From a virus, in IMG/VR virus record IMGVR_UViG_3300030118_002679, positions 1 to 58,402 of that record: a DNA stretch of 58,402 nt; one strand, written 5' to 3'. The notes below the pieces were generated by a model. That model made no database searches. It worked only from the letters and a program-made list of their open reading frames with translations, and was not told where the DNA came from. A program made the position numbers and the translations under genes. Position 1 is the stretch's first letter. The number at the start of each line of letters is the position of its first letter. Of the stretch, positions 1 through 58,402 are shown in pieces.

Positions 1-133
1 GAGTGACGTTAGCACAGACACAATTACAGATTGCACAGTCAAATCCACAATTACACAACATTCGTGAAGCATATCGTAGAGTTTATGAAGCGTTAGGCAC
101 GAAACAAATAGATACATTGCTGAAACCAGAGAG
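1..133. repeat. terminal direct repeat, left copy (contig closure overlap)
   Basis: Bases 1-133 match 58270-58402 at every position except base 56 (C here, T in the right copy). The difference changes CAC to CAT, both His, in the portal frame. The copies lie inside one gene that reads continuously across the join. This is an assembly overlap of a circular or circularly permuted genome rather than a biological terminal repeat at a defined end. Confidence 0.93.
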
Positions 134-725
134 ACTACCCACGCCTCTCGACCCAGCAATAGAAAATGCAGAAGCTTTACGTATGGAAATACCAAAAGCA
201 TACCCAGAACAGAACCACGATGCACATATCATGGCACATAGTGCTTTTATTAAAAGTAGAATGGTACAAATTAATCCTATGGTGTATGCATTATTACAAG
301 CTCATATATCAGAGCACTTATCGTTTAAGGCAAGAGCTTTAATTTTGCAAGAGTTGATGGCTAATCCACAAACTTTAGAGTTACAAAAAACAAAACCACA
401 AGATTTTTTAACATTAACAGAATCTTTAGTAGCTGATAAGGTCGCACAACTCACGATGGAGTTACAATCTTTAGAAGGATCAGAACAAAAGAAAGATCCA
501 TTAGTAGAACTTAAACAACAAGAGATGGATTTACGAGCTTTAGATATGCAACGTAAAATTCAAGAACATATAGACAAAGAAGAAAGAGCTATGGGTGAGT
601 TTAATGAAAAGATGGATCTAGAAAGAATGAAACGAGAGGATGCAGAAGAGGCCTCTGAAGAGAGAATACGAATAGCAGAAGAAAAGATTAATGTAGCAAG
701 GGAAAAAACAAATGCCCAAAAGTAG
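3..725 (+). CDS. portal protein, C-terminal part
   Basis: These are the last 240 residues of the portal protein whose first 543 residues lie at 56643 to the right end. The frame is continuous through the 133-bp overlap, giving 783 aa in total. This part holds the end of the P22-type portal (helical barrel region) and a long charged alpha-helical tail rich in Glu, Lys and Arg from about residue 155 of the segment, probably coiled coil. The GTG at base 3 is an internal Val codon, not a start. The next gene starts 14 bases before this stop. Portals form the dodecameric DNA gate that docks the terminase and later the head-tail adaptors. Confidence 0.9.
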   Translation: MTLAQTQLQIAQSNPQLHNIREAYRRVYEALGTKQIDTLLKPERLPTPLDPAIENAEALRMEIPKAYPEQNHDAHIMAHSAFIKSRMVQINPMVYALLQAHISEHLSFKARALILQELMANPQTLELQKTKPQDFLTLTESLVADKVAQLTMELQSLEGSEQKKDPLVELKQQEMDLRALDMQRKIQEHIDKEERAMGEFNEKMDLERMKREDAEEASEERIRIAEEKINVAREKTNAQK

Positions 726-1344
726 AAAGCAACCCTCAATAGATGAGATCATTTATGGTAAAGGATATATTATTGAAGAGGGTTACAATCCTTTAAAAAA
801 GAAAAAAATTAAAATTTTTAGAACATCACCAGAGCAAAAAAAAGAATTTTTAATTAAACAAAAAAATATACAAAGAGCAAAGAAAGGTAAAAAAATAGAA
901 AAACCTTCAAACCCATCTGTAGCAAATAAAGTTGTAGATGAAATAGTAAAAAGCAAAAAATACTCTTATGTAAAAAGAGCTATGAATCCAAAATCTCCTA
1001 CTATTGATAATCAGACTATAAGAACAATGGGAGCTGATGGTAAATTATTTCCTACAATTAGAAGAGATAAAAGAGGAAGATTAAGAAAATACGATAGTAA
1101 AGTAGCAAGAAAAATGTCTGAAATGAGAGGAGATGCAATTCCAGTGACAGACATAGCTCCTACTTATGTAAGTACAAAAGATGTTTCTATGGCCTTATCT
1201 GATAGAGTAGCTAAGGCTAGAGGAATGAAAAAAGGATCATCAATAAATAGTGGTTGCCCTTATCGTGAAAACGGTGTAAAAAGTGATATTAAAGGAATTA
1301 GCGATATTCAAATTAAAGGCAAAAAATTTATTGGTGTTAAGTGA
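712..1344 (+). CDS. basic hypothetical protein, late operon
   Basis: This 210-aa protein is very Lys/Arg-rich and I do not recognise a domain. Its ATG overlaps the portal end by 14 bases and its TGA overlaps the next GTG start (GTGA), so it is translationally coupled. The last residues (IQIKGKKFIGVK) resemble the tail of the basic protein ending at 9500 (IAIKGTKFKGVF), hinting at a shared C-terminal module. Position and basicity suggest a DNA-associated or virion-associated role. This is inference only. Confidence 0.75.
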   Translation: MPKSRKQPSIDEIIYGKGYIIEEGYNPLKKKKIKIFRTSPEQKKEFLIKQKNIQRAKKGKKIEKPSNPSVANKVVDEIVKSKKYSYVKRAMNPKSPTIDNQTIRTMGADGKLFPTIRRDKRGRLRKYDSKVARKMSEMRGDAIPVTDIAPTYVSTKDVSMALSDRVAKARGMKKGSSINSGCPYRENGVKSDIKGISDIQIKGKKFIGVK

Positions 1345-1946
1345 TAGCTGGTGATTCTACAGAATACGAATTTATCTCAGAAGAAATAGCAAAGTTGGAG
1401 TTACCTCCTGTGGTGTTAACCTGTGAGATTGGTTTACGCAGAGGTCTAGGATCTAAAACTATCATGGATGCAGTTATTGCAAAAGGCACAGAACACTATA
1501 GACATTTAGCTGTAGATCCATATGGTAATTTAAATTATCAGCATTATGATGATAAGCCTCCATACACAGCAGATTACACAGATAATATGAAAGTAGAAAC
1601 TTTATATGACTTAGTAAAATATAAAGAGTTTGCTTTCTTTGAGTTTCCTGACACATATTTTTTTGAAACAATGAAAAACGGATATCCCATAAGTATTGAT
1701 GGACAAATGTATATGAAAGATGCTTATACTGTGGTACACCTAGATGGGCCTCATACTACTAATGCAGTAAATCATGAAATTAATTTTTTTATGAGACAAA
1801 TGGAAGATGAAAGTTTAATTATATTAGATGATTATAAAACTTATAATACAAAGACAGTAGATTGGTCTTTAGAAAAGATAGGATTTAAAAGAGTAAAAGA
1901 AGGAGATAGAAAATTAATTTATAAAAGGAGTAAAGGATGGCATTAA
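1341..1946 (+). CDS. class I SAM methyltransferase-like protein
   Basis: The 201-aa protein has a Rossmann-like glycine motif near the N-terminus (CEIGLRRGLGS, about residues 28-38) and an aspartate-rich strand further on (VVHLDGPH, then LIILDDYKT). This matches the layout of Methyltransf_24-type sugar or small-molecule methyltransferases. GTG at 1341 is the start, overlapping the previous TGA. The gene sits between structural genes and the holin. The substrate cannot be told. It could modify a glycan or a virion component, and a degenerate, non-catalytic fold is possible. Confidence 0.6.
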   Translation: MIAGDSTEYEFISEEIAKLELPPVVLTCEIGLRRGLGSKTIMDAVIAKGTEHYRHLAVDPYGNLNYQHYDDKPPYTADYTDNMKVETLYDLVKYKEFAFFEFPDTYFFETMKNGYPISIDGQMYMKDAYTVVHLDGPHTTNAVNHEINFFMRQMEDESLIILDDYKTYNTKTVDWSLEKIGFKRVKEGDRKLIYKRSKGWH

Positions 1947-2317
1947 CTGCATTAATAGGACCAGCGACCAAATTAATTGGTAAATTTGTTAAAGACAAAG
2001 ATTTACAACAGAAGTTAAGTCACGATATAGCCACTATGGCAGAAAAACATGCTCAGCAACTTGCCCTCCAACAAATAGAAGTAAACAAAGCAGAAGCTAA
2101 AGGCAACTGGTTTCAATCATCGTGGCGACCCCTAATTGGTTGGATTTGCGGACTATCGCTTGCTATTAACTATATGGTTTCACCGATTATGGCAGGCTTT
2201 GGAATAGACATACCACAAGCTGACATGACGGTCATGATGCCGCTTTTATTCGGCATGCTAGGAATTTCAGGATTGAGAAGTTTTGACAAGTACAAAAAAA
2301 CGGATACAAAAAAATGA
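1937..2317 (+). CDS. holin of the 3-TM gene-transfer-release type
   Basis: The 126-aa protein has an amphipathic N-terminal half with Gln/Ala-rich helix (about 20-55), then NWFQSSWRPLIGW and hydrophobic segments at roughly 66-84 and 92-111. The WRP-x2-GW sequence after the helix is typical of the GTA_holin_3TM family (PF11351). Such holins permeabilise the inner membrane so that a peptidoglycan hydrolase can act; the candidate hydrolase here is the M15 peptidase at 7690. The ATG overlaps the methyltransferase-like gene by 10 bases and the ATGA at its end couples it to the next gene. Confidence 0.82.
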   Translation: MALTALIGPATKLIGKFVKDKDLQQKLSHDIATMAEKHAQQLALQQIEVNKAEAKGNWFQSSWRPLIGWICGLSLAINYMVSPIMAGFGIDIPQADMTVMMPLLFGMLGISGLRSFDKYKKTDTKK

Positions 2318-2559
2318 TAAAAAGAATACATATCAATCAACATAAAATTAGAAGTAACAAAAAAAATAATAAAGAAGAACAAGTAATAACTGTAAAAACT
2401 TCTAAGAACAATTATTATGCTGATGAAGTAGAAGTAAAAGGTTCTTGCAAAGTTATTTACAAACCTAACAAACCCTTATCTTGTGGTGCAAGAGTATGGA
2501 TTGAAACTTCAGATGAAGTAATAATGAAGGATCATGATTTGATTACTAAAATTTTGTAA
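2314..2559 (+). CDS. small hypothetical protein
   Basis: The 81-aa protein begins with a Lys/Asn-rich basic stretch and continues with a predicted beta-rich segment containing two Cys residues (SCKV and LSCGARVW). Its start overlaps the holin stop (ATGA) and its stop overlaps the next ATG (TAATG), so it lies in a tightly coupled string. I do not recognise the family. A lysis accessory role is possible from position only. Confidence 0.65.
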   Translation: MIKRIHINQHKIRSNKKNNKEEQVITVKTSKNNYYADEVEVKGSCKVIYKPNKPLSCGARVWIETSDEVIMKDHDLITKIL

Positions 2560-2684
2560 TGCCTAAAAAAATAAAACATTTTGCAAAGATAGAAACCAAA
2601 AGAATTAGAAGAAGGTTTAAACCAAAAGCAATAAGACATAGAAAAAAATTAGGACCTAAAAGCCATTTACGTATTGCTAGCTAA
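2559..2684 (+). CDS. 41-aa basic miniprotein
   Basis: A short reading frame starts at the TAATG junction with the preceding gene. The product is 41 aa with about 18 Lys, Arg or His residues and almost no acidic residues (RIRRRFKPKAIRHRKK in the middle). A good AAGGA precedes the next gene directly after its stop. Coupled start, strong charge bias and tight packing support it as a real gene. A nucleic-acid-binding role is inference. Confidence 0.55.
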   Translation: MPKKIKHFAKIETKRIRRRFKPKAIRHRKKLGPKSHLRIAS

Positions 2685-2695
2685 GGATAAAAAAA

Positions 2696-2881
2696 ATGTA
2701 TGATATAGACACAATCAGTGCCATTAATGATCTAATAAAAAAAGAAATAGAAGTAGTAAAAGAAAATATCATATACAGTATAGACACACAAGAAGGTTTG
2801 CAATATGCTAGAGGTAAGATCAATGCGTTAGAAACATTGCTACAGGAATTAAAAAACCTGCGAAATAGAGAGGACTTATGA
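2696..2881 (+). CDS. small helical protein upstream of GroES
   Basis: This 61-aa protein is predicted almost entirely helical with heptad-like Leu/Ile spacing, suggesting a small coiled coil. AAGGA lies about 9 bases upstream of the ATG. Its stop overlaps the co-chaperonin ATG (ATGA), so the two are translationally coupled. I do not recognise the family. Confidence 0.65.
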   Translation: MYDIDTISAINDLIKKEIEVVKENIIYSIDTQEGLQYARGKINALETLLQELKNLRNREDL

Positions 2882-3297
2882 AACTTATCACGCCTAAAAA
2901 GTACAAAACATCTGAACAACAGATGCACGTTCCCAAAGGCAAGGAACAAACAGAAGAATATTTAGATTTAATACCCAACCCAGTAGGATACAGATTATTA
3001 GTAAGGCCTTGGTCAGGACAGAAAAAAACTGACGGAGGTATTATCTTATCTGATCAAACAAAAGAAACTATTGAGATGACGACTGTTGTAGGTTTAGTTA
3101 TCAAAATGGGAGACCTATGTTACAAAGACAAAGATAGATTTCCAAATGGACCTTGGTGTAAGGAAGGACAATTTGTAATATATGGTCGTTATTCAGGAGC
3201 ACGTTTTAAAACTAAATATGGCGAACATAGAATTTTAAACGATGATGAAATTATTGGAACAATTAAAAAACCAGAGGACATCCTCGCACTATTTTAA
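2878..3297 (+). CDS. GroES-like co-chaperonin
   Basis: The 139-aa protein contains the Cpn10 pattern: GYRLLVRPWSGQKKTDGGIILSD (split here by eye into strand, mobile-loop region about 52-68), a TTVVGLVIKMG strand, WCKEGQFVIYGRYSG, and ILNDDEIIGTI at the end. The length is longer than bacterial GroES (about 97 aa) and closer to T4 gp31-like versions. Such proteins cap host GroEL and help fold the capsid protein. The position two genes before scaffold and capsid genes supports that role. No GroEL gene is present. Confidence 0.85.
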   Translation: MKLITPKKYKTSEQQMHVPKGKEQTEEYLDLIPNPVGYRLLVRPWSGQKKTDGGIILSDQTKETIEMTTVVGLVIKMGDLCYKDKDRFPNGPWCKEGQFVIYGRYSGARFKTKYGEHRILNDDEIIGTIKKPEDILALF

Positions 3298-3306
3298 GGA
3301 GATAGT

Positions 3307-4263
3307 ATGTCACAAGAACAATTAAAATTTAATAGAGAATCAGATCCTATATCAGTAGGAGAAGATGCACATGAAGAAAAAGAGTTAAATGTGGAACCAA
3401 AAAAAGAAGAAGAAAAGGTAGAACTGGAACAAGTAGATTTAGGGTATACAGATCCTAACAAAAAAGAAACAGAAGCTAAAGTAGTAGACGAAAAAAAAGC
3501 AGAAGATAAACCTGCAAATCTAAATGAGATATCTACTAGTGTACAAAGAAGAATAGACCAACTGACTAAAAGATACAGAGAAGCAGAGAGAAGAGAAAAA
3601 GCTGCTCTAGATTATGCGAGAGGTATACAAGATAAATACAAAAAAGCAGAAACTACTTTAAACACTGTAGATGATAATTATTTAAAAGAATTTGATGCAC
3701 GAGTAGATGCACAAAGAGAACAAGTTAAAAGTAATTTAAAAGCAGCTATTGAAAATAATGATGCTGATAAAATTACAGAGGCTAATGATTTATTAGCTAA
3801 GTTGTCTGTAGAAAAAGAAAAAGCTAGAATTTTACAAGACAACAAGAAAAAAGAAACTAGTGCAGAAACACAAACGCAAACACAGCCGCAGACAGCACAA
3901 GCAAATCAACCTCAGCAGACTACACCAAGAAAAGAGCCTTCTGAGAAAGCTGTAGGGTGGGCAGAAAAAAATGCTTGGTTTGGAAAAGATAAAGTGCTTA
4001 CAAATGCAGCTTATGGTATACATGAAGATTTAGTCGCACAAGGGTTTGACCCAGAGAGTGATGACTATTATAATGAAATAGATTTCAAGATGAGGGAATA
4101 TTTCCCTAGTAGATTTGAAAAAGAAAAACGACCCACACAAACGGTGGCTTCGGCTGGTAGAAAACAAGAGGGTCGCAGAACTGTGAAACTCACTCGATCA
4201 CAGGTAGCAATAGCTAAAAAGTTGGGAGTGCCTTTGGAAGAATATGCCAAATTTGTTAAATAG
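3307..4263 (+). CDS. head scaffolding protein
   Basis: The 318-aa protein has an acidic, low-complexity N-terminus (about 1-75), a long coiled coil (about 80-185), a Gln/Thr-rich linker (about 190-215) and a compact basic C-terminal helix-turn-helix-like end (KLTRSQVAIAKKLGVPLEEY). This is the usual arrangement of podovirus scaffolds, in which the basic end binds the capsid protein. It lies directly upstream of the head genes with AGGAGAT before the ATG. No protease signature is seen in it or beside it. Confidence 0.8.
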   Translation: MSQEQLKFNRESDPISVGEDAHEEKELNVEPKKEEEKVELEQVDLGYTDPNKKETEAKVVDEKKAEDKPANLNEISTSVQRRIDQLTKRYREAERREKAALDYARGIQDKYKKAETTLNTVDDNYLKEFDARVDAQREQVKSNLKAAIENNDADKITEANDLLAKLSVEKEKARILQDNKKKETSAETQTQTQPQTAQANQPQQTTPRKEPSEKAVGWAEKNAWFGKDKVLTNAAYGIHEDLVAQGFDPESDDYYNEIDFKMREYFPSRFEKEKRPTQTVASAGRKQEGRRTVKLTRSQVAIAKKLGVPLEEYAKFVK

Positions 4264-4271
4264 GAGTCATT

Positions 4272-4736
4272 ATGGACAAACTTAATAGAAACTCACGAAC
4301 TTCCACAGTGAGAGAGACCAGAAAAAAACAGTGGATGCCACCATCAAGTCTGGATGCACCCCCTGCTCCAAAAGGGTTTAAACATCGTTGGATTAGAACC
4401 GAAACTATGGGTCAAGATGATACTGGAAATGTATCTAAGAAACTTAGAGAAGGTTGGGAATTTGTAAGAGCTGAAGAGATTAAAAGTCAAATTGGTGAAC
4501 ATGATTATCCAATAATTAGCGATGGAAAATATCAGGGGTTGATAGGAGTTGGTGGACTCGTGTTGGCGAGGATACCTGAAGAAATAATTGATCAACGCAG
4601 TAATTATTACAAAAATAAAACTAAAGGTCAGATTGAAGCAGTTGACAATGATGTTCTGAGGGAACAACGACCTGAGATGCCTATAAATATTGATAGACAA
4701 TCTCGTGTAACTTTTGGTGGTGGTCGTAAGTCCTAG
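4272..4736 (+). CDS. conserved head-region protein between scaffold and capsid
   Basis: The 154-aa protein starts with an Arg-rich segment and has the motif PPSSLDAPPAPKGFKHRWIR (about 23-42), which I recognise from marine phage proteins encoded between scaffold and capsid genes. The function is unknown, and a minor head or assembly role is likely from context. A TAGGAG precedes the start by about 7 bases. Confidence 0.7.
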   Translation: MDKLNRNSRTSTVRETRKKQWMPPSSLDAPPAPKGFKHRWIRTETMGQDDTGNVSKKLREGWEFVRAEEIKSQIGEHDYPIISDGKYQGLIGVGGLVLARIPEEIIDQRSNYYKNKTKGQIEAVDNDVLREQRPEMPINIDRQSRVTFGGGRKS

Positions 4737-4794
4737 ATTTAAGACAACTACCGTATTTGTTTAATAGCCTATTATTTTTACAAGGAGGTAAAAC

Positions 4795-5382
4795 ATGGCA
4801 AACGTAAGTGAAAAATTTGGTCTTAGACCTTATAAAACACTTGGGGGTCATTCATGGAACAACCAACAGAATAGGTACACTATATCAGCAAACTACGGTA
4901 CAGCTATTTTCCAAGGTGATTTAGTTATACCTGCAACTGATGGTGACATTGAAAGACACACAGCTGGAAACGCAACTCCAATTATTGGTGTTTTCAATGG
5001 ATGTTTCTATACTGATCCAACAACCAAGAAACCAACATTTAGCAATCATTATCCTGGTAGTATTAACGCTAGTGATATTGTAGCTAATGTTATAGACGAT
5101 CCACAAACTTTATTTTTAATTGATGCCGATGCAGCATTTACTAGAGCAGGTTTGTTTACAAATTATTCTGTGACAAACGTGACTGGTAATACTGACACTG
5201 GTATCTCTAAAGTACAGTTAGATGTATCCGAGGTGAGCACATCATTTAGCTTCGCATTACAAGCAGTAGATATTTGTCAAGATCCAAATAACGAAGATAC
5301 TGGTAATGCAAACGCTAATGTAATTGTTCGTATTAATAATCACTTCTTTCAGCGAAATAATGCCGCTGATACTGGCGTATAA
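4795..5382 (+). CDS. head protein upstream of MCP, candidate decoration protein
   Basis: The 195-aa protein begins MANVSEKFGLRP, a signature of a marine phage head protein family usually encoded next to the major capsid gene. The sequence is beta-rich with few charged clusters, fitting a capsid decoration or cement role. A strong SD (AAGGAGGT) sits 7 bases before the ATG, implying high expression. The family has no experimentally defined role that I can name, so decoration is inference. Confidence 0.7.
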   Translation: MANVSEKFGLRPYKTLGGHSWNNQQNRYTISANYGTAIFQGDLVIPATDGDIERHTAGNATPIIGVFNGCFYTDPTTKKPTFSNHYPGSINASDIVANVIDDPQTLFLIDADAAFTRAGLFTNYSVTNVTGNTDTGISKVQLDVSEVSTSFSFALQAVDICQDPNNEDTGNANANVIVRINNHFFQRNNAADTGV

Positions 5383-5393
5383 GGGGGTAAATT

Positions 5394-6305
5394 ATGGCAA
5401 TATCTAGAAGTCAACTAGTCAAAGAATTAGAGCCAGGTTTAAATGCTCTCTTTGGTCTAGAATATAATAAGTATGAAAACGAACATGCAGAAATTTTCAC
5501 AAGTGAAGCATCAGACAGAGCTTTTGAAGAAGAAGTAATGTTATCAGGTTTCGGTTCTGCTCCAGTAAAACAAGAGGGTGCAAACGTCACATTTGACCAA
5601 GCAACTGAATCTTTTACTGCGAGGTATACACACGAAACTATCGCAATGGCATTTGCTATCACAGAAGAAGCTATTGAAGATAATCTGTATGATAGGTTAG
5701 CAGCAAGATACACAAGAGCATTAGCTAGAAGTATGGCTAATACTAAACAAGTAAAAGCAGCTAATATTTTAAACAACGCATTTGATCCAAACTTTACTGG
5801 TGGCGATGGTAAACCTCTATGTGATTTAGAGCACCCATTAGCTAATGGTGGAGTTCTCAAAAATGAGTTAACAACAGCAGCTGATTTAAGCGAAACATCA
5901 TTAGAGCAGTCTATGATTGACATAGCAGCTTTTATTGATGAGAGAGGTTTAAAGATTGCTCTACAAGGTGTGAAGTTGATAATTCCAAAAGAGTTACAAT
6001 TTACTGCTGAGAGAATTTTAAAGTCTCCACAAAGAGTCGGCACAGCAGATAATGATATAAACGCTATGGCTTCAATGGGCATGATACCACAAGGTTATAG
6101 AGTTAATCATTATTTAACTGATATTGATGCTTTCTTCATTATGACTGATGCTCCTAACGGATTAAAACAATTTGTTAGAAGTCCAATCAAGACAGCTATT
6201 GAAGGTGACTTTGATACTGGTAATGTAAGATTTAAAGCAAGAGAGAGATATTCATTTGGATTCTCCGATCCTAGAGGTATTTTTGGCTCACCTGGTGCAG
6301 CTTAA
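5394..6305 (+). CDS. major capsid protein (HK97 fold, Mu gpT-like)
   Basis: The 303-aa protein has the layout of HK97-fold capsid subunits. The N-terminal helix contains GLNALFGLEYNKYENEHAEIF, a spine-like helix region follows (TEEAIEDNLYDRLAARYTRALARSMA, about 89-115), then the motif CDLEHPLANGG (about 143-153), which is typical of the Mu gpT-like branch. The C-terminus ends in short beta strands. AGGGGGT lies before the ATG. It follows scaffold and candidate decoration genes and is followed by a strong terminator, as expected for the most highly expressed late gene. Confidence 0.85.
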   Translation: MAISRSQLVKELEPGLNALFGLEYNKYENEHAEIFTSEASDRAFEEEVMLSGFGSAPVKQEGANVTFDQATESFTARYTHETIAMAFAITEEAIEDNLYDRLAARYTRALARSMANTKQVKAANILNNAFDPNFTGGDGKPLCDLEHPLANGGVLKNELTTAADLSETSLEQSMIDIAAFIDERGLKIALQGVKLIIPKELQFTAERILKSPQRVGTADNDINAMASMGMIPQGYRVNHYLTDIDAFFIMTDAPNGLKQFVRSPIKTAIEGDFDTGNVRFKARERYSFGFSDPRGIFGSPGAA

Positions 6306-6328
6306 AAATCTTCTATAATAAACTAAAG

Positions 6329-6357
6329 AAAGGGGTCTTACATAGATCCCTTTTTTT
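6329..6357 (+). terminator. rho-independent terminator after capsid gene
   Basis: A 10-bp stem (AAAGGGGTCT with AGATCCCTTT, one G-T wobble) closes a 5-base loop and runs into seven T residues. It lies 24 bases after the capsid stop and should cap the head operon. Confidence 0.9.
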
Positions 6358-6366
6358 ATGTATACT
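6338..6366 (+). promoter_or_regulatory. sigma70-like promoter for 6447 onwards
   Basis: TTACAT (6338-6343), a 17-base spacer and TATACT (6361-6366). The -35 overlaps the terminator loop, so transcription appears to end and restart here. AGGAG lies before the ATG at 6447. Confidence 0.4.
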
Positions 6367-6446
6367 GTAATTACCAAGATTAATAATGGATATAGACTGG
6401 CTTGGCAGATACCCTAGAAAACTATATCTACAACTAGGAGAAAATT

Positions 6447-7067
6447 ATGGGAACTACAACTTTTTCAGGTCCAGTCAGATCAGAGAATGGATTTCAAACT
6501 ATAACAAAAAACGCATCCACTGGTGCAATTACTGTTACAAGTGGAGATAAAATGGCAGTTGAGGCTACTGGAGGTGCTGGTATTGAAGGCACAGCATCAG
6601 TTTATGTCACTCAAGTAAATAGACTTAAAAGTGACGTAACTACCAATGTTAATATTGTTAAAACAACTATTATGATTGATTTAACTGGTCTTAAAGATGG
6701 TGGAACTGCTGGTGACATTATAGGTAAAGATGGAGCTGGTGTTGCTTTTATTGGTCAAGTAACAACTGCTAACCAAGGCACTGTTTTTGGCGTAACAATG
6801 ACATGTCTTGAAACACCTGCTGGTGGAAGTACAGATATTGATCTGTTTTCAGCAACTGAAGGCACTGGTGTTAATGACACTGCAATCGGTGATTTAACAG
6901 AAACTCAAATTATAAACGCTGGTGCAGCATCAGCTGGTACTGTGGTTGCTGGTGGGGATATTGCAGCAGATCAGTTTTTGTATTTAGTTAGTCAGGGCAC
7001 AGGTGATGCAACTTACACAGCTGGGCGTTTCTTAATTGAAATTACTGGTTTTGACGCAGCTAGTTAA
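6447..7067 (+). CDS. virion structural protein, decoration-like
   Basis: The 206-aa protein is Gly/Thr/Ala-rich and beta-predicted. It begins MGTTTFSGPVRSENGF, which I recognise as the start of a structural protein family common in marine phage genomes just after the capsid gene. It is probably a head decoration or surface protein. There are no Cys clusters and no catalytic signature. AGGAG precedes the ATG by 9 bases. Confidence 0.65.
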   Translation: MGTTTFSGPVRSENGFQTITKNASTGAITVTSGDKMAVEATGGAGIEGTASVYVTQVNRLKSDVTTNVNIVKTTIMIDLTGLKDGGTAGDIIGKDGAGVAFIGQVTTANQGTVFGVTMTCLETPAGGSTDIDLFSATEGTGVNDTAIGDLTETQIINAGAASAGTVVAGGDIAADQFLYLVSQGTGDATYTAGRFLIEITGFDAAS

Positions 7068-7079
7068 TAGGAGAATATT

Positions 7080-7388
7080 ATGAACTCAGATATAGGAGCA
7101 AAAACTTTAACTAGCACTGGAACTATTCAGTCTGGTCGTACAAGATTGCTATCTATTTATTATGTGGGTCATAGTTCGGCTGGAAGTTTAACTTTCAAAG
7201 ATGGTGGAGCAACTGGTACACAAAAACTTGTGATAGCAACTCCTGCTGGAAGTGCAGCTGATCAATATCAAGTGGATATGCCTTTAGATGGTATAGTTTT
7301 TAAAACTGATATGCACTTGACTATTAGCAATGTAACCTCTGTTACAGTTTTTGTAACACCGATTACTGCTGATACTGATAATGGATAG
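7080..7388 (+). CDS. small beta-rich structural protein
   Basis: The 102-aa protein is beta-rich, with TTSTGTIQSGRTRLLSIYYVG-like strands (shortened here) and a pattern shared with small virion surface proteins: repeated Thr/Ser/Gly turns and a VTVFVTPI strand at the end. TAGGAG precedes the start. The next gene begins within its last codons, an 8-base overlap. It resembles in style the 116-aa protein at 19424. Confidence 0.6.
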   Translation: MNSDIGAKTLTSTGTIQSGRTRLLSIYYVGHSSAGSLTFKDGGATGTQKLVIATPAGSAADQYQVDMPLDGIVFKTDMHLTISNVTSVTVFVTPITADTDNG

Positions 7389-7689
7389 TTATACAGAAGA
7401 ATTACTTGGATTAAAGCGAGGTGGTATGCCGCCTCGTTCCAAGAAGTATTTTAGATCTACCAAATCTGGTGCAGGTATGACCAAAGCAGGTGTAGCTAGA
7501 TACAGAAGAGAAAACCCTGGATCAAAACTTAAAACAGCAGTAACAAAAAAAAAGAATTTAACAAAAAAAGAAAAAGCTAGAAGAAAATCATTTTGTGCAA
7601 GAAGTGCTGGACAAATGAAAAAATTTCCAAAAGCTGCTAAAGATCCTAATTCTAGATTAAGACAAGCTAGACGTAGATGGAGATGTTAA
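7381..7689 (+). CDS. DUF6321-like basic protein
   Basis: The 102-aa protein is rich in Lys and Arg and carries GAGMTKAGVARYRRENPGSK (about 31-50) and KSFCARSAGQMKKFPKAAK (about 69-87). I recognise this as the DUF6321 type, widespread in marine phages and some large viruses. Its function is unknown. The charge suggests a DNA- or RNA-binding protein, possibly packaged with the genome. Two or three conserved Cys could coordinate metal. It overlaps the upstream gene by 8 bases. Confidence 0.7.
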   Translation: MDSYTEELLGLKRGGMPPRSKKYFRSTKSGAGMTKAGVARYRRENPGSKLKTAVTKKKNLTKKEKARRKSFCARSAGQMKKFPKAAKDPNSRLRQARRRWRC

Positions 7690-8151
7690 ATGAAATTATC
7701 CGAAAATTTTAGTCTTCACGAGTTCACTAGATCTCAAATTGCAACTAGAAATAATATAGATAATACACCTAATGAAAAACAAATTTTTAATTTAAGAAAT
7801 TTATGTGTGCACATTTTACAACCTGTAAGAGATTATTTTATGAAACCTATGATTATTAGTTCTGGATTCAGGTGTGCAGAACTAAATCAAAAGCTGGGTT
7901 CAAGTATTAAGTCACAACATGTGCAAGGTCAAGCGGCAGATATCGAGGTATTAGAAGTTGGTAATTTAGAACTTAGTGATTGGATTCACGCTAATTTAAA
8001 ATACGATCAATTAATATTAGAGTTTCATAATCCAGAAAAAGATCCACATTCTGGTTGGGTACATGTATCTTACAGTACAGATGAAAATAGATATGAGTAT
8101 CTGGAGGCATACAAAAATGAAGAAGGTAAAACGAGGTATAAATTAAAGTAA
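7690..8151 (+). CDS. M15-family peptidoglycan peptidase (endolysin candidate)
   Basis: The 153-aa protein is a Peptidase_M15_3-like zinc D-Ala-D-Ala carboxypeptidase or endopeptidase. It has SSGFRCAELN (58-66), then SQHVQGQAADIE with zinc ligands His77 and Asp84, and WVHVS with His125. It is the only recognised peptidoglycan hydrolase in the genome and would act after the holin at 1937. Alternatively it could be a virion enzyme that helps DNA entry, given its place among structural genes. It has no signal peptide. It starts directly after the upstream stop. Confidence 0.85.
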   Translation: MKLSENFSLHEFTRSQIATRNNIDNTPNEKQIFNLRNLCVHILQPVRDYFMKPMIISSGFRCAELNQKLGSSIKSQHVQGQAADIEVLEVGNLELSDWIHANLKYDQLILEFHNPEKDPHSGWVHVSYSTDENRYEYLEAYKNEEGKTRYKLK

Positions 8152-8286
8152 ATGGCAATAAGTAGATCACAGATGAGGCAACAAATATCTAAACCTCCAC
8201 AGAAAAAAAAATTCAACAAGAAGAAAAGAGTTAGGATAATTCAAGGCAACAAAGGAAAATCAAAGAGCAAGATATTTACACGTTAA
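8152..8286 (+). CDS. 44-aa basic miniprotein
   Basis: A short frame begins on the base after the M15 gene stop. The product starts MAISRSQMRQQISKPP, followed by a Lys/Arg-rich stretch. The first seven residues equal those of the capsid protein at 5394, and small proteins with such starts are common in marine phages. It fills the gap to the next promoter exactly. Function unknown. Confidence 0.55.
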   Translation: MAISRSQMRQQISKPPQKKKFNKKKRVRIIQGNKGKSKSKIFTR

Positions 8287-8303
8287 TAAGAGTGCAGTAT
8301 AAT
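8275..8303 (+). promoter_or_regulatory. sigma70-like promoter for basic-protein genes
   Basis: TTTACA (8275-8280), 17-base spacer, and consensus TATAAT (8298-8303). AAGGAG follows at about 8310 before the ATG at 8321. The -35 lies inside the end of the 44-aa gene. Confidence 0.55.
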
Positions 8304-8320
8304 AAAACAAGGAGATATAT

Positions 8321-8593
8321 ATGACAAAATTATGCCCAAGAGGAAAAGCAGCAGCTAAAAGAAAATTTAAAGTTTATCCAAGTGCCTATGCAAATGCCTA
8401 TGCTTCAAAAATATGTGCTGGTAAAATAAAAGACCCCAGTGGTGTAAAAAGAAAAGATTTTAAAGGACCAAAACCAGCATCAAAAGGTACTATGGTAGAT
8501 ACTTTTGAGGGTCATGAAGTACAAGGAGGTTCTATACAAGGCGATTATGGAACTAATAGTAGTATGCAAGGTTATTACAAAGACTTGTTATAA
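8321..8593 (+). CDS. small basic conserved phage protein
   Basis: The 90-aa protein starts MTKLCPRGKAAAKRKFKVYP and contains two Cys residues in its conserved N-terminal half (C5 and C32), a type I recognise from marine phages. The C-terminal half is Gly/Ser-rich and ends GYYKDLL, a tail resembling that of the next protein (DYYKGVI). It could be a DNA-binding or packaged protein. The function is unknown. Confidence 0.65.
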   Translation: MTKLCPRGKAAAKRKFKVYPSAYANAYASKICAGKIKDPSGVKRKDFKGPKPASKGTMVDTFEGHEVQGGSIQGDYGTNSSMQGYYKDLL

Positions 8594-8595
8594 TT

Positions 8596-8886
8596 ATGTC
8601 CTCTGGTTTAAAAAAATGGTTTGCTCAAAAATGGGTGGATATAGGAAGTAAAGATAAAGATGGTAAGTTTAAACCTTGTGGAAGAAGTAAACAAAAAGCA
8701 GATGCAAAAAGAAAGTACCCTAAGTGTGTGCCTTTAGCTAAAGCTAGAAGAATGACAGAGGGTCAAAGAAAAAGTGCTGTAAAAAGAAAAAGAGCAAAAG
8801 CTCAAGGAGTGGGAGGTAAACCTACTAATGTTAAAACTTTTGCAGTCAAAGGTGGATTAGCAGATTATTATAAAGGAGTTATATAA
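8596..8886 (+). CDS. DUF5872-like basic protein
   Basis: The 96-aa protein has KKWFAQKWVDIGSKDKDG (6-23), CGRSKQKADAKRKYPKCVP and MTEGQRKSAVKRKRAKAQG, which together match the DUF5872 pattern known from phages and large DNA viruses. The two conserved Cys are spaced about 16 apart. The protein ends GGLADYYKGVI. Strong positive charge suggests nucleic-acid binding. The role is not established. Confidence 0.7.
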   Translation: MSSGLKKWFAQKWVDIGSKDKDGKFKPCGRSKQKADAKRKYPKCVPLAKARRMTEGQRKSAVKRKRAKAQGVGGKPTNVKTFAVKGGLADYYKGVI

Positions 8887-9500
8887 TGACAGAAAAAAAA
8901 AGATTAATACAAGATGTTTTAGGTGGTTTAAAAGTTCCTAAAAAACAAACTAGGCAACAAAAGAAAAGTATGAAAAGATCAGAAAAAAATATCAAAAAAA
9001 ACTTGTATGATGATGTTTTAAAACCTCTTAAAAATAGTGGTGGTGGTCTTACTGAAGGCATCAAATCAGTAAAAGCCAGTGAGAAACAAGCAGCTCCTTC
9101 CAAAAAAGCTAGTGAGATGCAAGCAGCTCCTTCTACAAAAGCAAGTAAAAAACAGTACAGAGGTGTTACTAAAAAACCTTTAGCTGATTTTAAAAGCAAG
9201 ATGAGTAAAAAATCTGTTACGAAAAAATTAACTGGTGGACAAGCAAAACTAGATAAAAATAAAAATGATAAAATAGATGCAGAAGATTTTAAATTACTTA
9301 GAGAAGGTATGGCATTAGGTGGCAGTATGACAAGACAAATGACACAAGATATGATTGCTAGAGCTTTTCCAAAAGTCAAAGGACAAAAACAAAAAGAACA
9401 AGAAATGTATTTGAGAGAAAAAGCTAAATACGATAAACCACAAAATATGAGAGGTGGTGGTATAGCTATCAAAGGAACTAAATTTAAGGGTGTATTTTAG
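8886..9500 (+). CDS. Lys-rich hypothetical protein
   Basis: The 204-aa protein is extremely Lys-rich and contains an imperfect internal repeat around residues 60-90 (KASEKQAAPSKKASEMQAAP, then STKASKKQ). An EF-hand-like loop DKNKNDKIDAEDF is seen at about 120-132, with Asp, Asn, Asp, Ile and Glu-Asp in roughly EF positions. The C-terminal IAIKGTKFKGVF resembles the end of the protein at 712. The TAATG junction couples it to the upstream gene. Function unknown. Confidence 0.65.
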   Translation: MTEKKRLIQDVLGGLKVPKKQTRQQKKSMKRSEKNIKKNLYDDVLKPLKNSGGGLTEGIKSVKASEKQAAPSKKASEMQAAPSTKASKKQYRGVTKKPLADFKSKMSKKSVTKKLTGGQAKLDKNKNDKIDAEDFKLLREGMALGGSMTRQMTQDMIARAFPKVKGQKQKEQEMYLREKAKYDKPQNMRGGGIAIKGTKFKGVF

Positions 9501-9508
9501 GATAAATT

Positions 9509-10195
9509 ATGGCTACTTCTGGAACAACAGCATTTGATTTAGATATAGATGATATCATTGAAGAAGCTTATGAGAGATGTGGTGTTAGAACTAATTCTGG
9601 TAAAGATTTAAAATCTGCTAGAAGAAGTTTAAATATCATGCTATCGGAGTGGGGTAATAGAGGTGTGCATTTATGGAAAGTAGAATTAAAAGAACAATTA
9701 CTATCTGCTGGAACTCAAACTTATACAGCTCCTACAAACGCTAACGATGTTTTAGAGGCTTATATTAGTACAACAACTGGTACTACTTCATCAACTAATG
9801 ATGTGTCTTTAACAAAAATAAGTAGAAGTGAATATGCTGCTTTGCCTAATAAAGGTTCACAAGGACAACCTAGCCAGTATTATGTAGATAGACAAACTAT
9901 TCCTACTATAACTTTATATCAAACTCCAGATGCAACAACCTATACGTATTTAAAATACTATTATTTAAAAAGAATAGAAGATGCTGGAGCTTATACAAAT
10001 CAAGCAGATGTAGTTTTTAGATTTATACCATGTATGGTATCTGGTCTTGCTTACTATTTGAGTATGAAAAAAAATCCTCAACTGGTGCAACAAAATAAAT
10101 TATTGTACGAGGATGAATTACAGAGAGCTTTAACTGAGGATGGACAAAGAACTTCGGTGTATATAACACCACAAAGTTATTTTCCACAAGGATAG
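9509..10195 (+). CDS. P22 gp4-like head-tail adaptor
   Basis: The 228-aa protein has the helical layout of P22 gp4-type tail accessory factors: DIDDIIEEAYERCGV at the start, ARRSLNIMLSEWGNRGVHLWKVE (about 33-55, here abbreviated by position), then a beta insertion and a C-terminal helix (VVFRFIPCMVSGLAYYLSMK, about 168-187). These bind under the portal and extend the DNA channel. The position before a second adaptor and upstream of a gp10-like hub agrees. Confidence rests on the strongly conserved LSEWGNRG and related motifs. Confidence 0.78.
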   Translation: MATSGTTAFDLDIDDIIEEAYERCGVRTNSGKDLKSARRSLNIMLSEWGNRGVHLWKVELKEQLLSAGTQTYTAPTNANDVLEAYISTTTGTTSSTNDVSLTKISRSEYAALPNKGSQGQPSQYYVDRQTIPTITLYQTPDATTYTYLKYYYLKRIEDAGAYTNQADVVFRFIPCMVSGLAYYLSMKKNPQLVQQNKLLYEDELQRALTEDGQRTSVYITPQSYFPQG

Positions 10196-10197
10196 AT

Positions 10198-10578
10198 ATG
10201 CCATACGCAAAAGGAAAAAAATCACAAGCAATATCTGATAGGTCTGGAATGGCTTTTCCTTACACTGAAATGGTTAAAGAGTGGAATGGATCTTTTGTGC
10301 ATCGTTCTGAGTTTGAAGCAAAACATCCACAAATAAAAAGAAAACATATTAAGGCAGATGCTATAGCATTAGCAAACGCAAGACCTAGACCAAAAGACGA
10401 CAACAAAGATTTTTTATTATATATTAGCAATGGTTTTTTTGCTAATCAGGGAGATAGTGGAATAACTGGAGGTGCAAGTATGAGAGTTACAGATAGTGAT
10501 AAAATTTTGGGTACGAAACTTACATCAGTGGAAGCAACTACATCTATAGGCACTAATTTTAGTGTGGTGATAACATGA
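10198..10578 (+). CDS. conserved head-tail region protein
   Basis: The 126-aa protein contains SDRSGMAFPYTEMVKEWNGS and VHRSEFEAKHPQ (about 13-45), a motif pair found in phage structural-region proteins, here without the CxxC pairs that often accompany it. The C-terminal half is beta-rich. It lies between two adaptor genes and overlaps the next by ATGA. Probably a minor tail or connector protein. Confidence 0.65.
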   Translation: MPYAKGKKSQAISDRSGMAFPYTEMVKEWNGSFVHRSEFEAKHPQIKRKHIKADAIALANARPRPKDDNKDFLLYISNGFFANQGDSGITGGASMRVTDSDKILGTKLTSVEATTSIGTNFSVVIT

Positions 10579-11222
10579 GTATTACACACGCAAATTTTTT
10601 AACTCAAGTAAGAAATTACACAGAAGTAGATTCTAATGTTCTAAGCGATACTTTATTAGATCAATTTGTTAGAAATACAGAATTAGATATTGCTAACAAA
10701 GTAGATTATGATGACATTAGAAAATACGTTACTGGTTCTACAGGTACACAAAAATATTTGAATGTTCCAGATGACTGTATCGTAGTTCGTTCTATACAAG
10801 TGATTAGTAGTAGTACAAGAGATTTTTTAGAAAAAAGAGATACCTCTTTTATAGCCGAGTTTAATCCTACAGATGCAACTGGTTTACCGAAATATTTTGC
10901 TAATTGGGATGATAAAAATATTTTGTTTGCACCTATACCAGATCAAAATTACGATGTTCAATTAAATTATATAAGAGATCCAGAACATTTTAATTCTACA
11001 ACGGATACTTTTTTATCTAAACATCAAGAATCTTTATTATTACATGGTGTATTAACTGAGTGTTTTAGTTATTTAAAAGGCCCAGTTGATATGTACAACT
11101 TATACAAAACCAAGTATAATGAAGAAATACAAGATTTTGCGTTGCAACAAATGGGTAGAAGAAGAAGAGGAGAGTATGATGATGGGGTACCAAGAATACA
11201 AGTCGCTTCTCCTTCACCATAA
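10575..11222 (+). CDS. second head-tail adaptor / tail tube-like protein
   Basis: The 215-aa protein begins with ITHANFLTQVRNYTEVDSNVLSDTLLDQFVRN, a helical start typical of phage adaptor proteins of the gp6/gp11 type (listed here in pieces: helix about 4-15 and 23-40). A beta region with YLNVPDDCIVVRSIQV follows, then a C-terminal helix with LLLHGVLTECFSYL. It should join the portal-gp4 complex to the tail. The family assignment is by pattern. Confidence 0.65.
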   Translation: MSITHANFLTQVRNYTEVDSNVLSDTLLDQFVRNTELDIANKVDYDDIRKYVTGSTGTQKYLNVPDDCIVVRSIQVISSSTRDFLEKRDTSFIAEFNPTDATGLPKYFANWDDKNILFAPIPDQNYDVQLNYIRDPEHFNSTTDTFLSKHQESLLLHGVLTECFSYLKGPVDMYNLYKTKYNEEIQDFALQQMGRRRRGEYDDGVPRIQVASPSP

Positions 11223-11242
11223 AATAAAAAAGGAGAAAAAAT

Positions 11243-11683
11243 ATGGCAATAACAACTAGCGTAGTGTGTAATGTGTTTAAAACAGACGTGTTAAAAGCAG
11301 TGCATAATTTTACTGCTGCACCAACTGGTAACACTTTTAAATTAAGTATGTACACATCAAGTGCAACTCTTGGTAAGTCAACAACATCTTACACATCTGA
11401 TAATGAAGTAAGTTCACCTTCTGGATATACAGCTACTGGTAAAAATTTAGTTTCCTCTACTCCAGTTTTAAGCACAGACACTGCTGTATGTGATTTTGCA
11501 GATTTATCTTTTATAGGTGTTACTCTTACAGCAAGAGGTGCTTTAATCTATAACGATTCAGCTTCTGGTGATCCAGCAGTTGCAGTTTTAGATTTTGGTG
11601 GAGATAAAACAGCTACTTCAGGCACATTTACAATACAGTTTCCTACTGCTAATGCTTCAGATGCTATTATAAGAATAGCTTAG
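11243..11683 (+). CDS. virion structural protein
   Basis: The 146-aa protein is beta-rich and starts with VFKTDVLKAVHNF and FKLSMYTSSATLG, a pattern I recognise in marine phage structural genes between adaptors and fibres. There is no catalytic signature. AAGGAG lies about 9 bases before the ATG. It is probably a tail or fibre-associated protein. Confidence 0.6.
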   Translation: MAITTSVVCNVFKTDVLKAVHNFTAAPTGNTFKLSMYTSSATLGKSTTSYTSDNEVSSPSGYTATGKNLVSSTPVLSTDTAVCDFADLSFIGVTLTARGALIYNDSASGDPAVAVLDFGGDKTATSGTFTIQFPTANASDAIIRIA

Positions 11684-11701
11684 TAATAGGAGATTTGTTC
11701 A

Positions 11702-13117
11702 GTGACTACTAGAACATTTACAGTTACAGTAGTAAATGTTAGTGGTAATAATAAGTATTTCATTGATGGAGTACAACAAGCTACTCTCAATCTAGCAGAG
11801 GCAGGTACTTATGTATTCAATTGGTCTGACAGCTCAGCAATAAATCATCCACTAAGGTTTTCTACAACTTCTGATGGCACACATGGTGGAGGATCAGAGT
11901 ACACTACAGGTGTCACTAAAAATGATGGTGCTTACACTACAACAATCACAGTAGCGATAGGTGCTCCAACTTTATACTATTATTGCCAATATCACCCAAA
12001 TATGGGTGGTCAAGCAAATACAGTATCTGCGACATCATGGGGTATGTTGTCTTGGAATACTGGTGCTTGGGGTAATCAAGCTGATTTAACATTCAGTGTA
12101 ACTGGTGTTAGTGCTACTACATCAATTGGTTCTGTTGTTGCTGATGGTGTTATAAATACTGGATGGGGTAGAGTAGCATGGGGTGAATTTGGTTGGGGTA
12201 TAGGAGGTCAGGTTGTTGCCTCTGGGGTAGCTACCACTTCAGCAGTTGGTAGCGTCTCACAAACTATTACAGCAGATTTAAATGTAACAGGAGTATCTTT
12301 AACAAGTTCAGTTGGCTCCGTATCTGTAGAAGTAGCACTAGATGTAACAGCACCAGATGTTAGTCTTACAAGTTCAGTTGGCTCTGTAGTAGTAACTCAC
12401 ACTGGTTTAGTCGCACCTACTGGTTTAGTAGCTACAACCAGTTTAGGAACTGCAAGTGTAGATGAAAGATTTTTAGTAGGCTCTGGTTGGGGTAGATTAA
12501 GTTGGGGTAACCAAGCATGGGGTGTGGTATATGGTGTAATACCTAGTGGATTAAGTATTAACTCTTCTGTTGGCACTTCTACAATAACAGGCGATTGTAA
12601 TATATCAGTTACTGGTGTATCAGTTACAAGCACAGTGGGAGCTGTAGCAGGCGTATCAACAGATATTTTAATTACACAAACTGGATTAGGATTAACCAGT
12701 TCAATAGGTACTTCTACTGTAGAAATAACTTTTGGTGCAGTAGTAACAGGTGTTTCTGCAACATCAGCAGTAGGTTCTGTAATAGTTGCACCTAAAATAG
12801 AAGTGCCAGTTACTAACTCTACCTTAACATCTTCTATTGGCACAGTTACTTTTACTATAACAGGTTCTACTTCAGTTACTGGAGTAGCTTCAACGTTCTC
12901 TGTAGGATCAATAGTTCCAGAGTCCATTTACTCTGTCACTGGTGTTGTGGCAACATCAGCTGCTGGTACTCCTACTGAAGTTACAGGTGAAGGAATTATA
13001 GATAATGTTACTGGGGTAGTGTTGACTGCTTCAACTTCTGCTTCTATAATAGTGGTGTGGTCAGAAATAGATACTGGCACACCAATAACTTGGACTGAGA
13101 TTACAACAGCAGCATAA
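11702..13117 (+). CDS. cupredoxin-containing WG-repeat virion protein
   Basis: The 471-aa protein starts at GTG 11702 (AGGAG 9 bases upstream). Residues about 4-108 form a cupredoxin-like domain with His49 (NHPLRFS) and Cys95-x2-His98-x2-Met101, the order of type 1 copper ligands. The rest consists of repeats of the form VTGVSxTSSVGSV, broken by three Trp/Gly segments (WGMLSWNTGAWG, GWGRVAWGEFGWG, GWGRLSWGNQAWG). I know this general design from marine phage tail-surface proteins. Copper binding is predicted from the ligands only. It lies just upstream of the fibre genes. Confidence 0.7.
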   Translation: MTTRTFTVTVVNVSGNNKYFIDGVQQATLNLAEAGTYVFNWSDSSAINHPLRFSTTSDGTHGGGSEYTTGVTKNDGAYTTTITVAIGAPTLYYYCQYHPNMGGQANTVSATSWGMLSWNTGAWGNQADLTFSVTGVSATTSIGSVVADGVINTGWGRVAWGEFGWGIGGQVVASGVATTSAVGSVSQTITADLNVTGVSLTSSVGSVSVEVALDVTAPDVSLTSSVGSVVVTHTGLVAPTGLVATTSLGTASVDERFLVGSGWGRLSWGNQAWGVVYGVIPSGLSINSSVGTSTITGDCNISVTGVSVTSTVGAVAGVSTDILITQTGLGLTSSIGTSTVEITFGAVVTGVSATSAVGSVIVAPKIEVPVTNSTLTSSIGTVTFTITGSTSVTGVASTFSVGSIVPESIYSVTGVVATSAAGTPTEVTGEGIIDNVTGVVLTASTSASIIVVWSEIDTGTPITWTEITTAA

Positions 13118-13129
13118 AGGAACAAAAAT

Positions 13130-14026
13130 ATGGCATCTTCATACTCATCAGATCTAAAACTAGAACTCATGGCAACTGGTGAAAACGCTGGTACATGGGG
13201 TGATAAAACAAATACAAATTTAAATTTAGTACAACAAGCAATAGGTGGTTTTGAACAAGTAACAGTTGGTGATGGAGCAACAGTGGCTCTAGCTATGTCA
13301 GACGGTGCAATCTCTAATGCTAGAAATATGGTTATAAAAATAGCTACAGTAACTTTATCTGGAGCAACTGTTTTAACAGTGCCAAATAGCATAGAAAAAA
13401 TGTATATATTTGACTGTACTGCTGTGACTAATCCTACAAACTTAACAATTAAAACAGCAAGTGGGTCTGGCTTCTCTCCAGATCAAGCAAAAATTTATTT
13501 TGCATACGCAGATGGAACAAACATAGTAGAGGTATCTTTAGATACTTTGGGTGGTGCGATTGGTTCTGATAGTTTACCAACTGTGCCTATAGCTAAAGGT
13601 GGTACAGGTGCAACAAGTTTAGCATCTGCAAACATAGCGGTATTAAATGCAACTAATAATTTTGCAGACAATATATTACAAAGAGCAAAACTTAAAGATA
13701 CAGCAGAAGTAGCAGTAGCTTTAGGTGATTTAGGTGGTGGAACAGATGATATAGATTTATCAACAGGTAATGTCTTTACTGCAACAGTATCAACAGGAAC
13801 ACAAACTTTCACTTTTTCAAACCCTAGTCCAAGTGGTAACGCTTGTACTTTTATGTTGATACTAACTAATGGTGGATCACAAACAGTAAACTTTCCAAGT
13901 TCTGTAGATTTTCCTGGTGGTTCTGCTCCAACTTTAACAGCAGCAGGAGTAGACATTTTGATGTTTACCACAGTAGATGCTGGTACAACATTTCATGGTA
14001 TTTTAGCAAGTTCGGATAGTAAGTAA
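13130..14026 (+). CDS. tail fibre protein
   Basis: The 298-aa protein starts with SYSSDLKLELMATGENAGTWGDKTNTNLN (motif GTWGDKTNTNL at about 22-32), the common N-terminal virion-attachment region of phage fibres. A KGGTGATSLASA motif at about 157-168 is typical of fibre shafts. The C-terminal third is beta-rich. The TAA overlaps the next ATG. Likely a homotrimeric fibre. Confidence 0.75.
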   Translation: MASSYSSDLKLELMATGENAGTWGDKTNTNLNLVQQAIGGFEQVTVGDGATVALAMSDGAISNARNMVIKIATVTLSGATVLTVPNSIEKMYIFDCTAVTNPTNLTIKTASGSGFSPDQAKIYFAYADGTNIVEVSLDTLGGAIGSDSLPTVPIAKGGTGATSLASANIAVLNATNNFADNILQRAKLKDTAEVAVALGDLGGGTDDIDLSTGNVFTATVSTGTQTFTFSNPSPSGNACTFMLILTNGGSQTVNFPSSVDFPGGSAPTLTAAGVDILMFTTVDAGTTFHGILASSDSK

Positions 14027-15279
14027 TGGGAACATCTATTGGATCAGGAAAGTTTGGTTTCAAGCAAGCAGGTGGTGGTAAAGTAGGAACTTATTTTGGA
14101 GATGGTTCAGATGGTGCTGTAACTTTTTCTGGTAGCACTACTGATGGTATATCTGCTGGAGCAAGTTCTTATGGACTATATTCTATAGATGGTGCTGCAC
14201 CAGCTGGTTATCCAGCACCTTTAGCAGGATCAAATGTATATGAATATACCGTACCAAATAAAGATGGCTCTTATGATGGAGATGCTGTAGTAAAACAATT
14301 TTCATCTTTAACTATAAATTCTGGATATGTATTAACTACTGATCAACCTTGTAGAGGTCTTTTTATAATGGTGCAAGGAGATTGTACTTTAAATGGTTCT
14401 ATATCTATGACAGCAAGAGGTGCTTTTGCAAATCCTGATACACATGGAGGTAACGCTGCTGGGATTAAAATTCCAGTTAATCAAATTAGTGGTGATGCTT
14501 TAGGTGAAGATTTGTCAGGTGGTGCGATTTTTGACGGAATGGGAACTGCTGCAACTAATTTAGAAACAAGTTTTAATGATGCAGTTAGTGGACCTGGTGC
14601 TTTTTTAACTGTACCAAAAGTGGGTATGCCTGCCGATGGCACAAGAACTATAGAGCCTGGTAGTGATCAAGATATGAAAGGTTCTTTTGGTTTATCTGGT
14701 GATAACTGGACAGTAGCAGGCTCTTGGGGAGCTAGACCAACTAATACAGGAAAAACTGGTGAGGGTGGTTCAGGTAGAAATAGAACAGGTGCAACACCTG
14801 GTATAGCAGGTTCAGTTTTTTCTGGAGGACCTGGTGGTGGTGGTTCTTATTTTGGATCAGGATTTGAAGGACAAGATTATGGTGGTGCCGGTGGTCCTAA
14901 TGCTGCTGGAGGAGATTGGGCAGCTTGTGGAGGAGCAGGTAATCCTGGTGGTGGAAATAGTTTTGGTTCTGGTAGAGGTGGAGATGGCACTGGAGGTTTA
15001 TTAATATTATTAGTAGGTGGTAATCTTACCATTGGTGCAAGTGGAGGTCTTTATGCTAAAGGAGTGGGCGGAGGCACTAGACTATCTTCAGGACAACAAG
15101 TTCCTGGGTCAGGTTCAGGTGGTGGAGCCATAATATGTGCATATGCTGGTACTTTAAGTAATAGTGGTACAATTAATGTAGATGGAGGTATAATATCTAC
15201 TGCTGATAATAGTGACAATACAAGTTATCCTTGCCCTCAAGGTGGTGCAGGTTCTTATCAATTAATTAATTTAGCGTAG
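14026..15279 (+). CDS. glycine-rich adhesin-like tail protein
   Basis: The 417-aa protein has a very Gly-rich C-terminal half (about 240-400) with runs such as GGPGGGGSYFGSG and GGAGGPNAAGGDW. Polyglycine adhesin domains of this kind form receptor-binding tips in some T4-like phages (gp38-type). Coupled to the fibre gene by TAATG and followed by a chaperone-like gene, it is the best candidate receptor-binding protein. A parallel beta or polyglycine-II sandwich fold is plausible but untested. Confidence 0.6.
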   Translation: MGTSIGSGKFGFKQAGGGKVGTYFGDGSDGAVTFSGSTTDGISAGASSYGLYSIDGAAPAGYPAPLAGSNVYEYTVPNKDGSYDGDAVVKQFSSLTINSGYVLTTDQPCRGLFIMVQGDCTLNGSISMTARGAFANPDTHGGNAAGIKIPVNQISGDALGEDLSGGAIFDGMGTAATNLETSFNDAVSGPGAFLTVPKVGMPADGTRTIEPGSDQDMKGSFGLSGDNWTVAGSWGARPTNTGKTGEGGSGRNRTGATPGIAGSVFSGGPGGGGSYFGSGFEGQDYGGAGGPNAAGGDWAACGGAGNPGGGNSFGSGRGGDGTGGLLILLVGGNLTIGASGGLYAKGVGGGTRLSSGQQVPGSGSGGGAIICAYAGTLSNSGTINVDGGIISTADNSDNTSYPCPQGGAGSYQLINLA

Positions 15280-15287
15280 GAGAAATT

Positions 15288-15731
15288 ATGAGATATGTAA
15301 AAGTAGAAGATGGTAAAGTTACAAAAACTATAGATAACCTAGGCAAAGAATATCCAACTACTTGTTTTCCGATAGGTGGACCTAATTCTGATTGGCTGTC
15401 AGGTGAAAAGTTAGTGGTTGTTACAGAAGTAAAGTTTAGTGACTCTAGAGATAAAGTTGAAAACGTAGATCCATTTTTAGAAGACGGTAAATGGTATACA
15501 CAAAAAGTAACACCTTATGTAGCACCAACTATTACTACAGACGAAAAATGGGAAATGATTAGAAACGATAGAAACGATAGGTTGCGTAGATGTGATTATA
15601 TTTTTGTTGATGACGCACCTAGCTCTGTTACATCTAAATTAGATGATTGGAAAACATACAGACAAGCACTGAGAGATATAACAACACAATCAGATCCAGA
15701 TAAAATTACCTGGCCTTCAGAACCAAGTTAA
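15288..15731 (+). CDS. tail assembly chaperone-like protein
   Basis: The 147-aa protein ends with the signature of the phage tail-assembly chaperone family seen beside fibre genes: WEMIRNDRNDRLRRCDYI, a Trp-Lys-Thr-Tyr-Arg-Gln helix, and ITTQSDPDKITWPSEPS. The N-terminal half is a small beta domain. Such proteins sit downstream of fibre or adhesin genes and aid folding or attachment. AGGAG precedes the ATG. Confidence 0.65.
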   Translation: MRYVKVEDGKVTKTIDNLGKEYPTTCFPIGGPNSDWLSGEKLVVVTEVKFSDSRDKVENVDPFLEDGKWYTQKVTPYVAPTITTDEKWEMIRNDRNDRLRRCDYIFVDDAPSSVTSKLDDWKTYRQALRDITTQSDPDKITWPSEPS

Positions 15732-15743
15732 TAGGAAATAAAC

Positions 15744-17918
15744 ATGCCACTTAGGGAAGTTCAAATAGCACCTGGCATAAACAAACAGGTCACACCGACA
15801 GGTGCTGAAGGTAAGTGGATAGATTGTGATAATGTTCGTTTTCGTTATGGTTATCCAGAAAAGATAGGTGGTTGGGAACAAGTTACCACTAAAACTTTAG
15901 TTGGTGTTACTAGAGCTATGCACATTTGGGCAGATAAATTAGGTCGTAGGTTTATAGCTTTGGGTACTAATAAAGCCTTATTTATTTACTATGATGGTGC
16001 TTATTATGATGTTACACCTCTAGACACAGCGATAACCTCTTGCACTTTTACCTCAGCTAATGGATCAGCCACTGTAACAGTTAATAAAGCAGGACATGGT
16101 TTAGTAGAGGGAGATTTATTTTTATTTAGTAGTGTGACACTACCAGGAGGAGGAGCCACTGGTTTTACCACCAGTGATTTTACAACAAATACTTTTCAAG
16201 TGGTTACTGCTGAATCAGATACTTTTACAGTAACTATGGCAAGTAATGAATCAGGAACAGGAATGACTGCTGCTGGTTCAGTTACTGTAACACCTTACTT
16301 TGACATAGGTGACGCATTACAAGTTGCTGGTTATGGTTGGGGTACAGGTAGATATGGTGGTGAGGCTTTCCCTTTATCGACTAGCACTTTGAACGGTGCC
16401 TTGTTAAATGACTCAAATGGAACTGGTGGATCAGGTACAACAATAGCTTTAGCTTCTACTGCTAACTTTGTAGCAACAGGTGGCACAATAAAAGTAGATA
16501 ACGAATTAATAACTTACACTGGTGTAAGTGGTAGTAATTTAACAGGAATATCAAGAGGAGCATCTGGCACCGCAACAGCTGCTCATAGTGATGCAACCAC
16601 TGTAGAAGAAGCTTCAGATTATTTTGGTTGGGGTGATGCAACTAATCAAGCTGTTACCGTTTTAGAGCCTGGCAATTGGTCATTAGATAATTTTGGCGAA
16701 GTGCTTATAGGAACTGTAAGAAATAACAAATCATTTCAATGGAGTCCAGGTACTGCATCTCCACTTACAACAAGAGCTACAGTTATATCTAATGCACCAG
16801 AAAAAAGTGTTATGACCTTAGTATCTGATAGAGATAGGCATTTAATTCATTTAGGAACAGAACCCACTATAGCAAGTGGCACACAAGATAAAATGTTTAT
16901 TCGTTTTTCTGATCAAGAAAGTTTAACAGATTATACACCAACTTCAACGAACACAGCAGGTACTTTTAGAATAGATAATGGCACCAAAATAGTAGGTGGA
17001 GTAAACGCTGGATCATATAATTTAATATTGACTGATACATCTGCTTACACTATGAGATTTATAGGCCCTCCTTTTACTTTTGGTATAGAACAAGCTGGAG
17101 CTAACTGTGGGTTAATATCACAACATGGTATAGTTGCTGTAAATGGTGTTGTGTATTGGATGGGTCAAGCAGGTGGTTTTTATTTATATGATGGTACAGT
17201 AAAAAAAATAGCTTGTTCAGTAGAGGATTTTGTTTTTACAACCACTGATACTGGAGATTTAGGATTAAACTTTGATTCTTCTGATGTAATATTTGCTGGT
17301 TATAACTCTTTATTTGGAGAGATAAATTGGTTTTATCCACAGGCAACTTCAAATCAAATAGACAGAGTGGTGACATATAATTACCTTGAAGGAGTTTGGA
17401 CTATTGGTTCATTAGCAAGAACGACATATTATGATAAAACAATATTTGACAATCCATATGCTACTTCATTTGAAAACACTACTGTGCCAAGTTTTCCAAC
17501 CATACAAGGTGTAACTAATGTAAATGGAGCTACTATTTTGTATGCACACGAAAAAGGTAATAATCAAGTAAACAACACTGCCACTACACCTATAATAGGC
17601 AGTATACAAAGTGGTGATTTTGAAGTAGATGATCCTAAGTTAGGAACAGGAGAGTTTTTTATTAAAGTAAGAAGATTCGTGCCAGACTTTAGAGCCTTAA
17701 ATGGTAATGCACAAGTAACCATAAATCTTAAAGATTTTCCTAGTGATACGGAAGTTAGTAGTAGTTTAGGACCTTTTACTGTGTCTCCCACTACTCAAAA
17801 AGTAGACACGAGAGCTAGAGGAAGAGCTGCTAATTTAAAAATAGAAAATACCTCTACAGATGAAACGTGGCGATATGGCACATTTAAAGCTGACACACAA
17901 ATAGATGGCAGGCGTTAA
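15744..17918 (+). CDS. P22 gp10-like tail hub / DNA stabilisation protein
   Basis: The 724-aa protein begins with the hub signature: PGINKQVTPTGAEGKWIDCDNVRFRYG (key residues PGI at about 10-12 and WxDCDNVRFRxGxPEKIGGW at 26-45). Two inserted beta domains follow, about 95-190 (GHGLVEGDLFLFS motif) and 230-285 (IKVDNELITYTGVSG, ISRGASGTATAAHS). The rest is propeller-like and includes YWMGQAGGFYLYDG. P22 gp10-type proteins form the nozzle beneath gp4 and seal DNA in the head. Its size exceeds P22 gp10 because of the insertions. Confidence 0.78.
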   Translation: MPLREVQIAPGINKQVTPTGAEGKWIDCDNVRFRYGYPEKIGGWEQVTTKTLVGVTRAMHIWADKLGRRFIALGTNKALFIYYDGAYYDVTPLDTAITSCTFTSANGSATVTVNKAGHGLVEGDLFLFSSVTLPGGGATGFTTSDFTTNTFQVVTAESDTFTVTMASNESGTGMTAAGSVTVTPYFDIGDALQVAGYGWGTGRYGGEAFPLSTSTLNGALLNDSNGTGGSGTTIALASTANFVATGGTIKVDNELITYTGVSGSNLTGISRGASGTATAAHSDATTVEEASDYFGWGDATNQAVTVLEPGNWSLDNFGEVLIGTVRNNKSFQWSPGTASPLTTRATVISNAPEKSVMTLVSDRDRHLIHLGTEPTIASGTQDKMFIRFSDQESLTDYTPTSTNTAGTFRIDNGTKIVGGVNAGSYNLILTDTSAYTMRFIGPPFTFGIEQAGANCGLISQHGIVAVNGVVYWMGQAGGFYLYDGTVKKIACSVEDFVFTTTDTGDLGLNFDSSDVIFAGYNSLFGEINWFYPQATSNQIDRVVTYNYLEGVWTIGSLARTTYYDKTIFDNPYATSFENTTVPSFPTIQGVTNVNGATILYAHEKGNNQVNNTATTPIIGSIQSGDFEVDDPKLGTGEFFIKVRRFVPDFRALNGNAQVTINLKDFPSDTEVSSSLGPFTVSPTTQKVDTRARGRAANLKIENTSTDETWRYGTFKADTQIDGRR

Positions 17919-17921
17919 TGA

Positions 17922-18245
17922 ATGGACATAAAAAATATTGTAAGTATAGATAATGAAAATATATGGAAAAGTGACCATACATCTAATCCTTATGCTATGG
18001 TATTAAATGCTAAAAAAATATGGAAATTTACCAAACATGAATGGCCTGAGCAGTATAAATTTTATTCTGAAATGATAAAGGAAAATGCTGTAGATTTTAA
18101 ATGGGGATTACATAAACAAAAATCATTTAAAATATTAAATATAAAAGAATACTGTTATTTTATGGCACCGCCTGATATAATATATAGAGCAGTGAGAAAA
18201 GAAGATGACAAAAAAAATAAAAGATCCAAAAAAAGGAACAGGTAA
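17922..18245 (+). CDS. hypothetical protein
   Basis: The 107-aa protein has a Trp/Lys/Tyr-rich helical sequence and a very basic end (KKNKRSKKRNR). It follows the tail hub by three bases and overlaps the next gene by 41 bases. I do not recognise the family. Confidence 0.55.
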   Translation: MDIKNIVSIDNENIWKSDHTSNPYAMVLNAKKIWKFTKHEWPEQYKFYSEMIKENAVDFKWGLHKQKSFKILNIKEYCYFMAPPDIIYRAVRKEDDKKNKRSKKRNR

Positions 18246-18498
18246 AAAACCCAGAGGCACAGGTCGTAGATTATATACAGATGAGAATCCTAAAGATACT
18301 GTAAGAATTAAGTTTGCTACTCCTCAAGATGCTAGAGCTACTGTAGCTAAAGTAAAAAAAATTTCCAAACCTTACGCAAGAAAAATACAAATATTAACCG
18401 TTATGGAACAACGTGCAAAAGTTATGGGAAAAACACAAGTGGTGTCTATTGCAAAAAAAGGTAAAGAAGCTATTAAAAGACAATTTAAAAAAGTTTAA
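18205..18498 (+). CDS. conserved basic phage protein
   Basis: The 97-aa protein contains DPKKGTGKKPRGTGRRLYTD, then VRIKFATPQDARATVAKVKK and PYARKIQILTVMEQRAKVMG. I recognise these as a strongly conserved marine phage family of unknown role. It has a high Lys/Arg content and is mostly helical. The start has a GAAAAGAAG upstream. A virion or nucleic-acid-binding role is possible. Confidence 0.65.
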   Translation: MTKKIKDPKKGTGKKPRGTGRRLYTDENPKDTVRIKFATPQDARATVAKVKKISKPYARKIQILTVMEQRAKVMGKTQVVSIAKKGKEAIKRQFKKV

Positions 18499-18499
18499 C

Positions 18500-19291
18500 G
18501 TGCAGATTAAATTAGATAACAATAATTATGAAGACACATTACATTTACAAAGAAAATATCCTACTGTTGTAGTAGACGAGTTTTTTACAAAACCAGATGT
18601 AATTAGAGAATATGCTTTATCTTTACCATATAAAAAAGCAGAAGATGGAAGATGGCCTGGTAAAAGATCCCCAATGTTACATACGCTAAATGAAAAACTT
18701 GTTTACTCTATAGCAAAAAAAATACTTAGTGTTTATTATGATTTAAGCACTGAACTATATTGGCACAGTATACAAATGGCTTTTCAAAAAATAAAACCAT
18801 ATTCAAAATTTAAGAATAGCAATTTAAATAAGGGTTGGATTCATACTGATGGTGTAAGAACTTTAGCAGGAGTAGTTTACTTAACACCAAGAGTTGAAAT
18901 AGATACAGGTACTTCAATATTTAAAATTAAAAAAAAATATATTGATTACGATATAAAAAAAAAACAAAATGCAAAAGACAATTTATATAAACATGGCTCA
19001 TGTAATACAAAAGCATATGACGAAGAAATAAATAGTTTATACAGCAAATTTAATAAAGTTACTGAGGTGAAAAACCTTTACAATAGATGTATTCTTTATG
19101 ATGCCCACGAGTATCACACAGGCACTAATTATTTTACTAGTGATCATGAAAGATTATCATTAGTTTTTTTCTTTACTAATTTAACCTCAAGCATACCGCC
19201 AAAGGATAGAATTATGTACTTTGACAAAGAAATAGAGTTCGATATAATGAATTGTAAAAAATATGGCAAAGATAGTAACAAATATACCTGA
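18500..19291 (+). CDS. DUF6445-like 2OG-Fe(II) oxygenase fold protein
   Basis: I place the start at GTG 18500, one base after the upstream stop, giving 263 aa. An ATG at 18413 in the same frame would overlap the previous gene by 86 bases. The protein shows WIHTDGVRTLAGVVYLTP (His-x-Asp at about residues 113-115), then NRCILYDAHEYHTGTNYF with the likely distal His and an Arg (ERLSLVFFF). This is the order of ligands in 2OG-Fe(II) hydroxylases of the DUF6445 type. The substrate is unknown. It precedes small structural genes and a second oxygenase at 19774. Confidence 0.62.
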   Translation: MQIKLDNNNYEDTLHLQRKYPTVVVDEFFTKPDVIREYALSLPYKKAEDGRWPGKRSPMLHTLNEKLVYSIAKKILSVYYDLSTELYWHSIQMAFQKIKPYSKFKNSNLNKGWIHTDGVRTLAGVVYLTPRVEIDTGTSIFKIKKKYIDYDIKKKQNAKDNLYKHGSCNTKAYDEEINSLYSKFNKVTEVKNLYNRCILYDAHEYHTGTNYFTSDHERLSLVFFFTNLTSSIPPKDRIMYFDKEIEFDIMNCKKYGKDSNKYT

Positions 19292-19427
19292 TCCAAAAAC
19301 AGAGTACAGTGTTGAAAACCAAAGGTTGATTAATTTAGCATTAAATCAAATAATATCTAAATTAAATACTTCCTATCAAGAAGACTTAAAATCAGAACAA
19401 CAAGCATTTGAGTATTTTTTATCGTGA
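19263..19427 (+). CDS. 54-aa conserved small protein
   Basis: A short frame begins 29 bases before the oxygenase-like stop and ends in a GTGA overlap with the next gene. The sequence has NQRLINLALNQIISKLNTSYQEDLKSEQ, given here only by key features: Asn-Gln at the start of a helix, LN-x3-YQEDL, and EQQAFEYFLS at the end. Small proteins of this pattern are common beside marine phage structural genes. The function is unknown. Confidence 0.6.
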   Translation: MAKIVTNIPDPKTEYSVENQRLINLALNQIISKLNTSYQEDLKSEQQAFEYFLS

Positions 19428-19774
19428 CTATAAGATATAAAAATCAGGGGTTTAAACAAACTGATACTAGCAAAACTACAGTATTTACTTGTCCTAGTGA
19501 TGCAACAGTTATAGTTAAAAGTGTTTATTGTGCAAACAATGATGCCTCATCAGCTATTTTAGTAAATATGAATTTTGTTGATTCATCTGATTCAAACACT
19601 GAATATGAATTTTTTAGAGATGATGTTGCAGCTAAATCGCAAGTAAATGCAACACCTCAAGGATTGAATTTAGAAGCAGGAGATGCTATAACTGTGCAAT
19701 CAGCAACAGGGAGTGGTAAGATACAAGGATTAATAAGTTATGCTCTTATAGATAGATTTTTGCAGAATGGCTAA
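19424..19774 (+). CDS. small virion structural protein
   Basis: The 116-aa protein starts at GTG 19424, overlapping the previous TGA. It is beta-rich (TTVFTCPSDATVIVKSVYC, ILVNMNFVDSSDSN, LEAGDAITVQSATG) and matches a common marine phage structural family near tail genes. Its stop overlaps the next ATG (TAATG). Confidence 0.6.
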   Translation: MTIRYKNQGFKQTDTSKTTVFTCPSDATVIVKSVYCANNDASSAILVNMNFVDSSDSNTEYEFFRDDVAAKSQVNATPQGLNLEAGDAITVQSATGSGKIQGLISYALIDRFLQNG

Positions 19775-20334
19775 TGCAAATCCATCAAGCTATTTATAAA
19801 GTAGAAAAAACTTTATCATTAAAATACTGTAAAGAATTAGTTGAATTTATAGACATCAAAGCTGTAACAAAAGCAAAAGTATTAATTGGTGGTAAAAATG
19901 TAGAGGACACTAAACAAAGAAATGTTTTTGATTATGGCTTGGATAAAGACAATAAAGAAGATGTAGAACATGGCAAAGTTTTAATGCAAAAAATGAAAGA
20001 AGCCTTAGATCAGTATGTGCAAACTTTTACTTATCTCAGAGAGGCTTCTCCACAAACAATAAACTTACTTAAATACACGAAAGGTAATTTTTACAGACCT
20101 CACATTGATGCGTTTCATACAGTAAATAGACAACTATCTTTTATTTTTTGTTTAAATGAAGACTACATTGGAGGTGAACTATATTTTTATCACCCTACTA
20201 CAAGAAAACCTTACTCACAAGCTAACTTAAAAACAGGTGATTTGATGATATTTCCAAGTAATTTTTTATATCCTCATCAGGTTACTCCAGTTACAAAGGG
20301 TGTCCGATATAGTGTCGTTGCTTGGTATAGTTAA
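19774..20334 (+). CDS. 2OG-Fe(II) oxygenase (prolyl 4-hydroxylase-like)
   Basis: The 186-aa protein carries the complete ligand set of the P4Hc family: YRPHIDAF with His110 and Asp112, the distal PHQVTPVTKG with His168, and Arg178 of RYSVVAWY for 2-oxoglutarate. The jelly-roll strand GGELYFY also fits. Length is normal for stand-alone phage P4Hc proteins. Substrate is unknown: virion protein hydroxylation or modification of a host protein are both possible. It lies next to glycosyltransferases, so hydroxylation followed by glycosylation of a virion protein is a testable idea. Confidence 0.85.
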   Translation: MQIHQAIYKVEKTLSLKYCKELVEFIDIKAVTKAKVLIGGKNVEDTKQRNVFDYGLDKDNKEDVEHGKVLMQKMKEALDQYVQTFTYLREASPQTINLLKYTKGNFYRPHIDAFHTVNRQLSFIFCLNEDYIGGELYFYHPTTRKPYSQANLKTGDLMIFPSNFLYPHQVTPVTKGVRYSVVAWYS

Positions 20335-20341
20335 TTATTAG

Positions 20342-20369
20342 TTGACATCACATCTAGATGTGCTAATAT
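20342..20369 (+). promoter_or_regulatory. promoter with palindromic operator in the spacer
   Basis: TTGACA (20342-20347), 16-base spacer, TAATAT (20364-20369). The spacer contains the perfect 14-bp palindrome CACATCTAGATGTG (20349-20362). The same palindrome lies at the same place in a leftward promoter near 38.64 kb. AGGAG follows at 20381 for the ATG at 20392. Confidence 0.8.
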
Positions 20370-20391
20370 TAAAATAACAAAGGAGAAAATA

Positions 20392-20724
20392 ATGAATAAA
20401 AAACAGTATTTAGAATCAAGAACTAGAAATGGCAGAGAAACATGGAATTTATCTGTAAAAGAAATCAAAAGCTATCTTGAGGAACATAATCCGAAAATTT
20501 TGATTAAATGTGGTGTATATGAATATACCTCTGATTTAGCTTCCTTAGTTTATCGCATAGGAAGTGCAAGACATATTAAAGAAGTTTTTAATGGGTACAT
20601 GAACACTTATGTAAATGATGTTTTTTGGACTAGAGAAGCTACTGGGTGGACTGATGGTCATGAAGTAGCAGATTATGATGATACAGAGTGTATTAAAATA
20701 GAACAATCTTACTGGTTACAATAA
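20392..20724 (+). CDS. hypothetical early-type protein
   Basis: The 110-aa protein is acidic to neutral with several Trp and Tyr residues (VFWTREATGWTDGHEVADYDD near the end, quoted by its Trp-rich core). I do not recognise a family. It is expressed alone from a palindrome-bearing promoter and is followed by a strong terminator, a monocistronic unit set inside the late region. That layout is typical of morons or host-directed early genes. Confidence 0.7.
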   Translation: MNKKQYLESRTRNGRETWNLSVKEIKSYLEEHNPKILIKCGVYEYTSDLASLVYRIGSARHIKEVFNGYMNTYVNDVFWTREATGWTDGHEVADYDDTECIKIEQSYWLQ

Positions 20725-20788
20725 CTATTGCTATATATGAGACAAGATGATATCATTTAGTTGTTTTTATTCAAAACTTCTCCAATTC

Positions 20789-20817
20789 AACCCTAACTAA
20801 TCAGTTAGGGTTTTTTT
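20789..20817 (+). terminator. rho-independent terminator
   Basis: AACCCTAACT and AGTTAGGGTT form a perfect 10-bp stem around AATC, followed by seven T residues. It isolates the gene at 20392 from the unit that begins just after. Confidence 0.93.
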
Positions 20818-20818
20818 G

Positions 20819-20847
20819 TTGATCTATCATGTTTTTTATGCGATTAT
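20819..20847 (+). promoter_or_regulatory. promoter predicted to give a leaderless transcript
   Basis: TTGATC (20819-20824), a 17-base spacer ending in TGC, and GATTAT (20842-20847) form an extended -10 promoter. It starts right after the terminator. Only seven bases separate the -10 from the ATG at 20855 and there is no SD. Confidence 0.4.
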
Positions 20848-20854
20848 ATGTGCT

Positions 20855-21049
20855 ATGAAAAAAATACAATGTGAAACTAGGGAAGTATACAGAAACAAAA
20901 AAAACAATATGGTTTATGCCTCTAAAGAAGACGCAGAGAAGGATATTAACAATCCAGACACAGATACAAAAAGAGAGGATGTTGTTAATGATGTTACAGT
21001 TATAGTGCCACCAGAGGCTTTGTCTTTAGTCTCAAATACACAAAAATGA
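20855..21049 (+). CDS. small hypothetical protein
   Basis: I choose ATG 20855 (64 aa). A TTG further upstream would place coding sequence inside the terminator. The protein has REVYRNKKNNMVYASKEDAEKD and a Thr/Val-rich strand (DVTVIVPP) near the end. It has no SD and lies close behind an extended -10. It overlaps the SET gene by ATGA. Family unknown. Confidence 0.6.
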   Translation: MKKIQCETREVYRNKKNNMVYASKEDAEKDINNPDTDTKREDVVNDVTVIVPPEALSLVSNTQK

Positions 21050-21363
21050 AAATAAATTATAATAAATTTTATTATAATCCTTTACCAGATAATCTATCTA
21101 TAAGAAAAAGTGATATACATGGACATGGAATATTTGCTAACAAAGAAATAAAAAAAGATTATGATCTAGGAAGCACTCATATTAAGGTGCCTATGATATT
21201 AGGTTTTATTAGAACACCTTTGGGTGGTTTTATTAATCATTCCAACAAACCAAATTGTGTTTTAGAAGTTACTAGAGATTGGGATGATTATATTATTTAT
21301 AATGTATTTACAACTAGACTTATTAAAAAAAATGAAGAGTTATTATTAGAGTATGGTGCTTAA
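21046..21363 (+). CDS. compact SET-domain protein
   Basis: The 105-aa protein has the signature parts of a SET lysine methyltransferase: KSDIHGHGIFANKEI (21-35), the pseudoknot motif NHSNKPNC (64-71), and IKKNEELLLEYGA (93-105) corresponding to the GEEL-x-x-Y motif. These residues bind SAM and the target lysine in known SET enzymes. At 105 aa it is close to a minimal SET core with no pre- or post-SET parts. A role in modifying a host or virion protein is inference. It is coupled on both sides (ATGA upstream, TAATG downstream). Confidence 0.85.
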   Translation: MKINYNKFYYNPLPDNLSIRKSDIHGHGIFANKEIKKDYDLGSTHIKVPMILGFIRTPLGGFINHSNKPNCVLEVTRDWDDYIIYNVFTTRLIKKNEELLLEYGA

Positions 21364-22292
21364 TGTTACCTAGAGGTGGAACAGAAATACAACATCATTT
21401 TTTATCACATTACGTGGATGAAAAACTTTTATCTAATTTTCAAATTTGCACATCTATACCTAATAAAGTTCCGATATTAGAAGATAAAATAAATATACTA
21501 TGGCAAAAAAATAGTTATGATCAACCAAACATTTATCCTTGGTTTGAAGACAAAAATAATCACGATAAATTTGATTGGTATATTTTTAATTCTCATTGGA
21601 ACTATGAGAAATTTAGATACAAGTTTGATGTGCCTACTAATAAATGTCACGTAATAAAAAATGGAGTTACTAATTTTCCAGAAAGAGCTTTATATAAAAA
21701 AGGTGATATGGTGAGAATGTTATTTCATGTTACTCCTTGGAGAGGTTTAAATGTTTTGCTAGGAGCTATGCAACAGTTACAAGATTGTAATGTGCATTTA
21801 GATGTGTTTAGTAGTTGTAAAATTTACGGTGAGGAGTTTGAAAAAGCTAATGAACATATTTATGAGCCTTTATATGAACAAGCAAGAAAACTAGAAAATG
21901 TAAATTATATCGGATATAAAGAACATTCTTTTATACAAAAATTTATGTATAGATATCATATGTTTGCCTATCCTAGTATATGGGAAGAAACAAGTTGTAA
22001 TGCAGCTCTTGAGGCAATGGCTAGTGGGTTATATTGTATTGTTACTAACTTTGGTGCATTGTATGAGACTTGTTCTGAGTTTCCTGTGTATGTTACTTAT
22101 GATAAAAACTATCGTAACTTATCTACTGCTTTTGCACATGCAATAAGAAGTGCAGTAGAACATATGGATCAACCAGAGATACATGAACATTTATTAATGC
22201 AACAAAACTTTGTGAAAAAATTTTATAGTTGGGAGAAGAAAAAATTAGAGTGGACAAATTTTTTACAAGGAGCATTAAATGCAAAATCATGA
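21363..22292 (+). CDS. GT-B glycosyltransferase (family 4-like)
   Basis: The 309-aa protein begins LPRGGTEIQ, a shortened start of the acceptor domain, and contains a nucleotide-sugar domain with FHVTPWRGLNVLL (about 121-133), a VNYIGY strand and the E-x7-E motif in EETSCNAALEAMASG (Glu209 and Glu217). This matches retaining GT4 enzymes. The donor and acceptor are unknown. A second glycosyltransferase overlaps its end by 14 bases, so the two probably act in one pathway. Confidence 0.85.
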   Translation: MLPRGGTEIQHHFLSHYVDEKLLSNFQICTSIPNKVPILEDKINILWQKNSYDQPNIYPWFEDKNNHDKFDWYIFNSHWNYEKFRYKFDVPTNKCHVIKNGVTNFPERALYKKGDMVRMLFHVTPWRGLNVLLGAMQQLQDCNVHLDVFSSCKIYGEEFEKANEHIYEPLYEQARKLENVNYIGYKEHSFIQKFMYRYHMFAYPSIWEETSCNAALEAMASGLYCIVTNFGALYETCSEFPVYVTYDKNYRNLSTAFAHAIRSAVEHMDQPEIHEHLLMQQNFVKKFYSWEKKKLEWTNFLQGALNAKS

Positions 22293-23097
22293 GCCTATAT
22301 ATATAGATGATAATAAAATAAAATTATTTGTAGCGACACCAGTGCATAGTGAGGTATCTATACACTACATGCAATCTGTTTTTAAACTACAAGCTAAATG
22401 TCATGAAAAGAAAATACCAATTATGTTACAACTTATGAAATCTTCTTTAGTGACACAAGGTCGTAATTTATGTGTGTCAGAATTTTTAAACTCTGGTTAT
22501 ACTCATATGCTTTTTATTGATAGTGACATACTGTTTGATGCCGACTCTATTTTTAAAATGATAGAAAAAGATGAAGAGGTATTAAGCATACCTTATCCTA
22601 TGAAAGTCATACAATGGGATAAAGTGATGAACAAGTGGCGAGACATCCCTAGTATGAATAAAGATCAAGCTAGTACCTCTGGTAATATGTATCCAGTACG
22701 TATAAAAGACAAAGAGGATGATATAACCGTAACCAATGGCATGATAGAATTATCTCACTCCATGACTGGATGTTTACTAATTAAAAAAGAAGCTTTAGAA
22801 AAAATGAAAAAAGCCTATCCAGAGCTGACTATAAAACAAGAAACGATGATAGATGGTAAGAAACAATTACGTAAGAATTTTTATAACTTTTTTGATACTT
22901 ACTACGATACAGAAAATAAACTTTATCTAGGAGAAGACTTTGCTTTTTCACGTTTGTGGACAAAATTAGGTGGTAAATGTATGGCTTTAATTACAGAATA
23001 TATTACTCATGTAGGTGATTATCAGTTTTCTGGTCGTTTAATTGATGAAATGGTAGCTATTCCCACAGATAGTATTGATACTTCTGATAAGAAATAG
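22279..23097 (+). CDS. GT-A glycosyltransferase
   Basis: The 272-aa protein has a GT-A fold pattern: KLFVATPVHSEVSIHY at the N-terminus, QGRNLCVSEFLNSGYTHMLFIDSDILFD with the metal-binding Asp81-Ser-Asp83 (described by position), MTGCLLIKKEAL and GEDFAFSRLWTKLGG near the end. Similar enzymes are frequent in T4-like and pelagic phages. AAGGAG precedes the ATG. Together with the upstream GT-B enzyme it may glycosylate virion proteins or modify a host surface polymer. Confidence 0.82.
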   Translation: MQNHEPIYIDDNKIKLFVATPVHSEVSIHYMQSVFKLQAKCHEKKIPIMLQLMKSSLVTQGRNLCVSEFLNSGYTHMLFIDSDILFDADSIFKMIEKDEEVLSIPYPMKVIQWDKVMNKWRDIPSMNKDQASTSGNMYPVRIKDKEDDITVTNGMIELSHSMTGCLLIKKEALEKMKKAYPELTIKQETMIDGKKQLRKNFYNFFDTYYDTENKLYLGEDFAFSRLWTKLGGKCMALITEYITHVGDYQFSGRLIDEMVAIPTDSIDTSDKK

Positions 23098-23103
23098 TAG
23101 AAT
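23075..23103 (+). promoter_or_regulatory. sigma70-like promoter for the internal-protein operon
   Basis: TTGATA (23075-23080), 17-base spacer, TAGAAT (23098-23103). It lies at the end of the glycosyltransferase gene, 29 bases before the ATG at 23133, which has its own AAGGAG. Confidence 0.42.
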
Positions 23104-23132
23104 ATCACTATATATTAAACTAAGGAGTTTTT

Positions 23133-23897
23133 ATGTCATTTATCGTACCTATCGCAGCTGGAGTTGGAAGTTTTCTCTTAGCTAAAGCAAGTGGTGCTAG
23201 TAATCGAGATGCATTAATTGCTGGTGGGATTGGTGCATTAGGTGGAGCAGCCGCTTTTAAATTTGGAACAGCAACAGGAGCTGGTTCATTAGCAACTGCA
23301 TTAGGTGGTACGACAACAAAAGCCGCTTTGACTGGTATTACTGCTGGTACTTTAGGATCAGCCGCTATGCAAGGACAACCAGGACAAGCTCAACCTTTAG
23401 AGCAAATGAACGTAGGTTTTCAAGGAGTTGACCCAGCACAATACGCACAAGCTAAAGAAAATTTACAAGGGATTACACAAAGAGCAAATTATGCTGATGC
23501 TCCACAAACAGATGTAGCACAACCTAGTGTGTACGATTTTACCAATCAGGCAATGTATACAGCTAAAGAAGGTGGATTAGCAGAGATAAAAAGATTTAGA
23601 GAAGGTGGTGTGAATTACTTACCAAGTAAAACGGATCACGATGAAAAAGATTATAACAATTATGTTAGAGCTGAGGGTTATGTAGAAGACGGTAGTGGTA
23701 ATGGGAATAAAGATGAAGACACTATGTTAGCACAATTAGCTGATGGAGAGTTTGTTAGTAGAGCTGATGCAATACTAGGAGCTGGCATCATGGAGGGAGC
23801 TAGTCCAGAAGATTTTAAAGAGATGAGAAGATTAGGAGCTAAGTTCTTTTACAAACAACAAGATCAGTTGAAGAGGATTTACGATATTACTTCATGA
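23133..23897 (+). CDS. internal virion / ejection protein candidate
   Basis: The 254-aa protein has a Gly/Ala-rich hydrophobic N-terminal third (about 1-85) with three glycine-zipper-like segments, such as GVGSFLLAKASG and GGIGALGGAAAF, typical of membrane-inserting ejection proteins. The C-terminal half has LAQLADGEFVSRADAILGAG (about 206-225), a motif I recognise in marine phage virion proteins. It starts the operon of large internal proteins. A channel-forming role during DNA ejection is inferred. Confidence 0.65.
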   Translation: MSFIVPIAAGVGSFLLAKASGASNRDALIAGGIGALGGAAAFKFGTATGAGSLATALGGTTTKAALTGITAGTLGSAAMQGQPGQAQPLEQMNVGFQGVDPAQYAQAKENLQGITQRANYADAPQTDVAQPSVYDFTNQAMYTAKEGGLAEIKRFREGGVNYLPSKTDHDEKDYNNYVRAEGYVEDGSGNGNKDEDTMLAQLADGEFVSRADAILGAGIMEGASPEDFKEMRRLGAKFFYKQQDQLKRIYDITS

Positions 23898-24307
23898 TAA
23901 ATATTGTGAAGGTAAATGTTGACGAACATTGGACACAAGCATCTAAATTATTAAAAGATGCTATTGAATTAAGTAACGGTAGGCATACTTTAGAAAGTAC
24001 CTACAATAATTTAGTCAAAGGAGTTATGAGATTGTACGCAGTTTATGTTAAAGATAAAATAAAAAGTTTTTTCGTAACTCAAATAGTTCTATACCCAGCT
24101 AAAACTATTTATGGAATTATATTCTGTGGTGGCACACATGTTATAAACAACATCAAAAAGATTGAAAGTTTTTTCAAAACAGAAGCTTTGACAAACGGTT
24201 GTAGGGGTGTAGAGATTATAGGTAGAAACGGTTGGTCAAAGATAATTAAGAATACTCCTAGTTTGGAGTTTGAACCTAAAGGTGTTTACTATGAAATGGA
24301 TACTTAA
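23894..24307 (+). CDS. GNAT-fold phage protein
   Basis: The 137-aa protein shows the strand-helix order of GNAT proteins (VKGVMRLYAVYVKDKIKSFFVT, described by position 40-61; then YGIIFCGG; then GVEIIGRNGW at about 112-121). Proteins of this shape occur between ejection-protein genes in T7- and P22-like marine phages. The acetyl-CoA loop (Q/R-x-x-G-x-G/A) is not evident, so enzymatic activity is doubtful. It overlaps both neighbours. Confidence 0.55.
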   Translation: MINIVKVNVDEHWTQASKLLKDAIELSNGRHTLESTYNNLVKGVMRLYAVYVKDKIKSFFVTQIVLYPAKTIYGIIFCGGTHVINNIKKIESFFKTEALTNGCRGVEIIGRNGWSKIIKNTPSLEFEPKGVYYEMDT

Positions 24308-25379
24308 ACTATTACCTAATAAATTTAAGGTATGGTTATACAAATGTTTATACAAAGAAGTAGCTAGTCAAGGAGAATACGAGGACACAGAACTAGCACA
24401 TGTAAATCCTTATGAAGTAAAACTATTAAAAGAGATTGGTGGATCTGGTAGGTTAAACAAAGCTACTGGACTGAAAGGGTACTTTGGTGGTGGTGGTGCT
24501 CCAGCTCCAGCTCCTAGTGGTGGATCTGGTAGACAAGAAACAATATCTAGAGAAGCTCCAGAAATAGAAGCAAGAAAATTAGCATTGTATGATCAAGCTA
24601 TTGAACTTGCTAGACAACCGATGGCTATACCAGAATATAAAGTAGCAGGCCCATCTCCATTAGAGTCACAAGCTTTTACGCAATCTGGTCAAACTGGTAT
24701 AGGAGCTGTACCAGTACAAGCTGGATTAGGTGCAACTATAGGAGCTGGTCAAACAGCTATGCAAGATATTACACAACAAGGAGGTTTGATTGATTCTTTC
24801 ATGAACCCTTATCAAAGATATGTTATTGATGAGATTAATAGACAAAGTCAAGTAAGACAAAATGAACAAGCAGCTCAAGCAATAGGAGCTGGAGCTTTTG
24901 GTGGTGGTAGAGAAGGTGTACAAAGAGCTGAAGAAGAAACTAGAAGATTAGGTTTAATAGGACAAGCTCAAGCAGAGGGTTTCCGTAGTGCATTAGGAGC
25001 AGCTGAAAGACAAAGACAATTTCAAACAGAAGCTCAACTTAATCAAGCTGCTTCCTTATCTAACTTAGGTCAAACACAACAATCTATGGCCCAACGTGAC
25101 ATACAACAACAACTACAAGCTGGTCAGTTACAAAGAGATATAGCACAAAAAGGTCTTGAAGCACAAAGGGCGACTGAAGTAGCAAGACAAGCTGAACCAT
25201 TTCAAAGAGTAGAATTTGCAAAAGGTATTATGACAGCATTACCAACTACTGCATCACAGATTACAGCAACGACTGGTCCTGGTGCTAATCCACTTGCACA
25301 AGCTGCTGGTGCTGGTATCGGAGCATACGCTGCTTATAACTTATTATCAAACCCAGCTGCACAAACAAAGGTACCTTAA
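24291..25379 (+). CDS. virion structural / ejection protein
   Basis: I prefer ATG 24291 (362 aa, MKWILKLLPNKF) over the in-frame ATG 24270. The N-terminal part has DTELAHVNPYEVKLLKEIGGSG (about 33-54, key residues ELAHVNPYE), a sequence I recognise in marine phage virion proteins. The centre is a long Gln/Ala-rich helical region (about 180-300), and the end is a hydrophobic Ala/Gly stretch (QAAGAGIGAYAAYNLL). The composition matches DNA-ejection proteins. Confidence 0.68.
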   Translation: MKWILKLLPNKFKVWLYKCLYKEVASQGEYEDTELAHVNPYEVKLLKEIGGSGRLNKATGLKGYFGGGGAPAPAPSGGSGRQETISREAPEIEARKLALYDQAIELARQPMAIPEYKVAGPSPLESQAFTQSGQTGIGAVPVQAGLGATIGAGQTAMQDITQQGGLIDSFMNPYQRYVIDEINRQSQVRQNEQAAQAIGAGAFGGGREGVQRAEEETRRLGLIGQAQAEGFRSALGAAERQRQFQTEAQLNQAASLSNLGQTQQSMAQRDIQQQLQAGQLQRDIAQKGLEAQRATEVARQAEPFQRVEFAKGIMTALPTTASQITATTGPGANPLAQAAGAGIGAYAAYNLLSNPAAQTKVP

Positions 25380-25380
25380 T

Positions 25381-27036
25381 ATGAACACAGAAGGTAATAT
25401 TTTTAAACAAAAGCCAAATGACAATCTTAGAGATAATATGAATGGTACGGAGGAAAACGCACAAACACAAGGTGCAGATAAAAAAACACCTCAAACTGTA
25501 AGAAAACCAAATGCAACTGCTACTGCACCACTATTCACGCAACAAGAAAGAATAGGTTACACTTTGATACCGTTGGCTAGTGCTTTATTACAAGGTAAGA
25601 GATCTGGTGGGGGATCGTTATTAAATGACACGTTAGGTAGTTTAGGGCAAGGTCTTATGGGTACAGCAGATATGGCTTTACGTATAAAACAACTAGAAGG
25701 CAAGAAAAGAGAAACTGGTACTGGAGTCAAAAATGTTAAATTACAACCTACTGCTGGACAAGTTGAAATACAAGGTCAAATATATACACCAGAAATGGGC
25801 AGAGAATTTACTTTAGATGAAGCAACTAGGTTGATGTATCCACCAGATACTTTTATGGAGGTGTCCTCTGATAAGAAAGGCACTATAAAAACTGAAACTT
25901 TTAGTCTTTTTTATGTTGGTACTAAAGATGAAGCTAAAAGACTATATCCTAATAACCCTACTATACAAGATCTAATAGTTGCTAAAGATGACAACCAAAT
26001 AGGTCAACCAGTTATACAAAATAATAAAAGATTAGCAGCTAATGTTATTTTCAAAGACGGTAATCAAATAGAAGAGAGATTAGATTTTGTTTCAAAACAG
26101 CCAGTTGGAACCACTACAGATTCATTAGGACAACCTATTTTTCAAAAAGACAGAGCAAGTGCTGTAGCGTATTTAAAAAGCTTAGGTATAAATGAAGATA
26201 TATCCGGATATGAAGCAGTTATTAACAAATTAATTAATCCTGCAAAAGCAGGAAAACCAGTTTTTGAGAGTGGAGTAGGGTTAGTAGTTTCTGCAAGAAG
26301 ACCAGATGTAGCTGGTTCAAATATAGAGTTTATATCTTTAGCACCAGAAAAAGATTTAAAAGATGCAAGATTTATAGCTAATCAAGATGCAGTTAAAAAA
26401 TTAAATAAAGTATCAACTGATTTATCTGCTCAAGTCTCACAAATGTCTGGTAGAGTAGAGCAAGTAATGAATCTTTTGTTAGGAGGAACTCCTACAGGAA
26501 GATTAGAAGAACTTTTATTACCTTTTAGATCTTTTTTAAGAGATGTTGTAGGAATGACTCAAGAAGAAAGAGAAAAATTAAGTGCACAACAAGCAATACA
26601 AAAGTCAGCATTTGCCTTAGCTCCTTTAATGAGACAAGCTGGTGCTGGATCTACATCAGATATGGAATTTAACGCTTATATGTCAGCTGCTGTAAGGTTG
26701 GGAGACACACCTAGAGCTAACTATATAAGTTTGTATATGTTGAACAATATTAAAAAAAACGCAGAAAGAGTTGCTGCATTAAGAACAGATTTATTAGTTG
26801 AAGGTAAAACTGCTCAAGAAATCAAAGAAGCAGTAGATGCTCAAGATCCAGGTTTATTTAAAACTTACAAAGGTGAAACAGATAGAGATGCTATAAGAGA
26901 GTGGAGCAAAACTTTAAAAAGAGGCGATGTTGTTTTTAACATGGATCGAGATGGTAATCCTATTTATACTGTAAATGGAGTATCTGCTGGATCTTATGTA
27001 GTGGTGGATGGTCAAGGAGGATTGTTTTTTCAATAG
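25381..27036 (+). CDS. large internal virion protein (551 aa)
   Basis: I place the start at ATG 25381, one base after the upstream stop. An in-frame ATG at 25282 would overlap the previous gene by 98 bases. The protein has a Gln/Thr-rich N-terminus, a Gly/Leu segment (PLASALLQGKRSGGGSLLND), a beta-rich middle and a helical region with SGRVEQVMNLLLGG and QAGAGSTSDMEFNAYMSAAVRLGD (key part GSTSDMEF). The latter resembles motifs in other podovirus internal proteins. The function is likely ejection or inner capsid. No enzymatic motif seen. Confidence 0.65.
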   Translation: MNTEGNIFKQKPNDNLRDNMNGTEENAQTQGADKKTPQTVRKPNATATAPLFTQQERIGYTLIPLASALLQGKRSGGGSLLNDTLGSLGQGLMGTADMALRIKQLEGKKRETGTGVKNVKLQPTAGQVEIQGQIYTPEMGREFTLDEATRLMYPPDTFMEVSSDKKGTIKTETFSLFYVGTKDEAKRLYPNNPTIQDLIVAKDDNQIGQPVIQNNKRLAANVIFKDGNQIEERLDFVSKQPVGTTTDSLGQPIFQKDRASAVAYLKSLGINEDISGYEAVINKLINPAKAGKPVFESGVGLVVSARRPDVAGSNIEFISLAPEKDLKDARFIANQDAVKKLNKVSTDLSAQVSQMSGRVEQVMNLLLGGTPTGRLEELLLPFRSFLRDVVGMTQEEREKLSAQQAIQKSAFALAPLMRQAGAGSTSDMEFNAYMSAAVRLGDTPRANYISLYMLNNIKKNAERVAALRTDLLVEGKTAQEIKEAVDAQDPGLFKTYKGETDRDAIREWSKTLKRGDVVFNMDRDGNPIYTVNGVSAGSYVVVDGQGGLFFQ

Positions 27037-27045
27037 GATATATTT

Positions 27046-29451
27046 ATGACAATAGAAGTTAAAGTATCAGAATCAGAAGTAAGAAATATAGATGATGGCA
27101 TAGAGTTTCCAGACATGCCTGAAATGGGTGAAGTAGAGGGTATGGGAATAGGTGATATTCCAGAACAGTTAAAAACTATGTTTACTAGAGGTGCTTTTGG
27201 AAAAGCTGAGGTTATAGAAAGAGATTATGGAGATGATGATAGATTTGGTGGCATTTTTGTAGATAAATTTAATAATCCAATAGTAGTTTTTAATCAAAAA
27301 CCTTATTACATCAACAAAAAAGGTTTATCCGTTACAGATTTTGCTGATTTTGTAGCAGAAATAGGTAAATTTATGGCTCCCACAAAAATAGTAAATAGAA
27401 TGAAAAAAGTGGGTAATAAAATTTTATTTGGCACACCTATATATGGAGCTTTTGAATTAGGTGCAGAAGGTTTAAATAAGTATTTTGCACCAGAAACAGC
27501 AGAAAGAAATGCTAAATCTTTAGGAGATTCTTTGAAAGATGCTGGTATAGTTGGAGGAATATCATCTGGTTTAGACGTTGCTTTACCACCTACTTTTTCT
27601 ATATTGGGCAAAGCTGTAAAAAGTGGTACAACTGCTGGTTTAAATGTAGCAAAAAATGTATTTCCTAGATACAAACCTGGCATAGAAAAAACACTAGGTG
27701 CTAATATTTTAAAAGAATCAGACATAGTGGGCAAAGAAGTAGCAAAAGAAGAGATACCTTTAACTATAGGTCAAAGACTAGCAAATAATATACAATTAGG
27801 CAGAGAAGAATTACTACGATACAGTAATGCAGCTGGAGCTAAGGCTAATGAAATTATCAAAGAGTTTGATGAAAAACAATTAAAAATAATAAGAAATATA
27901 GCTAATGGTTTAGCTGATAAATTTGGATCTGGCTCTGGCGTATTACAAAGCGAAACACCAATTCAAGATGTTTTTAAAGATATAACTGGTATAGCACAAA
28001 AGGGAGCAGATGATATTTATAAAAAGTCACAAGAGCTTTACACAAAAGTAAAAAATTCTGTGAATCCTGAAACTGGTGCACCTTCTGTAACAGTAGATAA
28101 AATGTCAGCTAGAGAATTAACAGACAAAATTGTCACAACAATTAATGACGAAGGACTAACACCTAACAATTTATCTGACATGACTAAATTAAGAAAAGCT
28201 AAAGAGGATGTAGAAGACTTATTACCAAAAGCAAAGACCTTAAATGATATTCATATGCTACAAAAAAGCGTAAATAATTTTTTTCTTGGTGCTGAAAAAA
28301 ACGAAAAAAGAATTATAGGTTTAATAAAGAGTCAATTGGATGATGCAGTTTTTAAAAATATAGACGATGGTCTTTTATTAGGAGATGAACAAGTAATAAA
28401 AGAATTGAGAGAAGCTACTGGATTATACAAAGATTATTTAGGATTGACTGGCAAAATTAAGTCTAAAAATTTAGCTAAAAGAAAAGTAAATGCTATTTTA
28501 GAAAAATTAACTACAGAAGGGTTATCTCCATTACAAGTAGCTAATAGTATGATTGGTCATTCAAAAATAACTAATCCTAGTGAAATAGTATCAGTAATTA
28601 ATGTGTTAGAAGATACATTACCAGCTAAAGCTAGAGATCAAATAATGAAAAAATTAAAAGATGCTATATTAGTTAAAGCTTTTACAGGTAGTGATCAAAT
28701 TAAAAATACTGTTGTTAATAGAACTGCAATAGTAAAAAACTACAAGAATATATTTACAGACAGTAAAGAATTAGTAGAAAGATTATTTACCAAAGATGAA
28801 CTAAATGCGATAGAGGTATTTAAAGATAAAGTTTTACCAACCATAGCTGCCGAAGAAAAAATTAATAAATCTGGCACTAGTTATTTAATGGCAACAATTA
28901 TCGCAGATATGACTGAAGGTGGTTTATTATTAAATTTGGCTAAACCAGTGAGTAGTGCAGTTGGAACTGTGGGTAGAATAACACCTCTTGTTAGTGAAGT
29001 TTTTAAAGAGGGTGCAGATGAACTATATAAAAAAGAAGCTAATGAAGCTGTAGGAAATTTTATATTGAACAATGAAGTAAATCCATGGATTAGCAACACT
29101 ACAGCAACCATAATAAGAGATAATTTAAGAAAAGAAAAAGTCGGAAGTGGAGACATTGAAGAACTACCAGCAGAATTTAGACCACAAAGTGAATTAGAGA
29201 CTGATAAAGATATATTAGTCGCAGATGCAGAAACACGAAGAGAAACTCCTCAACAACGAATTGGTGATGTAAATGTCACAAGTCCGAACATTAACATAAC
29301 ACCACCCTCGACTCAAGAACAACCAGTGCAAGCTGCTTCTCTACCTACCTCTCCTTCAGAAGGTATTACGTCTCTCAATAAAGGGGAGCAGTTTGAGGGT
29401 CTATTTCCCACTGATAATTTAGGTAGAATGATTGCCAATAGGAGATCATAA
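27046..29451 (+). CDS. large internal virion protein (801 aa)
   Basis: The 801-aa protein has an acidic start (DDGIEFPDMPEMGEVEGMGIGD), a hydrophobic Gly-rich segment (about 125-200, including FGTPIYGAFELGAEG and GIVGGISSGLDVALPP), and a long helical C-terminal two-thirds rich in Lys, Glu and Asn. The last 60 residues are Pro/Thr/Gln-rich and probably disordered. This matches a helical ejection protein with a membrane-active N-terminal part. No catalytic signature is visible. The TAATG links it to the next gene. Confidence 0.62.
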   Translation: MTIEVKVSESEVRNIDDGIEFPDMPEMGEVEGMGIGDIPEQLKTMFTRGAFGKAEVIERDYGDDDRFGGIFVDKFNNPIVVFNQKPYYINKKGLSVTDFADFVAEIGKFMAPTKIVNRMKKVGNKILFGTPIYGAFELGAEGLNKYFAPETAERNAKSLGDSLKDAGIVGGISSGLDVALPPTFSILGKAVKSGTTAGLNVAKNVFPRYKPGIEKTLGANILKESDIVGKEVAKEEIPLTIGQRLANNIQLGREELLRYSNAAGAKANEIIKEFDEKQLKIIRNIANGLADKFGSGSGVLQSETPIQDVFKDITGIAQKGADDIYKKSQELYTKVKNSVNPETGAPSVTVDKMSARELTDKIVTTINDEGLTPNNLSDMTKLRKAKEDVEDLLPKAKTLNDIHMLQKSVNNFFLGAEKNEKRIIGLIKSQLDDAVFKNIDDGLLLGDEQVIKELREATGLYKDYLGLTGKIKSKNLAKRKVNAILEKLTTEGLSPLQVANSMIGHSKITNPSEIVSVINVLEDTLPAKARDQIMKKLKDAILVKAFTGSDQIKNTVVNRTAIVKNYKNIFTDSKELVERLFTKDELNAIEVFKDKVLPTIAAEEKINKSGTSYLMATIIADMTEGGLLLNLAKPVSSAVGTVGRITPLVSEVFKEGADELYKKEANEAVGNFILNNEVNPWISNTTATIIRDNLRKEKVGSGDIEELPAEFRPQSELETDKDILVADAETRRETPQQRIGDVNVTSPNINITPPSTQEQPVQAASLPTSPSEGITSLNKGEQFEGLFPTDNLGRMIANRRS

Positions 29452-29648
29452 TGGCTAATCTAAAAATACTTGCTCCTTACATTGTTATCATCGTTACTGG
29501 ATTAGTAACATGGGGTAGCTTTTCAGCACGATTAGATGAAGTAGAAAAGAAAGCAGATAACATAGCTCAAATACAACAAGACATAGCAGTGATTAAACAA
29601 GAGATAGTATGGATGAAAGCTTTCTTGGTAGAAAACATGGATAGATAG
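29451..29648 (+). CDS. small membrane coiled-coil protein
   Basis: The 65-aa protein has one TM segment (about 7-22, APYIVIIVTGLVTWGS) followed by a coiled coil (about 27-60). Small proteins of this shape lie among internal-protein genes of many marine phages. They resemble i-spanin-like or holin-associated proteins in shape, but no partner o-spanin lipobox is seen. Coupled by TAATG to the gene before. Confidence 0.6.
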   Translation: MANLKILAPYIVIIVTGLVTWGSFSARLDEVEKKADNIAQIQQDIAVIKQEIVWMKAFLVENMDR

Positions 29649-29662
29649 AAAGTGGTGATACC

Positions 29663-32600
29663 TTGCAAAATGAATTTGATAATAGTGGTATAAAAGGAAT
29701 AGAGGAACAAGATTTAGGTCAAGTAGAAGTTACACCCAATGAGCAAGAAACCAGTGCCTTTCCTCAATTTACTGATGCAGCAAAACAACAAAGAGGTATA
29801 GAAAATTTTAAATCTTTTAAAAAAGGTATAAAGAAAACTCTACCTTATATTCCTAACTTTGTACAAGAATTTGTTCCTGGTGCTGATTTAGCTAGACAGT
29901 TTGGTGTATTAGGTGATATTGGAGGAGAGCAAACATATCAACCTAGCACCGGAGAAAACATAGCTGGTGGTATAGAAAAAATAAGACAGGGAGATAGAGT
30001 TGGAGGCGGAGTAGATTTAGCTATAGGAGGTTTAGAAACTTTGGGAGCAACAGCAGACGCTGTTATGTTAGGAAGTGCATTTGCTGGACCTTTAGCACCA
30101 GCACTATTGGCAGCTGGTGTTGTATTAAAAGGTGTTACAAAAGGCGGCAAAGCAATCTTACAAAGTAAAAGCGGTAGAACATTTTTTGGTAAATTAAAAG
30201 AAGCAAGAGATGGAGTAGATGATGTAGCTTTTACAACTAAAAGAGAAGACGGAAAAGGTACAAAATTAGCCTTAAATATTGAAAGTATAGAAGCTCCACA
30301 AGGTGAGGATGTATCAGAGCTTATGGACCTTGTAGATGAGGATAAGAAAGATTTAATACAAATCACTAACACTAATTTGCAGCAAGATTTAGAAGCAGAT
30401 CCTAGAAAAAACTTTTATCGTTCTCGTCTATTAGACACTGTGGAAACTTTACAGAACAAAGCTACAGGAGAACAGTATTTAGGATCTTTACAAAACTTAG
30501 CTCAAAAAGGCAGGTTTTCTAAAGACGAATTAGAGCACTCTTTACTAGATGAGTATTTAAAAGATAACAGCACAAATAAACTTACTAAAGAAGATTTGTT
30601 AGATTATATGGAACAAAATACTCCAGACATCAAGGTAAATAGACTGGTTCACCCAGACAAGATAGAAGGACAAAATGAGGATATTAAGTTTTCACAAGAA
30701 GAGATGATAGATTTTGAAGATAGTGAATTTGGTATGAGTGAACGTTTTGATGATGAAATAATAGAAGAACGAGGTTACGCAGATAACAACAATTCTTCTT
30801 TTATTAATCAAGCATTAATGGATGCTATGTATAGAAAAGAATTTCCAGAAGAGTACGAAAGGTATTCATTGTTAAAAGCAAGTAAAGATAACCCAGAAAG
30901 TGCACTTAACATAGGAACTCTTGATGAAGAGAGTATAATAAAACTCGATAAAAAATTTGATGATATGGTCAAAAATGTACCTGATTATGAATTAGCAATA
31001 AAACAAGGTGATTTATTTGAACCTGAAAAAAAATATACTCAACAGCAGTATTTTGCAGATCAAGCAAAAGCTTTAAGAAATGTAAAAGGTGCGAAGGACT
31101 ATGACACTAATTATAAAGATATTGAACCTGAATTAATAGAAATAGCAAAAGCTGATGTTCGAAGAGAATATAATGAGTATCCTAATTATGTATCCAGAAA
31201 TCCTCTAGGTTATCAAATAGTATCAAATAATAATCTTGGAGGCTTTGAAGAGTTTTCAGTTATTGATCCTGATGATCAGTTTGTACAAGAGGCACCCACT
31301 TATAATGAGGCAGAGATTATAGCTAGGAGACATGCTGCTCAACAAGGATTTATAAATCAAGAAGAGGCCATATTTTCTCCGTATGTAACTGGTTTAGGTA
31401 ATCCTAACACTTATGAAGAAATACCTTTATCATTAGAAAGTCCTTTAGCTAAATCAGAAGGTGCTATAGTGCCCACAAACGCCCAAAGTGGTTCAGCATC
31501 AAATCATATGGGGGTTTTAAATAATATTGGTCACATTAGAGTTAATCAAATAGACCCTACCTCACAGCTTGCAAATGGCAGAAGAATTTATTTAGTTGAA
31601 GAATTTCAAAAAGACGGAGAAAACATAGTAAATAAAGCTGGTGGTTATGGTCCTAGCAAAAAAGATATGAGAAAATTAGATGAAATAGCAGGTATGGACA
31701 ATGAAGTAAAACGAGATTCTATGAATAACATAATAATTGATGATGTAGCTAATAATATAAAATATCGATATTATCCTAAAGGAGTATTTAGTGGCGAAAT
31801 TTTTGCATCCAAAGGATTAACAAAAGATTTTGAGGGTTTTGTAGATCCTGCCAATCAAAATGCTTCAGGTATACATCCAAAAAATCAAGAAATTGTAAAA
31901 TATTTAAAAGACAATAATTTAGAACCTAGAAGTCCAATAAGTAATGCATACCCTTTAAAAAAGAATGTTATGTTGAATTTTAGAACAGCCTTGAAAGATG
32001 CTATAGACAAAGGCAGCACACACTTTTATTATGTAGCAGGAGAGGTTCATGCTCTAAGATATGGAGAGGCTATACATTTACTTAGTGCAGATAGAGTACC
32101 AGATAGTTTATTTAAAGACAAAGTAGATGAATTTAATAAAATAGTAAAAGATGCCCCTGCAAAATTAAATAGGTATTATCTACCTCTTGAGACGAGAGCT
32201 AATAGGCCTTATGATTTAAAAGCACCTACTGAAAATACATATCAAGCTAGATTAAAACAAATCGATATATCTGATGAAAATTTTTTGAAGGCAGTTAAAG
32301 ATGAAGATGTTCAATTTTACCCAATTGGTGAAGATACAATCGTGGAAGGCACAACTGATGATTTAGATAAAATTTTAAAAAAAATCTATGGAACTGATAT
32401 TGAAACTAATATGAGAGAAGATTTTTTTAAAATAAAAAAAGTAATACCTACAGATCAAACTCCTGTAAATCTTAGAAAACCTGAGATGGAAAATCCTTTT
32501 AATACTACTGAAAAAATATACAGTTTAGTAGCTGGAAGAGATGGTCAAGAAATAGTTTTACCTTTTGACATTGAAATGATGCGAGAACAAAATCCAGAGA

Positions 32601-33442
32601 TGGCATCAAGACTAGAAGATTATGCATCGTCAAAAACACAAGATGACTTTTTTGATGATTTAATAATTGTAGATATAGCTCTTCCTGCCAGAAGTGATTA
32701 TGATGCTCCTGATACTAGTACGGAGAGTCTTCTTAGACATTTATTAGTAAATAAAGAAAACAATGATGTATTAGGTTCTTTTTATAATAATGATTTAAGT
32801 TCAGGTATGCGTACCGCACAGCAAGGCAATGAAGCTAAATTTCATAGAAGCAATGAAGAAACTTCCACTCGTACAGGAGACAAATTAAATTTACCTTACT
32901 ATTTTAAACAAATGAATGGAAACGTTAATTTTAATATAAGAGATCAAGGAAGAAATAGAGATCTCACTCCTAAAAATTTAAAAGACTTTCTAACTAAAGA
33001 ACAAATAGAAAAAATAAAAGGAGTAGAGGTAGGTAAAACACCAGAAGATGCTTATTTTGATCAATTTACTGATATAGACTTAGCAGGAAATGTTTTAGGA
33101 GGTGAGAGTAAAAAGAAACTATATAATGATATTATAAAAAAACAGGCTAATAAATACCTAAAAAGTTTAGATCCTGAAGCAAAATTATCTTTTGAAAAAT
33201 TTGATAGATCAGAAACCACACAAGATCTTGTGCCAGTTTATGGTGTAAAAATAACTAATAAAATGAGAGAAAAAATTTTAAGTGAGGGCGTAGATTCTTT
33301 TAGTCAAGGCGGCCTGGTAGTAGATGTAGTTGAAAAAACACCAACGAAAATAATTAAAAAATACAAACCTCATATACTTAAAAAAAATTACGGAGCTTTT
33401 GTAGATAATGACAATAACAAATGGGATTATATAGATGGTTGA
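29663..33442 (+). CDS. polyvalent virion protein, 1259 aa
   Basis: The start is taken as TTG 29663, because the sequence that follows (FDNSGIKGIEEQDL) aligns with the start of the next protein. Segments: shared tag at 9-18; membrane-active Gly/Ala-rich stretch about 115-160; a module with TGEQYLGSLQNLAQKGRFSK and DELEHSLLDEYL, then LTKEDLLDYMEQN (about 263-320); a short beta module at 515-563; and a divergent form of the module with an EIQSDW-type motif, here RIYLVEEFQKD (641-651), followed by MLNFRTALKDAIDKG and EVHALRYGEAIHLL. These are large-polyvalent-protein domains (P1 DarB-like proteins are known relatives in style). The protein is probably packaged and ejected. Confidence 0.7.
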   Translation: MQNEFDNSGIKGIEEQDLGQVEVTPNEQETSAFPQFTDAAKQQRGIENFKSFKKGIKKTLPYIPNFVQEFVPGADLARQFGVLGDIGGEQTYQPSTGENIAGGIEKIRQGDRVGGGVDLAIGGLETLGATADAVMLGSAFAGPLAPALLAAGVVLKGVTKGGKAILQSKSGRTFFGKLKEARDGVDDVAFTTKREDGKGTKLALNIESIEAPQGEDVSELMDLVDEDKKDLIQITNTNLQQDLEADPRKNFYRSRLLDTVETLQNKATGEQYLGSLQNLAQKGRFSKDELEHSLLDEYLKDNSTNKLTKEDLLDYMEQNTPDIKVNRLVHPDKIEGQNEDIKFSQEEMIDFEDSEFGMSERFDDEIIEERGYADNNNSSFINQALMDAMYRKEFPEEYERYSLLKASKDNPESALNIGTLDEESIIKLDKKFDDMVKNVPDYELAIKQGDLFEPEKKYTQQQYFADQAKALRNVKGAKDYDTNYKDIEPELIEIAKADVRREYNEYPNYVSRNPLGYQIVSNNNLGGFEEFSVIDPDDQFVQEAPTYNEAEIIARRHAAQQGFINQEEAIFSPYVTGLGNPNTYEEIPLSLESPLAKSEGAIVPTNAQSGSASNHMGVLNNIGHIRVNQIDPTSQLANGRRIYLVEEFQKDGENIVNKAGGYGPSKKDMRKLDEIAGMDNEVKRDSMNNIIIDDVANNIKYRYYPKGVFSGEIFASKGLTKDFEGFVDPANQNASGIHPKNQEIVKYLKDNNLEPRSPISNAYPLKKNVMLNFRTALKDAIDKGSTHFYYVAGEVHALRYGEAIHLLSADRVPDSLFKDKVDEFNKIVKDAPAKLNRYYLPLETRANRPYDLKAPTENTYQARLKQIDISDENFLKAVKDEDVQFYPIGEDTIVEGTTDDLDKILKKIYGTDIETNMREDFFKIKKVIPTDQTPVNLRKPEMENPFNTTEKIYSLVAGRDGQEIVLPFDIEMMREQNPEMASRLEDYASSKTQDDFFDDLIIVDIALPARSDYDAPDTSTESLLRHLLVNKENNDVLGSFYNNDLSSGMRTAQQGNEAKFHRSNEETSTRTGDKLNLPYYFKQMNGNVNFNIRDQGRNRDLTPKNLKDFLTKEQIEKIKGVEVGKTPEDAYFDQFTDIDLAGNVLGGESKKKLYNDIIKKQANKYLKSLDPEAKLSFEKFDRSETTQDLVPVYGVKITNKMREKILSEGVDSFSQGGLVVDVVEKTPTKIIKKYKPHILKKNYGAFVDNDNNKWDYIDG

Positions 33443-35954
33443 TAATTCTGGTATAAAAGGCATAGAGGAACAAGACCTTCCCTCTACAAGAAAAAGTAGA
33501 AGAGATGCTAGATCAATGATGTCTCCTCAAGAAAAAGAAATGCGTAGAACACAAACTGTTGATAAATTAAAAAAAGATTTTAAGCAAGTTCTACCTTATG
33601 TAGGACAAATAGGATTAGATTTTAAAATGGGATCAGGTATAGCTGAGTTTTTTGGTCAACAACCTGATATAATAGAAGGAGGAAAAAGACCCTCTTATTT
33701 TGAAGCAGCTCAACGCACATCAGATTTAATAAGTGAAGGTAAAGTCACTGATGCTATAGTCAGTGGAGTAGATCAAACACTAACTGCTGTTGGTGGTATT
33801 GGCGAAGGAGTTATGGCTGCTGGAGTTATGTTAGGACCTGCTGGTTTACCTTTGTTAGCAGGTGGTTGGGTAGCTAATCAAATATCAAAAAGAGGTAAAG
33901 CTATTCTTACAAACACTAAAACTGGTCAAAGAGTTTTAGCTAATTTTTCTGGTGATACAGAAAAAGGATTTAATATTGAAAGTATTGATGTACCAAAGGG
34001 TAGAGAAGAAAATCAAATTATAGATACTTTAGGAGAGGTAGTAGATAAGGATATTGTACCAGTAAACAAGGTAGATTTGACAGATGCTGATTTTGAATCA
34101 GTGCCTACACCAGAACAAAAGATAGGCCAAGGCACACTAAAAGAAGCAGGTTTTAATCCTTCTCAAGCAACAGCTTTTTGGGTTCAGTCTGGTTATAGTA
34201 AAGCCTTTCCAGATTTAACAAGAAATGAAGTAGCAAATGTATTACTAGATAATCCTGAAGTTATGAAACAGTCTCAAGATGCTATATCAAAAATGTATAC
34301 ACCCACGATCAAAGACGGAAAAGAATTTTTTAGTGTATTTAGAAGAGTGCCACTTAAAGGTAAAGAGGGTTTAGAAACTGATGAGGTAATTATATCTGGA
34401 ACATTAGATCCTAGAGTATTACCTAGATACTCTATGAGTTCTACTATGGATCAACCAGAAAGTATTATTCGAGATGATAAATCTTTAGGAACTAAACTCA
34501 GTGAAATGGGTATGCCTATGAGTATGAAAAAAGGCTATGATCCAGGCAAAGAAATCATCATCCGTTATGATGTACCTAAAGAAAAAATTATTGGATATGT
34601 TCCAGAATTAGTAAAAGCTAGTAATACTAGAGGTGCCAAAGCAAAGATAGAAAAAACATATGATGTTAAATTAGATACAGATAAAAATAAATTAGGGTTT
34701 TATAAATCTTTAGAAAAGAACGCTGCATCAGAACAAGAAGTGTTTGCTGATGTGCGAGGAATACAACCTACTATAATAAAAGATTATGAAGGTGGAATTG
34801 AAGCTATAAGAAATAACCAAGCAACAAATATTGTATTGAAAAGTGACAAAAAAACTGGTGCAGAAATATTAGAAGATGAAGGTGGTATTGGTAGATACAG
34901 TGTACTTGATGACAAGTTTATAAAAGGAGCACCAGATGATCCAAGAGCTATACTTAAAGGCTATAAAGCAGGGTCAAAAGGCGAAGAAAAGTACGGTTTA
35001 ATACCTAATCCCAAATATGGAAAAGGTGCTAAAGAAATAAATGAAAACTTTGAAAAGGCTAATATAGAAGAATTAGATAAAAGATTAGATTTTGTTAAAC
35101 AAGAATTTAATTTAAATCAATTAGAAAAACCAGATGAAGGTATCAAGGCTATAGAGCAAAAAGATTTGGATAGAAAAGCAAAAATTGAACAACGTAGAAA
35201 AGAAGCAAATATAGCTAGATTTGGTTATGATCCAAAAGATCCAAAAGATATCAAAAAAGAAGTAGAAAAAAAACCTAGAGATGAAAGCTCTGGTCATGCA
35301 GCTGATTATGTACCAGCTCAATACGGACCACCAGCTCACGACATGAATATGGTGATAAAAGAGGAATTTGCACCAGAGGGATATTCTACTATGTCCGCTG
35401 ATATAGGAGAAAATTATGAAAACTTAAAATATTTTATAACATCTCGTAGAGGCACTAAAGAATATGATGAGGAAGTTGCTTTTTTCAGAAAGCTTTTTGA
35501 AATAAAAGGTAATCCTGATGCTGAAGTAACTATTTATAGAGCTAGTCCTACTGATGATTTAAGAGCTGGTGATTTAGTTACACCAATTAAATCTGATGCA
35601 GAGGATTTGGTAGAGGAAAGTAAAATAACAAGAAAAGATATAAGAGATGCTGAAAGAAAAAGAAGAATGGAAGAAGGGCCTATAGACTTAGCTAAAGAAA
35701 AAACTTTTAAAAAGATGGATGCCATAATCGATATTTTTCCAGAGCCTAAAAAGACACCTTCTAAACTTTTTACTTATAAAGTAAAAGCAAAAGATCTTAG
35801 ATGGGATGGAAATAATGGTTTGGTAAGATGGGGTTATTTTCCAGAGGCTGATGTTGTACCATTAAAATCAGAAAAAGTAGATAAAGTAGATAAAAAAGCA
35901 CTTGGAGGACTAGTAGACCGTAACACCTATGACTGGGTGTATACAGATGGTTGA
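33435..35954 (+). CDS. polyvalent virion protein with ART-like domain, 839 aa
   Basis: Its first 180 residues parallel the start of the 1259-aa protein (tag NSGIKGIEEQDL, membrane-active Gly/Ala-rich stretch about 115-145, then FNIESIDVP). Residues about 295-445 show an ADP-ribosyltransferase-like order: FRR (302-304), SST (335-337) and EQE (433-435), the R / S-T-S / E-x-E pattern. The tag recurs at 569-578, and a second module at 698-804 begins IYRASP with AGDLVTP. This C-terminal module resembles polyvalent-protein domains. It may be ejected with the DNA to act on the host. Activity is unproven. The ATG overlaps the gene before by 8 bases. Confidence 0.68.
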   Translation: MVDNSGIKGIEEQDLPSTRKSRRDARSMMSPQEKEMRRTQTVDKLKKDFKQVLPYVGQIGLDFKMGSGIAEFFGQQPDIIEGGKRPSYFEAAQRTSDLISEGKVTDAIVSGVDQTLTAVGGIGEGVMAAGVMLGPAGLPLLAGGWVANQISKRGKAILTNTKTGQRVLANFSGDTEKGFNIESIDVPKGREENQIIDTLGEVVDKDIVPVNKVDLTDADFESVPTPEQKIGQGTLKEAGFNPSQATAFWVQSGYSKAFPDLTRNEVANVLLDNPEVMKQSQDAISKMYTPTIKDGKEFFSVFRRVPLKGKEGLETDEVIISGTLDPRVLPRYSMSSTMDQPESIIRDDKSLGTKLSEMGMPMSMKKGYDPGKEIIIRYDVPKEKIIGYVPELVKASNTRGAKAKIEKTYDVKLDTDKNKLGFYKSLEKNAASEQEVFADVRGIQPTIIKDYEGGIEAIRNNQATNIVLKSDKKTGAEILEDEGGIGRYSVLDDKFIKGAPDDPRAILKGYKAGSKGEEKYGLIPNPKYGKGAKEINENFEKANIEELDKRLDFVKQEFNLNQLEKPDEGIKAIEQKDLDRKAKIEQRRKEANIARFGYDPKDPKDIKKEVEKKPRDESSGHAADYVPAQYGPPAHDMNMVIKEEFAPEGYSTMSADIGENYENLKYFITSRRGTKEYDEEVAFFRKLFEIKGNPDAEVTIYRASPTDDLRAGDLVTPIKSDAEDLVEESKITRKDIRDAERKRRMEEGPIDLAKEKTFKKMDAIIDIFPEPKKTPSKLFTYKVKAKDLRWDGNNGLVRWGYFPEADVVPLKSEKVDKVDKKALGGLVDRNTYDWVYTDG

Positions 35955-36591
35955 GCCAATATCCACTGCCCTCGCTGGATTATCTTTACTTAAAAAAAGT
36001 GTAGACTTCATAAAATCCAACATAAGTACAGCGAAAGACATTGGTGATATTATCAACCATGTTGATGCTGCTATGAACGCTGAACAACAAATAATTAAAG
36101 AGAGAGATAGAAAAGGAGATGACCCCTTTGCTGTAGAGAACGTGGCGAAAAGTGTCCTTGACGCTAGGATAGCCAGGGAAAATTTACAGGAGGTAAAATT
36201 GTTGATCGAGATGAGGTTCCCTGGTGCTTGGGGTCAAATACTAGCAGAAAGAAAAAGAAGAATAGAGGCAAAGAAACAAGCGATAAAAGAAGCTAAAGCA
36301 AAGAAGATAAAAAAAATGCAAGAGATAGAGGAGTATGTTAAGTATGGTTTTATAGCTCTTGCAACAGTTTTATTTATTGCAGTATCTATAGGTATTACTA
36401 TAAAGTTTTTTGTATCAGTAACTAATAAAGTATATGCACATAATATAGAGTATGATGATGGAAGTTGCCGACTATATGAACCTAAACTCTTTTTGATATG
36501 TATGCAAGAGGGTCGTGCTTATGCCGACACAGAGTTATATTTAGATTACAAAAAAAATCGTGGTAATTGGATTGTCGATGATGAAGAATAA
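35947..36591 (+). CDS. membrane-anchored internal or tail protein
   Basis: I choose ATG 35947 (214 aa, MVEPISTALAGLSLL), which overlaps the gene before by 8 bases. The in-frame ATG at 35929 is less likely. The family start (VEPISTALAG, KSVDFIKSNI, AKDIGDII) is familiar from marine phages beside ejection proteins. A helical region includes LLIEMRFPGAWGQILAERK. It has a TM segment at about 133-155 and a short Cys-containing C-terminal domain (SCRLYEPKLFLICMQ). Probable role: virion or lysis-stage membrane protein. Confidence 0.68.
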   Translation: MVEPISTALAGLSLLKKSVDFIKSNISTAKDIGDIINHVDAAMNAEQQIIKERDRKGDDPFAVENVAKSVLDARIARENLQEVKLLIEMRFPGAWGQILAERKRRIEAKKQAIKEAKAKKIKKMQEIEEYVKYGFIALATVLFIAVSIGITIKFFVSVTNKVYAHNIEYDDGSCRLYEPKLFLICMQEGRAYADTELYLDYKKNRGNWIVDDEE

Positions 36592-36600
36592 TAGTATAAT
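36572..36600 (+). promoter_or_regulatory. sigma70-like promoter for the Lys/Met-rich protein
   Basis: TTGTCG (36572-36577), 17-base spacer, consensus TATAAT (36595-36600). It overlaps the end of the upstream gene. AAGGAG precedes the ATG at 36626. Confidence 0.5.
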
Positions 36601-36625
36601 ATAATTTTAATTTAAGGAGATACTT

Positions 36626-37015
36626 ATGAGAAAAAGTAAAGGCATGAGAAAAATGGCTAAAGGCGGAACAAAAATGATGAGAGCCAGAGGTGGTAAAATG
36701 GCTAAAGGTTACGCCAAAGGTGGATCTAAGATGATGAAAGCACAGATGGGTAATATGGTTACTAGACCTATGAACGCAGGAAGAATGGGTGCTGGCACTA
36801 GAGCAAGACCTATGGGAGCTATGAAAGGTAAGATGGCTAAAGGTTATGCAAAAGGTGGAGCTAAAATGATGAAGGCTCAAGCTGGTAAATTTTCTAAGAT
36901 TAAAGGTAGAACTCGAGGAAGTGGCACTGTTTCAGACAAAGAATTTAAAGCAATGTCAATGGCTGCTTTGAGAGTGCAAGCTAAGAAAAAAGGAATGAAA
37001 CTAGTCAAAGCATAA
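36626..37015 (+). CDS. Lys/Gly/Met-rich repeat protein
   Basis: The 129-aa protein is strongly basic with three copies of a unit (about 10-20, 24-40 and 70-85). The best two share KMAKGYAKGG and KMMKAQ, separated by Ser or Ala. A conventional helical end has DKEFKAMSMAALRVQAKKKG. Composition resembles small DNA-condensing proteins, and such proteins are common in marine phages. Met enrichment is unusual. It has its own consensus -10 and SD, suggesting high expression. Confidence 0.68.
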   Translation: MRKSKGMRKMAKGGTKMMRARGGKMAKGYAKGGSKMMKAQMGNMVTRPMNAGRMGAGTRARPMGAMKGKMAKGYAKGGAKMMKAQAGKFSKIKGRTRGSGTVSDKEFKAMSMAALRVQAKKKGMKLVKA

Positions 37016-37018
37016 AGC

Positions 37019-37046
37019 TTGACTTATGTGCTTTTTGCATTAAGAT
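37019..37046 (+). promoter_or_regulatory. promoter predicted to give a leaderless transcript
   Basis: TTGACT (37019-37024), 16-base spacer, TAAGAT (37041-37046). Only five bases separate the -10 from the ATG at 37052 and there is no SD there. Confidence 0.5.
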
Positions 37047-37051
37047 AAGTT

Positions 37052-37744
37052 ATGGCTTATCTGACTGCGAACATACCTTACTTTAAATGTTGGGTAAGAA
37101 AAGAATTTACACACAATCATTCTAAGTATCATGGAGAATATGTTCACGCATTAGCTATAGCAGTGACATGTATTCCAGATAAATCACTATCTTTTCAAGT
37201 GGTGTTTACAGGTTGTGAAGATGAAGATAATAGATTAGAAGGTCCTCATGGTGGTGCTATGTGGGCACGCATGCCAATTCAATCTTTAGTGGCTGATGAA
37301 ATACTAGAAGACTTTCCTCCTAGAGTGCCTAATCATTTCATTCAGCCTTGGGATTGTTCCTCTAGATACTTCTCAATAATACGATATGATCGTACAAGCA
37401 GCTCGCCTTGGATTACAAAAATAGATGGTAATTTTTACAATGCTAAATATTATTTTACTATTGATTACACAAATGGTGATGACATGAACGCATTAGGTGA
37501 TGATGTTGCACAACATAAACAGTCTCATATTCTTGCTATTACTAGTGGTGAGTTCGCAGGACAAATCGTAGCTCAACCTAATAATAGAGTTCGTGTCACC
37601 AATCCGGCTTTATGGGTAACTGGATCTGGTGCACCAGACTTTGTGCCTAGTCAATATGATTTTAGTGCGGAAGAAGATGAGTCCTATATGGACCCTAATT
37701 ATACCTTTGATAATTTATATGCAAAAAAAAAGGAGACTAAGTAG
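37052..37744 (+). CDS. conserved marine phage protein (MAYLTANIP family)
   Basis: The 230-aa protein begins MAYLTANIPYFKCWVRKEF and has HGEYVHALAIAVTCIP, GGAMWARMPIQSLV, YFTIDYTNGDDMN and QPNNRVRVTNPALW. I recognise this as a widely conserved phage protein of unknown function that is usually encoded near virion genes. The start fits the conserved family N-terminus, yet no SD precedes it. The stop lies within the hairpin of a terminator shared with the leftward genes. Confidence 0.72.
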   Translation: MAYLTANIPYFKCWVRKEFTHNHSKYHGEYVHALAIAVTCIPDKSLSFQVVFTGCEDEDNRLEGPHGGAMWARMPIQSLVADEILEDFPPRVPNHFIQPWDCSSRYFSIIRYDRTSSSPWITKIDGNFYNAKYYFTIDYTNGDDMNALGDDVAQHKQSHILAITSGEFAGQIVAQPNNRVRVTNPALWVTGSGAPDFVPSQYDFSAEEDESYMDPNYTFDNLYAKKKETK

Positions 37745-37754
37745 TCTCCCTTTT
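37723..37754. terminator. bidirectional terminator between convergent genes
   Basis: GGAGACT and AGTCTCC (7 bp) close an AAGT loop at 37732-37749. A run of A residues on the left and a T-rich run on the right provide U-tracts for transcripts from either side. Confidence 0.85.
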
Positions 37755-37756
37755 AT

Positions 37757-37972
37757 TTATTTACTGTAGTATTCTTTTTTAGATGGTAGGTTGGCCATAT
37801 GATTTAGTGCCGACTTTTTATCACCAAACCATAACACACCACCGCCTGCTCTAAAAAATTGATTACGTTCCAGCGTAACTTTTTTTACTTCTTTTGCTCT
37901 TGCATCATAATCTGTAGATTCATCAGATTGTGCAAAGTCCTCTGGAACTTCATACAAAGTTACCTTACTCAT
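37757..37972 (-). CDS. small early hypothetical protein
   Basis: The 71-aa protein is the last gene of the short leftward operon. Its SD (AAGGAGGTGA) is a near-perfect anti-SD complement, the strongest in this operon. It has an aromatic/Gly-rich centre (FFRAGGGVLWFGDKKSA). It ends just before the shared terminator. I do not recognise the family. Confidence 0.65.
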   Translation of the reverse strand: MSKVTLYEVPEDFAQSDESTDYDARAKEVKKVTLERNQFFRAGGGVLWFGDKKSALNHMANLPSKKEYYSK

Positions 37973-38319
37973 TTTATCACCTCCTTAATTATAGCATCTG
38001 CTTTGTTAGCAATATTTTCCAACAAACTTGGTGAAGTATCTGGTTTACCATATTTGTCTGAAACTTTATTGCTCACTATTTCTTCACCATCTTTTATCGT
38101 CAACCAAACTTCATCATTGTGGTCAGGTGTAACCAACCAATCTATCACTTCTTCGTTGATTATTTTATCAGGTGCATGATTGTCTTGCATTTCACCCAAG
38201 AAATCAAAAAATTCATCATCTCCTAAACCGTCACCTAACTTGTCTATACCTTCTTTATTCTTGATAGGTTTAGTCAATATTTTTTTTAACCTATCTTTAT
38301 CTACGTGCCATGTTCCCAT
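37969..38319 (-). CDS. early hypothetical acidic protein
   Basis: I start at the ATG at 38319 (116 aa, MGTWHVDKDRL), which has GGAGA before it. An in-frame ATG at 38364 lacks an SD and overlaps the upstream gene. The protein is acidic with DEFFDFLGEMQD and VIDWLVTPDHNDEVW. It overlaps the gene after it by ATGA. Family unknown. It is part of the palindrome-promoter operon. Confidence 0.65.
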   Translation of the reverse strand: MGTWHVDKDRLKKILTKPIKNKEGIDKLGDGLGDDEFFDFLGEMQDNHAPDKIINEEVIDWLVTPDHNDEVWLTIKDGEEIVSNKVSDKYGKPDTSPSLLENIANKADAIIKEVIK

Positions 38320-38356
38320 TATTTTTCTCCTTATTATTATTGATAGGAAAGTGCTG

Positions 38357-38605
38357 TTAAGCACTCTCCTTGTTGTTTTTATTTCTTTTTTTATTATGAC
38401 CAGTTTGTATTATTTTTGGTAAATTAGAATAAAATCTTTTTACATAATCAATCGCTTGATATTGGTACTTAAAAATAGAAATATTATCTTCTAATTCTGT
38501 TCTATTCTGATTATCTACCATTTCTAAAGTTACTATCCATGGGTGAGATATACCTAAAGCTTTGCTATCAGCGTGTTTCCATATTCTTATATTTTGTTTT
38601 GTCAT
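38357..38605 (-). CDS. early hypothetical protein, first gene of leftward operon
   Basis: The 82-aa protein has HADSKALGISHPWIVTLEM and a helical YQYQAIDYVKRFYSNLP, ending in a basic tail (KKRNKNNKESA). GGAGA lies before the ATG. It is the first gene downstream of the palindrome-bearing leftward promoter. I do not recognise the family. Confidence 0.65.
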   Translation of the reverse strand: MTKQNIRIWKHADSKALGISHPWIVTLEMVDNQNRTELEDNISIFKYQYQAIDYVKRFYSNLPKIIQTGHNKKRNKNNKESA

Positions 38606-38630
38606 TTTTTTCTCCTTTGTTTATATATTA

Positions 38631-38658
38631 AATATAGCACATCTAGATGTGCCGTCAA
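38631..38658 (-). promoter_or_regulatory. leftward promoter with palindromic operator
   Basis: Read leftward: TTGACG (38658-38653), 16-base spacer, TATATT (38636-38631). The spacer is the perfect 16-bp palindrome GCACATCTAGATGTGC (38637-38652), the same core as in the promoter at 20342. The -35 lies just beyond the stop of the helicase gene. Confidence 0.8.
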
Positions 38659-38661
38659 ACA

Positions 38662-40065
38662 TTATTTTAAAAAATCTAAAACTTCTTCACCTAATGTTTT
38701 TGCCGATATAGTAATCTTTTCTTTCAAAGCTTTGATAATAAACTCATCTATTGTTTTAATAGCTACTAGATCTATGTATGTAACCTTATCTGCTTTTTGT
38801 CCACTCCTATGGTTACGAGCTTCTGCTTGTAGTCTCTCTTCTAAGTTGTAAGAGTTGTTAAAAAATATCTGATAACTAGATGCATTTAAAGTTAGTCCAT
38901 ATCCACCGACACTTGGATTACTAACCAGGAACCTCGACCCACGAGGATCATTAAAATTATCAACTACCTCAGATCTTTTTTTTGTATCTCCATATAAAGT
39001 AACTACACTTTTTTCTCCGTATTTTTTTTGTAGAGTCTCCGCAATCTTTTGTATGCTATGTCTAAAAGTCGCCCAGATAATAATTTTACCTTCTATCTCT
39101 TCAATAATATTTAGCAGCTCATCTAATTTAGCATTTGATAGTTCTACTAATTTACCATCATCACTATATAAAAAACCAGAACACACTTGCTGTAGTTTTG
39201 CGATCTCCGTTAATTTATTATGTATTGAGGATTGCTTATCTTGTATTACGACCCTAGCGTGCTCTTTTAATATTTCATAAGCATTACGTTGTTCATTGCT
39301 TAGAAAAATATTTCTTCGCTGCCATATTTGTGGTGGCAGATCTAAACAATCTTTTTTTAAAACTCTGTGTGTATAAGGTAATATCTTTTCTTCTAGTTGC
39401 TCTAAGTTAATATAATTAACTGGGAACTCTATCCTACGATTACCAGCTACAGGTCTACTTTCCATAATACAGTAATGAGCTCTAAAAGTGTAAAACGATT
39501 TGAATCCAAGTAGATCTTCATCTAAAAATGCAAACTGACTCCATAAATCTAATGGAGATTTTGTAACAGGTGTTCCTGTTAGTATTCTTCTGTATCGTAC
39601 ACCCTTACCTAACTTTAAAACATTTTTGGATCTCTTAGCAGTTCTGTTCTTTATTGTAGTGGACTCATCTATTACCATCATAGTAGTTAAACCTTTTCTT
39701 TCTACTAACTCTAATCCTTTATTGTATCCAGACTTATGACTAAAGGCCTCTATGTTCATTAGATACCAATTTAATTTGTCTTTCTTTGGGTAAAACTTTT
39801 TATCTATTTTATGTTGATAAATATAATTGTTTGCTGAGGAATGTATTTCTATTTCTTTTTTCCAATTTGTGTACACACTATTAGGAGCTATCACATACAC
39901 TGTATCAAGTAATTCCATATTGTATAAGTATACTGCATTGTCGATTGTAACTTTTGTTTTACCTGTTCCTTGTTCCATAAAAAAACCAAACACACTTTGA
40001 GTAGCACCTTTACGAAGTGCTACTCTTTGATGTTCATAGGGTTGAGTCTTATAATTATGCGACAT
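38662..40065 (-). CDS. SNF2-family SF2 helicase
   Basis: The 467-aa protein has all major SF2 motifs: EQGTGKTK (31-38), DEST (133-136), LTGTPVTKSPLDLWSQFAFLD, GGYGLTLNAS, and the motif VI region RLQAEARNHRSGQK. The SNF2-like DEXX box and short length match phage-type helicases used in replication or recombination. The last gene of a three-gene leftward operon. Its role could be fork remodelling or recombination. It may provide unwinding activity, as no DnaB-type helicase is seen. Confidence 0.88.
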   Translation of the reverse strand: MSHNYKTQPYEHQRVALRKGATQSVFGFFMEQGTGKTKVTIDNAVYLYNMELLDTVYVIAPNSVYTNWKKEIEIHSSANNYIYQHKIDKKFYPKKDKLNWYLMNIEAFSHKSGYNKGLELVERKGLTTMMVIDESTTIKNRTAKRSKNVLKLGKGVRYRRILTGTPVTKSPLDLWSQFAFLDEDLLGFKSFYTFRAHYCIMESRPVAGNRRIEFPVNYINLEQLEEKILPYTHRVLKKDCLDLPPQIWQRRNIFLSNEQRNAYEILKEHARVVIQDKQSSIHNKLTEIAKLQQVCSGFLYSDDGKLVELSNAKLDELLNIIEEIEGKIIIWATFRHSIQKIAETLQKKYGEKSVVTLYGDTKKRSEVVDNFNDPRGSRFLVSNPSVGGYGLTLNASSYQIFFNNSYNLEERLQAEARNHRSGQKADKVTYIDLVAIKTIDEFIIKALKEKITISAKTLGEEVLDFLK

Positions 40066-41038
40066 AATCTTTTTCTATTACTCCTAATTCTTTCGTGCCT
40101 CTAGTGTGATTTTTAATCCATACTTTTTTACCAGACTTATAATGTCTATAAAAACCTCTAACATCGTGAAACCTATTTTTGTTAACACTTCTATTGTAAA
40201 TAAAATTATTGTGTTTACTAGATTTACTAATATCTAATATTTTGTATTGATAAGCAGTAGGTTTTTTATTTCGTAAGTCAGCTAATCTCTCCTCTGGTTC
40301 TACTTCAACACATTCTTGTCTATTAGTTAAATTATTTAAACTGTGTATAAAATATACTGTCTTTGCTGCACTCATTATTTCTTCTCTAAATTTAAAATCT
40401 ATTTCTTTTAATTGAGGATTATCAATAGGATTTTTCAATGACCAATGTAGAAATGGTTTTGTATAAGACAAGTAGAAATCAATCCAATCTTTATCTCCTT
40501 GAAACCATGAATGTAATAAATTAATATTATCTCCATGTGTTGAGCTATCATTTTCCCAATGGCTCCTCCATAGATTTTTTGTTTTAGATATACCCCAATC
40601 AGCAATATGATTTACTAATCCGTTACCTTCGATTATCGTGCCATTAGAATTAAATTTTTCACCATTTTTTAAATAATAAAATGACGATATAACATAGTGT
40701 GTTTTTTTATCTCTAATCCAAAACCCTGCATAATTAGTAGTTGTTTCTTCTGCATACTCTATTATAAGTATTTGATTATCATAGTAAGGCAAGAAATCTT
40801 CTAATAGTGTTTTTCTATCAACTTCTCCTTCCATAAATTTATCTGAAACATTCTTAGTTACAAAAATCTTTTTAGAATTAATAAAATCCATGTGTAGATC
40901 GTTGACTACTTGTTTGTAAGGATTTTTATTTTTATTTAAAAATGCCACCTTGCCAAACTGTCTATTCGTGAATTTTGCTTGTCTAGGATTACGGATAATA
41001 TATCCGTAATTTTTTATTATTGTTTCCATGTCTATCAT
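40055..41038 (-). CDS. conserved phage protein next to SNF2 helicase
   Basis: The 327-aa protein has no recognised enzyme signature. Its C-terminus shows FHDVRGFYRHYKSGKKVWIKNHTRGTKELGVIEKDY, where the HDVRG-x3-RHYKSGKKVWI part is a pattern I have seen at the end of other phage proteins of unknown function. The N-terminal part has several aromatic clusters. It overlaps the helicase gene by 11 bases and the gene upstream by ATGA, so the three are coupled. A DNA-processing role is inferred from the operon only. Confidence 0.65.
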   Translation of the reverse strand: MIDMETIIKNYGYIIRNPRQAKFTNRQFGKVAFLNKNKNPYKQVVNDLHMDFINSKKIFVTKNVSDKFMEGEVDRKTLLEDFLPYYDNQILIIEYAEETTTNYAGFWIRDKKTHYVISSFYYLKNGEKFNSNGTIIEGNGLVNHIADWGISKTKNLWRSHWENDSSTHGDNINLLHSWFQGDKDWIDFYLSYTKPFLHWSLKNPIDNPQLKEIDFKFREEIMSAAKTVYFIHSLNNLTNRQECVEVEPEERLADLRNKKPTAYQYKILDISKSSKHNNFIYNRSVNKNRFHDVRGFYRHYKSGKKVWIKNHTRGTKELGVIEKDYVA

Positions 41039-41328
41039 ATCTTTATTACCTCATAAGTTTTTTTACTTTTAGGTTTAACAATTAAATAACTATTAATAAC
41101 TAATCTTGAGTTCATTCTTGTGCCTACAGATTTTGCAGACTGTATTGCATTAGTCTTTGCATACCGTAGTGCAGATTTAATTTCATTGTCTTCATACTGT
41201 GGTAATTTTTTTCTAAGTTTACCAAAAGTATTATGACCTTGTTCAATAAGCACTCGTATGTCACTGGCTATCTTTTCTTTGAACGCCATAGTCAATGCAA
41301 CTTTTTTTTGTACGCCATTTATTATCAT
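41035..41328 (-). CDS. small helical protein, first gene of helicase operon
   Basis: The 97-aa protein has FGKLRKKLPQYEDNEIKSALRYAKTN, which could form a winged-helix-like helix pair (key part LPQYEDNEIKSALRYA, about 42-57), followed by a basic strand-rich end. A HTH-type DNA-binding protein is possible. AAGGAT precedes the ATG. It may regulate the divergent region or assist the helicase. Confidence 0.58.
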   Translation of the reverse strand: MIINGVQKKVALTMAFKEKIASDIRVLIEQGHNTFGKLRKKLPQYEDNEIKSALRYAKTNAIQSAKSVGTRMNSRLVINSYLIVKPKSKKTYEVIKI

Positions 41329-41512
41329 TTTTTTATCCTTTGTTTATTGTAAGAAAAATGTCTTACATATAAATAATAAATTATTTTTAATTTTATGTCA
41401 AATCATATCTCATCTAGATAAGCCTTAGTTTATAAGGGTTCTTGAACAAATATTTTTTTTTGTTTGACTTGCTGCATTTTTTTTTATACAACTTATCCAG
41501 AAAGGAGGTCTG
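41329..41512. promoter_or_regulatory. divergent control region for helicase and replication operons
   Basis: Leftward: TTGACA (41401-41396), 17-base spacer, TATTAT, and a small hairpin in the leader (GTAAGA with TCTTAC). Rightward: TTGACT (41464-41469), then TATACA (41485-41490) or TACAAC (41487-41492), and AAAGGAGGT before the ATG at 41513. Upstream of the leftward -35 is ATCTAGAT within TATCTAGATGAGATA, a degenerate form of the operator palindrome. The region is AT-rich and also has CCTTA-GTTTA-TAAGG. An origin is possible but not shown. Confidence 0.5.
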
Positions 41513-42064
41513 ATGGACTTACGAAAAGAAGCTGAAAAGCTAAAGACGGATTTGAGCTCCGATAGTTTAGCCGACATCACTTCTGAATGTAACAAGTTAA
41601 TGACACTTCAAGATGAAATAAAAAAGATGGAAGAAAGATTGAAAGAATTACAATCTCAAGAAAGAAATTTATCTCAAGAAGTGATTCCTAACTTATTACA
41701 TGAAGTTGGTGTTAGTGAAATAAAAACTATTGATGGTGCAACTGTCCAGGTGAAACCTTTTATCAAAGCATCCATTACAAAAGCAAATCAAGAAAAAGCT
41801 TTTGCATGGTTACGAGATAATGGGTTTGAAGACATCATAAAGAATCAATTAGCAATTAATTTTAAAAAGAGTGAAGACAATATGGCTTCAGATATTTTTG
41901 AAGATTTAAAGTCAAAAGGATTAAATGTTAATCGAGAAGAAAAAGTAAACACAAATACTTTAACTGCAACCTTTAGAGAATTAATTTTAGAAAAAGGTGA
42001 AGCAGTTCCTAGTGATGTGTTTTCTATTTATCAATCTAGCAAAACTAAAATAATAAGGAGTTAA
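41513..42064 (+). CDS. conserved replication-module protein
   Basis: The 183-aa protein has an N-terminal coiled coil (about 25-65), a central region with DGATVQVKPFIKASI, FAWLRDNGFEDIIKNQL, and a C-terminal motif NTNTLTATFRELILEKGEAVPSD. I recognise this pattern from many phage proteins next to SSB-like genes. The function is unknown. The strong SD (AAAGGAGGT) and first place suggest high early expression. A role in recombination or single-strand handling is inference. Confidence 0.68.
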   Translation: MDLRKEAEKLKTDLSSDSLADITSECNKLMTLQDEIKKMEERLKELQSQERNLSQEVIPNLLHEVGVSEIKTIDGATVQVKPFIKASITKANQEKAFAWLRDNGFEDIIKNQLAINFKKSEDNMASDIFEDLKSKGLNVNREEKVNTNTLTATFRELILEKGEAVPSDVFSIYQSSKTKIIRS

Positions 42065-42065
42065 C

Positions 42066-42908
42066 ATGAATACAGTTACAAAGAAAAAAGAAAATTTACC
42101 AACCACACCTAAAATAAGTTTGAGAGAACACGCTGGTGAAGGCACAGAAAATATTACTGCCAAAGATCAGAAGTTACCAATCTTAAAACTTTTACATTCT
42201 TCTAGTCCAGTATTAGAAGAGGGTAATCCTATGTTTAATGAAAAGGCAAGAGCTGGAGATATTTATAATGAAGTGTCACAAACACTTTATGGTAAAACTA
42301 TATTGGCAGTTCCTTGTCATTACATTAATACTTACAATGAATGGGCACCTAAAGGTCAAGGGGTAGGAAGACCTACTATCCATTTAAAAAAATCTATTAT
42401 GGATCAATGCCAGAGAAATGAACAAGATAAAAAAGATTATTTACCAAATGGTAATTATGTTGAAGACACTGGTAATCATTTTTGCTACATAGTAGATGAA
42501 AAAACTTATGAACCATTAGAATCAGTTTTGATTACTATGAAGATGTCACAGAAAAGTAAATCAAAAGGATGGAACTCTACCACTAAAACAAAATCAAGAT
42601 CGGATGATTTAGGAAGTTATGTTCCACCTACCTGGAGTTCAGTATATAGATTAACTTCTGTTAAAGAAGAAAATACTAAAGAAGGTTATAAGTGGCATGG
42701 GTGGTCAATCACTTTTGATAAGTGGTTAGACGAAAATAAAGATGCTCATATATTAGAAAAAACTAAAGCTTTTTATGAAACTGTAAAACAAAATGATGTT
42801 TTTGGAATAGTTGATTTTGAAGCTGAAGTTGAGGTGCAAAGTTCTGATGTTAGTAAACAAAAGAAACCAGCTCAAGTAACAGCGAACACTCAAGACGATC
42901 CTTTCTAA
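42066..42908 (+). CDS. ssDNA-binding protein-like
   Basis: The 280-aa protein has a central beta-rich region with ITAKDQKLPILKLLHSSSP, YGKTILAVPCHYINTYNEW and PPTWSSVYRLTS. It ends in an acidic tail with DDPF, resembling the C-terminal tip (DD-x-PF) by which SSB proteins bind partners. The position before primase and helicase supports an SSB role. The OB fold cannot be confirmed by eye. AAGGAG precedes the ATG. Confidence 0.6.
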   Translation: MNTVTKKKENLPTTPKISLREHAGEGTENITAKDQKLPILKLLHSSSPVLEEGNPMFNEKARAGDIYNEVSQTLYGKTILAVPCHYINTYNEWAPKGQGVGRPTIHLKKSIMDQCQRNEQDKKDYLPNGNYVEDTGNHFCYIVDEKTYEPLESVLITMKMSQKSKSKGWNSTTKTKSRSDDLGSYVPPTWSSVYRLTSVKEENTKEGYKWHGWSITFDKWLDENKDAHILEKTKAFYETVKQNDVFGIVDFEAEVEVQSSDVSKQKKPAQVTANTQDDPF

Positions 42909-42913
42909 GTATT

Positions 42914-44473
42914 ATGAAAAAACTCTTTGAATTGTTCAAAGGGAACTCTGACTCTTACATCAAGTCCTCTGTAACCGGAGAGCTTGATGATAGGGGTAAG
43001 AGAATCACCTCTTATACCACTGTTCACGAACCAGTGACCACGACACAATGGCAAGAACATTTGAATGGCAAAATAAGAATAGGTTTTAAACCAGAAGAAG
43101 ATGGCAAGTGTATGTGGGGATGTATAGATGTAGATCCTAATAGTTACAAAAATTATTCACAAAAAAAATATGTTGATATAATTAAAAATTATAAGCTGCC
43201 ATTAGTTGCAGTAAAGTCAAAGTCTGGAGGCTTACACATATTTGTATTTTTTACTGAATGGGCAGATGTCGAAAAAGTTTCTGAAAAATTACAAAAAATA
43301 AATGATAAATATTTTTTGGCACAAGAAGTGTTTCCTTGTAATAAAGCTCTTAACATGCCTTATCAAAATATGAATAGTAGTATGGAATTTGCTTACGATG
43401 ATGACAACAATCCAGTTTTAATAAAAAGATTTATAGAGATAGCATTAGCAAAAAAAATTAAACCAGAAGATTTTTATAAATTAAGAATAAAAGATTATGA
43501 ACCAGAAAGTATGTGGAATACATATGCACCCTGTGTGCAAAAATTAATACAAGAAAAATGGGAAGGTAATAACAGAAATAATTATTTATTTAATGTGTTG
43601 GTATTAGAGATGAAAAAAAATAACGCTAACACCACAGCAGAATTAGAAGAGATAGCTCATAGTAGAAACAGTCAAATATTTCACAATCCATTACCACGAA
43701 ATGAAGTTACACAATTAGCTAAAAGTGTTCATAAAAGTAATTATGATTTTCAGTGTCCACCAAAACATCCAGAGTATGCACCAATATGTAATAAGGAATT
43801 ATGCAAACAAAGACGTTTAGGTATTGGTGAAGCCATACCAGAGATCATAGATAATTTTACGGACATTACATTTATAAGAGATACAAAAACTATTTGGTAT
43901 GAGTTCAATTATCAAGGCCAACGGATCACTGTACAACCAGAAGATATGAAGGATGAAAAAACATTTAGAACAAGATTATTACGATATAGAGTTTTCTGGA
44001 TGACGTTACCAAAGAGTAAAAAAGGACCATCACCATTTGAATTATTAATGAAAGGTATCGTTGAGAGATCTGTAGAGGATTCACAACACAAGTTTGAAGA
44101 TACCTTAGAAGAAGAAAAATATAATACATTAAAAAGATTTTTTGAAAGTCACATTGAACAAGATAATTATGACAAGCTAAAAGATGGCTATGTCGTTTTA
44201 GACACTAGGAGTAATATATGTTATTTTAAAAAGATTACGTTAGATAAGTTTATTAAAAAAAATGCTGCACGTATGTTTAACACAACTACAGATGCATTAC
44301 GTTTATTAGGATGTAGAAGAAAAGATTATCATGAAGGAGAAAAAAATATATGGCATGTAACATTACCAGAATTTATATCTCATGAAAGTATACAGCAGCA
44401 AGTCAAAGATAAAGTAACAGAATTGGATGAATCATATCATGACAAGTTTAGAGAAAGCAAAAAAGATATATAA
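42914..44473 (+). CDS. AEP-type primase with PriL-like Cys region
   Basis: The 519-aa protein has the catalytic residues of the archaeo-eukaryotic primase fold: GCIDVDPN with Asp72 and Asp74, and KSKSGGLHIFVFF with His108. Downstream are four Cys residues (207, 281, 292, 297), the last three in FQCPPKHPEYAPICNKELCKQRRLGIG (given by position), resembling the PriCT/PriL-type metal-binding region. The C-terminal 200 residues form a helical domain of unknown type. It should prime DNA synthesis for the PolA protein at 46911. It overlaps the SF1 helicase gene by 47 bases. Confidence 0.78.
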   Translation: MKKLFELFKGNSDSYIKSSVTGELDDRGKRITSYTTVHEPVTTTQWQEHLNGKIRIGFKPEEDGKCMWGCIDVDPNSYKNYSQKKYVDIIKNYKLPLVAVKSKSGGLHIFVFFTEWADVEKVSEKLQKINDKYFLAQEVFPCNKALNMPYQNMNSSMEFAYDDDNNPVLIKRFIEIALAKKIKPEDFYKLRIKDYEPESMWNTYAPCVQKLIQEKWEGNNRNNYLFNVLVLEMKKNNANTTAELEEIAHSRNSQIFHNPLPRNEVTQLAKSVHKSNYDFQCPPKHPEYAPICNKELCKQRRLGIGEAIPEIIDNFTDITFIRDTKTIWYEFNYQGQRITVQPEDMKDEKTFRTRLLRYRVFWMTLPKSKKGPSPFELLMKGIVERSVEDSQHKFEDTLEEEKYNTLKRFFESHIEQDNYDKLKDGYVVLDTRSNICYFKKITLDKFIKKNAARMFNTTTDALRLLGCRRKDYHEGEKNIWHVTLPEFISHESIQQQVKDKVTELDESYHDKFRESKKDI

Positions 44474-46043
44474 TAAAACCATAAAGATTTATGGACCTCC
44501 TGGTACTGGCAAGACTTATACTTTAATAGAACGTATCTTAAAAAAATATTTAACCAAAGGAGTTTCTCCTAATGATATAGCGTACATTAGTTTTACGAAC
44601 AAAGCTGTAAATGAGGCCATCGAGAGAGTGATAAATACTTTTCCTAAATTTGATATTAAAGACTTTGAACGATTTAAAACATTACATAAATATTGTAGGA
44701 GATACTTTGAAGAGGAGGTGTTTGATCCTAAAAATTGTATGATTGACTTTGCACTACAAAATAAAATTATTAAAACTTCGGATAATCGTTTGGCTGATGA
44801 TGGCTTTATCTATAAGGATTGGTCATTAGGTATTTATGATAAAGCACGAAACACGATGCAAGATCCAGTGTTAACTTACAAAAAAGAAAGTTACAAAAAA
44901 GATTCATTAGATGTGTATCTTAGAAAGATCTCTACATATGAGCATTATAAAAAAGATAGCTTTATTGATTTTACAGATATGATATCCAGAGCTATTGATG
45001 AGGTAGACTTTCCTAATTTAAAATTATTAATTCTTGACGAAGCTCAAGACTTTACTCCACTACAGTGGTCATTGATATATAAGATGGCAGATAATGTAGA
45101 AAGAATATATTTAGCTGGTGATGATGATCAATCTATTTATTCTTGGAATGGAGCTGACAGTAGATACTTTACTCACTACTTTGGTGGCAGGAAAGTTATA
45201 TTAAGAAAAACAAAACGCTTTGGTCAAGCCATTTATGATTTTTCCCAAGTTATAAGAAAAGGTATTATTAATAGTTTAGAAAAAGAATACTATCCATCAG
45301 ACAAAGATAGTTATGTAAAACGCTATCTTAATTTTAGAGAGGTGCCATTAAATATAGATGGTAACTGGTACATATTAGGTAGAGTTAATTCTGTGGTAAA
45401 TGAATTACGTATGATGGCAAAAGATGCTGGTTTATATTTTTCTGATAATCGTGGTAATAAATCTTTTGACAAAAAACAATGGGAAGCAATCAAGAGCTGG
45501 ACTAAAATTACTAATGGTAAAAGTATCACGAAACACGAAGCAGAAACTATGATGAAATATATAAGGGAAGTAAAAGATAGTTCTTATCGTTCTGTAAAAT
45601 TTTGGATTAGTCTACCTGATACTCAAGAATATGATTTTGATGGATTAATAGACTGGTGTGGTTTAGATTTAAATGATGATGCTTATAACAAACCTTGGTA
45701 TGAAATATTGAAAAGAAATTTTCATACTCCACAAACAACGTATTTTGTTAGATTGTTACAAAGATACGGACAAAAAACATTGGATCAAGATCCACAAATA
45801 ATTATTGATACCATACACTCTTGCAAAGGCGGTGAAGCAGACAATGTTTTATTAGCATCTAAATGTAATTGGGTATCATCATTTCAAAGAAAAGATCAAC
45901 ACGAACAATCTGAGGAACGTAAAGTTTATTATGTCGGTGTAACGAGAGCTAAAAAAAGATTACATTTATTAGGTACAGATCACAGATATAATTATCCGAT
46001 TGGAGTAGATTATTTAAATTTTATAAAGGAGAAAAAAAAATGA
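44427..46043 (+). CDS. UvrD/PcrA-like SF1 helicase
   Basis: The 538-aa protein has SF1A motifs: GPPGTGKT (23-30), LILDEAQD (201-208), GDDDQSIYSWNGA (231-243), TIHSCKGGEADNVLL and VYYVGVTRAKKRLHLL near the end. It lacks a recognisable nuclease domain. ATG 44427 is used here; an in-frame ATG at 44439 is equally possible and neither has a good SD, consistent with coupling to the primase gene. A replication or recombination helicase is expected. It may be the fork helicase in the absence of a DnaB-type gene. Confidence 0.85.
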   Translation: MNHIMTSLEKAKKIYNKTIKIYGPPGTGKTYTLIERILKKYLTKGVSPNDIAYISFTNKAVNEAIERVINTFPKFDIKDFERFKTLHKYCRRYFEEEVFDPKNCMIDFALQNKIIKTSDNRLADDGFIYKDWSLGIYDKARNTMQDPVLTYKKESYKKDSLDVYLRKISTYEHYKKDSFIDFTDMISRAIDEVDFPNLKLLILDEAQDFTPLQWSLIYKMADNVERIYLAGDDDQSIYSWNGADSRYFTHYFGGRKVILRKTKRFGQAIYDFSQVIRKGIINSLEKEYYPSDKDSYVKRYLNFREVPLNIDGNWYILGRVNSVVNELRMMAKDAGLYFSDNRGNKSFDKKQWEAIKSWTKITNGKSITKHEAETMMKYIREVKDSSYRSVKFWISLPDTQEYDFDGLIDWCGLDLNDDAYNKPWYEILKRNFHTPQTTYFVRLLQRYGQKTLDQDPQIIIDTIHSCKGGEADNVLLASKCNWVSSFQRKDQHEQSEERKVYYVGVTRAKKRLHLLGTDHRYNYPIGVDYLNFIKEKKK

Positions 46044-46264
46044 ACTGTTGGCATTGTAATACAAAATTAATATGGGGTGGAGATCATGATGGCGATCAAT
46101 GCATGGAAGAAGATATAGATTTAGTAACCAATTTAAGCTGCCCTAACTGTGAAACCTTTGTATATGTATATCATAGATTTAAACCCATTGACGATAAATA
46201 TAAAAAAAAAACTCTAAATGAAGGAGACTTTTATGACGATTTTAATTATGTATACTATTGTTAG
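46040..46264 (+). CDS. small zinc-ribbon protein
   Basis: The 74-aa protein has Cys-x2-Cys near the start (NCWHCN) and a second Cys-x2-Cys (LSCPNCET), forming a zinc ribbon. A His-Asp-rich linker connects them. The end is acidic and aromatic. The role is unknown; small zinc ribbons are common in phage replication modules. Its start overlaps the helicase stop. Confidence 0.65.
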   Translation: MNCWHCNTKLIWGGDHDGDQCMEEDIDLVTNLSCPNCETFVYVYHRFKPIDDKYKKKTLNEGDFYDDFNYVYYC

Positions 46265-46301
46265 TACGATTATAGGATTACAAAATGCAGGTATATTATG
46301 A
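46233..46301 (+). CDS. 22-aa hydrophobic peptide
   Basis: A 22-codon frame begins at ATG 46233 with AAGGAG 7 bases upstream, and overlaps the next ATG at its stop (ATGA). The peptide is hydrophobic throughout (MTILIMYTIVSTIIGL), fitting a single membrane helix. It overlaps the end of the zinc-ribbon gene in another frame. The SD is the best evidence that it is translated. Confidence 0.42.
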   Translation: MTILIMYTIVSTIIGLQNAGIL

Positions 46302-46471
46302 GTTATAAAATAAATATATGTTTAGAATTTAGAACTAGACCAACTAAAGCTATGGTTGAAGACAAACTATTTAATTTAATTAGAGATGGCTTTGTATTAA
46401 AGACTAAGGAGGAACATGAAAGAGAAAAACAACTTGTGGAAAAAGGGCAGCAAGCATTACCACAATCTTGA
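46298..46471 (+). CDS. 57-aa hypothetical protein
   Basis: The frame starts in the ATGA overlap with the 22-aa peptide and overlaps the next gene by 56 bases. The peptide has FRTRPTKAMVEDKLFNLI and a Glu/Lys-rich helix (KTKEEHEREKQLVEKG). Coupled arrangement supports translation. Family unknown. Confidence 0.5.
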   Translation: MSYKINICLEFRTRPTKAMVEDKLFNLIRDGFVLKTKEEHEREKQLVEKGQQALPQS

Positions 46472-46628
46472 GATACAACCTTCACAATTTATTAATAAAA
46501 ATAAATTACAATTTGCTGAAGGAAATGTGATTAAGTATGTGTGTAGACATCCATATAAAGGGGGAGCTGAAGATATTAAGAAAGCAATACACTATTTAGA
46601 AATGATTTTAGAGAGAGATTATGAATAA
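46416..46628 (+). CDS. DUF3310 protein
   Basis: The 70-aa protein matches DUF3310: HYHNLEIQPSQFI (14-26), FAEGNVIKYVCRHPYKGG (33-50) and EDIKKAIHYLEMIL (52-65). This family (SaV-like) is common in phage replication modules; a nucleotide-related role has been suggested for it, but it is not settled. AAGGAGG precedes the ATG. The end overlaps the next gene by 8 bases. Confidence 0.85.
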   Translation: MKEKNNLWKKGSKHYHNLEIQPSQFINKNKLQFAEGNVIKYVCRHPYKGGAEDIKKAIHYLEMILERDYE

Positions 46629-46911
46629 AGATGATAATAAATTAGTTTATTTATTTAATAATAAAAAAAACGAAGAGAACAAAAAAGAATTAGATGAAAT
46701 GCTTATTGTTAGAAAAGCAATCATAAAAGCAATGAAGAACATAGAGTCTGAGGTATCCCCACATAACATAATAAAAGTTTTAGGGTTTTACTTATGTGAG
46801 ATAACTTTTAAGCATTGTCCAGACCCTTTTGTAGCTACTAATTTATTATTACAAATACTTGTAAACCAAACAGAAGCAGAGTCTTTGAAAATAATAAAGA
46901 GAGATATTTAA
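46621..46911 (+). CDS. hypothetical replication-module protein
   Basis: The 96-aa protein has a Lys/Asn/Glu-rich start and a helical second half with two Cys residues (YLCEITFKHCPDPF). It overlaps the DUF3310 gene by 8 bases and the polymerase gene by one base (TAATG). I do not recognise the family. Confidence 0.6.
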   Translation: MNKDDNKLVYLFNNKKNEENKKELDEMLIVRKAIIKAMKNIESEVSPHNIIKVLGFYLCEITFKHCPDPFVATNLLLQILVNQTEAESLKIIKRDI

Positions 46912-48770
46912 TGCAGTTAGTATTTCCATTACAAAAAAAAACTATGTGGTCTCCACCAATAGAATACAAAGATTTATCTAGTGCAACAGAAATAGCCATA
47001 GATTTAGAAACTAGAGATGATGGAATCAACAACGGTTTAGGAGCAGGCTGGGCATTTAATAAAGGTGAGATCATCGGTATGGCAGTTGCTACACAGGGGT
47101 TTAGTGCCTATTATCCTTTCGGACATTTAGGTGGTGGTAATTTGATTAAAGAGCAAGTCTTAAAATATATGCATGATATCTGTGCCTTGCCTTGTAGAAA
47201 AATATTTCATAATGCAGCTTATGATGTTGGGTGGTTACAGTCTTATGGTATTAGAGTAAATGGTGAGATTGTAGATACAATGATTGCTGGTGCCTTGTTA
47301 GATGAGAATAGATACTCGTATTCTCTTAATGCATTAGCAAAAGAATATTTAGGTGAGATGAAAGTAGAAAAAGATTTACGAGATACCGCTTTATTATATG
47401 GTGTAGATCCTAAGCAAGAGATGTGGAAACTACCTAGTGAAGCAGTTGGATTGTATGCTCAAGAAGATGCACGACTCACGTATGATTTATGGCAGCGAAT
47501 GAAACATGAATTAAACAAACAAAATTTATTAACCATATGGCAATTAGAAAGAGATCTTTTGCCGCACTTAATTGAAATGCGTAAAAGAGGTATTAGAGTA
47601 AACGAACCAGGTGCAGAAAAATTAAAAAAAGATTTTATTGCATCGGAAAAGAAAACGCTGCAAACGATTAAGAACGCTGTAGGTAAGGAAGTAGATATCT
47701 GGGCAGCCAGAAGCATAGCCACAGCTTACGATAAATTAGGCATTGAATATCCTAGAACAGGCAAGACGCAAGAACCAAGTTTCACGCAGCAATGGTTGAT
47801 GGAAGATAAAAACGATATATCAAAGTTGATTGTGCAAGCAAGAGAGATGAATAAGTTTCATAATACTTTTATCAATAGTATTTTAAAATACACACATAAT
47901 GGCAGAATACACGCTGAGATAAATCAGTTACGCAGTGATAATGGTGGAACCGTTAGTGGTAGATTATCTATGAACAATCCTAATTTGCAGCAACTACCTG
48001 CACGTAATAAAGAATTTGGTGGTTTGATACGAGGATTGTTTCTACCAGAAGAAGGTGAAAAGTTTACTGCACTTGATTATAGCCAGCAAGAACCTCGCCT
48101 CGCAGTGCATTATAGTTTGGCCTTAGAATATGAGGGAGCAAAAGAGATAGCTTTATCATATGAAAAAGGAGATGGAGACTTTCATCAATCGGTAGCAGAC
48201 TTATGTGGTATTGATAGGAAGAGTGCTAAAACGATTTCATTAGGCTTGATGTATGGTATGGGTAAAAATAAATTAGCCAACATGTTAGGATTAACTTTTG
48301 ATGAGGCTAGTTCTTTAATTGATAAGTATAATCGTAAAGCTCCGTTTTTAAAAATGCTATCAGACAAGTGTATGGACAAAGCACAGAACGAAGGGGTGAT
48401 ACGCACTAAGTTAGGAAGAAAATGTCGCTTTGATTTGTATGAGCCAAAAGACTGGGGTGTACATACTCCAGAGAGATATGACAATGCCTCAGCTAAATAT
48501 GGAGCAAAAAATATTAAAAGAGCCTACACATACAAAAGTCTTAACCGATTGATACAAGGCAGCTCCGCAGATCTGACAAAGAAAGCTATGCTAGAATGTG
48601 CGAAGATGGGTCATTTACCATTGCTCCAGATCCACGATGAATTATGTTTTAGTATCAAAGATCAAAAAGATATAGAACATATAAAAAGTAAAATGGAAAA
48701 TTGTGTAGAGTTCCTGGTGCCTATGAAAGTGGATGTAGCTATTGGTGAAAATTTTGGTGAAACTATCTAA
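46911..48770 (+). CDS. family A DNA polymerase with 3'-5' exonuclease
   Basis: The 619-aa protein has exonuclease motifs IDLETRDD (Asp31, Glu33), HNAAYDVGW (Asp105) and YAQEDARLTYD (Tyr182, Asp186), then polymerase motif A LDYSQQEPR (Asp389), motif B RKSAKTISLGLMYG (Arg436, Lys440, Tyr448) and motif C QIHDELCFS (His575, Asp576, Glu577). The residue aligned with E. coli Phe762 is Leu444. There is no 5'-3' exonuclease domain, so the length is usual for phage PolA. It is the replicative polymerase of this genome. Confidence 0.93.
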   Translation: MQLVFPLQKKTMWSPPIEYKDLSSATEIAIDLETRDDGINNGLGAGWAFNKGEIIGMAVATQGFSAYYPFGHLGGGNLIKEQVLKYMHDICALPCRKIFHNAAYDVGWLQSYGIRVNGEIVDTMIAGALLDENRYSYSLNALAKEYLGEMKVEKDLRDTALLYGVDPKQEMWKLPSEAVGLYAQEDARLTYDLWQRMKHELNKQNLLTIWQLERDLLPHLIEMRKRGIRVNEPGAEKLKKDFIASEKKTLQTIKNAVGKEVDIWAARSIATAYDKLGIEYPRTGKTQEPSFTQQWLMEDKNDISKLIVQAREMNKFHNTFINSILKYTHNGRIHAEINQLRSDNGGTVSGRLSMNNPNLQQLPARNKEFGGLIRGLFLPEEGEKFTALDYSQQEPRLAVHYSLALEYEGAKEIALSYEKGDGDFHQSVADLCGIDRKSAKTISLGLMYGMGKNKLANMLGLTFDEASSLIDKYNRKAPFLKMLSDKCMDKAQNEGVIRTKLGRKCRFDLYEPKDWGVHTPERYDNASAKYGAKNIKRAYTYKSLNRLIQGSSADLTKKAMLECAKMGHLPLLQIHDELCFSIKDQKDIEHIKSKMENCVEFLVPMKVDVAIGENFGETI

Positions 48771-48773
48771 TTC

Positions 48774-48801
48774 TTGACATTTCACATCGTATCACTAAAA
48801 T
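48774..48801 (+). promoter_or_regulatory. promoter predicted to give a leaderless transcript
   Basis: TTGACA (48774-48779), 16-base spacer containing CACATCGTATCAC, TAAAAT (48796-48801). The ATG of a 25-aa gene begins six bases beyond the -10. The CACATC half of the operator is present but the other half is not. Confidence 0.6.
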
Positions 48802-48807
48802 CATTAT

Positions 48808-48885
48808 ATGACTAAAACAATACTTACATTTATATTGTCTGTAAACGTAGTAGTTTGGGCATATATTTGGTTATTAACTTTATAG
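48808..48885 (+). CDS. 25-aa hydrophobic peptide
   Basis: A short frame starts at the expected transcription start of the promoter just upstream. The product is almost fully hydrophobic with two Trp residues (TFILSVNVVVWAYIWLLTL), fitting one membrane helix. It is followed by AGGAG and the RHH gene. Similar mini-peptides occur in marine phages. Its position alone could also mark a regulatory leader. Confidence 0.48.
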   Translation: MTKTILTFILSVNVVVWAYIWLLTL

Positions 48886-48893
48886 GAGACAAA

Positions 48894-49091
48894 ATGGATA
48901 CAACTAAGTGGAGAACCGTAGCTATTAGAATAGATAGTTACAAATTATTAAAAGGTATGTGTGAAAAAACTAATCGTAATCCCTCTAATATGATTAATGA
49001 ATTACTAGATTTGAGCCTTACACAGATGAGCAAAAAGGAACAAAGAAAAAAACAAGACATCATTAAAGATTTATTAAAAAGCCAGAACTAA
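48894..49091 (+). CDS. ribbon-helix-helix DNA-binding protein
   Basis: I use ATG 48894 (65 aa) with AGGAG 8 bases upstream, not an in-frame ATG at 48855. The core WRTVAIRIDSYKLLKGM and TNRNPSNMINELLDLSL forms a strand-helix-helix as in Arc/MetJ repressors: residues 6-12 form the ribbon, helices at about 14-25 and 30-43. A basic tail (KKEQRKKQDIIKDLLKSQN) may aid binding. RHH dimers bind short palindromes, so it is a candidate for the CACATCTAGATGTG operators. The promoter upstream has half an operator, consistent with possible autoregulation. Confidence 0.72.
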   Translation: MDTTKWRTVAIRIDSYKLLKGMCEKTNRNPSNMINELLDLSLTQMSKKEQRKKQDIIKDLLKSQN

Positions 49092-49154
49092 AAAAATTCT
49101 GGCATAAATCCTTATCATCGTGTAAAAGATAAAGTGACAAGGAGTAAAATCGAA

Positions 49155-49358
49155 ATGTCATTTTATGATCTTATATGTGACTTGATGAAAGAAGCAATGA
49201 GCCAGGACATCGACCCACGACTCATGGATCCAGATGACAGACATTTATTTACTGATTTAGTTTACGCTGAATACCTTCTCAATAAAGACAAAGGAAATGC
49301 ATATAGTGTTAGATATAAAGAATTATTAATTCATCTTATCAAAACCTATGGGCACTAA
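49155..49358 (+). CDS. hypothetical protein upstream of the TerS region
   Basis: I choose ATG 49155 (67 aa), which has AAGGAG 10 bases before it. The GTG at 49134 lies before that SD. The protein is acidic and helical with DIDPRLMDPDDRHLFTDLVYAEYLL. It overlaps the next ATG at its stop. Family unknown. Confidence 0.6.
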   Translation: MSFYDLICDLMKEAMSQDIDPRLMDPDDRHLFTDLVYAEYLLNKDKGNAYSVRYKELLIHLIKTYGH

Positions 49359-49822
49359 TGTATCTACCATCAACTGAAGTATTAAAAATATTAGGATACA
49401 ATTTATCAAAACAAATCGTTTTTACAGAACGCAGACCGGAGCAGCAACTTTACGTTTATGTGTTAGTCAATGCCATTGAAGATGTTATGATAAAACAATC
49501 TGATCGTAAATCTTCATTGATAAAATGTGAAGCTCATAATTGGTTTATTGGATTAAGCATAGATTTTCGCAGAGTATGTGAATGGGCCTTATTAGATCCA
49601 GAATGTGTACATCACAGCTATAAATTATCTATTGAACAACAAAGAGTAAAATTTACACATCGTCAAATATTATGGAAGCACTATCACAATACCTATCTTA
49701 AAATGAAAAAATTATCTGAAAAAGAAAAACGCAGACAGAAAGGCACATTAACAAATTTACGTTATCAAGTTTTAGAAAGTCCTACTAATTATATAAGCAC
49801 GTTGTGTTTATCCGTCATTTAA
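49358..49822 (+). CDS. conserved phage protein facing TerS/GNAT genes
   Basis: The 154-aa protein has LVNAIEDVMI, CEAHNWFIGLSIDFRRVCEWALLDPECVHHSY (motif EAHNWF then FRRVCEWALLDPE at about 69-97) and a basic helical C-terminus. The EA-x2-WF with CE-x-A-x-LDP pattern occurs in alphaproteobacterial phage proteins near terminase genes. The 3' end overlaps the convergent GNAT gene by 8 bases, and no terminator separates them. Confidence 0.65.
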   Translation: MYLPSTEVLKILGYNLSKQIVFTERRPEQQLYVYVLVNAIEDVMIKQSDRKSSLIKCEAHNWFIGLSIDFRRVCEWALLDPECVHHSYKLSIEQQRVKFTHRQILWKHYHNTYLKMKKLSEKEKRRQKGTLTNLRYQVLESPTNYISTLCLSVI

Positions 49823-50237
49823 AATACTCAAAATTATAACTGGTTTCATTATCTGCTAATAATTTAGCACCATTTCTTAGATGAAAGTTTTTAGCCATTT
49901 CAGTTTTTGGAGATAATGTCACATATCGTTTTGTTTGTAATAATTGTAATAATTCGTTAAGTATTAATCGACCATAACCTTTCTCATATGACCATACCGT
50001 ATAAAATATAGTAAACTCATCTGCTGCTGATAATGAATATATTTCCAACTGTTCCATATCAATAGGACATTTAAATGTATTAGCGATACATACTACTGCC
50101 TTACCTGGTATCGTATATATACATCTACCTTGTGATGTTCTAAAGGCATAACTTACATCACGTACTGGATCGTCTTTAATTTGTACTTGTGATTGATTAG
50201 TTACTTTTTTTAGTTTCGATTTTGTCTGGTGTGACAT
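49815..50237 (-). CDS. GNAT-like acetyltransferase fold protein
   Basis: The 140-aa protein has a GNAT-like order: EFTIFYTVWSYEKGYGRLIL (key part YEKGYGRLILNELL, in the position of the acetyl-CoA loop), RYVTLSPKTEMAKNFHLRNGAKLL and YNFEYFK at the end. The YVTLSP-x-TEMA-x-x-FHLRNGA segment is shared by phage proteins next to TerS. Whether it acetylates anything is unknown. It overlaps the TerS gene by 41 bases. Confidence 0.7.
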   Translation of the reverse strand: MSHQTKSKLKKVTNQSQVQIKDDPVRDVSYAFRTSQGRCIYTIPGKAVVCIANTFKCPIDMEQLEIYSLSAADEFTIFYTVWSYEKGYGRLILNELLQLLQTKRYVTLSPKTEMAKNFHLRNGAKLLADNETSYNFEYFK

Positions 50238-50718
50238 CTATTATGTTTTTAGCCTCGCCTATTTTATGTTCAAGCTCCTCTAATCGTTTTTCTAATTGAT
50301 CTCTACTCATACCTTCTAATGTAGAGTGAGTTATTTGTTTATGATCTACGTATAGTCCAGCTAGTTGACCAGAACGATACTCAGCATTAATGGATGCATT
50401 AAACTGACCCTTGGCTGACGATTGATCTCTTAAATCATCTAATATCTTGTAGCGTCTTAATTTATCTTTCTCGTACTTTTCTTTTTCTTCACCTATTCTT
50501 TTTTCCATATAGCGGCAGATATGAGGATTGATATCTGGGTTCGTAAGCTTCGATGCAAGAACCATGGCACTCTCTCTTGTTTTCGTATTATAACCACTCT
50601 CGATTAACGCATCAGTCTTAGTTATCTTTCCCCAATTGTCTACTAATATATCTATAAACTTTTTTTGTTTATCAGTTAGGTCTTTTATAGATCTCAGTTC
50701 TCTTCTTTTTTGTGCCAT
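50197..50718 (-). CDS. terminase small subunit
   Basis: The 173-aa protein matches Terminase_2-type small subunits: LTDKQKKFIDILVDNWGKIT, a HTH-like DALIESGYNTKTRESAMVLASKLTNP (key SGYNTKT... ASKLTNP at about 40-58), a helical oligomerisation region, and a C-terminal coiled coil (LEKRLEELEHKIGEAK). It should bind the pac site and start packaging with TerL at 53836. It lies on the opposite strand and 3 kb away from TerL, an unusual arrangement. Confidence 0.8.
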   Translation of the reverse strand: MAQKRRELRSIKDLTDKQKKFIDILVDNWGKITKTDALIESGYNTKTRESAMVLASKLTNPDINPHICRYMEKRIGEEKEKYEKDKLRRYKILDDLRDQSSAKGQFNASINAEYRSGQLAGLYVDHKQITHSTLEGMSRDQLEKRLEELEHKIGEAKNIIDVTPDKIETKKSN

Positions 50719-51052
50719 ATTGTTACCGTTTTTTTGTTAAATTTACCATAAAGCACTTACTTAGAAAATAAAAAATAAAAAAAAATTGCAGCAAAAACAA
50801 TCCTCTGTAGCTATTTTTTCCCAAAATCTAGGAATTTTTCCCAAAGTTTTCCCAAAACTATTTCTCTGTAAGGGTATGTATTCTGGGATTTTTTCCATTT
50901 TCCCAAAATATTTGCTTATTCTACGCTATTAATATTTTTTTTTTTCTAAGCAGCTGCTTTATAGAAAAATAAGAATTTAGGAAAAAATACATAAAACACT
51001 TGCATCACTAATTCGATGTGCTATTATAATAGTATAAACAAAGGAGAAATAA
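50719..51052. promoter_or_regulatory. intergenic control region with repeated boxes and a dyad
   Basis: This 334-bp region lies between divergent genes and holds no gene. It contains four copies of TTTTCCCAAA (starting 50816, 50836, 50847, 50898), two copies of CTCTGTA, and a dyad at 50941-50968 (TTTTTCTA with TAGAAAAA arms around AAGCAGCTGCTT). The rightward promoter at 51000-51027 follows. The box spacing of 20, 11 and 51 is near multiples of a helical turn. An origin or operator cluster is possible. Confidence 0.6.
51000..51027 (+). promoter_or_regulatory. promoter with degenerate operator
   Basis: TTGCAT (51000-51005), 16-base spacer, TATTAT (51022-51027); TATAAT at 51025-51030 is an alternative -10. 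The spacer has CAC and GATGTGC, retaining the right half of the palindrome seen at 20342 and 38637. AGGAG precedes the ATG at 51053. Confidence 0.62.
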
Positions 51053-51403
51053 ATGAATAATAAACAATATAAATGGGAAAGCAGCAGTATGATGATAAAA
51101 TCTGTTACTGAAGAATTAGTAAAAAAATCAATTAAAGATGGTTGGGCAGTGAGTGTTTTTCTTGACAGTCACACTTGCATACTTAAAAACAGTAAATGTT
51201 TTGATCAAATTATGTGGAACTTACACCAAGGTTGTTTTGATGGTGAATCAGTACAAGTTTGTATTAGTAAAGGTAATAAAAAAGATTACTGTACTGTACT
51301 TTTAAATCAAGGTTCACCAGATCAAGAAATTTGTCATATTTATTATGATAATTATATTTCTGATTGGTGTTTTAAAACTAATAACGGACAAAAGGAGATA
51401 TAA
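51053..51403 (+). CDS. hypothetical early-type protein
   Basis: The 116-aa protein begins MNNKQYKWESSSM, has six or more Cys residues scattered through it, and ends in a Lys-rich tail. Its start (MNNKQY) resembles that of the protein at 20392 (MNKKQY), and both are behind related promoters. I do not recognise the family. It is followed by the structured RNA. Confidence 0.65.
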   Translation: MNNKQYKWESSSMMIKSVTEELVKKSIKDGWAVSVFLDSHTCILKNSKCFDQIMWNLHQGCFDGESVQVCISKGNKKDYCTVLLNQGSPDQEICHIYYDNYISDWCFKTNNGQKEI

Positions 51404-51410
51404 GCATTTA

Positions 51411-51531
51411 TTGTAGCTCTCTTCGGAGAGTTACGACAAGTGTTTAACACTTGATAAGAGGACACGTTATGTAAACCCTGTCCGTATGTAGAGAGTTTTG
51501 GGATCTACCTGGTTGTAATGTGTCTTCTTAT
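51411..51531 (+). ncRNA. structured RNA candidate upstream of the radical SAM gene
   Basis: Three helices abut with no linker. Hairpin 1 (51411-51436) has 11 pairs, two of them U-G wobbles, capped by C(UUCG)G. Hairpin 2 (51437-51453) pairs CAAGTGT with ACACTTG. Hairpin 3 (51454-51531) has a 17-pair base helix (ATAAGAGGACACGTTAT with GTAATGTGTCTTCTTAT, three G-U pairs) and encloses AACC/GGTT and GTAGA/TCTAC stems. The last base is 16 bases before the ATG at 51548. It may be a regulatory leader or a stable small RNA. I cannot match it to a known family. Confidence 0.7.
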
Positions 51532-51547
51532 GTAATAAAAGGATAAA

Positions 51548-52555
51548 ATGAGTAAATTTGTAAAATTAATACAAGTAGATGGTAAGTTGCCTAATTTAGC
51601 ATTGATGAAATTAAGTTCATATTATAAAGAAAATGGTTATCAAGTAGATTTTACCAGATCAGTTCATAAAGATTTGTTTGATAAGAACTATCACTTTGTT
51701 TTTGCGTCAAGCATTTTTAAATTTAGTAAAAACAGAATACAAAGACTTAAACAAAATTATCCTAAAGCAATAATAGGGGGAACTGGCACTGATGATTGGA
51801 AACTATCTATAGAAGACTATATTGGTGATTATGATAAATATGATTACACAATTTATCCAGAATATAATTTTAGTTTAGGCTTTACCCAAAGAGGGTGCAG
51901 ACTAAAATGTAAATTTTGTGTTGTACCTATTAAAGAGGGAAAAAACAGATCAGTAATTAATTCAGTGTATGATATTTGGAGGGGAGAAGGTTATCCAAAA
52001 AAGCTGCATCTTTTAGATAATGACTTCTTTGGACAACCAGAAGAGCAATGGAAATTAAGAGTAAAAGAAATACAAGAGGGCAAATTTCAAGTATGTTTTA
52101 ATCAAGGCATAAATATAAGATTGATAGACGAAACAGTAGCAGAAAACTTGGCTACTATAAATTTTAAAGATGATTCTTTTACAAGAAAAAGAATTTACAC
52201 AGCTTGGGATAATATCGGAGATGAAAAAAGATTTTTTAAGGGTGTTAACTTATTAGTAAAGTATGGAATAAAGCCAAATCAAATAATGGCATATATGTTA
52301 ATTGGTTATGATAAAAGAGAAACTTGGGATCGCATATGGTATAGATTTAATAAGATGGTAGATGTTGGTGTGTATCCTTATCCAATGGTATATGATCCTT
52401 TACAACAAAAAACAGAATTAAAACAATTCCAAAGGTATGCAGTACGTCAATATTATAGACACAAAACATGGAAAGAATATTTATACTGGTACAATAATAG
52501 AAGTATATCCAGTATGGATCAAAAGAAGCAAATAGATTTATATGAAAACAAATAA
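51548..52555 (+). CDS. radical SAM protein with B12-binding-like N-terminus
   Basis: The 335-aa protein has Cys117-x3-Cys121-x2-Cys124 in QRGCRLKCKFC, the [4Fe-4S] motif. Residues 1-100 resemble the Rossmann-like half found before the radical SAM domain in MiaB- and BchE-type enzymes (LMKLSSYYKENGYQVDF, AIIGGTG). Downstream strands include LHLLDNDFF and IMAYMLIGYD. Related proteins occur in several phage groups without known substrate. AAGGA precedes the ATG. A structured RNA lies directly upstream. Confidence 0.8.
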   Translation: MSKFVKLIQVDGKLPNLALMKLSSYYKENGYQVDFTRSVHKDLFDKNYHFVFASSIFKFSKNRIQRLKQNYPKAIIGGTGTDDWKLSIEDYIGDYDKYDYTIYPEYNFSLGFTQRGCRLKCKFCVVPIKEGKNRSVINSVYDIWRGEGYPKKLHLLDNDFFGQPEEQWKLRVKEIQEGKFQVCFNQGINIRLIDETVAENLATINFKDDSFTRKRIYTAWDNIGDEKRFFKGVNLLVKYGIKPNQIMAYMLIGYDKRETWDRIWYRFNKMVDVGVYPYPMVYDPLQQKTELKQFQRYAVRQYYRHKTWKEYLYWYNNRSISSMDQKKQIDLYENK

Positions 52556-52571
52556 AAAAAAGGAGAATAAA

Positions 52572-52778
52572 ATGAGTAAATTTAAAGATCACTTAATGCA
52601 AAAAGAACAACAGTTAGATGAACAAATTATTTTTATGAATAAGATGATTAACAATACACAATCTGTTATTGATAAATCTAATGATACTTGGATCATAAGA
52701 TATTGGACTAATGTTCGTAATACCCTACAAGAACAACAAAAAGATTTACAAAAACAAAAGACAGGAATTAGTTATTGA
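52572..52778 (+). CDS. small coiled-coil protein
   Basis: I use ATG 52572 (68 aa) with AGGAG 6 bases upstream. An in-frame ATG at 52542 lies inside the previous gene. The protein is helical, with Gln/Lys-rich heptads (QEQQKDLQKQKTG). No family is recognised. Confidence 0.58.
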   Translation: MSKFKDHLMQKEQQLDEQIIFMNKMINNTQSVIDKSNDTWIIRYWTNVRNTLQEQQKDLQKQKTGISY

Positions 52779-52887
52779 TATTCCTTAAACAATCGTTTAA
52801 GGTTGTGTTGTCACCACTATGTGACTATCCTTTGTTGCACCTGGTAGCGTCATTTCTGCTGGGTGCTACTTTTGTAAAAAGGTCATC
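52779..52887 (+). other. structured intergenic leader with alternative pairings
   Basis: CCTTAAAC/GTTTAAGG (52783-52802) forms an 8-bp hairpin with AATC loop. GTCAC/GTGAC follows (52810-52825). Then GCACC (52837-52841) can pair with GGTGC (52862-52866), or GTAGC (52844-52848) with GCTAC (52865-52869); these share bases and exclude each other. There is no T-run for a terminator. The ATG at 52888 follows shortly after. Confidence 0.5.
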
Positions 52888-53298
52888 ATGGAAAAAAATT
52901 TGTGGTCTTCACTTAACCAAATACAAAAGACAGATCCAATGATGTTTTTAATGAGAGTAGAATCTAGTACAATCAACGGAATACCTGACGTTCACGCATG
53001 TCATAAAGGTCATTCTTTTTGGTTAGAGTTGAAATCAAATGATGATAAGAAATATGGCTTATCCAAATATCAAATTATCTGGCAGATAGATTATTTAAAT
53101 GTAGGAGGCAATGTATTCAACTTAGTTTTGGCCCCCTCGCAGAGGGCACTCAAACTTGTGAGATTGAATCCAGCTTTGTTCTCATTTTGTACTGGGTTTG
53201 TGCCGCATGAAAAAAGTTTCCAGGTGCTCGGATCTAAACCGTATAACAAAAAAAATTTACAATCTATAATTAAGTTGGCAAGTGATTCGTGTCGTTAG
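52888..53298 (+). CDS. VRR-NUC-like PD-(D/E)XK nuclease
   Basis: The 136-aa protein has Glu25 (MRVESS), GIPDVHACHKGHSFWLELKS with Asp34 and Glu-x-Lys (ELK at about 47-49), and LSKYQIIWQIDYL. This is the pattern of VRR_NUC-type phage nucleases, which act on branched or flapped DNA. It precedes the late packaging genes and may resolve DNA before packaging. AAAGGT lies before the ATG. Confidence 0.82.
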   Translation: MEKNLWSSLNQIQKTDPMMFLMRVESSTINGIPDVHACHKGHSFWLELKSNDDKKYGLSKYQIIWQIDYLNVGGNVFNLVLAPSQRALKLVRLNPALFSFCTGFVPHEKSFQVLGSKPYNKKNLQSIIKLASDSCR

Positions 53299-53518
53299 TT
53301 CGCATAACTGTTATTATGTTAAAAAAAGGCGTTTGTTCTATCTTTGTTCCGCATGGGCCGTAAAAGAAGGCTCAAGATTTTTTGGCAATAGTCAAGTATT
53401 ATTTTATTTTTTTTTGGGGGTCGCAAAAATTTATGTTACTGTGCGTATAGCTATAGGTTGAGTTGAATACATACATATAGGGAGTAAACATATCGGTTGT
53501 TTTATGTTATAAAAAATT
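53299..53518 (+). promoter_or_regulatory. leader of the packaging operon, possible pac region
   Basis: No convincing gene lies in these 220 bases. They hold a T-run followed by GGGGG (53416-53420) and GTCGCAAAAATTTATG. TGTTATAAA (53505-53513), an extended -10, is placed five bases before the ATG at 53519, with no SD there. The GC/AT contrast just before the terminase genes makes it a possible pac region; no direct evidence for that is seen. Confidence 0.4.
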
Positions 53519-53836
53519 ATGGCAAAAAAATTACAAAAAAATTCTAACTATGCACAATACGATATAAATAATGATGGAACAGTATCTGATGAAGAACTGG
53601 AGCATATGAAAGAAATAAAAAGATTAGAAGGTGAATTAAGAAAGCATAGAGCACAAAGAAGAATGGCGACATTTACTTTAGTTGGTATGGGATTATTCAC
53701 TGCTATGATGTTTATGCCTTTTATGACTGTAGAAAAAATAGATGCTCTTAGTGACATTAGTAATTTGTTTTATATTTCTGGAGCAGGTATTGTTGGTGCA
53801 TATATGGGAGCAACAGCCTGGATGTCAAAAAAATAA
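53519..53836 (+). CDS. EF-hand membrane protein upstream of TerL
   Basis: The 105-aa protein has a canonical EF-hand loop, DINNDGTVSDEE (15-26), with Asp15, Asn17, Asp19, Gly20, Val22 and Glu26 in the six key positions. An amphipathic coiled coil (27-48) leads to two TM segments (about 51-68 and 82-101). Similar proteins are common before terminase genes in marine phages and have no known role. A lysis regulator or membrane sensor would be possible. The ATG lacks an SD; the stop overlaps the TerL ATG. Confidence 0.72.
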   Translation: MAKKLQKNSNYAQYDINNDGTVSDEELEHMKEIKRLEGELRKHRAQRRMATFTLVGMGLFTAMMFMPFMTVEKIDALSDISNLFYISGAGIVGAYMGATAWMSKK

Positions 53837-55308
53837 TGAGTGTTGATCATCTAACTACTGATAGATTAAGACTAAAAGTAGAAAAAGTTTTTATACAACA
53901 TATAAAACTTTGCCAAGATAATTTTTTATATTTTGTACAAGAGATGTGGCAAGATTTTATTTGCAGAAAAGAAAAAGATAAAAGTAAATGGGGTCATCAT
54001 CAAATTATTGCAAATGAGTTTTCTCAAATAGCTAATAAAAGAAAAGGAAGGCTCATAATTAACATGCCTCCAAGACATACTAAATCAGAATTTGCATCTG
54101 TATATTTTCCAGCTTGGATCATAGGGAAGTTTCCAAAATTAAAAATTATGCAAGTGTCACATAACACAGAACTAGCAGTTCGTTTTGGAAGTAAGGTTCG
54201 TAACATAATAGATTCTCAAGAGTACAAACAAATTTTTGGAGATGTAAAATTACGTGAAGACTCTAAAGCTAAAGGAAGATGGGAAACTAATCATGGTGGT
54301 GAATATTATGCAGCTGGTGTAGGGGCATCAATAACTGGTCGTGGTGCAGATTTATTAATCATTGATGATCCACATACGGAACAAGATTCAATGTCTGACT
54401 TAGCTATGGAACGAGCATATGATTGGTATACATCCGGACCCAGACAAAGATTACAACCTGGCGGATCTATTCTTTTGGTTATGACAAGATGGGCCGAAGA
54501 TGATTTGACTGGTAGATTATTGAAGGCTCAAAAAGAACCCAAAGCTGATACATGGAAAACAATATCTTTTCCTGCGATCTTACCAGATGGTAAACCAGTG
54601 TGGTCAGAATATTGGGAGAAAGAAGAATTAGAAAAGATCAAAGCTTCATTACCCATAAGAAATTGGTCAGCACAATATATGCAAGAGCCTACTTCCGAAG
54701 AAGGTGCGATTATCAAACGAGAATGGTGGCAACCTTGGAAAGAGGAATCCATGCCAAACTTAGTTCATGTCATACAAAGTTATGACACAGCGTTTAGTAA
54801 AAAAGAAACAGCAGACTATTCTGCTATTACTACTTGGGGTGTTTTTTATCCAGATGAAGTTACACCTAATATTATTTTGTTAGATGCTTTACGTGGTAAA
54901 TATGATTTTCCAGAATTGAAAGTAGTGGCAATGGATGCGTATAAATATTGGGAACCAGAAAGTGTAATCATAGAACAAAAAGCAAGTGGTGAACCTTTAA
55001 CTCAAGAATTTAGAAGAATGGGAATACCAGTGATACCATTTGTGCCAAGTAAAGGTAATGATAAATTTACCAGAGTAAATTCAGTAGCACCAATTTTTGA
55101 AAGCGGTGCAGTGTGGTTTCCTTACGGAGAAACTTTTTCAGATGAGGTAATAGAAGAGTGTGCAGCGTTCCCTCATGGTGCAAACGATGATTACGTTGAC
55201 AGTATGACCCAAGCACTGTTACGATATAGACAAGGTAACTTTGTTGAACTATACTCTGATTATGTGGACAATGAAGACTTACCACCAAAACAATATAATT
55301 ATTATTGA
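53836..55308 (+). CDS. terminase large subunit
   Basis: The 490-aa protein has the packaging ATPase Walker A-like NMPPRHTKSE (76-85), Walker B ADLLIIDDPH (171-180), coupling motif MTRW (216-219), and nuclease residues QSYDTAF (Asp317), IIEQK (Glu380) and GANDDYVDSM (Asp451/Asp452/Asp455). It is full-length. The classical HK97/P22-type order with portal next supports headful packaging. The start overlaps the gene before by one base (TAATG). Confidence 0.93.
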   Translation: MSVDHLTTDRLRLKVEKVFIQHIKLCQDNFLYFVQEMWQDFICRKEKDKSKWGHHQIIANEFSQIANKRKGRLIINMPPRHTKSEFASVYFPAWIIGKFPKLKIMQVSHNTELAVRFGSKVRNIIDSQEYKQIFGDVKLREDSKAKGRWETNHGGEYYAAGVGASITGRGADLLIIDDPHTEQDSMSDLAMERAYDWYTSGPRQRLQPGGSILLVMTRWAEDDLTGRLLKAQKEPKADTWKTISFPAILPDGKPVWSEYWEKEELEKIKASLPIRNWSAQYMQEPTSEEGAIIKREWWQPWKEESMPNLVHVIQSYDTAFSKKETADYSAITTWGVFYPDEVTPNIILLDALRGKYDFPELKVVAMDAYKYWEPESVIIEQKASGEPLTQEFRRMGIPVIPFVPSKGNDKFTRVNSVAPIFESGAVWFPYGETFSDEVIEECAAFPHGANDDYVDSMTQALLRYRQGNFVELYSDYVDNEDLPPKQYNYY

Positions 55309-56081
55309 GGATAGCCATGAGTAGTAGCAAAAACAAACCTAAACAACCAAAAATTAAATATGATTTTACAGAACAAATAAAACGTAATAATCCGTCATAT
55401 AAATATGATGTTAAATCTATTATCTTAAATACTATGGGTAAGAAAAAAATTAAGAAAAAAAGTGAGGGTGGTGATATTAAAGTAAAAAAAATAGATCCAT
55501 TAAGTGAAAGATTAGATAAAGCTGGAATCAGAGGAGGAGTTGGTAAAAGTTCTAGACCAACTTTAAATAAAAAAGATAAACAAGTGATAGATGCTTTTTA
55601 CAAAGGTAAAGAAGCAAGTAGTAACAAATTAACATCAGATGGTAAAACTTTAGAAATAATGGGTTTAGGAAGACAGAACATAGCGAAAAGAGATAAAGGA
55701 GAGTTTGGTGATTTTAATATTACAGCTAAACCAAGTGGTAGAACAACACAAAGCATATTAAGATATATTAAAAAAACTTTTCCAAAAGACAGAATAAAAA
55801 AAGACGCTACAAAAATGGTAAAGCAAGAAGACAGTTTTCTAACCAGATACTCTGGGAAAAAGTTAAGAGACACAGCAGCAAAGTTTTTAGATAGTAAGAA
55901 TATTAAATATGAAAAAACTGGTGGACCTAGTTCACTCAAAATTACAGGAGTTCCTAAAAGTCAAAGATTAAAACTTATGGATAAAATACAAGCTAATCAG
56001 GACAAAGCTGTTAAATTACCAAAGAAAAAAAATAAAGGTGGACTACTTGTTACACCTAAATTAGCGAAAAGAGGTTTTTAA
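55305..56081 (+). CDS. Lys-rich hypothetical protein
   Basis: The 258-aa protein is very basic, with an N-terminus of SSSKNKPKQPKIKYD and a central domain of helices (TTQSILRYIKKTFPKDRIKK, LRDTAAKFLDSKNIKYEK). The C-terminal end KNKGGLLVTPKLAKRGF is typical of small basic phage proteins. An in-frame ATG at 55317 gives a slightly shorter form starting MSSSKNK. It lies between TerL and portal. No family recognised. Confidence 0.62.
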   Translation: MRIAMSSSKNKPKQPKIKYDFTEQIKRNNPSYKYDVKSIILNTMGKKKIKKKSEGGDIKVKKIDPLSERLDKAGIRGGVGKSSRPTLNKKDKQVIDAFYKGKEASSNKLTSDGKTLEIMGLGRQNIAKRDKGEFGDFNITAKPSGRTTQSILRYIKKTFPKDRIKKDATKMVKQEDSFLTRYSGKKLRDTAAKFLDSKNIKYEKTGGPSSLKITGVPKSQRLKLMDKIQANQDKAVKLPKKKNKGGLLVTPKLAKRGF

Positions 56082-56194
56082 TGATAAAAAAAATCAAAGA
56101 AATTTTTAATAAAATAAAAAAAAGATTATTTGGTAAACTCTGTGAATGTATGCCTAAGAAAAAAAGTAAAAGAGGGAGACCTAAGAAAAAATGA
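56081..56194 (+). CDS. 37-aa AT-hook peptide
   Basis: The frame lies between two overlapping junctions (TAATG and ATGA). The product has an amphipathic basic helix (IKEIFNKIKKRLFGKL, 5-20), a CEC motif and a C-terminal AT-hook KSKRGRPKKK with the core Arg-Gly-Arg-Pro. AT-hooks bind the minor groove of AT-rich DNA, which fits this genome. Position between TerL and portal suggests a packaging or DNA-condensation role. Confidence 0.65.
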   Translation: MIKKIKEIFNKIKKRLFGKLCECMPKKKSKRGRPKKK

Positions 56195-56646
56195 CAAATT
56201 ATCCTAAAGGCACTTTAGCAAGAAGATTATCAGAAGAAGATAATCCTACAGGTTATCCAAGAGGCTCTCAAGCAGATAAAATAGTAAGAGCTGAAAGAAG
56301 AGTAAAAAAACAAAGAAAAGAATCTGAGGATAGAAAAAAGAAAAAGAAAGTCACAAAACCAGATCCAGGGAAAGGCAGATCATTTAATCAAAAGCTATTA
56401 GCGTATGAAACCCTTACTGGAGAAAGTGCTTTACAACCTTTGCAAGATTTAATTAGAGGACCCTCGGCTCCAGATATAGCTGTACCAGATTTAGCATCAG
56501 AAGTACGTGAGGGAGTAGAAGCAAAGAAAGCGTTAATAAGAGCTACACCTAAAATGTATCCTATGTATTATGAGAGAGCTAAAAAAGGTAAATTTGTAAA
56601 AGTAAAAACTAAATTAGGCAGAACAAAAAAAACTAAGTTGTTATGA
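56191..56646 (+). CDS. basic hypothetical protein
   Basis: The 151-aa protein contains two related segments, TNYPKGTLARRLSEEDNPTG and TGYPRGSQADKIVRAERR (each with YP-x-G-[ST] and a basic/acidic helix), so an internal duplication at 1-40 is likely. The C-terminus is Lys-rich. It overlaps both neighbours by ATGA. Function unknown. Confidence 0.62.
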   Translation: MTNYPKGTLARRLSEEDNPTGYPRGSQADKIVRAERRVKKQRKESEDRKKKKKVTKPDPGKGRSFNQKLLAYETLTGESALQPLQDLIRGPSAPDIAVPDLASEVREGVEAKKALIRATPKMYPMYYERAKKGKFVKVKTKLGRTKKTKLL

Positions 56647-58402
56647 TAGAAGAAGAAAACACAGAACAAGAAAACGAAGAGATCGTTGACGAAGTAGATA
56701 CACGAGCTGGTGAAGTAGATGTACAAATAACAGAACCTACTGAAGTAGAAGAGTTAGTAGAAGATATTATAGAAACACAAAAAGATTTTTTATCTAATCT
56801 GGCTGAAGATATGGATGAAAGAATTTTGTCTCGTATTAGTGGTGACTTACTAGAAGATTATAAAAGAGATAAAGAATCAAGAGGTGATTGGGAAAAGTCA
56901 TATACTTCTGGTTTAGATTTATTAGGTTTTAAATATGATAATGAAAGCAGACCTTTTCAAGGAGCAAGTTCTGTGACACATCCTTTACTAGCAGAATCTG
57001 TAACACAGTTTCAAGCTCAAGCTTATAAAGAATTATTACCTAGTGATGGACCAGTTCGTACTTTAGTTATTGGAGATGCGACTAGAGAAAAAGAAGAACA
57101 AGCACAAAGAGTAAAAGAGTTTATGAATTATATGTTGATGGAACAAATGGAAGAGTATACTCCAGAGTTTGATCAATTATTATTTTATTTACCATTAGCA
57201 GGATCTGCTTTTAAAAAAATATATTACGATGAAACTATGCAAAGAGCTATATCAAAGTTTGTTCCAGCAGAAGATTTAATCGTTCCTTATTATGCAACTG
57301 ATTTGAAAGATTGTGAACGTATCACGCATCTTGTTAAAATGAATGAAAACGACATTTTAAAAAAACAAAGAAGTGGTTTTTATAGAGATGTAGAAATCTT
57401 ACCTTCACGCACCGATGATGATGAAGTGCAAGACAAATATGATTCTATTGAAGGGGTAACTCCTTCTGGAGAAAAAGATTATCAGTTTAATGTTTTAGAA
57501 ATGCACGTAGATTTAGATCTTGAAGAGTATCAAATAGAAAATGCAGACAAAAATGTTAAAGTTCCTTACATCGTAACGATTGATGAAGGCTCACAAGAAG
57601 TGTTATCTATCTATCGTAACTATGATATGAACGATCCGTTGTTCCAAAGAAAAGAATATTTTGTACATTACAAATTTTTGCCAGGTTTGGGATTTTATGG
57701 GTTTGGATTGATACACATGATAGGTGGTTTATCTAAAACTGCTACTGCTGCACTAAGACAATTATTAGATGCTGGCACTTTATCAAACTTACCAGCTGGT
57801 TTTAAGTCACGAGGTATGCGAATTAGGGATGACGATCAGCCTTTTCAACCTGGCGAGTTTAGAGATGTAGATGCACCTGGCGGTAATATCAAGGATCAGT
57901 TTCAAATTTTACCATTTAAAGAGCCAAGTCAAACATTATTTTCACTTTTAGGCTTTGTTGTACAAGCTGGACAGAGATTTGCAGCCATAACAGACAACGC
58001 AATTGGCAATGATGCACAAAATAGAGCTGTTGGAACGACTATTGCACTCTTAGAACGAGGCTCACGAGTCATGTCAGCCATACATAAGCGTTGTTATTAT
58101 GCTATGAGGCAAGAATTTAGGTTATTATCGGATGTTTTTGGCACATATTTACCACCAATTTATCCTTATGCTGTGTATGGTGGTAATAGACTCATAAAAT
58201 TAGCAGATTTTTCACCAGAAGTAGATGTAATTCCTGTTGCAGACCCCAATATTTTCTCAATGGCACAAAGAGTGACGTTAGCACAGACACAATTACAGAT
58301 TGCACAGTCAAATCCACAATTACATAACATTCGTGAAGCATATCGTAGAGTTTATGAAGCGTTAGGCACGAAACAAATAGATACATTGCTGAAACCAGAG
58401 AG
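56643..58402 (+). CDS. portal protein, N-terminal part (continues at base 3)
   Basis: The gene starts at ATG 56643 (ATGA overlap) and is cut by the right edge; it continues at 3-725 for 783 aa in total. The first 40 residues are acidic. The body shows the P22-type portal pattern: FQGASSVTHPLLAESVTQFQ, FKKIYYDETMQRAISKFVPAEDL, GFYGFGLIHMIGGLSKTATAALRQLLDAG and NAIGNDAQNRAVGTTIALLERGSRVMSAIHKR (each given by partial sequence). The order of genes TerL, then portal, is normal. It forms the dodecameric DNA gate. Confidence 0.88.
   Translation, partial: MIEEENTEQENEEIVDEVDTRAGEVDVQITEPTEVEELVEDIIETQKDFLSNLAEDMDERILSRISGDLLEDYKRDKESRGDWEKSYTSGLDLLGFKYDNESRPFQGASSVTHPLLAESVTQFQAQAYKELLPSDGPVRTLVIGDATREKEEQAQRVKEFMNYMLMEQMEEYTPEFDQLLFYLPLAGSAFKKIYYDETMQRAISKFVPAEDLIVPYYATDLKDCERITHLVKMNENDILKKQRSGFYRDVEILPSRTDDDEVQDKYDSIEGVTPSGEKDYQFNVLEMHVDLDLEEYQIENADKNVKVPYIVTIDEGSQEVLSIYRNYDMNDPLFQRKEYFVHYKFLPGLGFYGFGLIHMIGGLSKTATAALRQLLDAGTLSNLPAGFKSRGMRIRDDDQPFQPGEFRDVDAPGGNIKDQFQILPFKEPSQTLFSLLGFVVQAGQRFAAITDNAIGNDAQNRAVGTTIALLERGSRVMSAIHKRCYYAMRQEFRLLSDVFGTYLPPIYPYAVYGGNRLIKLADFSPEVDVIPVADPNIFSMAQRVTLAQTQLQIAQSNPQLHNIREAYRRVYEALGTKQIDTLLKPE
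58270..58402. repeat. terminal direct repeat, right copy
   Basis: Right copy of the 133-base overlap with bases 1-133. Base 58325 is T where base 56 is C. Removing one copy gives a unit length of 58,269 bp. Confidence 0.93.

Follow-up and report, generated by a model that had tools for sequence, protein, structure and literature searches.

A palindrome in the promoter spacer suggests one phage-encoded switch over a set of swappable accessory genes in SAR11-phage-related ocean phages

Do accessory genes scattered along a phage genome answer to a single regulator? The question was raised by a viral stretch of 58,402 bases (IMG/VR virus record IMGVR_UViG_3300030118_002679, analysed whole and called the window here) in which two distant promoters on opposite strands contain the same palindrome. 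The PolA of the window shares 63% identity with its counterpart in Pelagibacter phage HTVC023P, and the host is therefore probably SAR11. The 14-mer CACATCTAGATGTG has two exact copies, at 20349-20362 and 38638-38651. As the first-pass annotation had stated, it fills the 16-base spacers of a promoter at 20342-20369 on the + strand (TTGACA-TCACATCTAGATGTGC-TAATAT) and of one at 38631-38658 on the - strand (TTGACG-GCACATCTAGATGTGC-TATATT). Both are good predicted promoters of sigma70 type, followed by AACAAAGGAG (also given as AACAAAGGAGAAAA) and then by an ATG. The pattern CACATN4ATGTG is matched twice in the window, where 0.06 matches would be expected; 1 of 100 shuffles reached two. When a position weight matrix of the promoter family was run over the window, scores above chance were obtained at 20.3, 38.6 and 51.0 kb only. 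At the last of these (51000-51027, + strand, TTGCAT-CACTAATTCGATGTGC-TATTAT) the right half GATGTGC is kept, as had been noted, and so is the left CAC, but the full palindrome is not. The sequence CACTAATTCGATGTG at 51006-51020 is a degraded form with three of seven mirrored pairs complementary, the outer three being intact.

Two further sites had been attributed to the same family and do not belong to it. The promoter at 48774-48801 (+ strand) reads CACATC in the window, but CTCATC or CTTATC in the closest relatives; the part conserved there is TATCAC beside the -10 (TATCACT in the window, 48790-48796). The degenerate form ATCTAGAT at 41.4 kb (41409-41422, + strand, given as CTCATCTAGATAAG in the feature list) lies outside the promoter spacer, upstream of a leftward -35, and is not conserved as such; relatives show TATCACA or TAGCACA near that position. 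What stands of the regulon first proposed is the dyad in the spacer, which is conserved in relatives, and the set is better described as promoters at slots for exchangeable accessory genes.

The palindrome was found within the promoters of related phages, at four syntenic slots in close relatives. Slot A (20.3 kb) follows a 2OG-oxygenase gene, slot B (38.6 kb) follows a helicase gene and slot C (51.0 kb) lies opposite the terminase small subunit gene. Slot D (6.3 kb; 6306-6446, + strand), after the capsid gene, is empty in the window and holds a palindromic promoter plus cargo in L305/L289. Each genome has one to three sites. Surveys that did not depend on the motif showed slots A and B to be patchily occupied by the promoter, which was present in the window-type slot C regions examined within the clade (here, relatives with PolA identity of about 82% or more). 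Slots B and C lacked the promoter in relatives at PolA identities of 71% or less, and the palindromic promoter was not found in the out-of-clade slots examined, nor in the first 50 kb of HTVC023P. Cultured phages searched with the promoter returned unrelated low-scoring matches only, none to the element. GC-richer matches to the arm pattern that had no Shine-Dalgarno context were set aside (L206, L207, L210, L212, L217 and L219, and likewise L213, L214 and L221).

The genes behind the promoters are non-homologous and are swapped between relatives. Those at 20.3, 38.6 and 51.0 kb are, as first described, small proteins with no significant family match, and Pfam scans of these three first cargo genes found no function. 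Slot A is a moron in the sense of PMC2147016, with a promoter, cargo and terminator of its own, lying between conserved genes that are direct neighbours in relatives. Occupied slots contain a predicted sigma70 promoter, a Shine-Dalgarno sequence, the cargo (in the window a 110-aa gene at 20392-20724, + strand; in other phages an unrelated family of 264-288 aa) and an intrinsic terminator. In the window this is CAACCCTAACTAATCAGTTAGGGTTTTTTT (20788-20817, + strand), identified by sequence and fold. Empty slots of 40-46 nt were found in L452, L454, L464, L467 and L476-L480. The terminator is conserved in occupied and relic slots alike, L445 and L473 looking like relics in that they have the terminator without cargo. 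Unlike typical morons, several occur here in one genome under what would be one operator, and at slots B and C no terminator was seen to close the cassette, which runs into core genes.

At slot B the window has an 82-aa gene (38357-38605, - strand), and at least four unrelated small genes occupy this place among relatives. A homologue of the 82-aa gene (38% identity) lies within the slot C cargo of L241/L263/L291. Slot C likewise receives several different genes. In the window these are a 116-aa gene (51053-51403, + strand), with homologues of about 40% identity in the L090/L208/L209/L211 group, and a radical-SAM gene (51548-52555, + strand; Pfam PF04055, 7.4e-7), after which core genes follow. 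In L005/L205 the slot C promoter directly precedes the core gene orthologous to that at 52542, which shows that cargo enters slot C in the gap between a promoter already resident there and a core gene.

Is the palindrome itself under selection as a dyad? Conservation of the right arm, part of which falls in the extended -10, proves little in this respect. The left arm CACAT has no sigma role and is invariant among 13 type I promoters (2.0 bits in all five columns), in which -35 positions 4-6 carry 0.4-0.6 bits and the majority of upstream columns no more than about 1 bit. A search that fixed only the right arm and the Shine-Dalgarno sequence recovered the left arm in in-clade promoters, and one that fixed only the left arm recovered the right arm in 7/7 cases. 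Symmetry is also kept through compensation, in a small number of cases: in one arm pair CACA/TGTG has become CACT/AGTG (CACAAATTAGATGTG with CACTAATTAGAAGTG), and in another CTAG has become ATAT. Moreover, L006/L278 have at slot C a 17-nt spacer, GCACAAATTAGATGTGC, whose exact reverse complement, GCACATCTAATTTGTGC, is the spacer at slot A of L446; the element therefore occurs in either orientation between -35 and -10. The compensatory changes and the orientation flip argue for a bound dimer. Against this stand the two innermost pairs, which change freely and uncompensated in several phages, and the degraded slot C copy of the window itself.

We lean towards the view that the palindrome is the dyad operator of a dimeric repressor, encoded by the phage, that would control the accessory cassettes together. 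The operator would sit in the spacer of a strong promoter with an extended -10, recognised by host sigma70; a dimer bound there could shut out RNA polymerase from several promoters simultaneously. The promoters so controlled would head morons at up to four fixed slots. Counting against this view are the low number of sites per genome (one to three), the patchy presence at slots A and B and the different spacer of one subclade (G150/G151). Activation of the MerR type is unlikely, requiring as it does a spacer of 19-20 bp with a dyad, against the 16-17 nt found here.

The leading candidate for the regulator is a ribbon-helix-helix (RHH) protein encoded at 48894-49091 (+ strand), which matches the Arc-like profile phrog_3180 (8.9e-6). 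The top structural matches of its predicted model are mostly RHH domains (CopG/ParG/PutA), although weak, with E of 1 or more, and its profile gave no significant match against PDB sequences. The promoter at 48774-48801 is that of its own operon, and the TATCAC there may be a related half-site. TATCAC(A/T) is present at the promoter of the RHH gene in most in-clade lineages examined (not in L007); it is found at slot promoters too and, in some relatives, close to the early promoter that reads leftward. Intergenic DNA of the clade has 29 distinct sites, compared with 7 for the reversed control; these sites are not phylogenetically independent. Outside the clade, some phages with T at position 8 of the RHH protein have TATCACAT upstream as well, and several with S8 have TATCCCAT or a similar sequence. 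The link between TATCAC and the RHH protein was noticed after the fact, in related sequences. The repressor Arc of phage P22 is also an RHH protein, and its operator lies between the -35 and -10 of a phage promoter. The position is thus the same as would apply to the candidate here, but operator sequence and phage type differ. That the RHH protein is the one that binds the palindrome is a tentative assignment, which we would put somewhat short of even.

The same operator could instead be bound by another phage protein, and this, which is compatible with the palindrome being an operator, we regard as possible but not probable. Such a binder might be an unrecognised small protein or the 97-aa product of 41035-41328 (- strand), a rival candidate whose gene adjoins the divergent promoter with the degenerate palindrome and whose model is weakly winged-helix-like. 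A further point in favour of a different binder is that the contact strand of the RHH protein is nearly unchanged in relatives without the palindrome. However, L224, L301 and L308 all carry the palindromic promoter but lack the 97-aa gene, and the palindrome at 41.4 kb beside it is not a conserved one.

A rather unlikely alternative to the operator is that the promoters all derive by copying from a single strong promoter with an extended -10, the palindrome having been carried along with no regulator involved. The right half would then be the TGTGC extended -10 and the left half would be kept by shared ancestry. The overlap of the right arm with the extended -10 fits this, as do the patchy presence of the promoters and the variable inner pairs. 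However, the left arm is invariant while its flanks and -35 positions 4-6 drift, and the compensated pairs and the orientation flip would each need two coordinated changes. The confinement of the promoter family to the clade, where it is repeated at several slots, is likewise against it.

Exchange of cargo bears on the same choice. L278 and L602 (genome G151) share their slot C cargo, with DNA near-identical from the Shine-Dalgarno sequence on, and differ in their spacers. At slot A, near-identical cargo DNA lies behind different spacers in L446 and L469. Conversely, L006 and L278 have the promoter in common and not the cargo. The breakpoints of these swaps fall between the -10 and the Shine-Dalgarno sequence. 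Retention of the resident promoter supports co-evolution with a regulator without proving it; the same result would follow from simple recombination at the Shine-Dalgarno sequence, and under descent from one promoter cargo exchange leaves the promoters in place by default.

A regulator of the SAR11 host is an unlikely binder, as the palindrome is about as frequent in SAR11 genomes as chance predicts. Phage genes would in that case respond to host physiology, which we consider improbable. The promoters do look to be of host sigma70 type, and porin intergenic regions of two SAR11 genomes carry ATATCACAT-N12-ATGTGATAT. However, CACATN4ATGTG gave 53 matches in 147 SAR11 genomes against 34 for the reversed control, which is near chance. 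Of the matches inspected, 13/15 lay inside ORFs, and seven were one conserved coding stretch. The promoter pattern had no match in the genome contigs of an 84,980-species collection. That the palindrome serves the gene upstream as a terminator or RNA hairpin is hardly credible: a scan listed positions 38653-38636 as terminator-like and, at slots A and B, the preceding gene stops 11-15 nt short of the palindrome, but the T-tract is poor, the gene before slot C is divergent, the inner stem is variable and in every case the palindrome stays locked to the -35 and -10.

Among known systems the closest analogues appear to be morons, the ESAS of mycobacteriophages and the PeSL of T4-type phages. In Cluster K mycobacteriophages, ESAS are sigma70/SigA-like promoters that recur in front of small genes and combine an imperfect inverted repeat with a start-site motif (PMC3203893, PMC11373665). 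They resemble the promoters described here in that repeated promoters with an inverted repeat precede small genes. In ESAS the consensus differs between subclusters and the regulator is unknown. The phages are unrelated to the window, and the sequence and layout differ: ESAS have a 13-bp start-associated sequence and 17-bp inverted repeats, with arms of 15-17 bp, a variable spacer and a span of about 46 bp, whereas here a dyad of 14-15 bp lies wholly between -35 and -10. The element would thus work like ESAS and is not a member of it. In T4-type phages, PeSL (Arbiol 2010 and Comeau 2014, as cited in PMC4503421 and PMC4177764) are early promoter modules that head small accessory genes and mediate their shuffling, much as at the slots described here. 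PeSL combine a promoter with a terminator stem-loop, whereas here the promoter spacer holds the inverted repeat, which is untranscribed. The site pattern at the RHH gene is also reminiscent of Omega (ParB of pSM19035), an RHH repressor of WATCACW heptads (PMC9499535), with TATCACA/T found in direct and inverted order at the promoter of the RHH gene and at slot promoters. Omega sites consist of 7-10 contiguous heptads, whereas one or two half-sites occur here, and the likeness is one of site pattern. What sets the window apart from these analogues is a proposed operator that lies wholly inside the spacer and is common to swappable morons.

Possibly, then, and we put this forward as a conjecture, each lineage retains a single regulator with a single operator, and any accessory gene that arrives comes under both, as a plug-in regulon of morons. 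Cargo would be swapped by recombination in the short homology of the -10 and Shine-Dalgarno sequences, and because this homology lies just downstream of the operator, incoming genes would fall under the operator of the resident phage. HTVC027P, a phage of the HTVC023P type, has been described as lytic (PMC12753301). Silencing in lysogeny therefore need not be the purpose of the repressor; an alternative would be that early genes are shut off at a later stage of infection. One operator common to swappable genes would offer a testable entry to the timing and silencing of phage accessory genes, and a clean case of horizontally acquired phage genes captured under resident control. The operator-promoter could also serve as a DNA tag for finding accessory genes in metagenomes. 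If operators differ by lineage, the control of a gene would change on its transfer between phages. The G150/G151 subclade has a different common spacer, ATGTGATANGATTTGATAT, at slots A and C, and the palindromic type is still present at slot B of G150.

Repeated inverted-repeat promoter spacers were also found in a 71-kb phage that is unrelated to the window. Several promoters at its locus L156 (5859-6740) have near-identical spacers around GCACATGGACGTGC, and these are an independent instance of the arrangement. In SAR11, the porin intergenic regions of two genomes (loci L438 and L440, around 1495-1530) contain ATATCACAT-N12-ATGTGATAT, in which a half-site resembles the palindromic operator of the phage promoter spacers. 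Within the window, a TATCACT (23103-23110) adjoining a TATATT is located ahead of the gene at 23133. This is possibly an additional site of the regulator proposed for the operator.

Immediately 5′ of the gene for the ribbon-helix-helix (RHH) protein, the leading candidate regulator, is a 25-aa hydrophobic, single-span ORF (48808-48885). Several relatives likewise have a comparable short ORF of hydrophobic residues ahead of RHH. The interval that separates the promoter of accessory-gene slot C from the gene for the terminase small subunit (50719-50999) contains repeated TTTTCCCAAAA-type motifs. These repeats are conserved in close relatives and may constitute a packaging or replication site. 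Slot C itself encodes a radical-SAM protein (51548-52555) after the 116-aa orphan. Elsewhere, a small protein (21046-21363) has a SET-domain match (Pfam, 3e-9), which is unusual among phages.

Follow-up and report, generated by a model that had tools for sequence, protein, structure and literature searches.

A conserved CUUCGG hairpin between exchanged genes of a putative pelagiphage: a candidate for mRNA processing and stability

Intercistronic hairpins serve as RNase III processing sites in T7-type phages. Hairpins with the CUUCGG motif (Tuerk et al., 1988, cited in PMC8948821) are, according to PMC8948821, frequent between phage genes and abundant in T4, in which one reportedly stabilizes the gene 32 transcript. 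PeSL (promoter early stem-loop) cassettes, as recounted in PMC4503421 (after Arbiol et al., 2010, and Comeau et al., 2014), are conserved intergenic stem-loops where T4-type phages exchange genes, and the manA and wcaG RNAs (PMC2864571) are structured RNAs from marine metagenomes and from cyanophages. The hairpin described here, H1, was found at 51402–51445 (+ strand) of the window, i.e., the whole stretch of 58,402 nucleotides that was analyzed (IMG/VR record IMGVR_UViG_3300030118_002679). The element is an undescribed RNA, modular and specific to a phage group, whose general kind is known. Like the T4-type CUUCGG hairpins, H1 has a stable stem and a C(UUCG)G loop and lies between co-directional phage genes; unlike them, its stem is 19 bp (2–8 bp in the T4 type), its sequence is conserved over 40–50 bases, and in some relatives it is part of a larger modular RNA. 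It shares with PeSL a conserved intergenic stem-loop where neighboring genes are swapped, but the phage is not T4-type, the stem has no terminator T-run, and no conserved promoter adjoins it, a promoter-like element lying instead one gene upstream. Like manA and wcaG it is a structured RNA in a marine phage genome, although it matches neither family and is not tied to a metabolic gene. Lying between cistrons and forming roughly two turns of an RNA double helix, H1 may also be likened to the T7-type RNase III sites.

Pelagibacter phage HTVC023P has a large terminase with 74% identity to that of the window, and HTVC027P one with 63%, and the window appears to be a pelagiphage akin to the HTVC023P type, relatives of which infect the ocean bacterium SAR11. 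The genes around H1 were, in order, a 116-aa gene of the KYKW family directly upstream of the hairpin (51053..51403, + strand; no Pfam or PHROG match), a radical SAM gene (51548..52555, + strand; PF04055, phrog_9298), a 68-aa gene beginning MSKFKDHL (52572..52778, + strand; listed as a 78-aa ORF from 52542), a VRR-NUC-like gene and the large terminase. The label VRR-NUC-like is a tentative one derived from the gene's sequence, which gave weak matches to phage helicase/endonuclease families. In the relatives, the 68-aa gene was the nearest conserved gene downstream of the RNA site.

Of the 5828 140-base stretches scanned over the two strands, 51401–51540 (+ strand) ranked first for folding after GC correction. 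The predicted energy of 51404–51547 was -47.7 kcal/mol, compared with -29.6 ± 3.5 kcal/mol in dinucleotide shuffles (z = -5.24; 0 of 200), and the three hairpins taken singly gave z values of -5.3, -4.2 and -4.4 against their own shuffles. The RNA structure is real, as the earlier note on this DNA had held in calling the pairing unlikely by chance. That note had described contiguous hairpins of 11, 7 and 17 bp, the first with a C(UUCG)G loop and the last ending 16 bases before the ATG at 51548. All three could form as described, CTTCGG at 51421–51426 closes 11 uninterrupted bp (51411–51436), and 16 bases do separate the end of H3 from the ATG. The three-helix arrangement itself was amended on two points. 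H1 extends to 19 bp, in segments of 8 and 11 bp with one 1x1 mismatch between them, and its start coincides with the stop codon of the upstream gene, which ends at 51403. The 7-bp hairpin H2 (51437..51453, + strand; CAAGTGT/ACACTTG) is a minor competing alternative, as its 5' strand CAAGUGU is also the lower strand of H1 and pairs with 51402–51409 once the native 5' flank is given. For the window sequence at 15–37°C, the lower part of H1 had a probability of 0.83–0.96, vs. 0.02–0.16 for H2. The preferred fold is thus predicted to consist of two hairpins, H1 and H3, the latter a long hairpin (51454..51531, + strand; z = -4.37) with an outer helix of 17 bp and further inner pairs.

No family of Rfam 15 matched the element at gathering score, and none that was relevant appeared at relaxed E-values, in agreement with the earlier note, which had known of no matching family. 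ARAGORN gave no tRNA or tmRNA match in the element. A conserved protein reading through the region had been named there as evidence that would speak against an RNA; no conserved open frame crossed the element or its homologues on either strand.

Homologues of H1 were reached through relatives of the terminase, and pattern scans added more. With R2, a covariance model of H1 used to search these loci, H1 was matched in the window and in 14 other related phage contigs at 71–82 bits, and all its other matches were to the reverse strand of these hairpins. Eight distinct H1 sequences were obtained, including that of the window. About half of the relatives were without the element, and H1 is therefore dispensable. 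Where it was present, it was kept nearly letter for letter despite swapped flanking genes, with 87–92% identity between the window and its relatives, whereas the upstream protein was only 36–41% identical or unrelated. Wherever the upstream gene of a homologue could be read, the H1 core started 8–17 bases past its stop codon. For most relatives, the DNA resemblance to the window broke off at about -8 to -11 on one side of this core and +31 to +43 on the other, the exceptions being L102 and L170, in which it reached further upstream.

In the alignment of the eight distinct H1 sequences, 96.7% of cells were paired, compared with 40–59% in slid controls. Two pairs of alignment A5 (1–44 and 17–28) had compensatory changes, namely U-A to A-U at the base and C-G to U-A in the upper stem; it is the window sequence that carries these two changes. 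Three further pairs had a one-sided change that kept the pairing. Shuffles matched the observed covariation in 15–22 of 500 cases for most measures; because the sequences are so alike, support from covariation is moderate. H2 could form in the homologues in altered guise, with little covariation (166 of 500 shuffles). The comparative check that the earlier note had proposed for all three helices thus came out in favor of H1 and gave hardly anything for H2. The unrelated DNA that bounds the conserved block on both sides, and its presence or absence among relatives, are what a DNA recombination anchor with a hairpin idle at the RNA level would also display. This is the least probable of the readings weighed here, as compensatory changes preserve a pairing that pure DNA homology does not need, and the extreme stability and the UUCG loop also count against it.

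Outside this group of phages, the long-form core described below was absent from the genomes of 84,980 bacterial and archaeal species, and the RNAs, used as DNA queries against annotated records of phages and plasmids, gave nothing significant. A looser H1 pattern had one match in those species genomes, in a Thorarchaeota MAG, which was judged to be due to chance, as were the matches in L185, L186, L188 and L183.

Both neighbors of H1 change among the homologues. The gene before it belonged to the KYKW family in most cases and was unrelated in L095/L172/L175 and in L173. At least four different genes occurred downstream; the next gene was the 68-aa gene, one beginning MYLYYVSHNKH, MNIDMKLLKN or MTKDLLQLQK, or, in the window only, the radical SAM gene. 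The latter is flanked by a repeat of 26–29 bases (51534–51560 and 52555–52583; copies 86% identical) that contains a ribosome site and start, ATGAGTAAATTT, which suggests an insertion in front of the 68-aa gene; the radical SAM gene was probably inserted locally behind the RNA. Among relatives of this gene in viral contigs, for which 80 loci were kept, no element was seen upstream (35 upstream regions read; 23 loci searched with the model), and no H1 homologue other than that of the window preceded a radical SAM gene. The earlier note had offered a cis-regulatory leader of the radical SAM gene as one possible role. This idea was abandoned, since the adjacency is confined to the window, the genes before and after H1 both change, the examined relatives of the gene are without the element, and the relatives of the element are without the gene. 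The link to radical SAM is incidental. More broadly, a riboswitch-like or RBS-controlling leader of whichever gene follows, with H1 and H2 as the two states of a switch, seems quite improbable. In its favor, the window has the RBS of the next gene close by, and several relatives are able to form either of the two mutually exclusive pairings; against it, the downstream gene is not conserved (that of the window being a local insertion), H2 has low probability and the slight covariation noted above, and the RBSs are not sequestered. As neither neighbor is constant, control of one particular gene is unlikely.

A stable stem directly behind stop codons could also be a transcription terminator or attenuator between cistrons, and GGTTTTATATT comes after the alternative hairpin H2 in L105/L107. 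Nevertheless, no T-run follows any hairpin, neither H1, H2 and H3 in the window nor those of the long forms, and the terminator scan did not list H1–H3, while a canonical intrinsic terminator, AACCCTAACTAATCAGTTAGGGTTTTTTTG, exists at 20789–20818 (+ strand) of the same window. Termination is therefore unlikely.

The homologues differed in what follows H1. A short form (L105/L108, L107, and L173) consisted of H1 and a possible H2 only. A long form (L092, L093, L094, L095, L102, and near copies) was an RNA of ∼210 nt starting with H1 and continuing for ∼160 nt, with a core downstream of H1 at 475–650 in L092, 165–325 in L094 and 980–1150 in L102. About 100 nt of this core were nearly invariant, although the coding DNA of these phages is much more diverged, and three pairs of one of its stems had changed on both sides. 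Some long forms had an extra structured 3' part. The covarying stem, around UUAGCGAAA and AAAGUAGUGA, had the look of a kink-turn when inspected by eye. The version in the window, H1 followed by H3, was missing the conserved core. The similarity of H3 to the long-form core, and to a second RNA at 52783–52868, was no better than in shuffles, and its exact core was not found among viral contigs; H3 thus appears to be private to the window, with no homologue.

These forms bear on the reading of H1 as the 5' domain of a trans-acting phage small RNA, freed from the operon transcript and directed at host or phage targets. On this view, some relatives would carry a long version (∼210 nt or more), and the window one that was shortened or rebuilt with H3. 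Such an RNA is possible but unlikely. The independence of the element from either neighboring gene, the nearly invariant core with its compensated stem, and the absence of an open frame would fit it; the loss of that core from the window, an H3 without homologue and short forms that hold little besides H1 would not, and neither an RNA-specific promoter nor a target was found. Held with similarly low confidence is the proposal that the element represents an undescribed modular family of noncoding RNAs, restricted to HTVC023P-like pelagiphages and acting in trans during SAR11 infection, with the window carrying a derived version whose core had given way to another hairpin.

One gene upstream of H1, a promoter-like element, TTGCATCAC..GATGTG..TATAAT, lies at 51000–51030 (+ strand) and is partly palindromic with an operator-like center. 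Its counterparts in relatives (L095, 4263–4294; L121, 4461–4496; L124, 428–463) contain the palindrome ATCACAT..ATGTGAT. The number of promoter-like matches in the region was that expected by chance (17 vs. 16.1 in shuffles). The element precedes different first genes, the 116-aa gene in the window and, in a variant form, another gene in L095/L172/L175; the slot is thus made up of promoter-like element, exchangeable gene and H1. In the relatives L118–L124, the promoter-like element was followed by a hairpin, AAGTGTGA..TCACACTT, just 5' of the RBS.

We consider the best explanation, with a probability of about 0.5, to be that H1 is a CUUCGG hairpin between cistrons that serves mRNA processing or stability where genes are swapped, in an accessory operon of a pelagiphage; most likely, it marks and protects the end of the exchangeable gene. 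H1 would form in the transcript directly behind the stop codon of this first gene and act in cis, blocking 3'–5' exonucleases and/or providing a site for an RNase III-type double-stranded cut, so that the upstream and downstream parts of the mRNA would be separated and stabilized. At the DNA level, its ∼40–50 conserved bases would offer homology for swapping neighboring genes. In the window, the H1 element would have been lengthened downstream by the private H3, with the radical SAM gene inserted behind it. Two points speak against this mRNA-boundary reading: about half of the relatives do without the element, and the ∼210-nt RNA of some others, with its almost invariant core, exceeds what a simple barrier needs. 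Still, of the roles that the earlier note had listed, protection of the mRNA end is favored over a processed small RNA.

The same operon contains the second structured RNA (52783..52868, + strand), with three hairpins and an invariant linker, TCCTTTGTTG. A model search found it in the window and at 25 other loci, and it occurred in every searched relative in which the 68-aa gene adjoins the VRR-NUC-like gene. Helix a had compensatory changes in 4 of 8 pairs (100% of cells paired) and helix c in 4 of 11 (95% paired). Its covariation score was reached by 0 of 500 shuffles, in a count that had the middle helix in the wrong register; the middle hairpin could form in each sequence singly but was mostly not beyond shuffling. 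The comparative support for the second RNA is better than that for the H1 element. It had no Rfam match, and its terminator-like flags came with weak T-runs. A pairing of the linker with ribosome binding sites, AACAAAGGA, was considered and dismissed, as few such sites exist in the window and there was no excess.

In more distant relatives, a hairpin of the form AAGGAGAGTGCTTAA(C/T)..GCACTCTTCTC recurs between genes, directly behind or before them (after 5342 in L086, before 2406 in L087 and near 1085–1112 in L110). HTVC023P, HTVC027P and 023Pt_psg01 (L180, L181, and L182) have several very stable intergenic hairpins or folds around their terminase genes, including one at 7246–7328 of L180 with a z value of -8.4. 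Structured intergenic RNA therefore seems to be frequent in this phage group, for which no mention of noncoding RNA was found in the particular papers searched.

The H1 element and the second RNA are defined targets for the existing transcriptomes of HTVC027P. There is a smaller chance that the long form of H1 represents a new class of noncoding RNA. An RNA hairpin that stays in place while both flanking genes change would point to a general route of accessory-gene exchange, by which genes could be added or swapped in these phages without breaking the operon mRNA.
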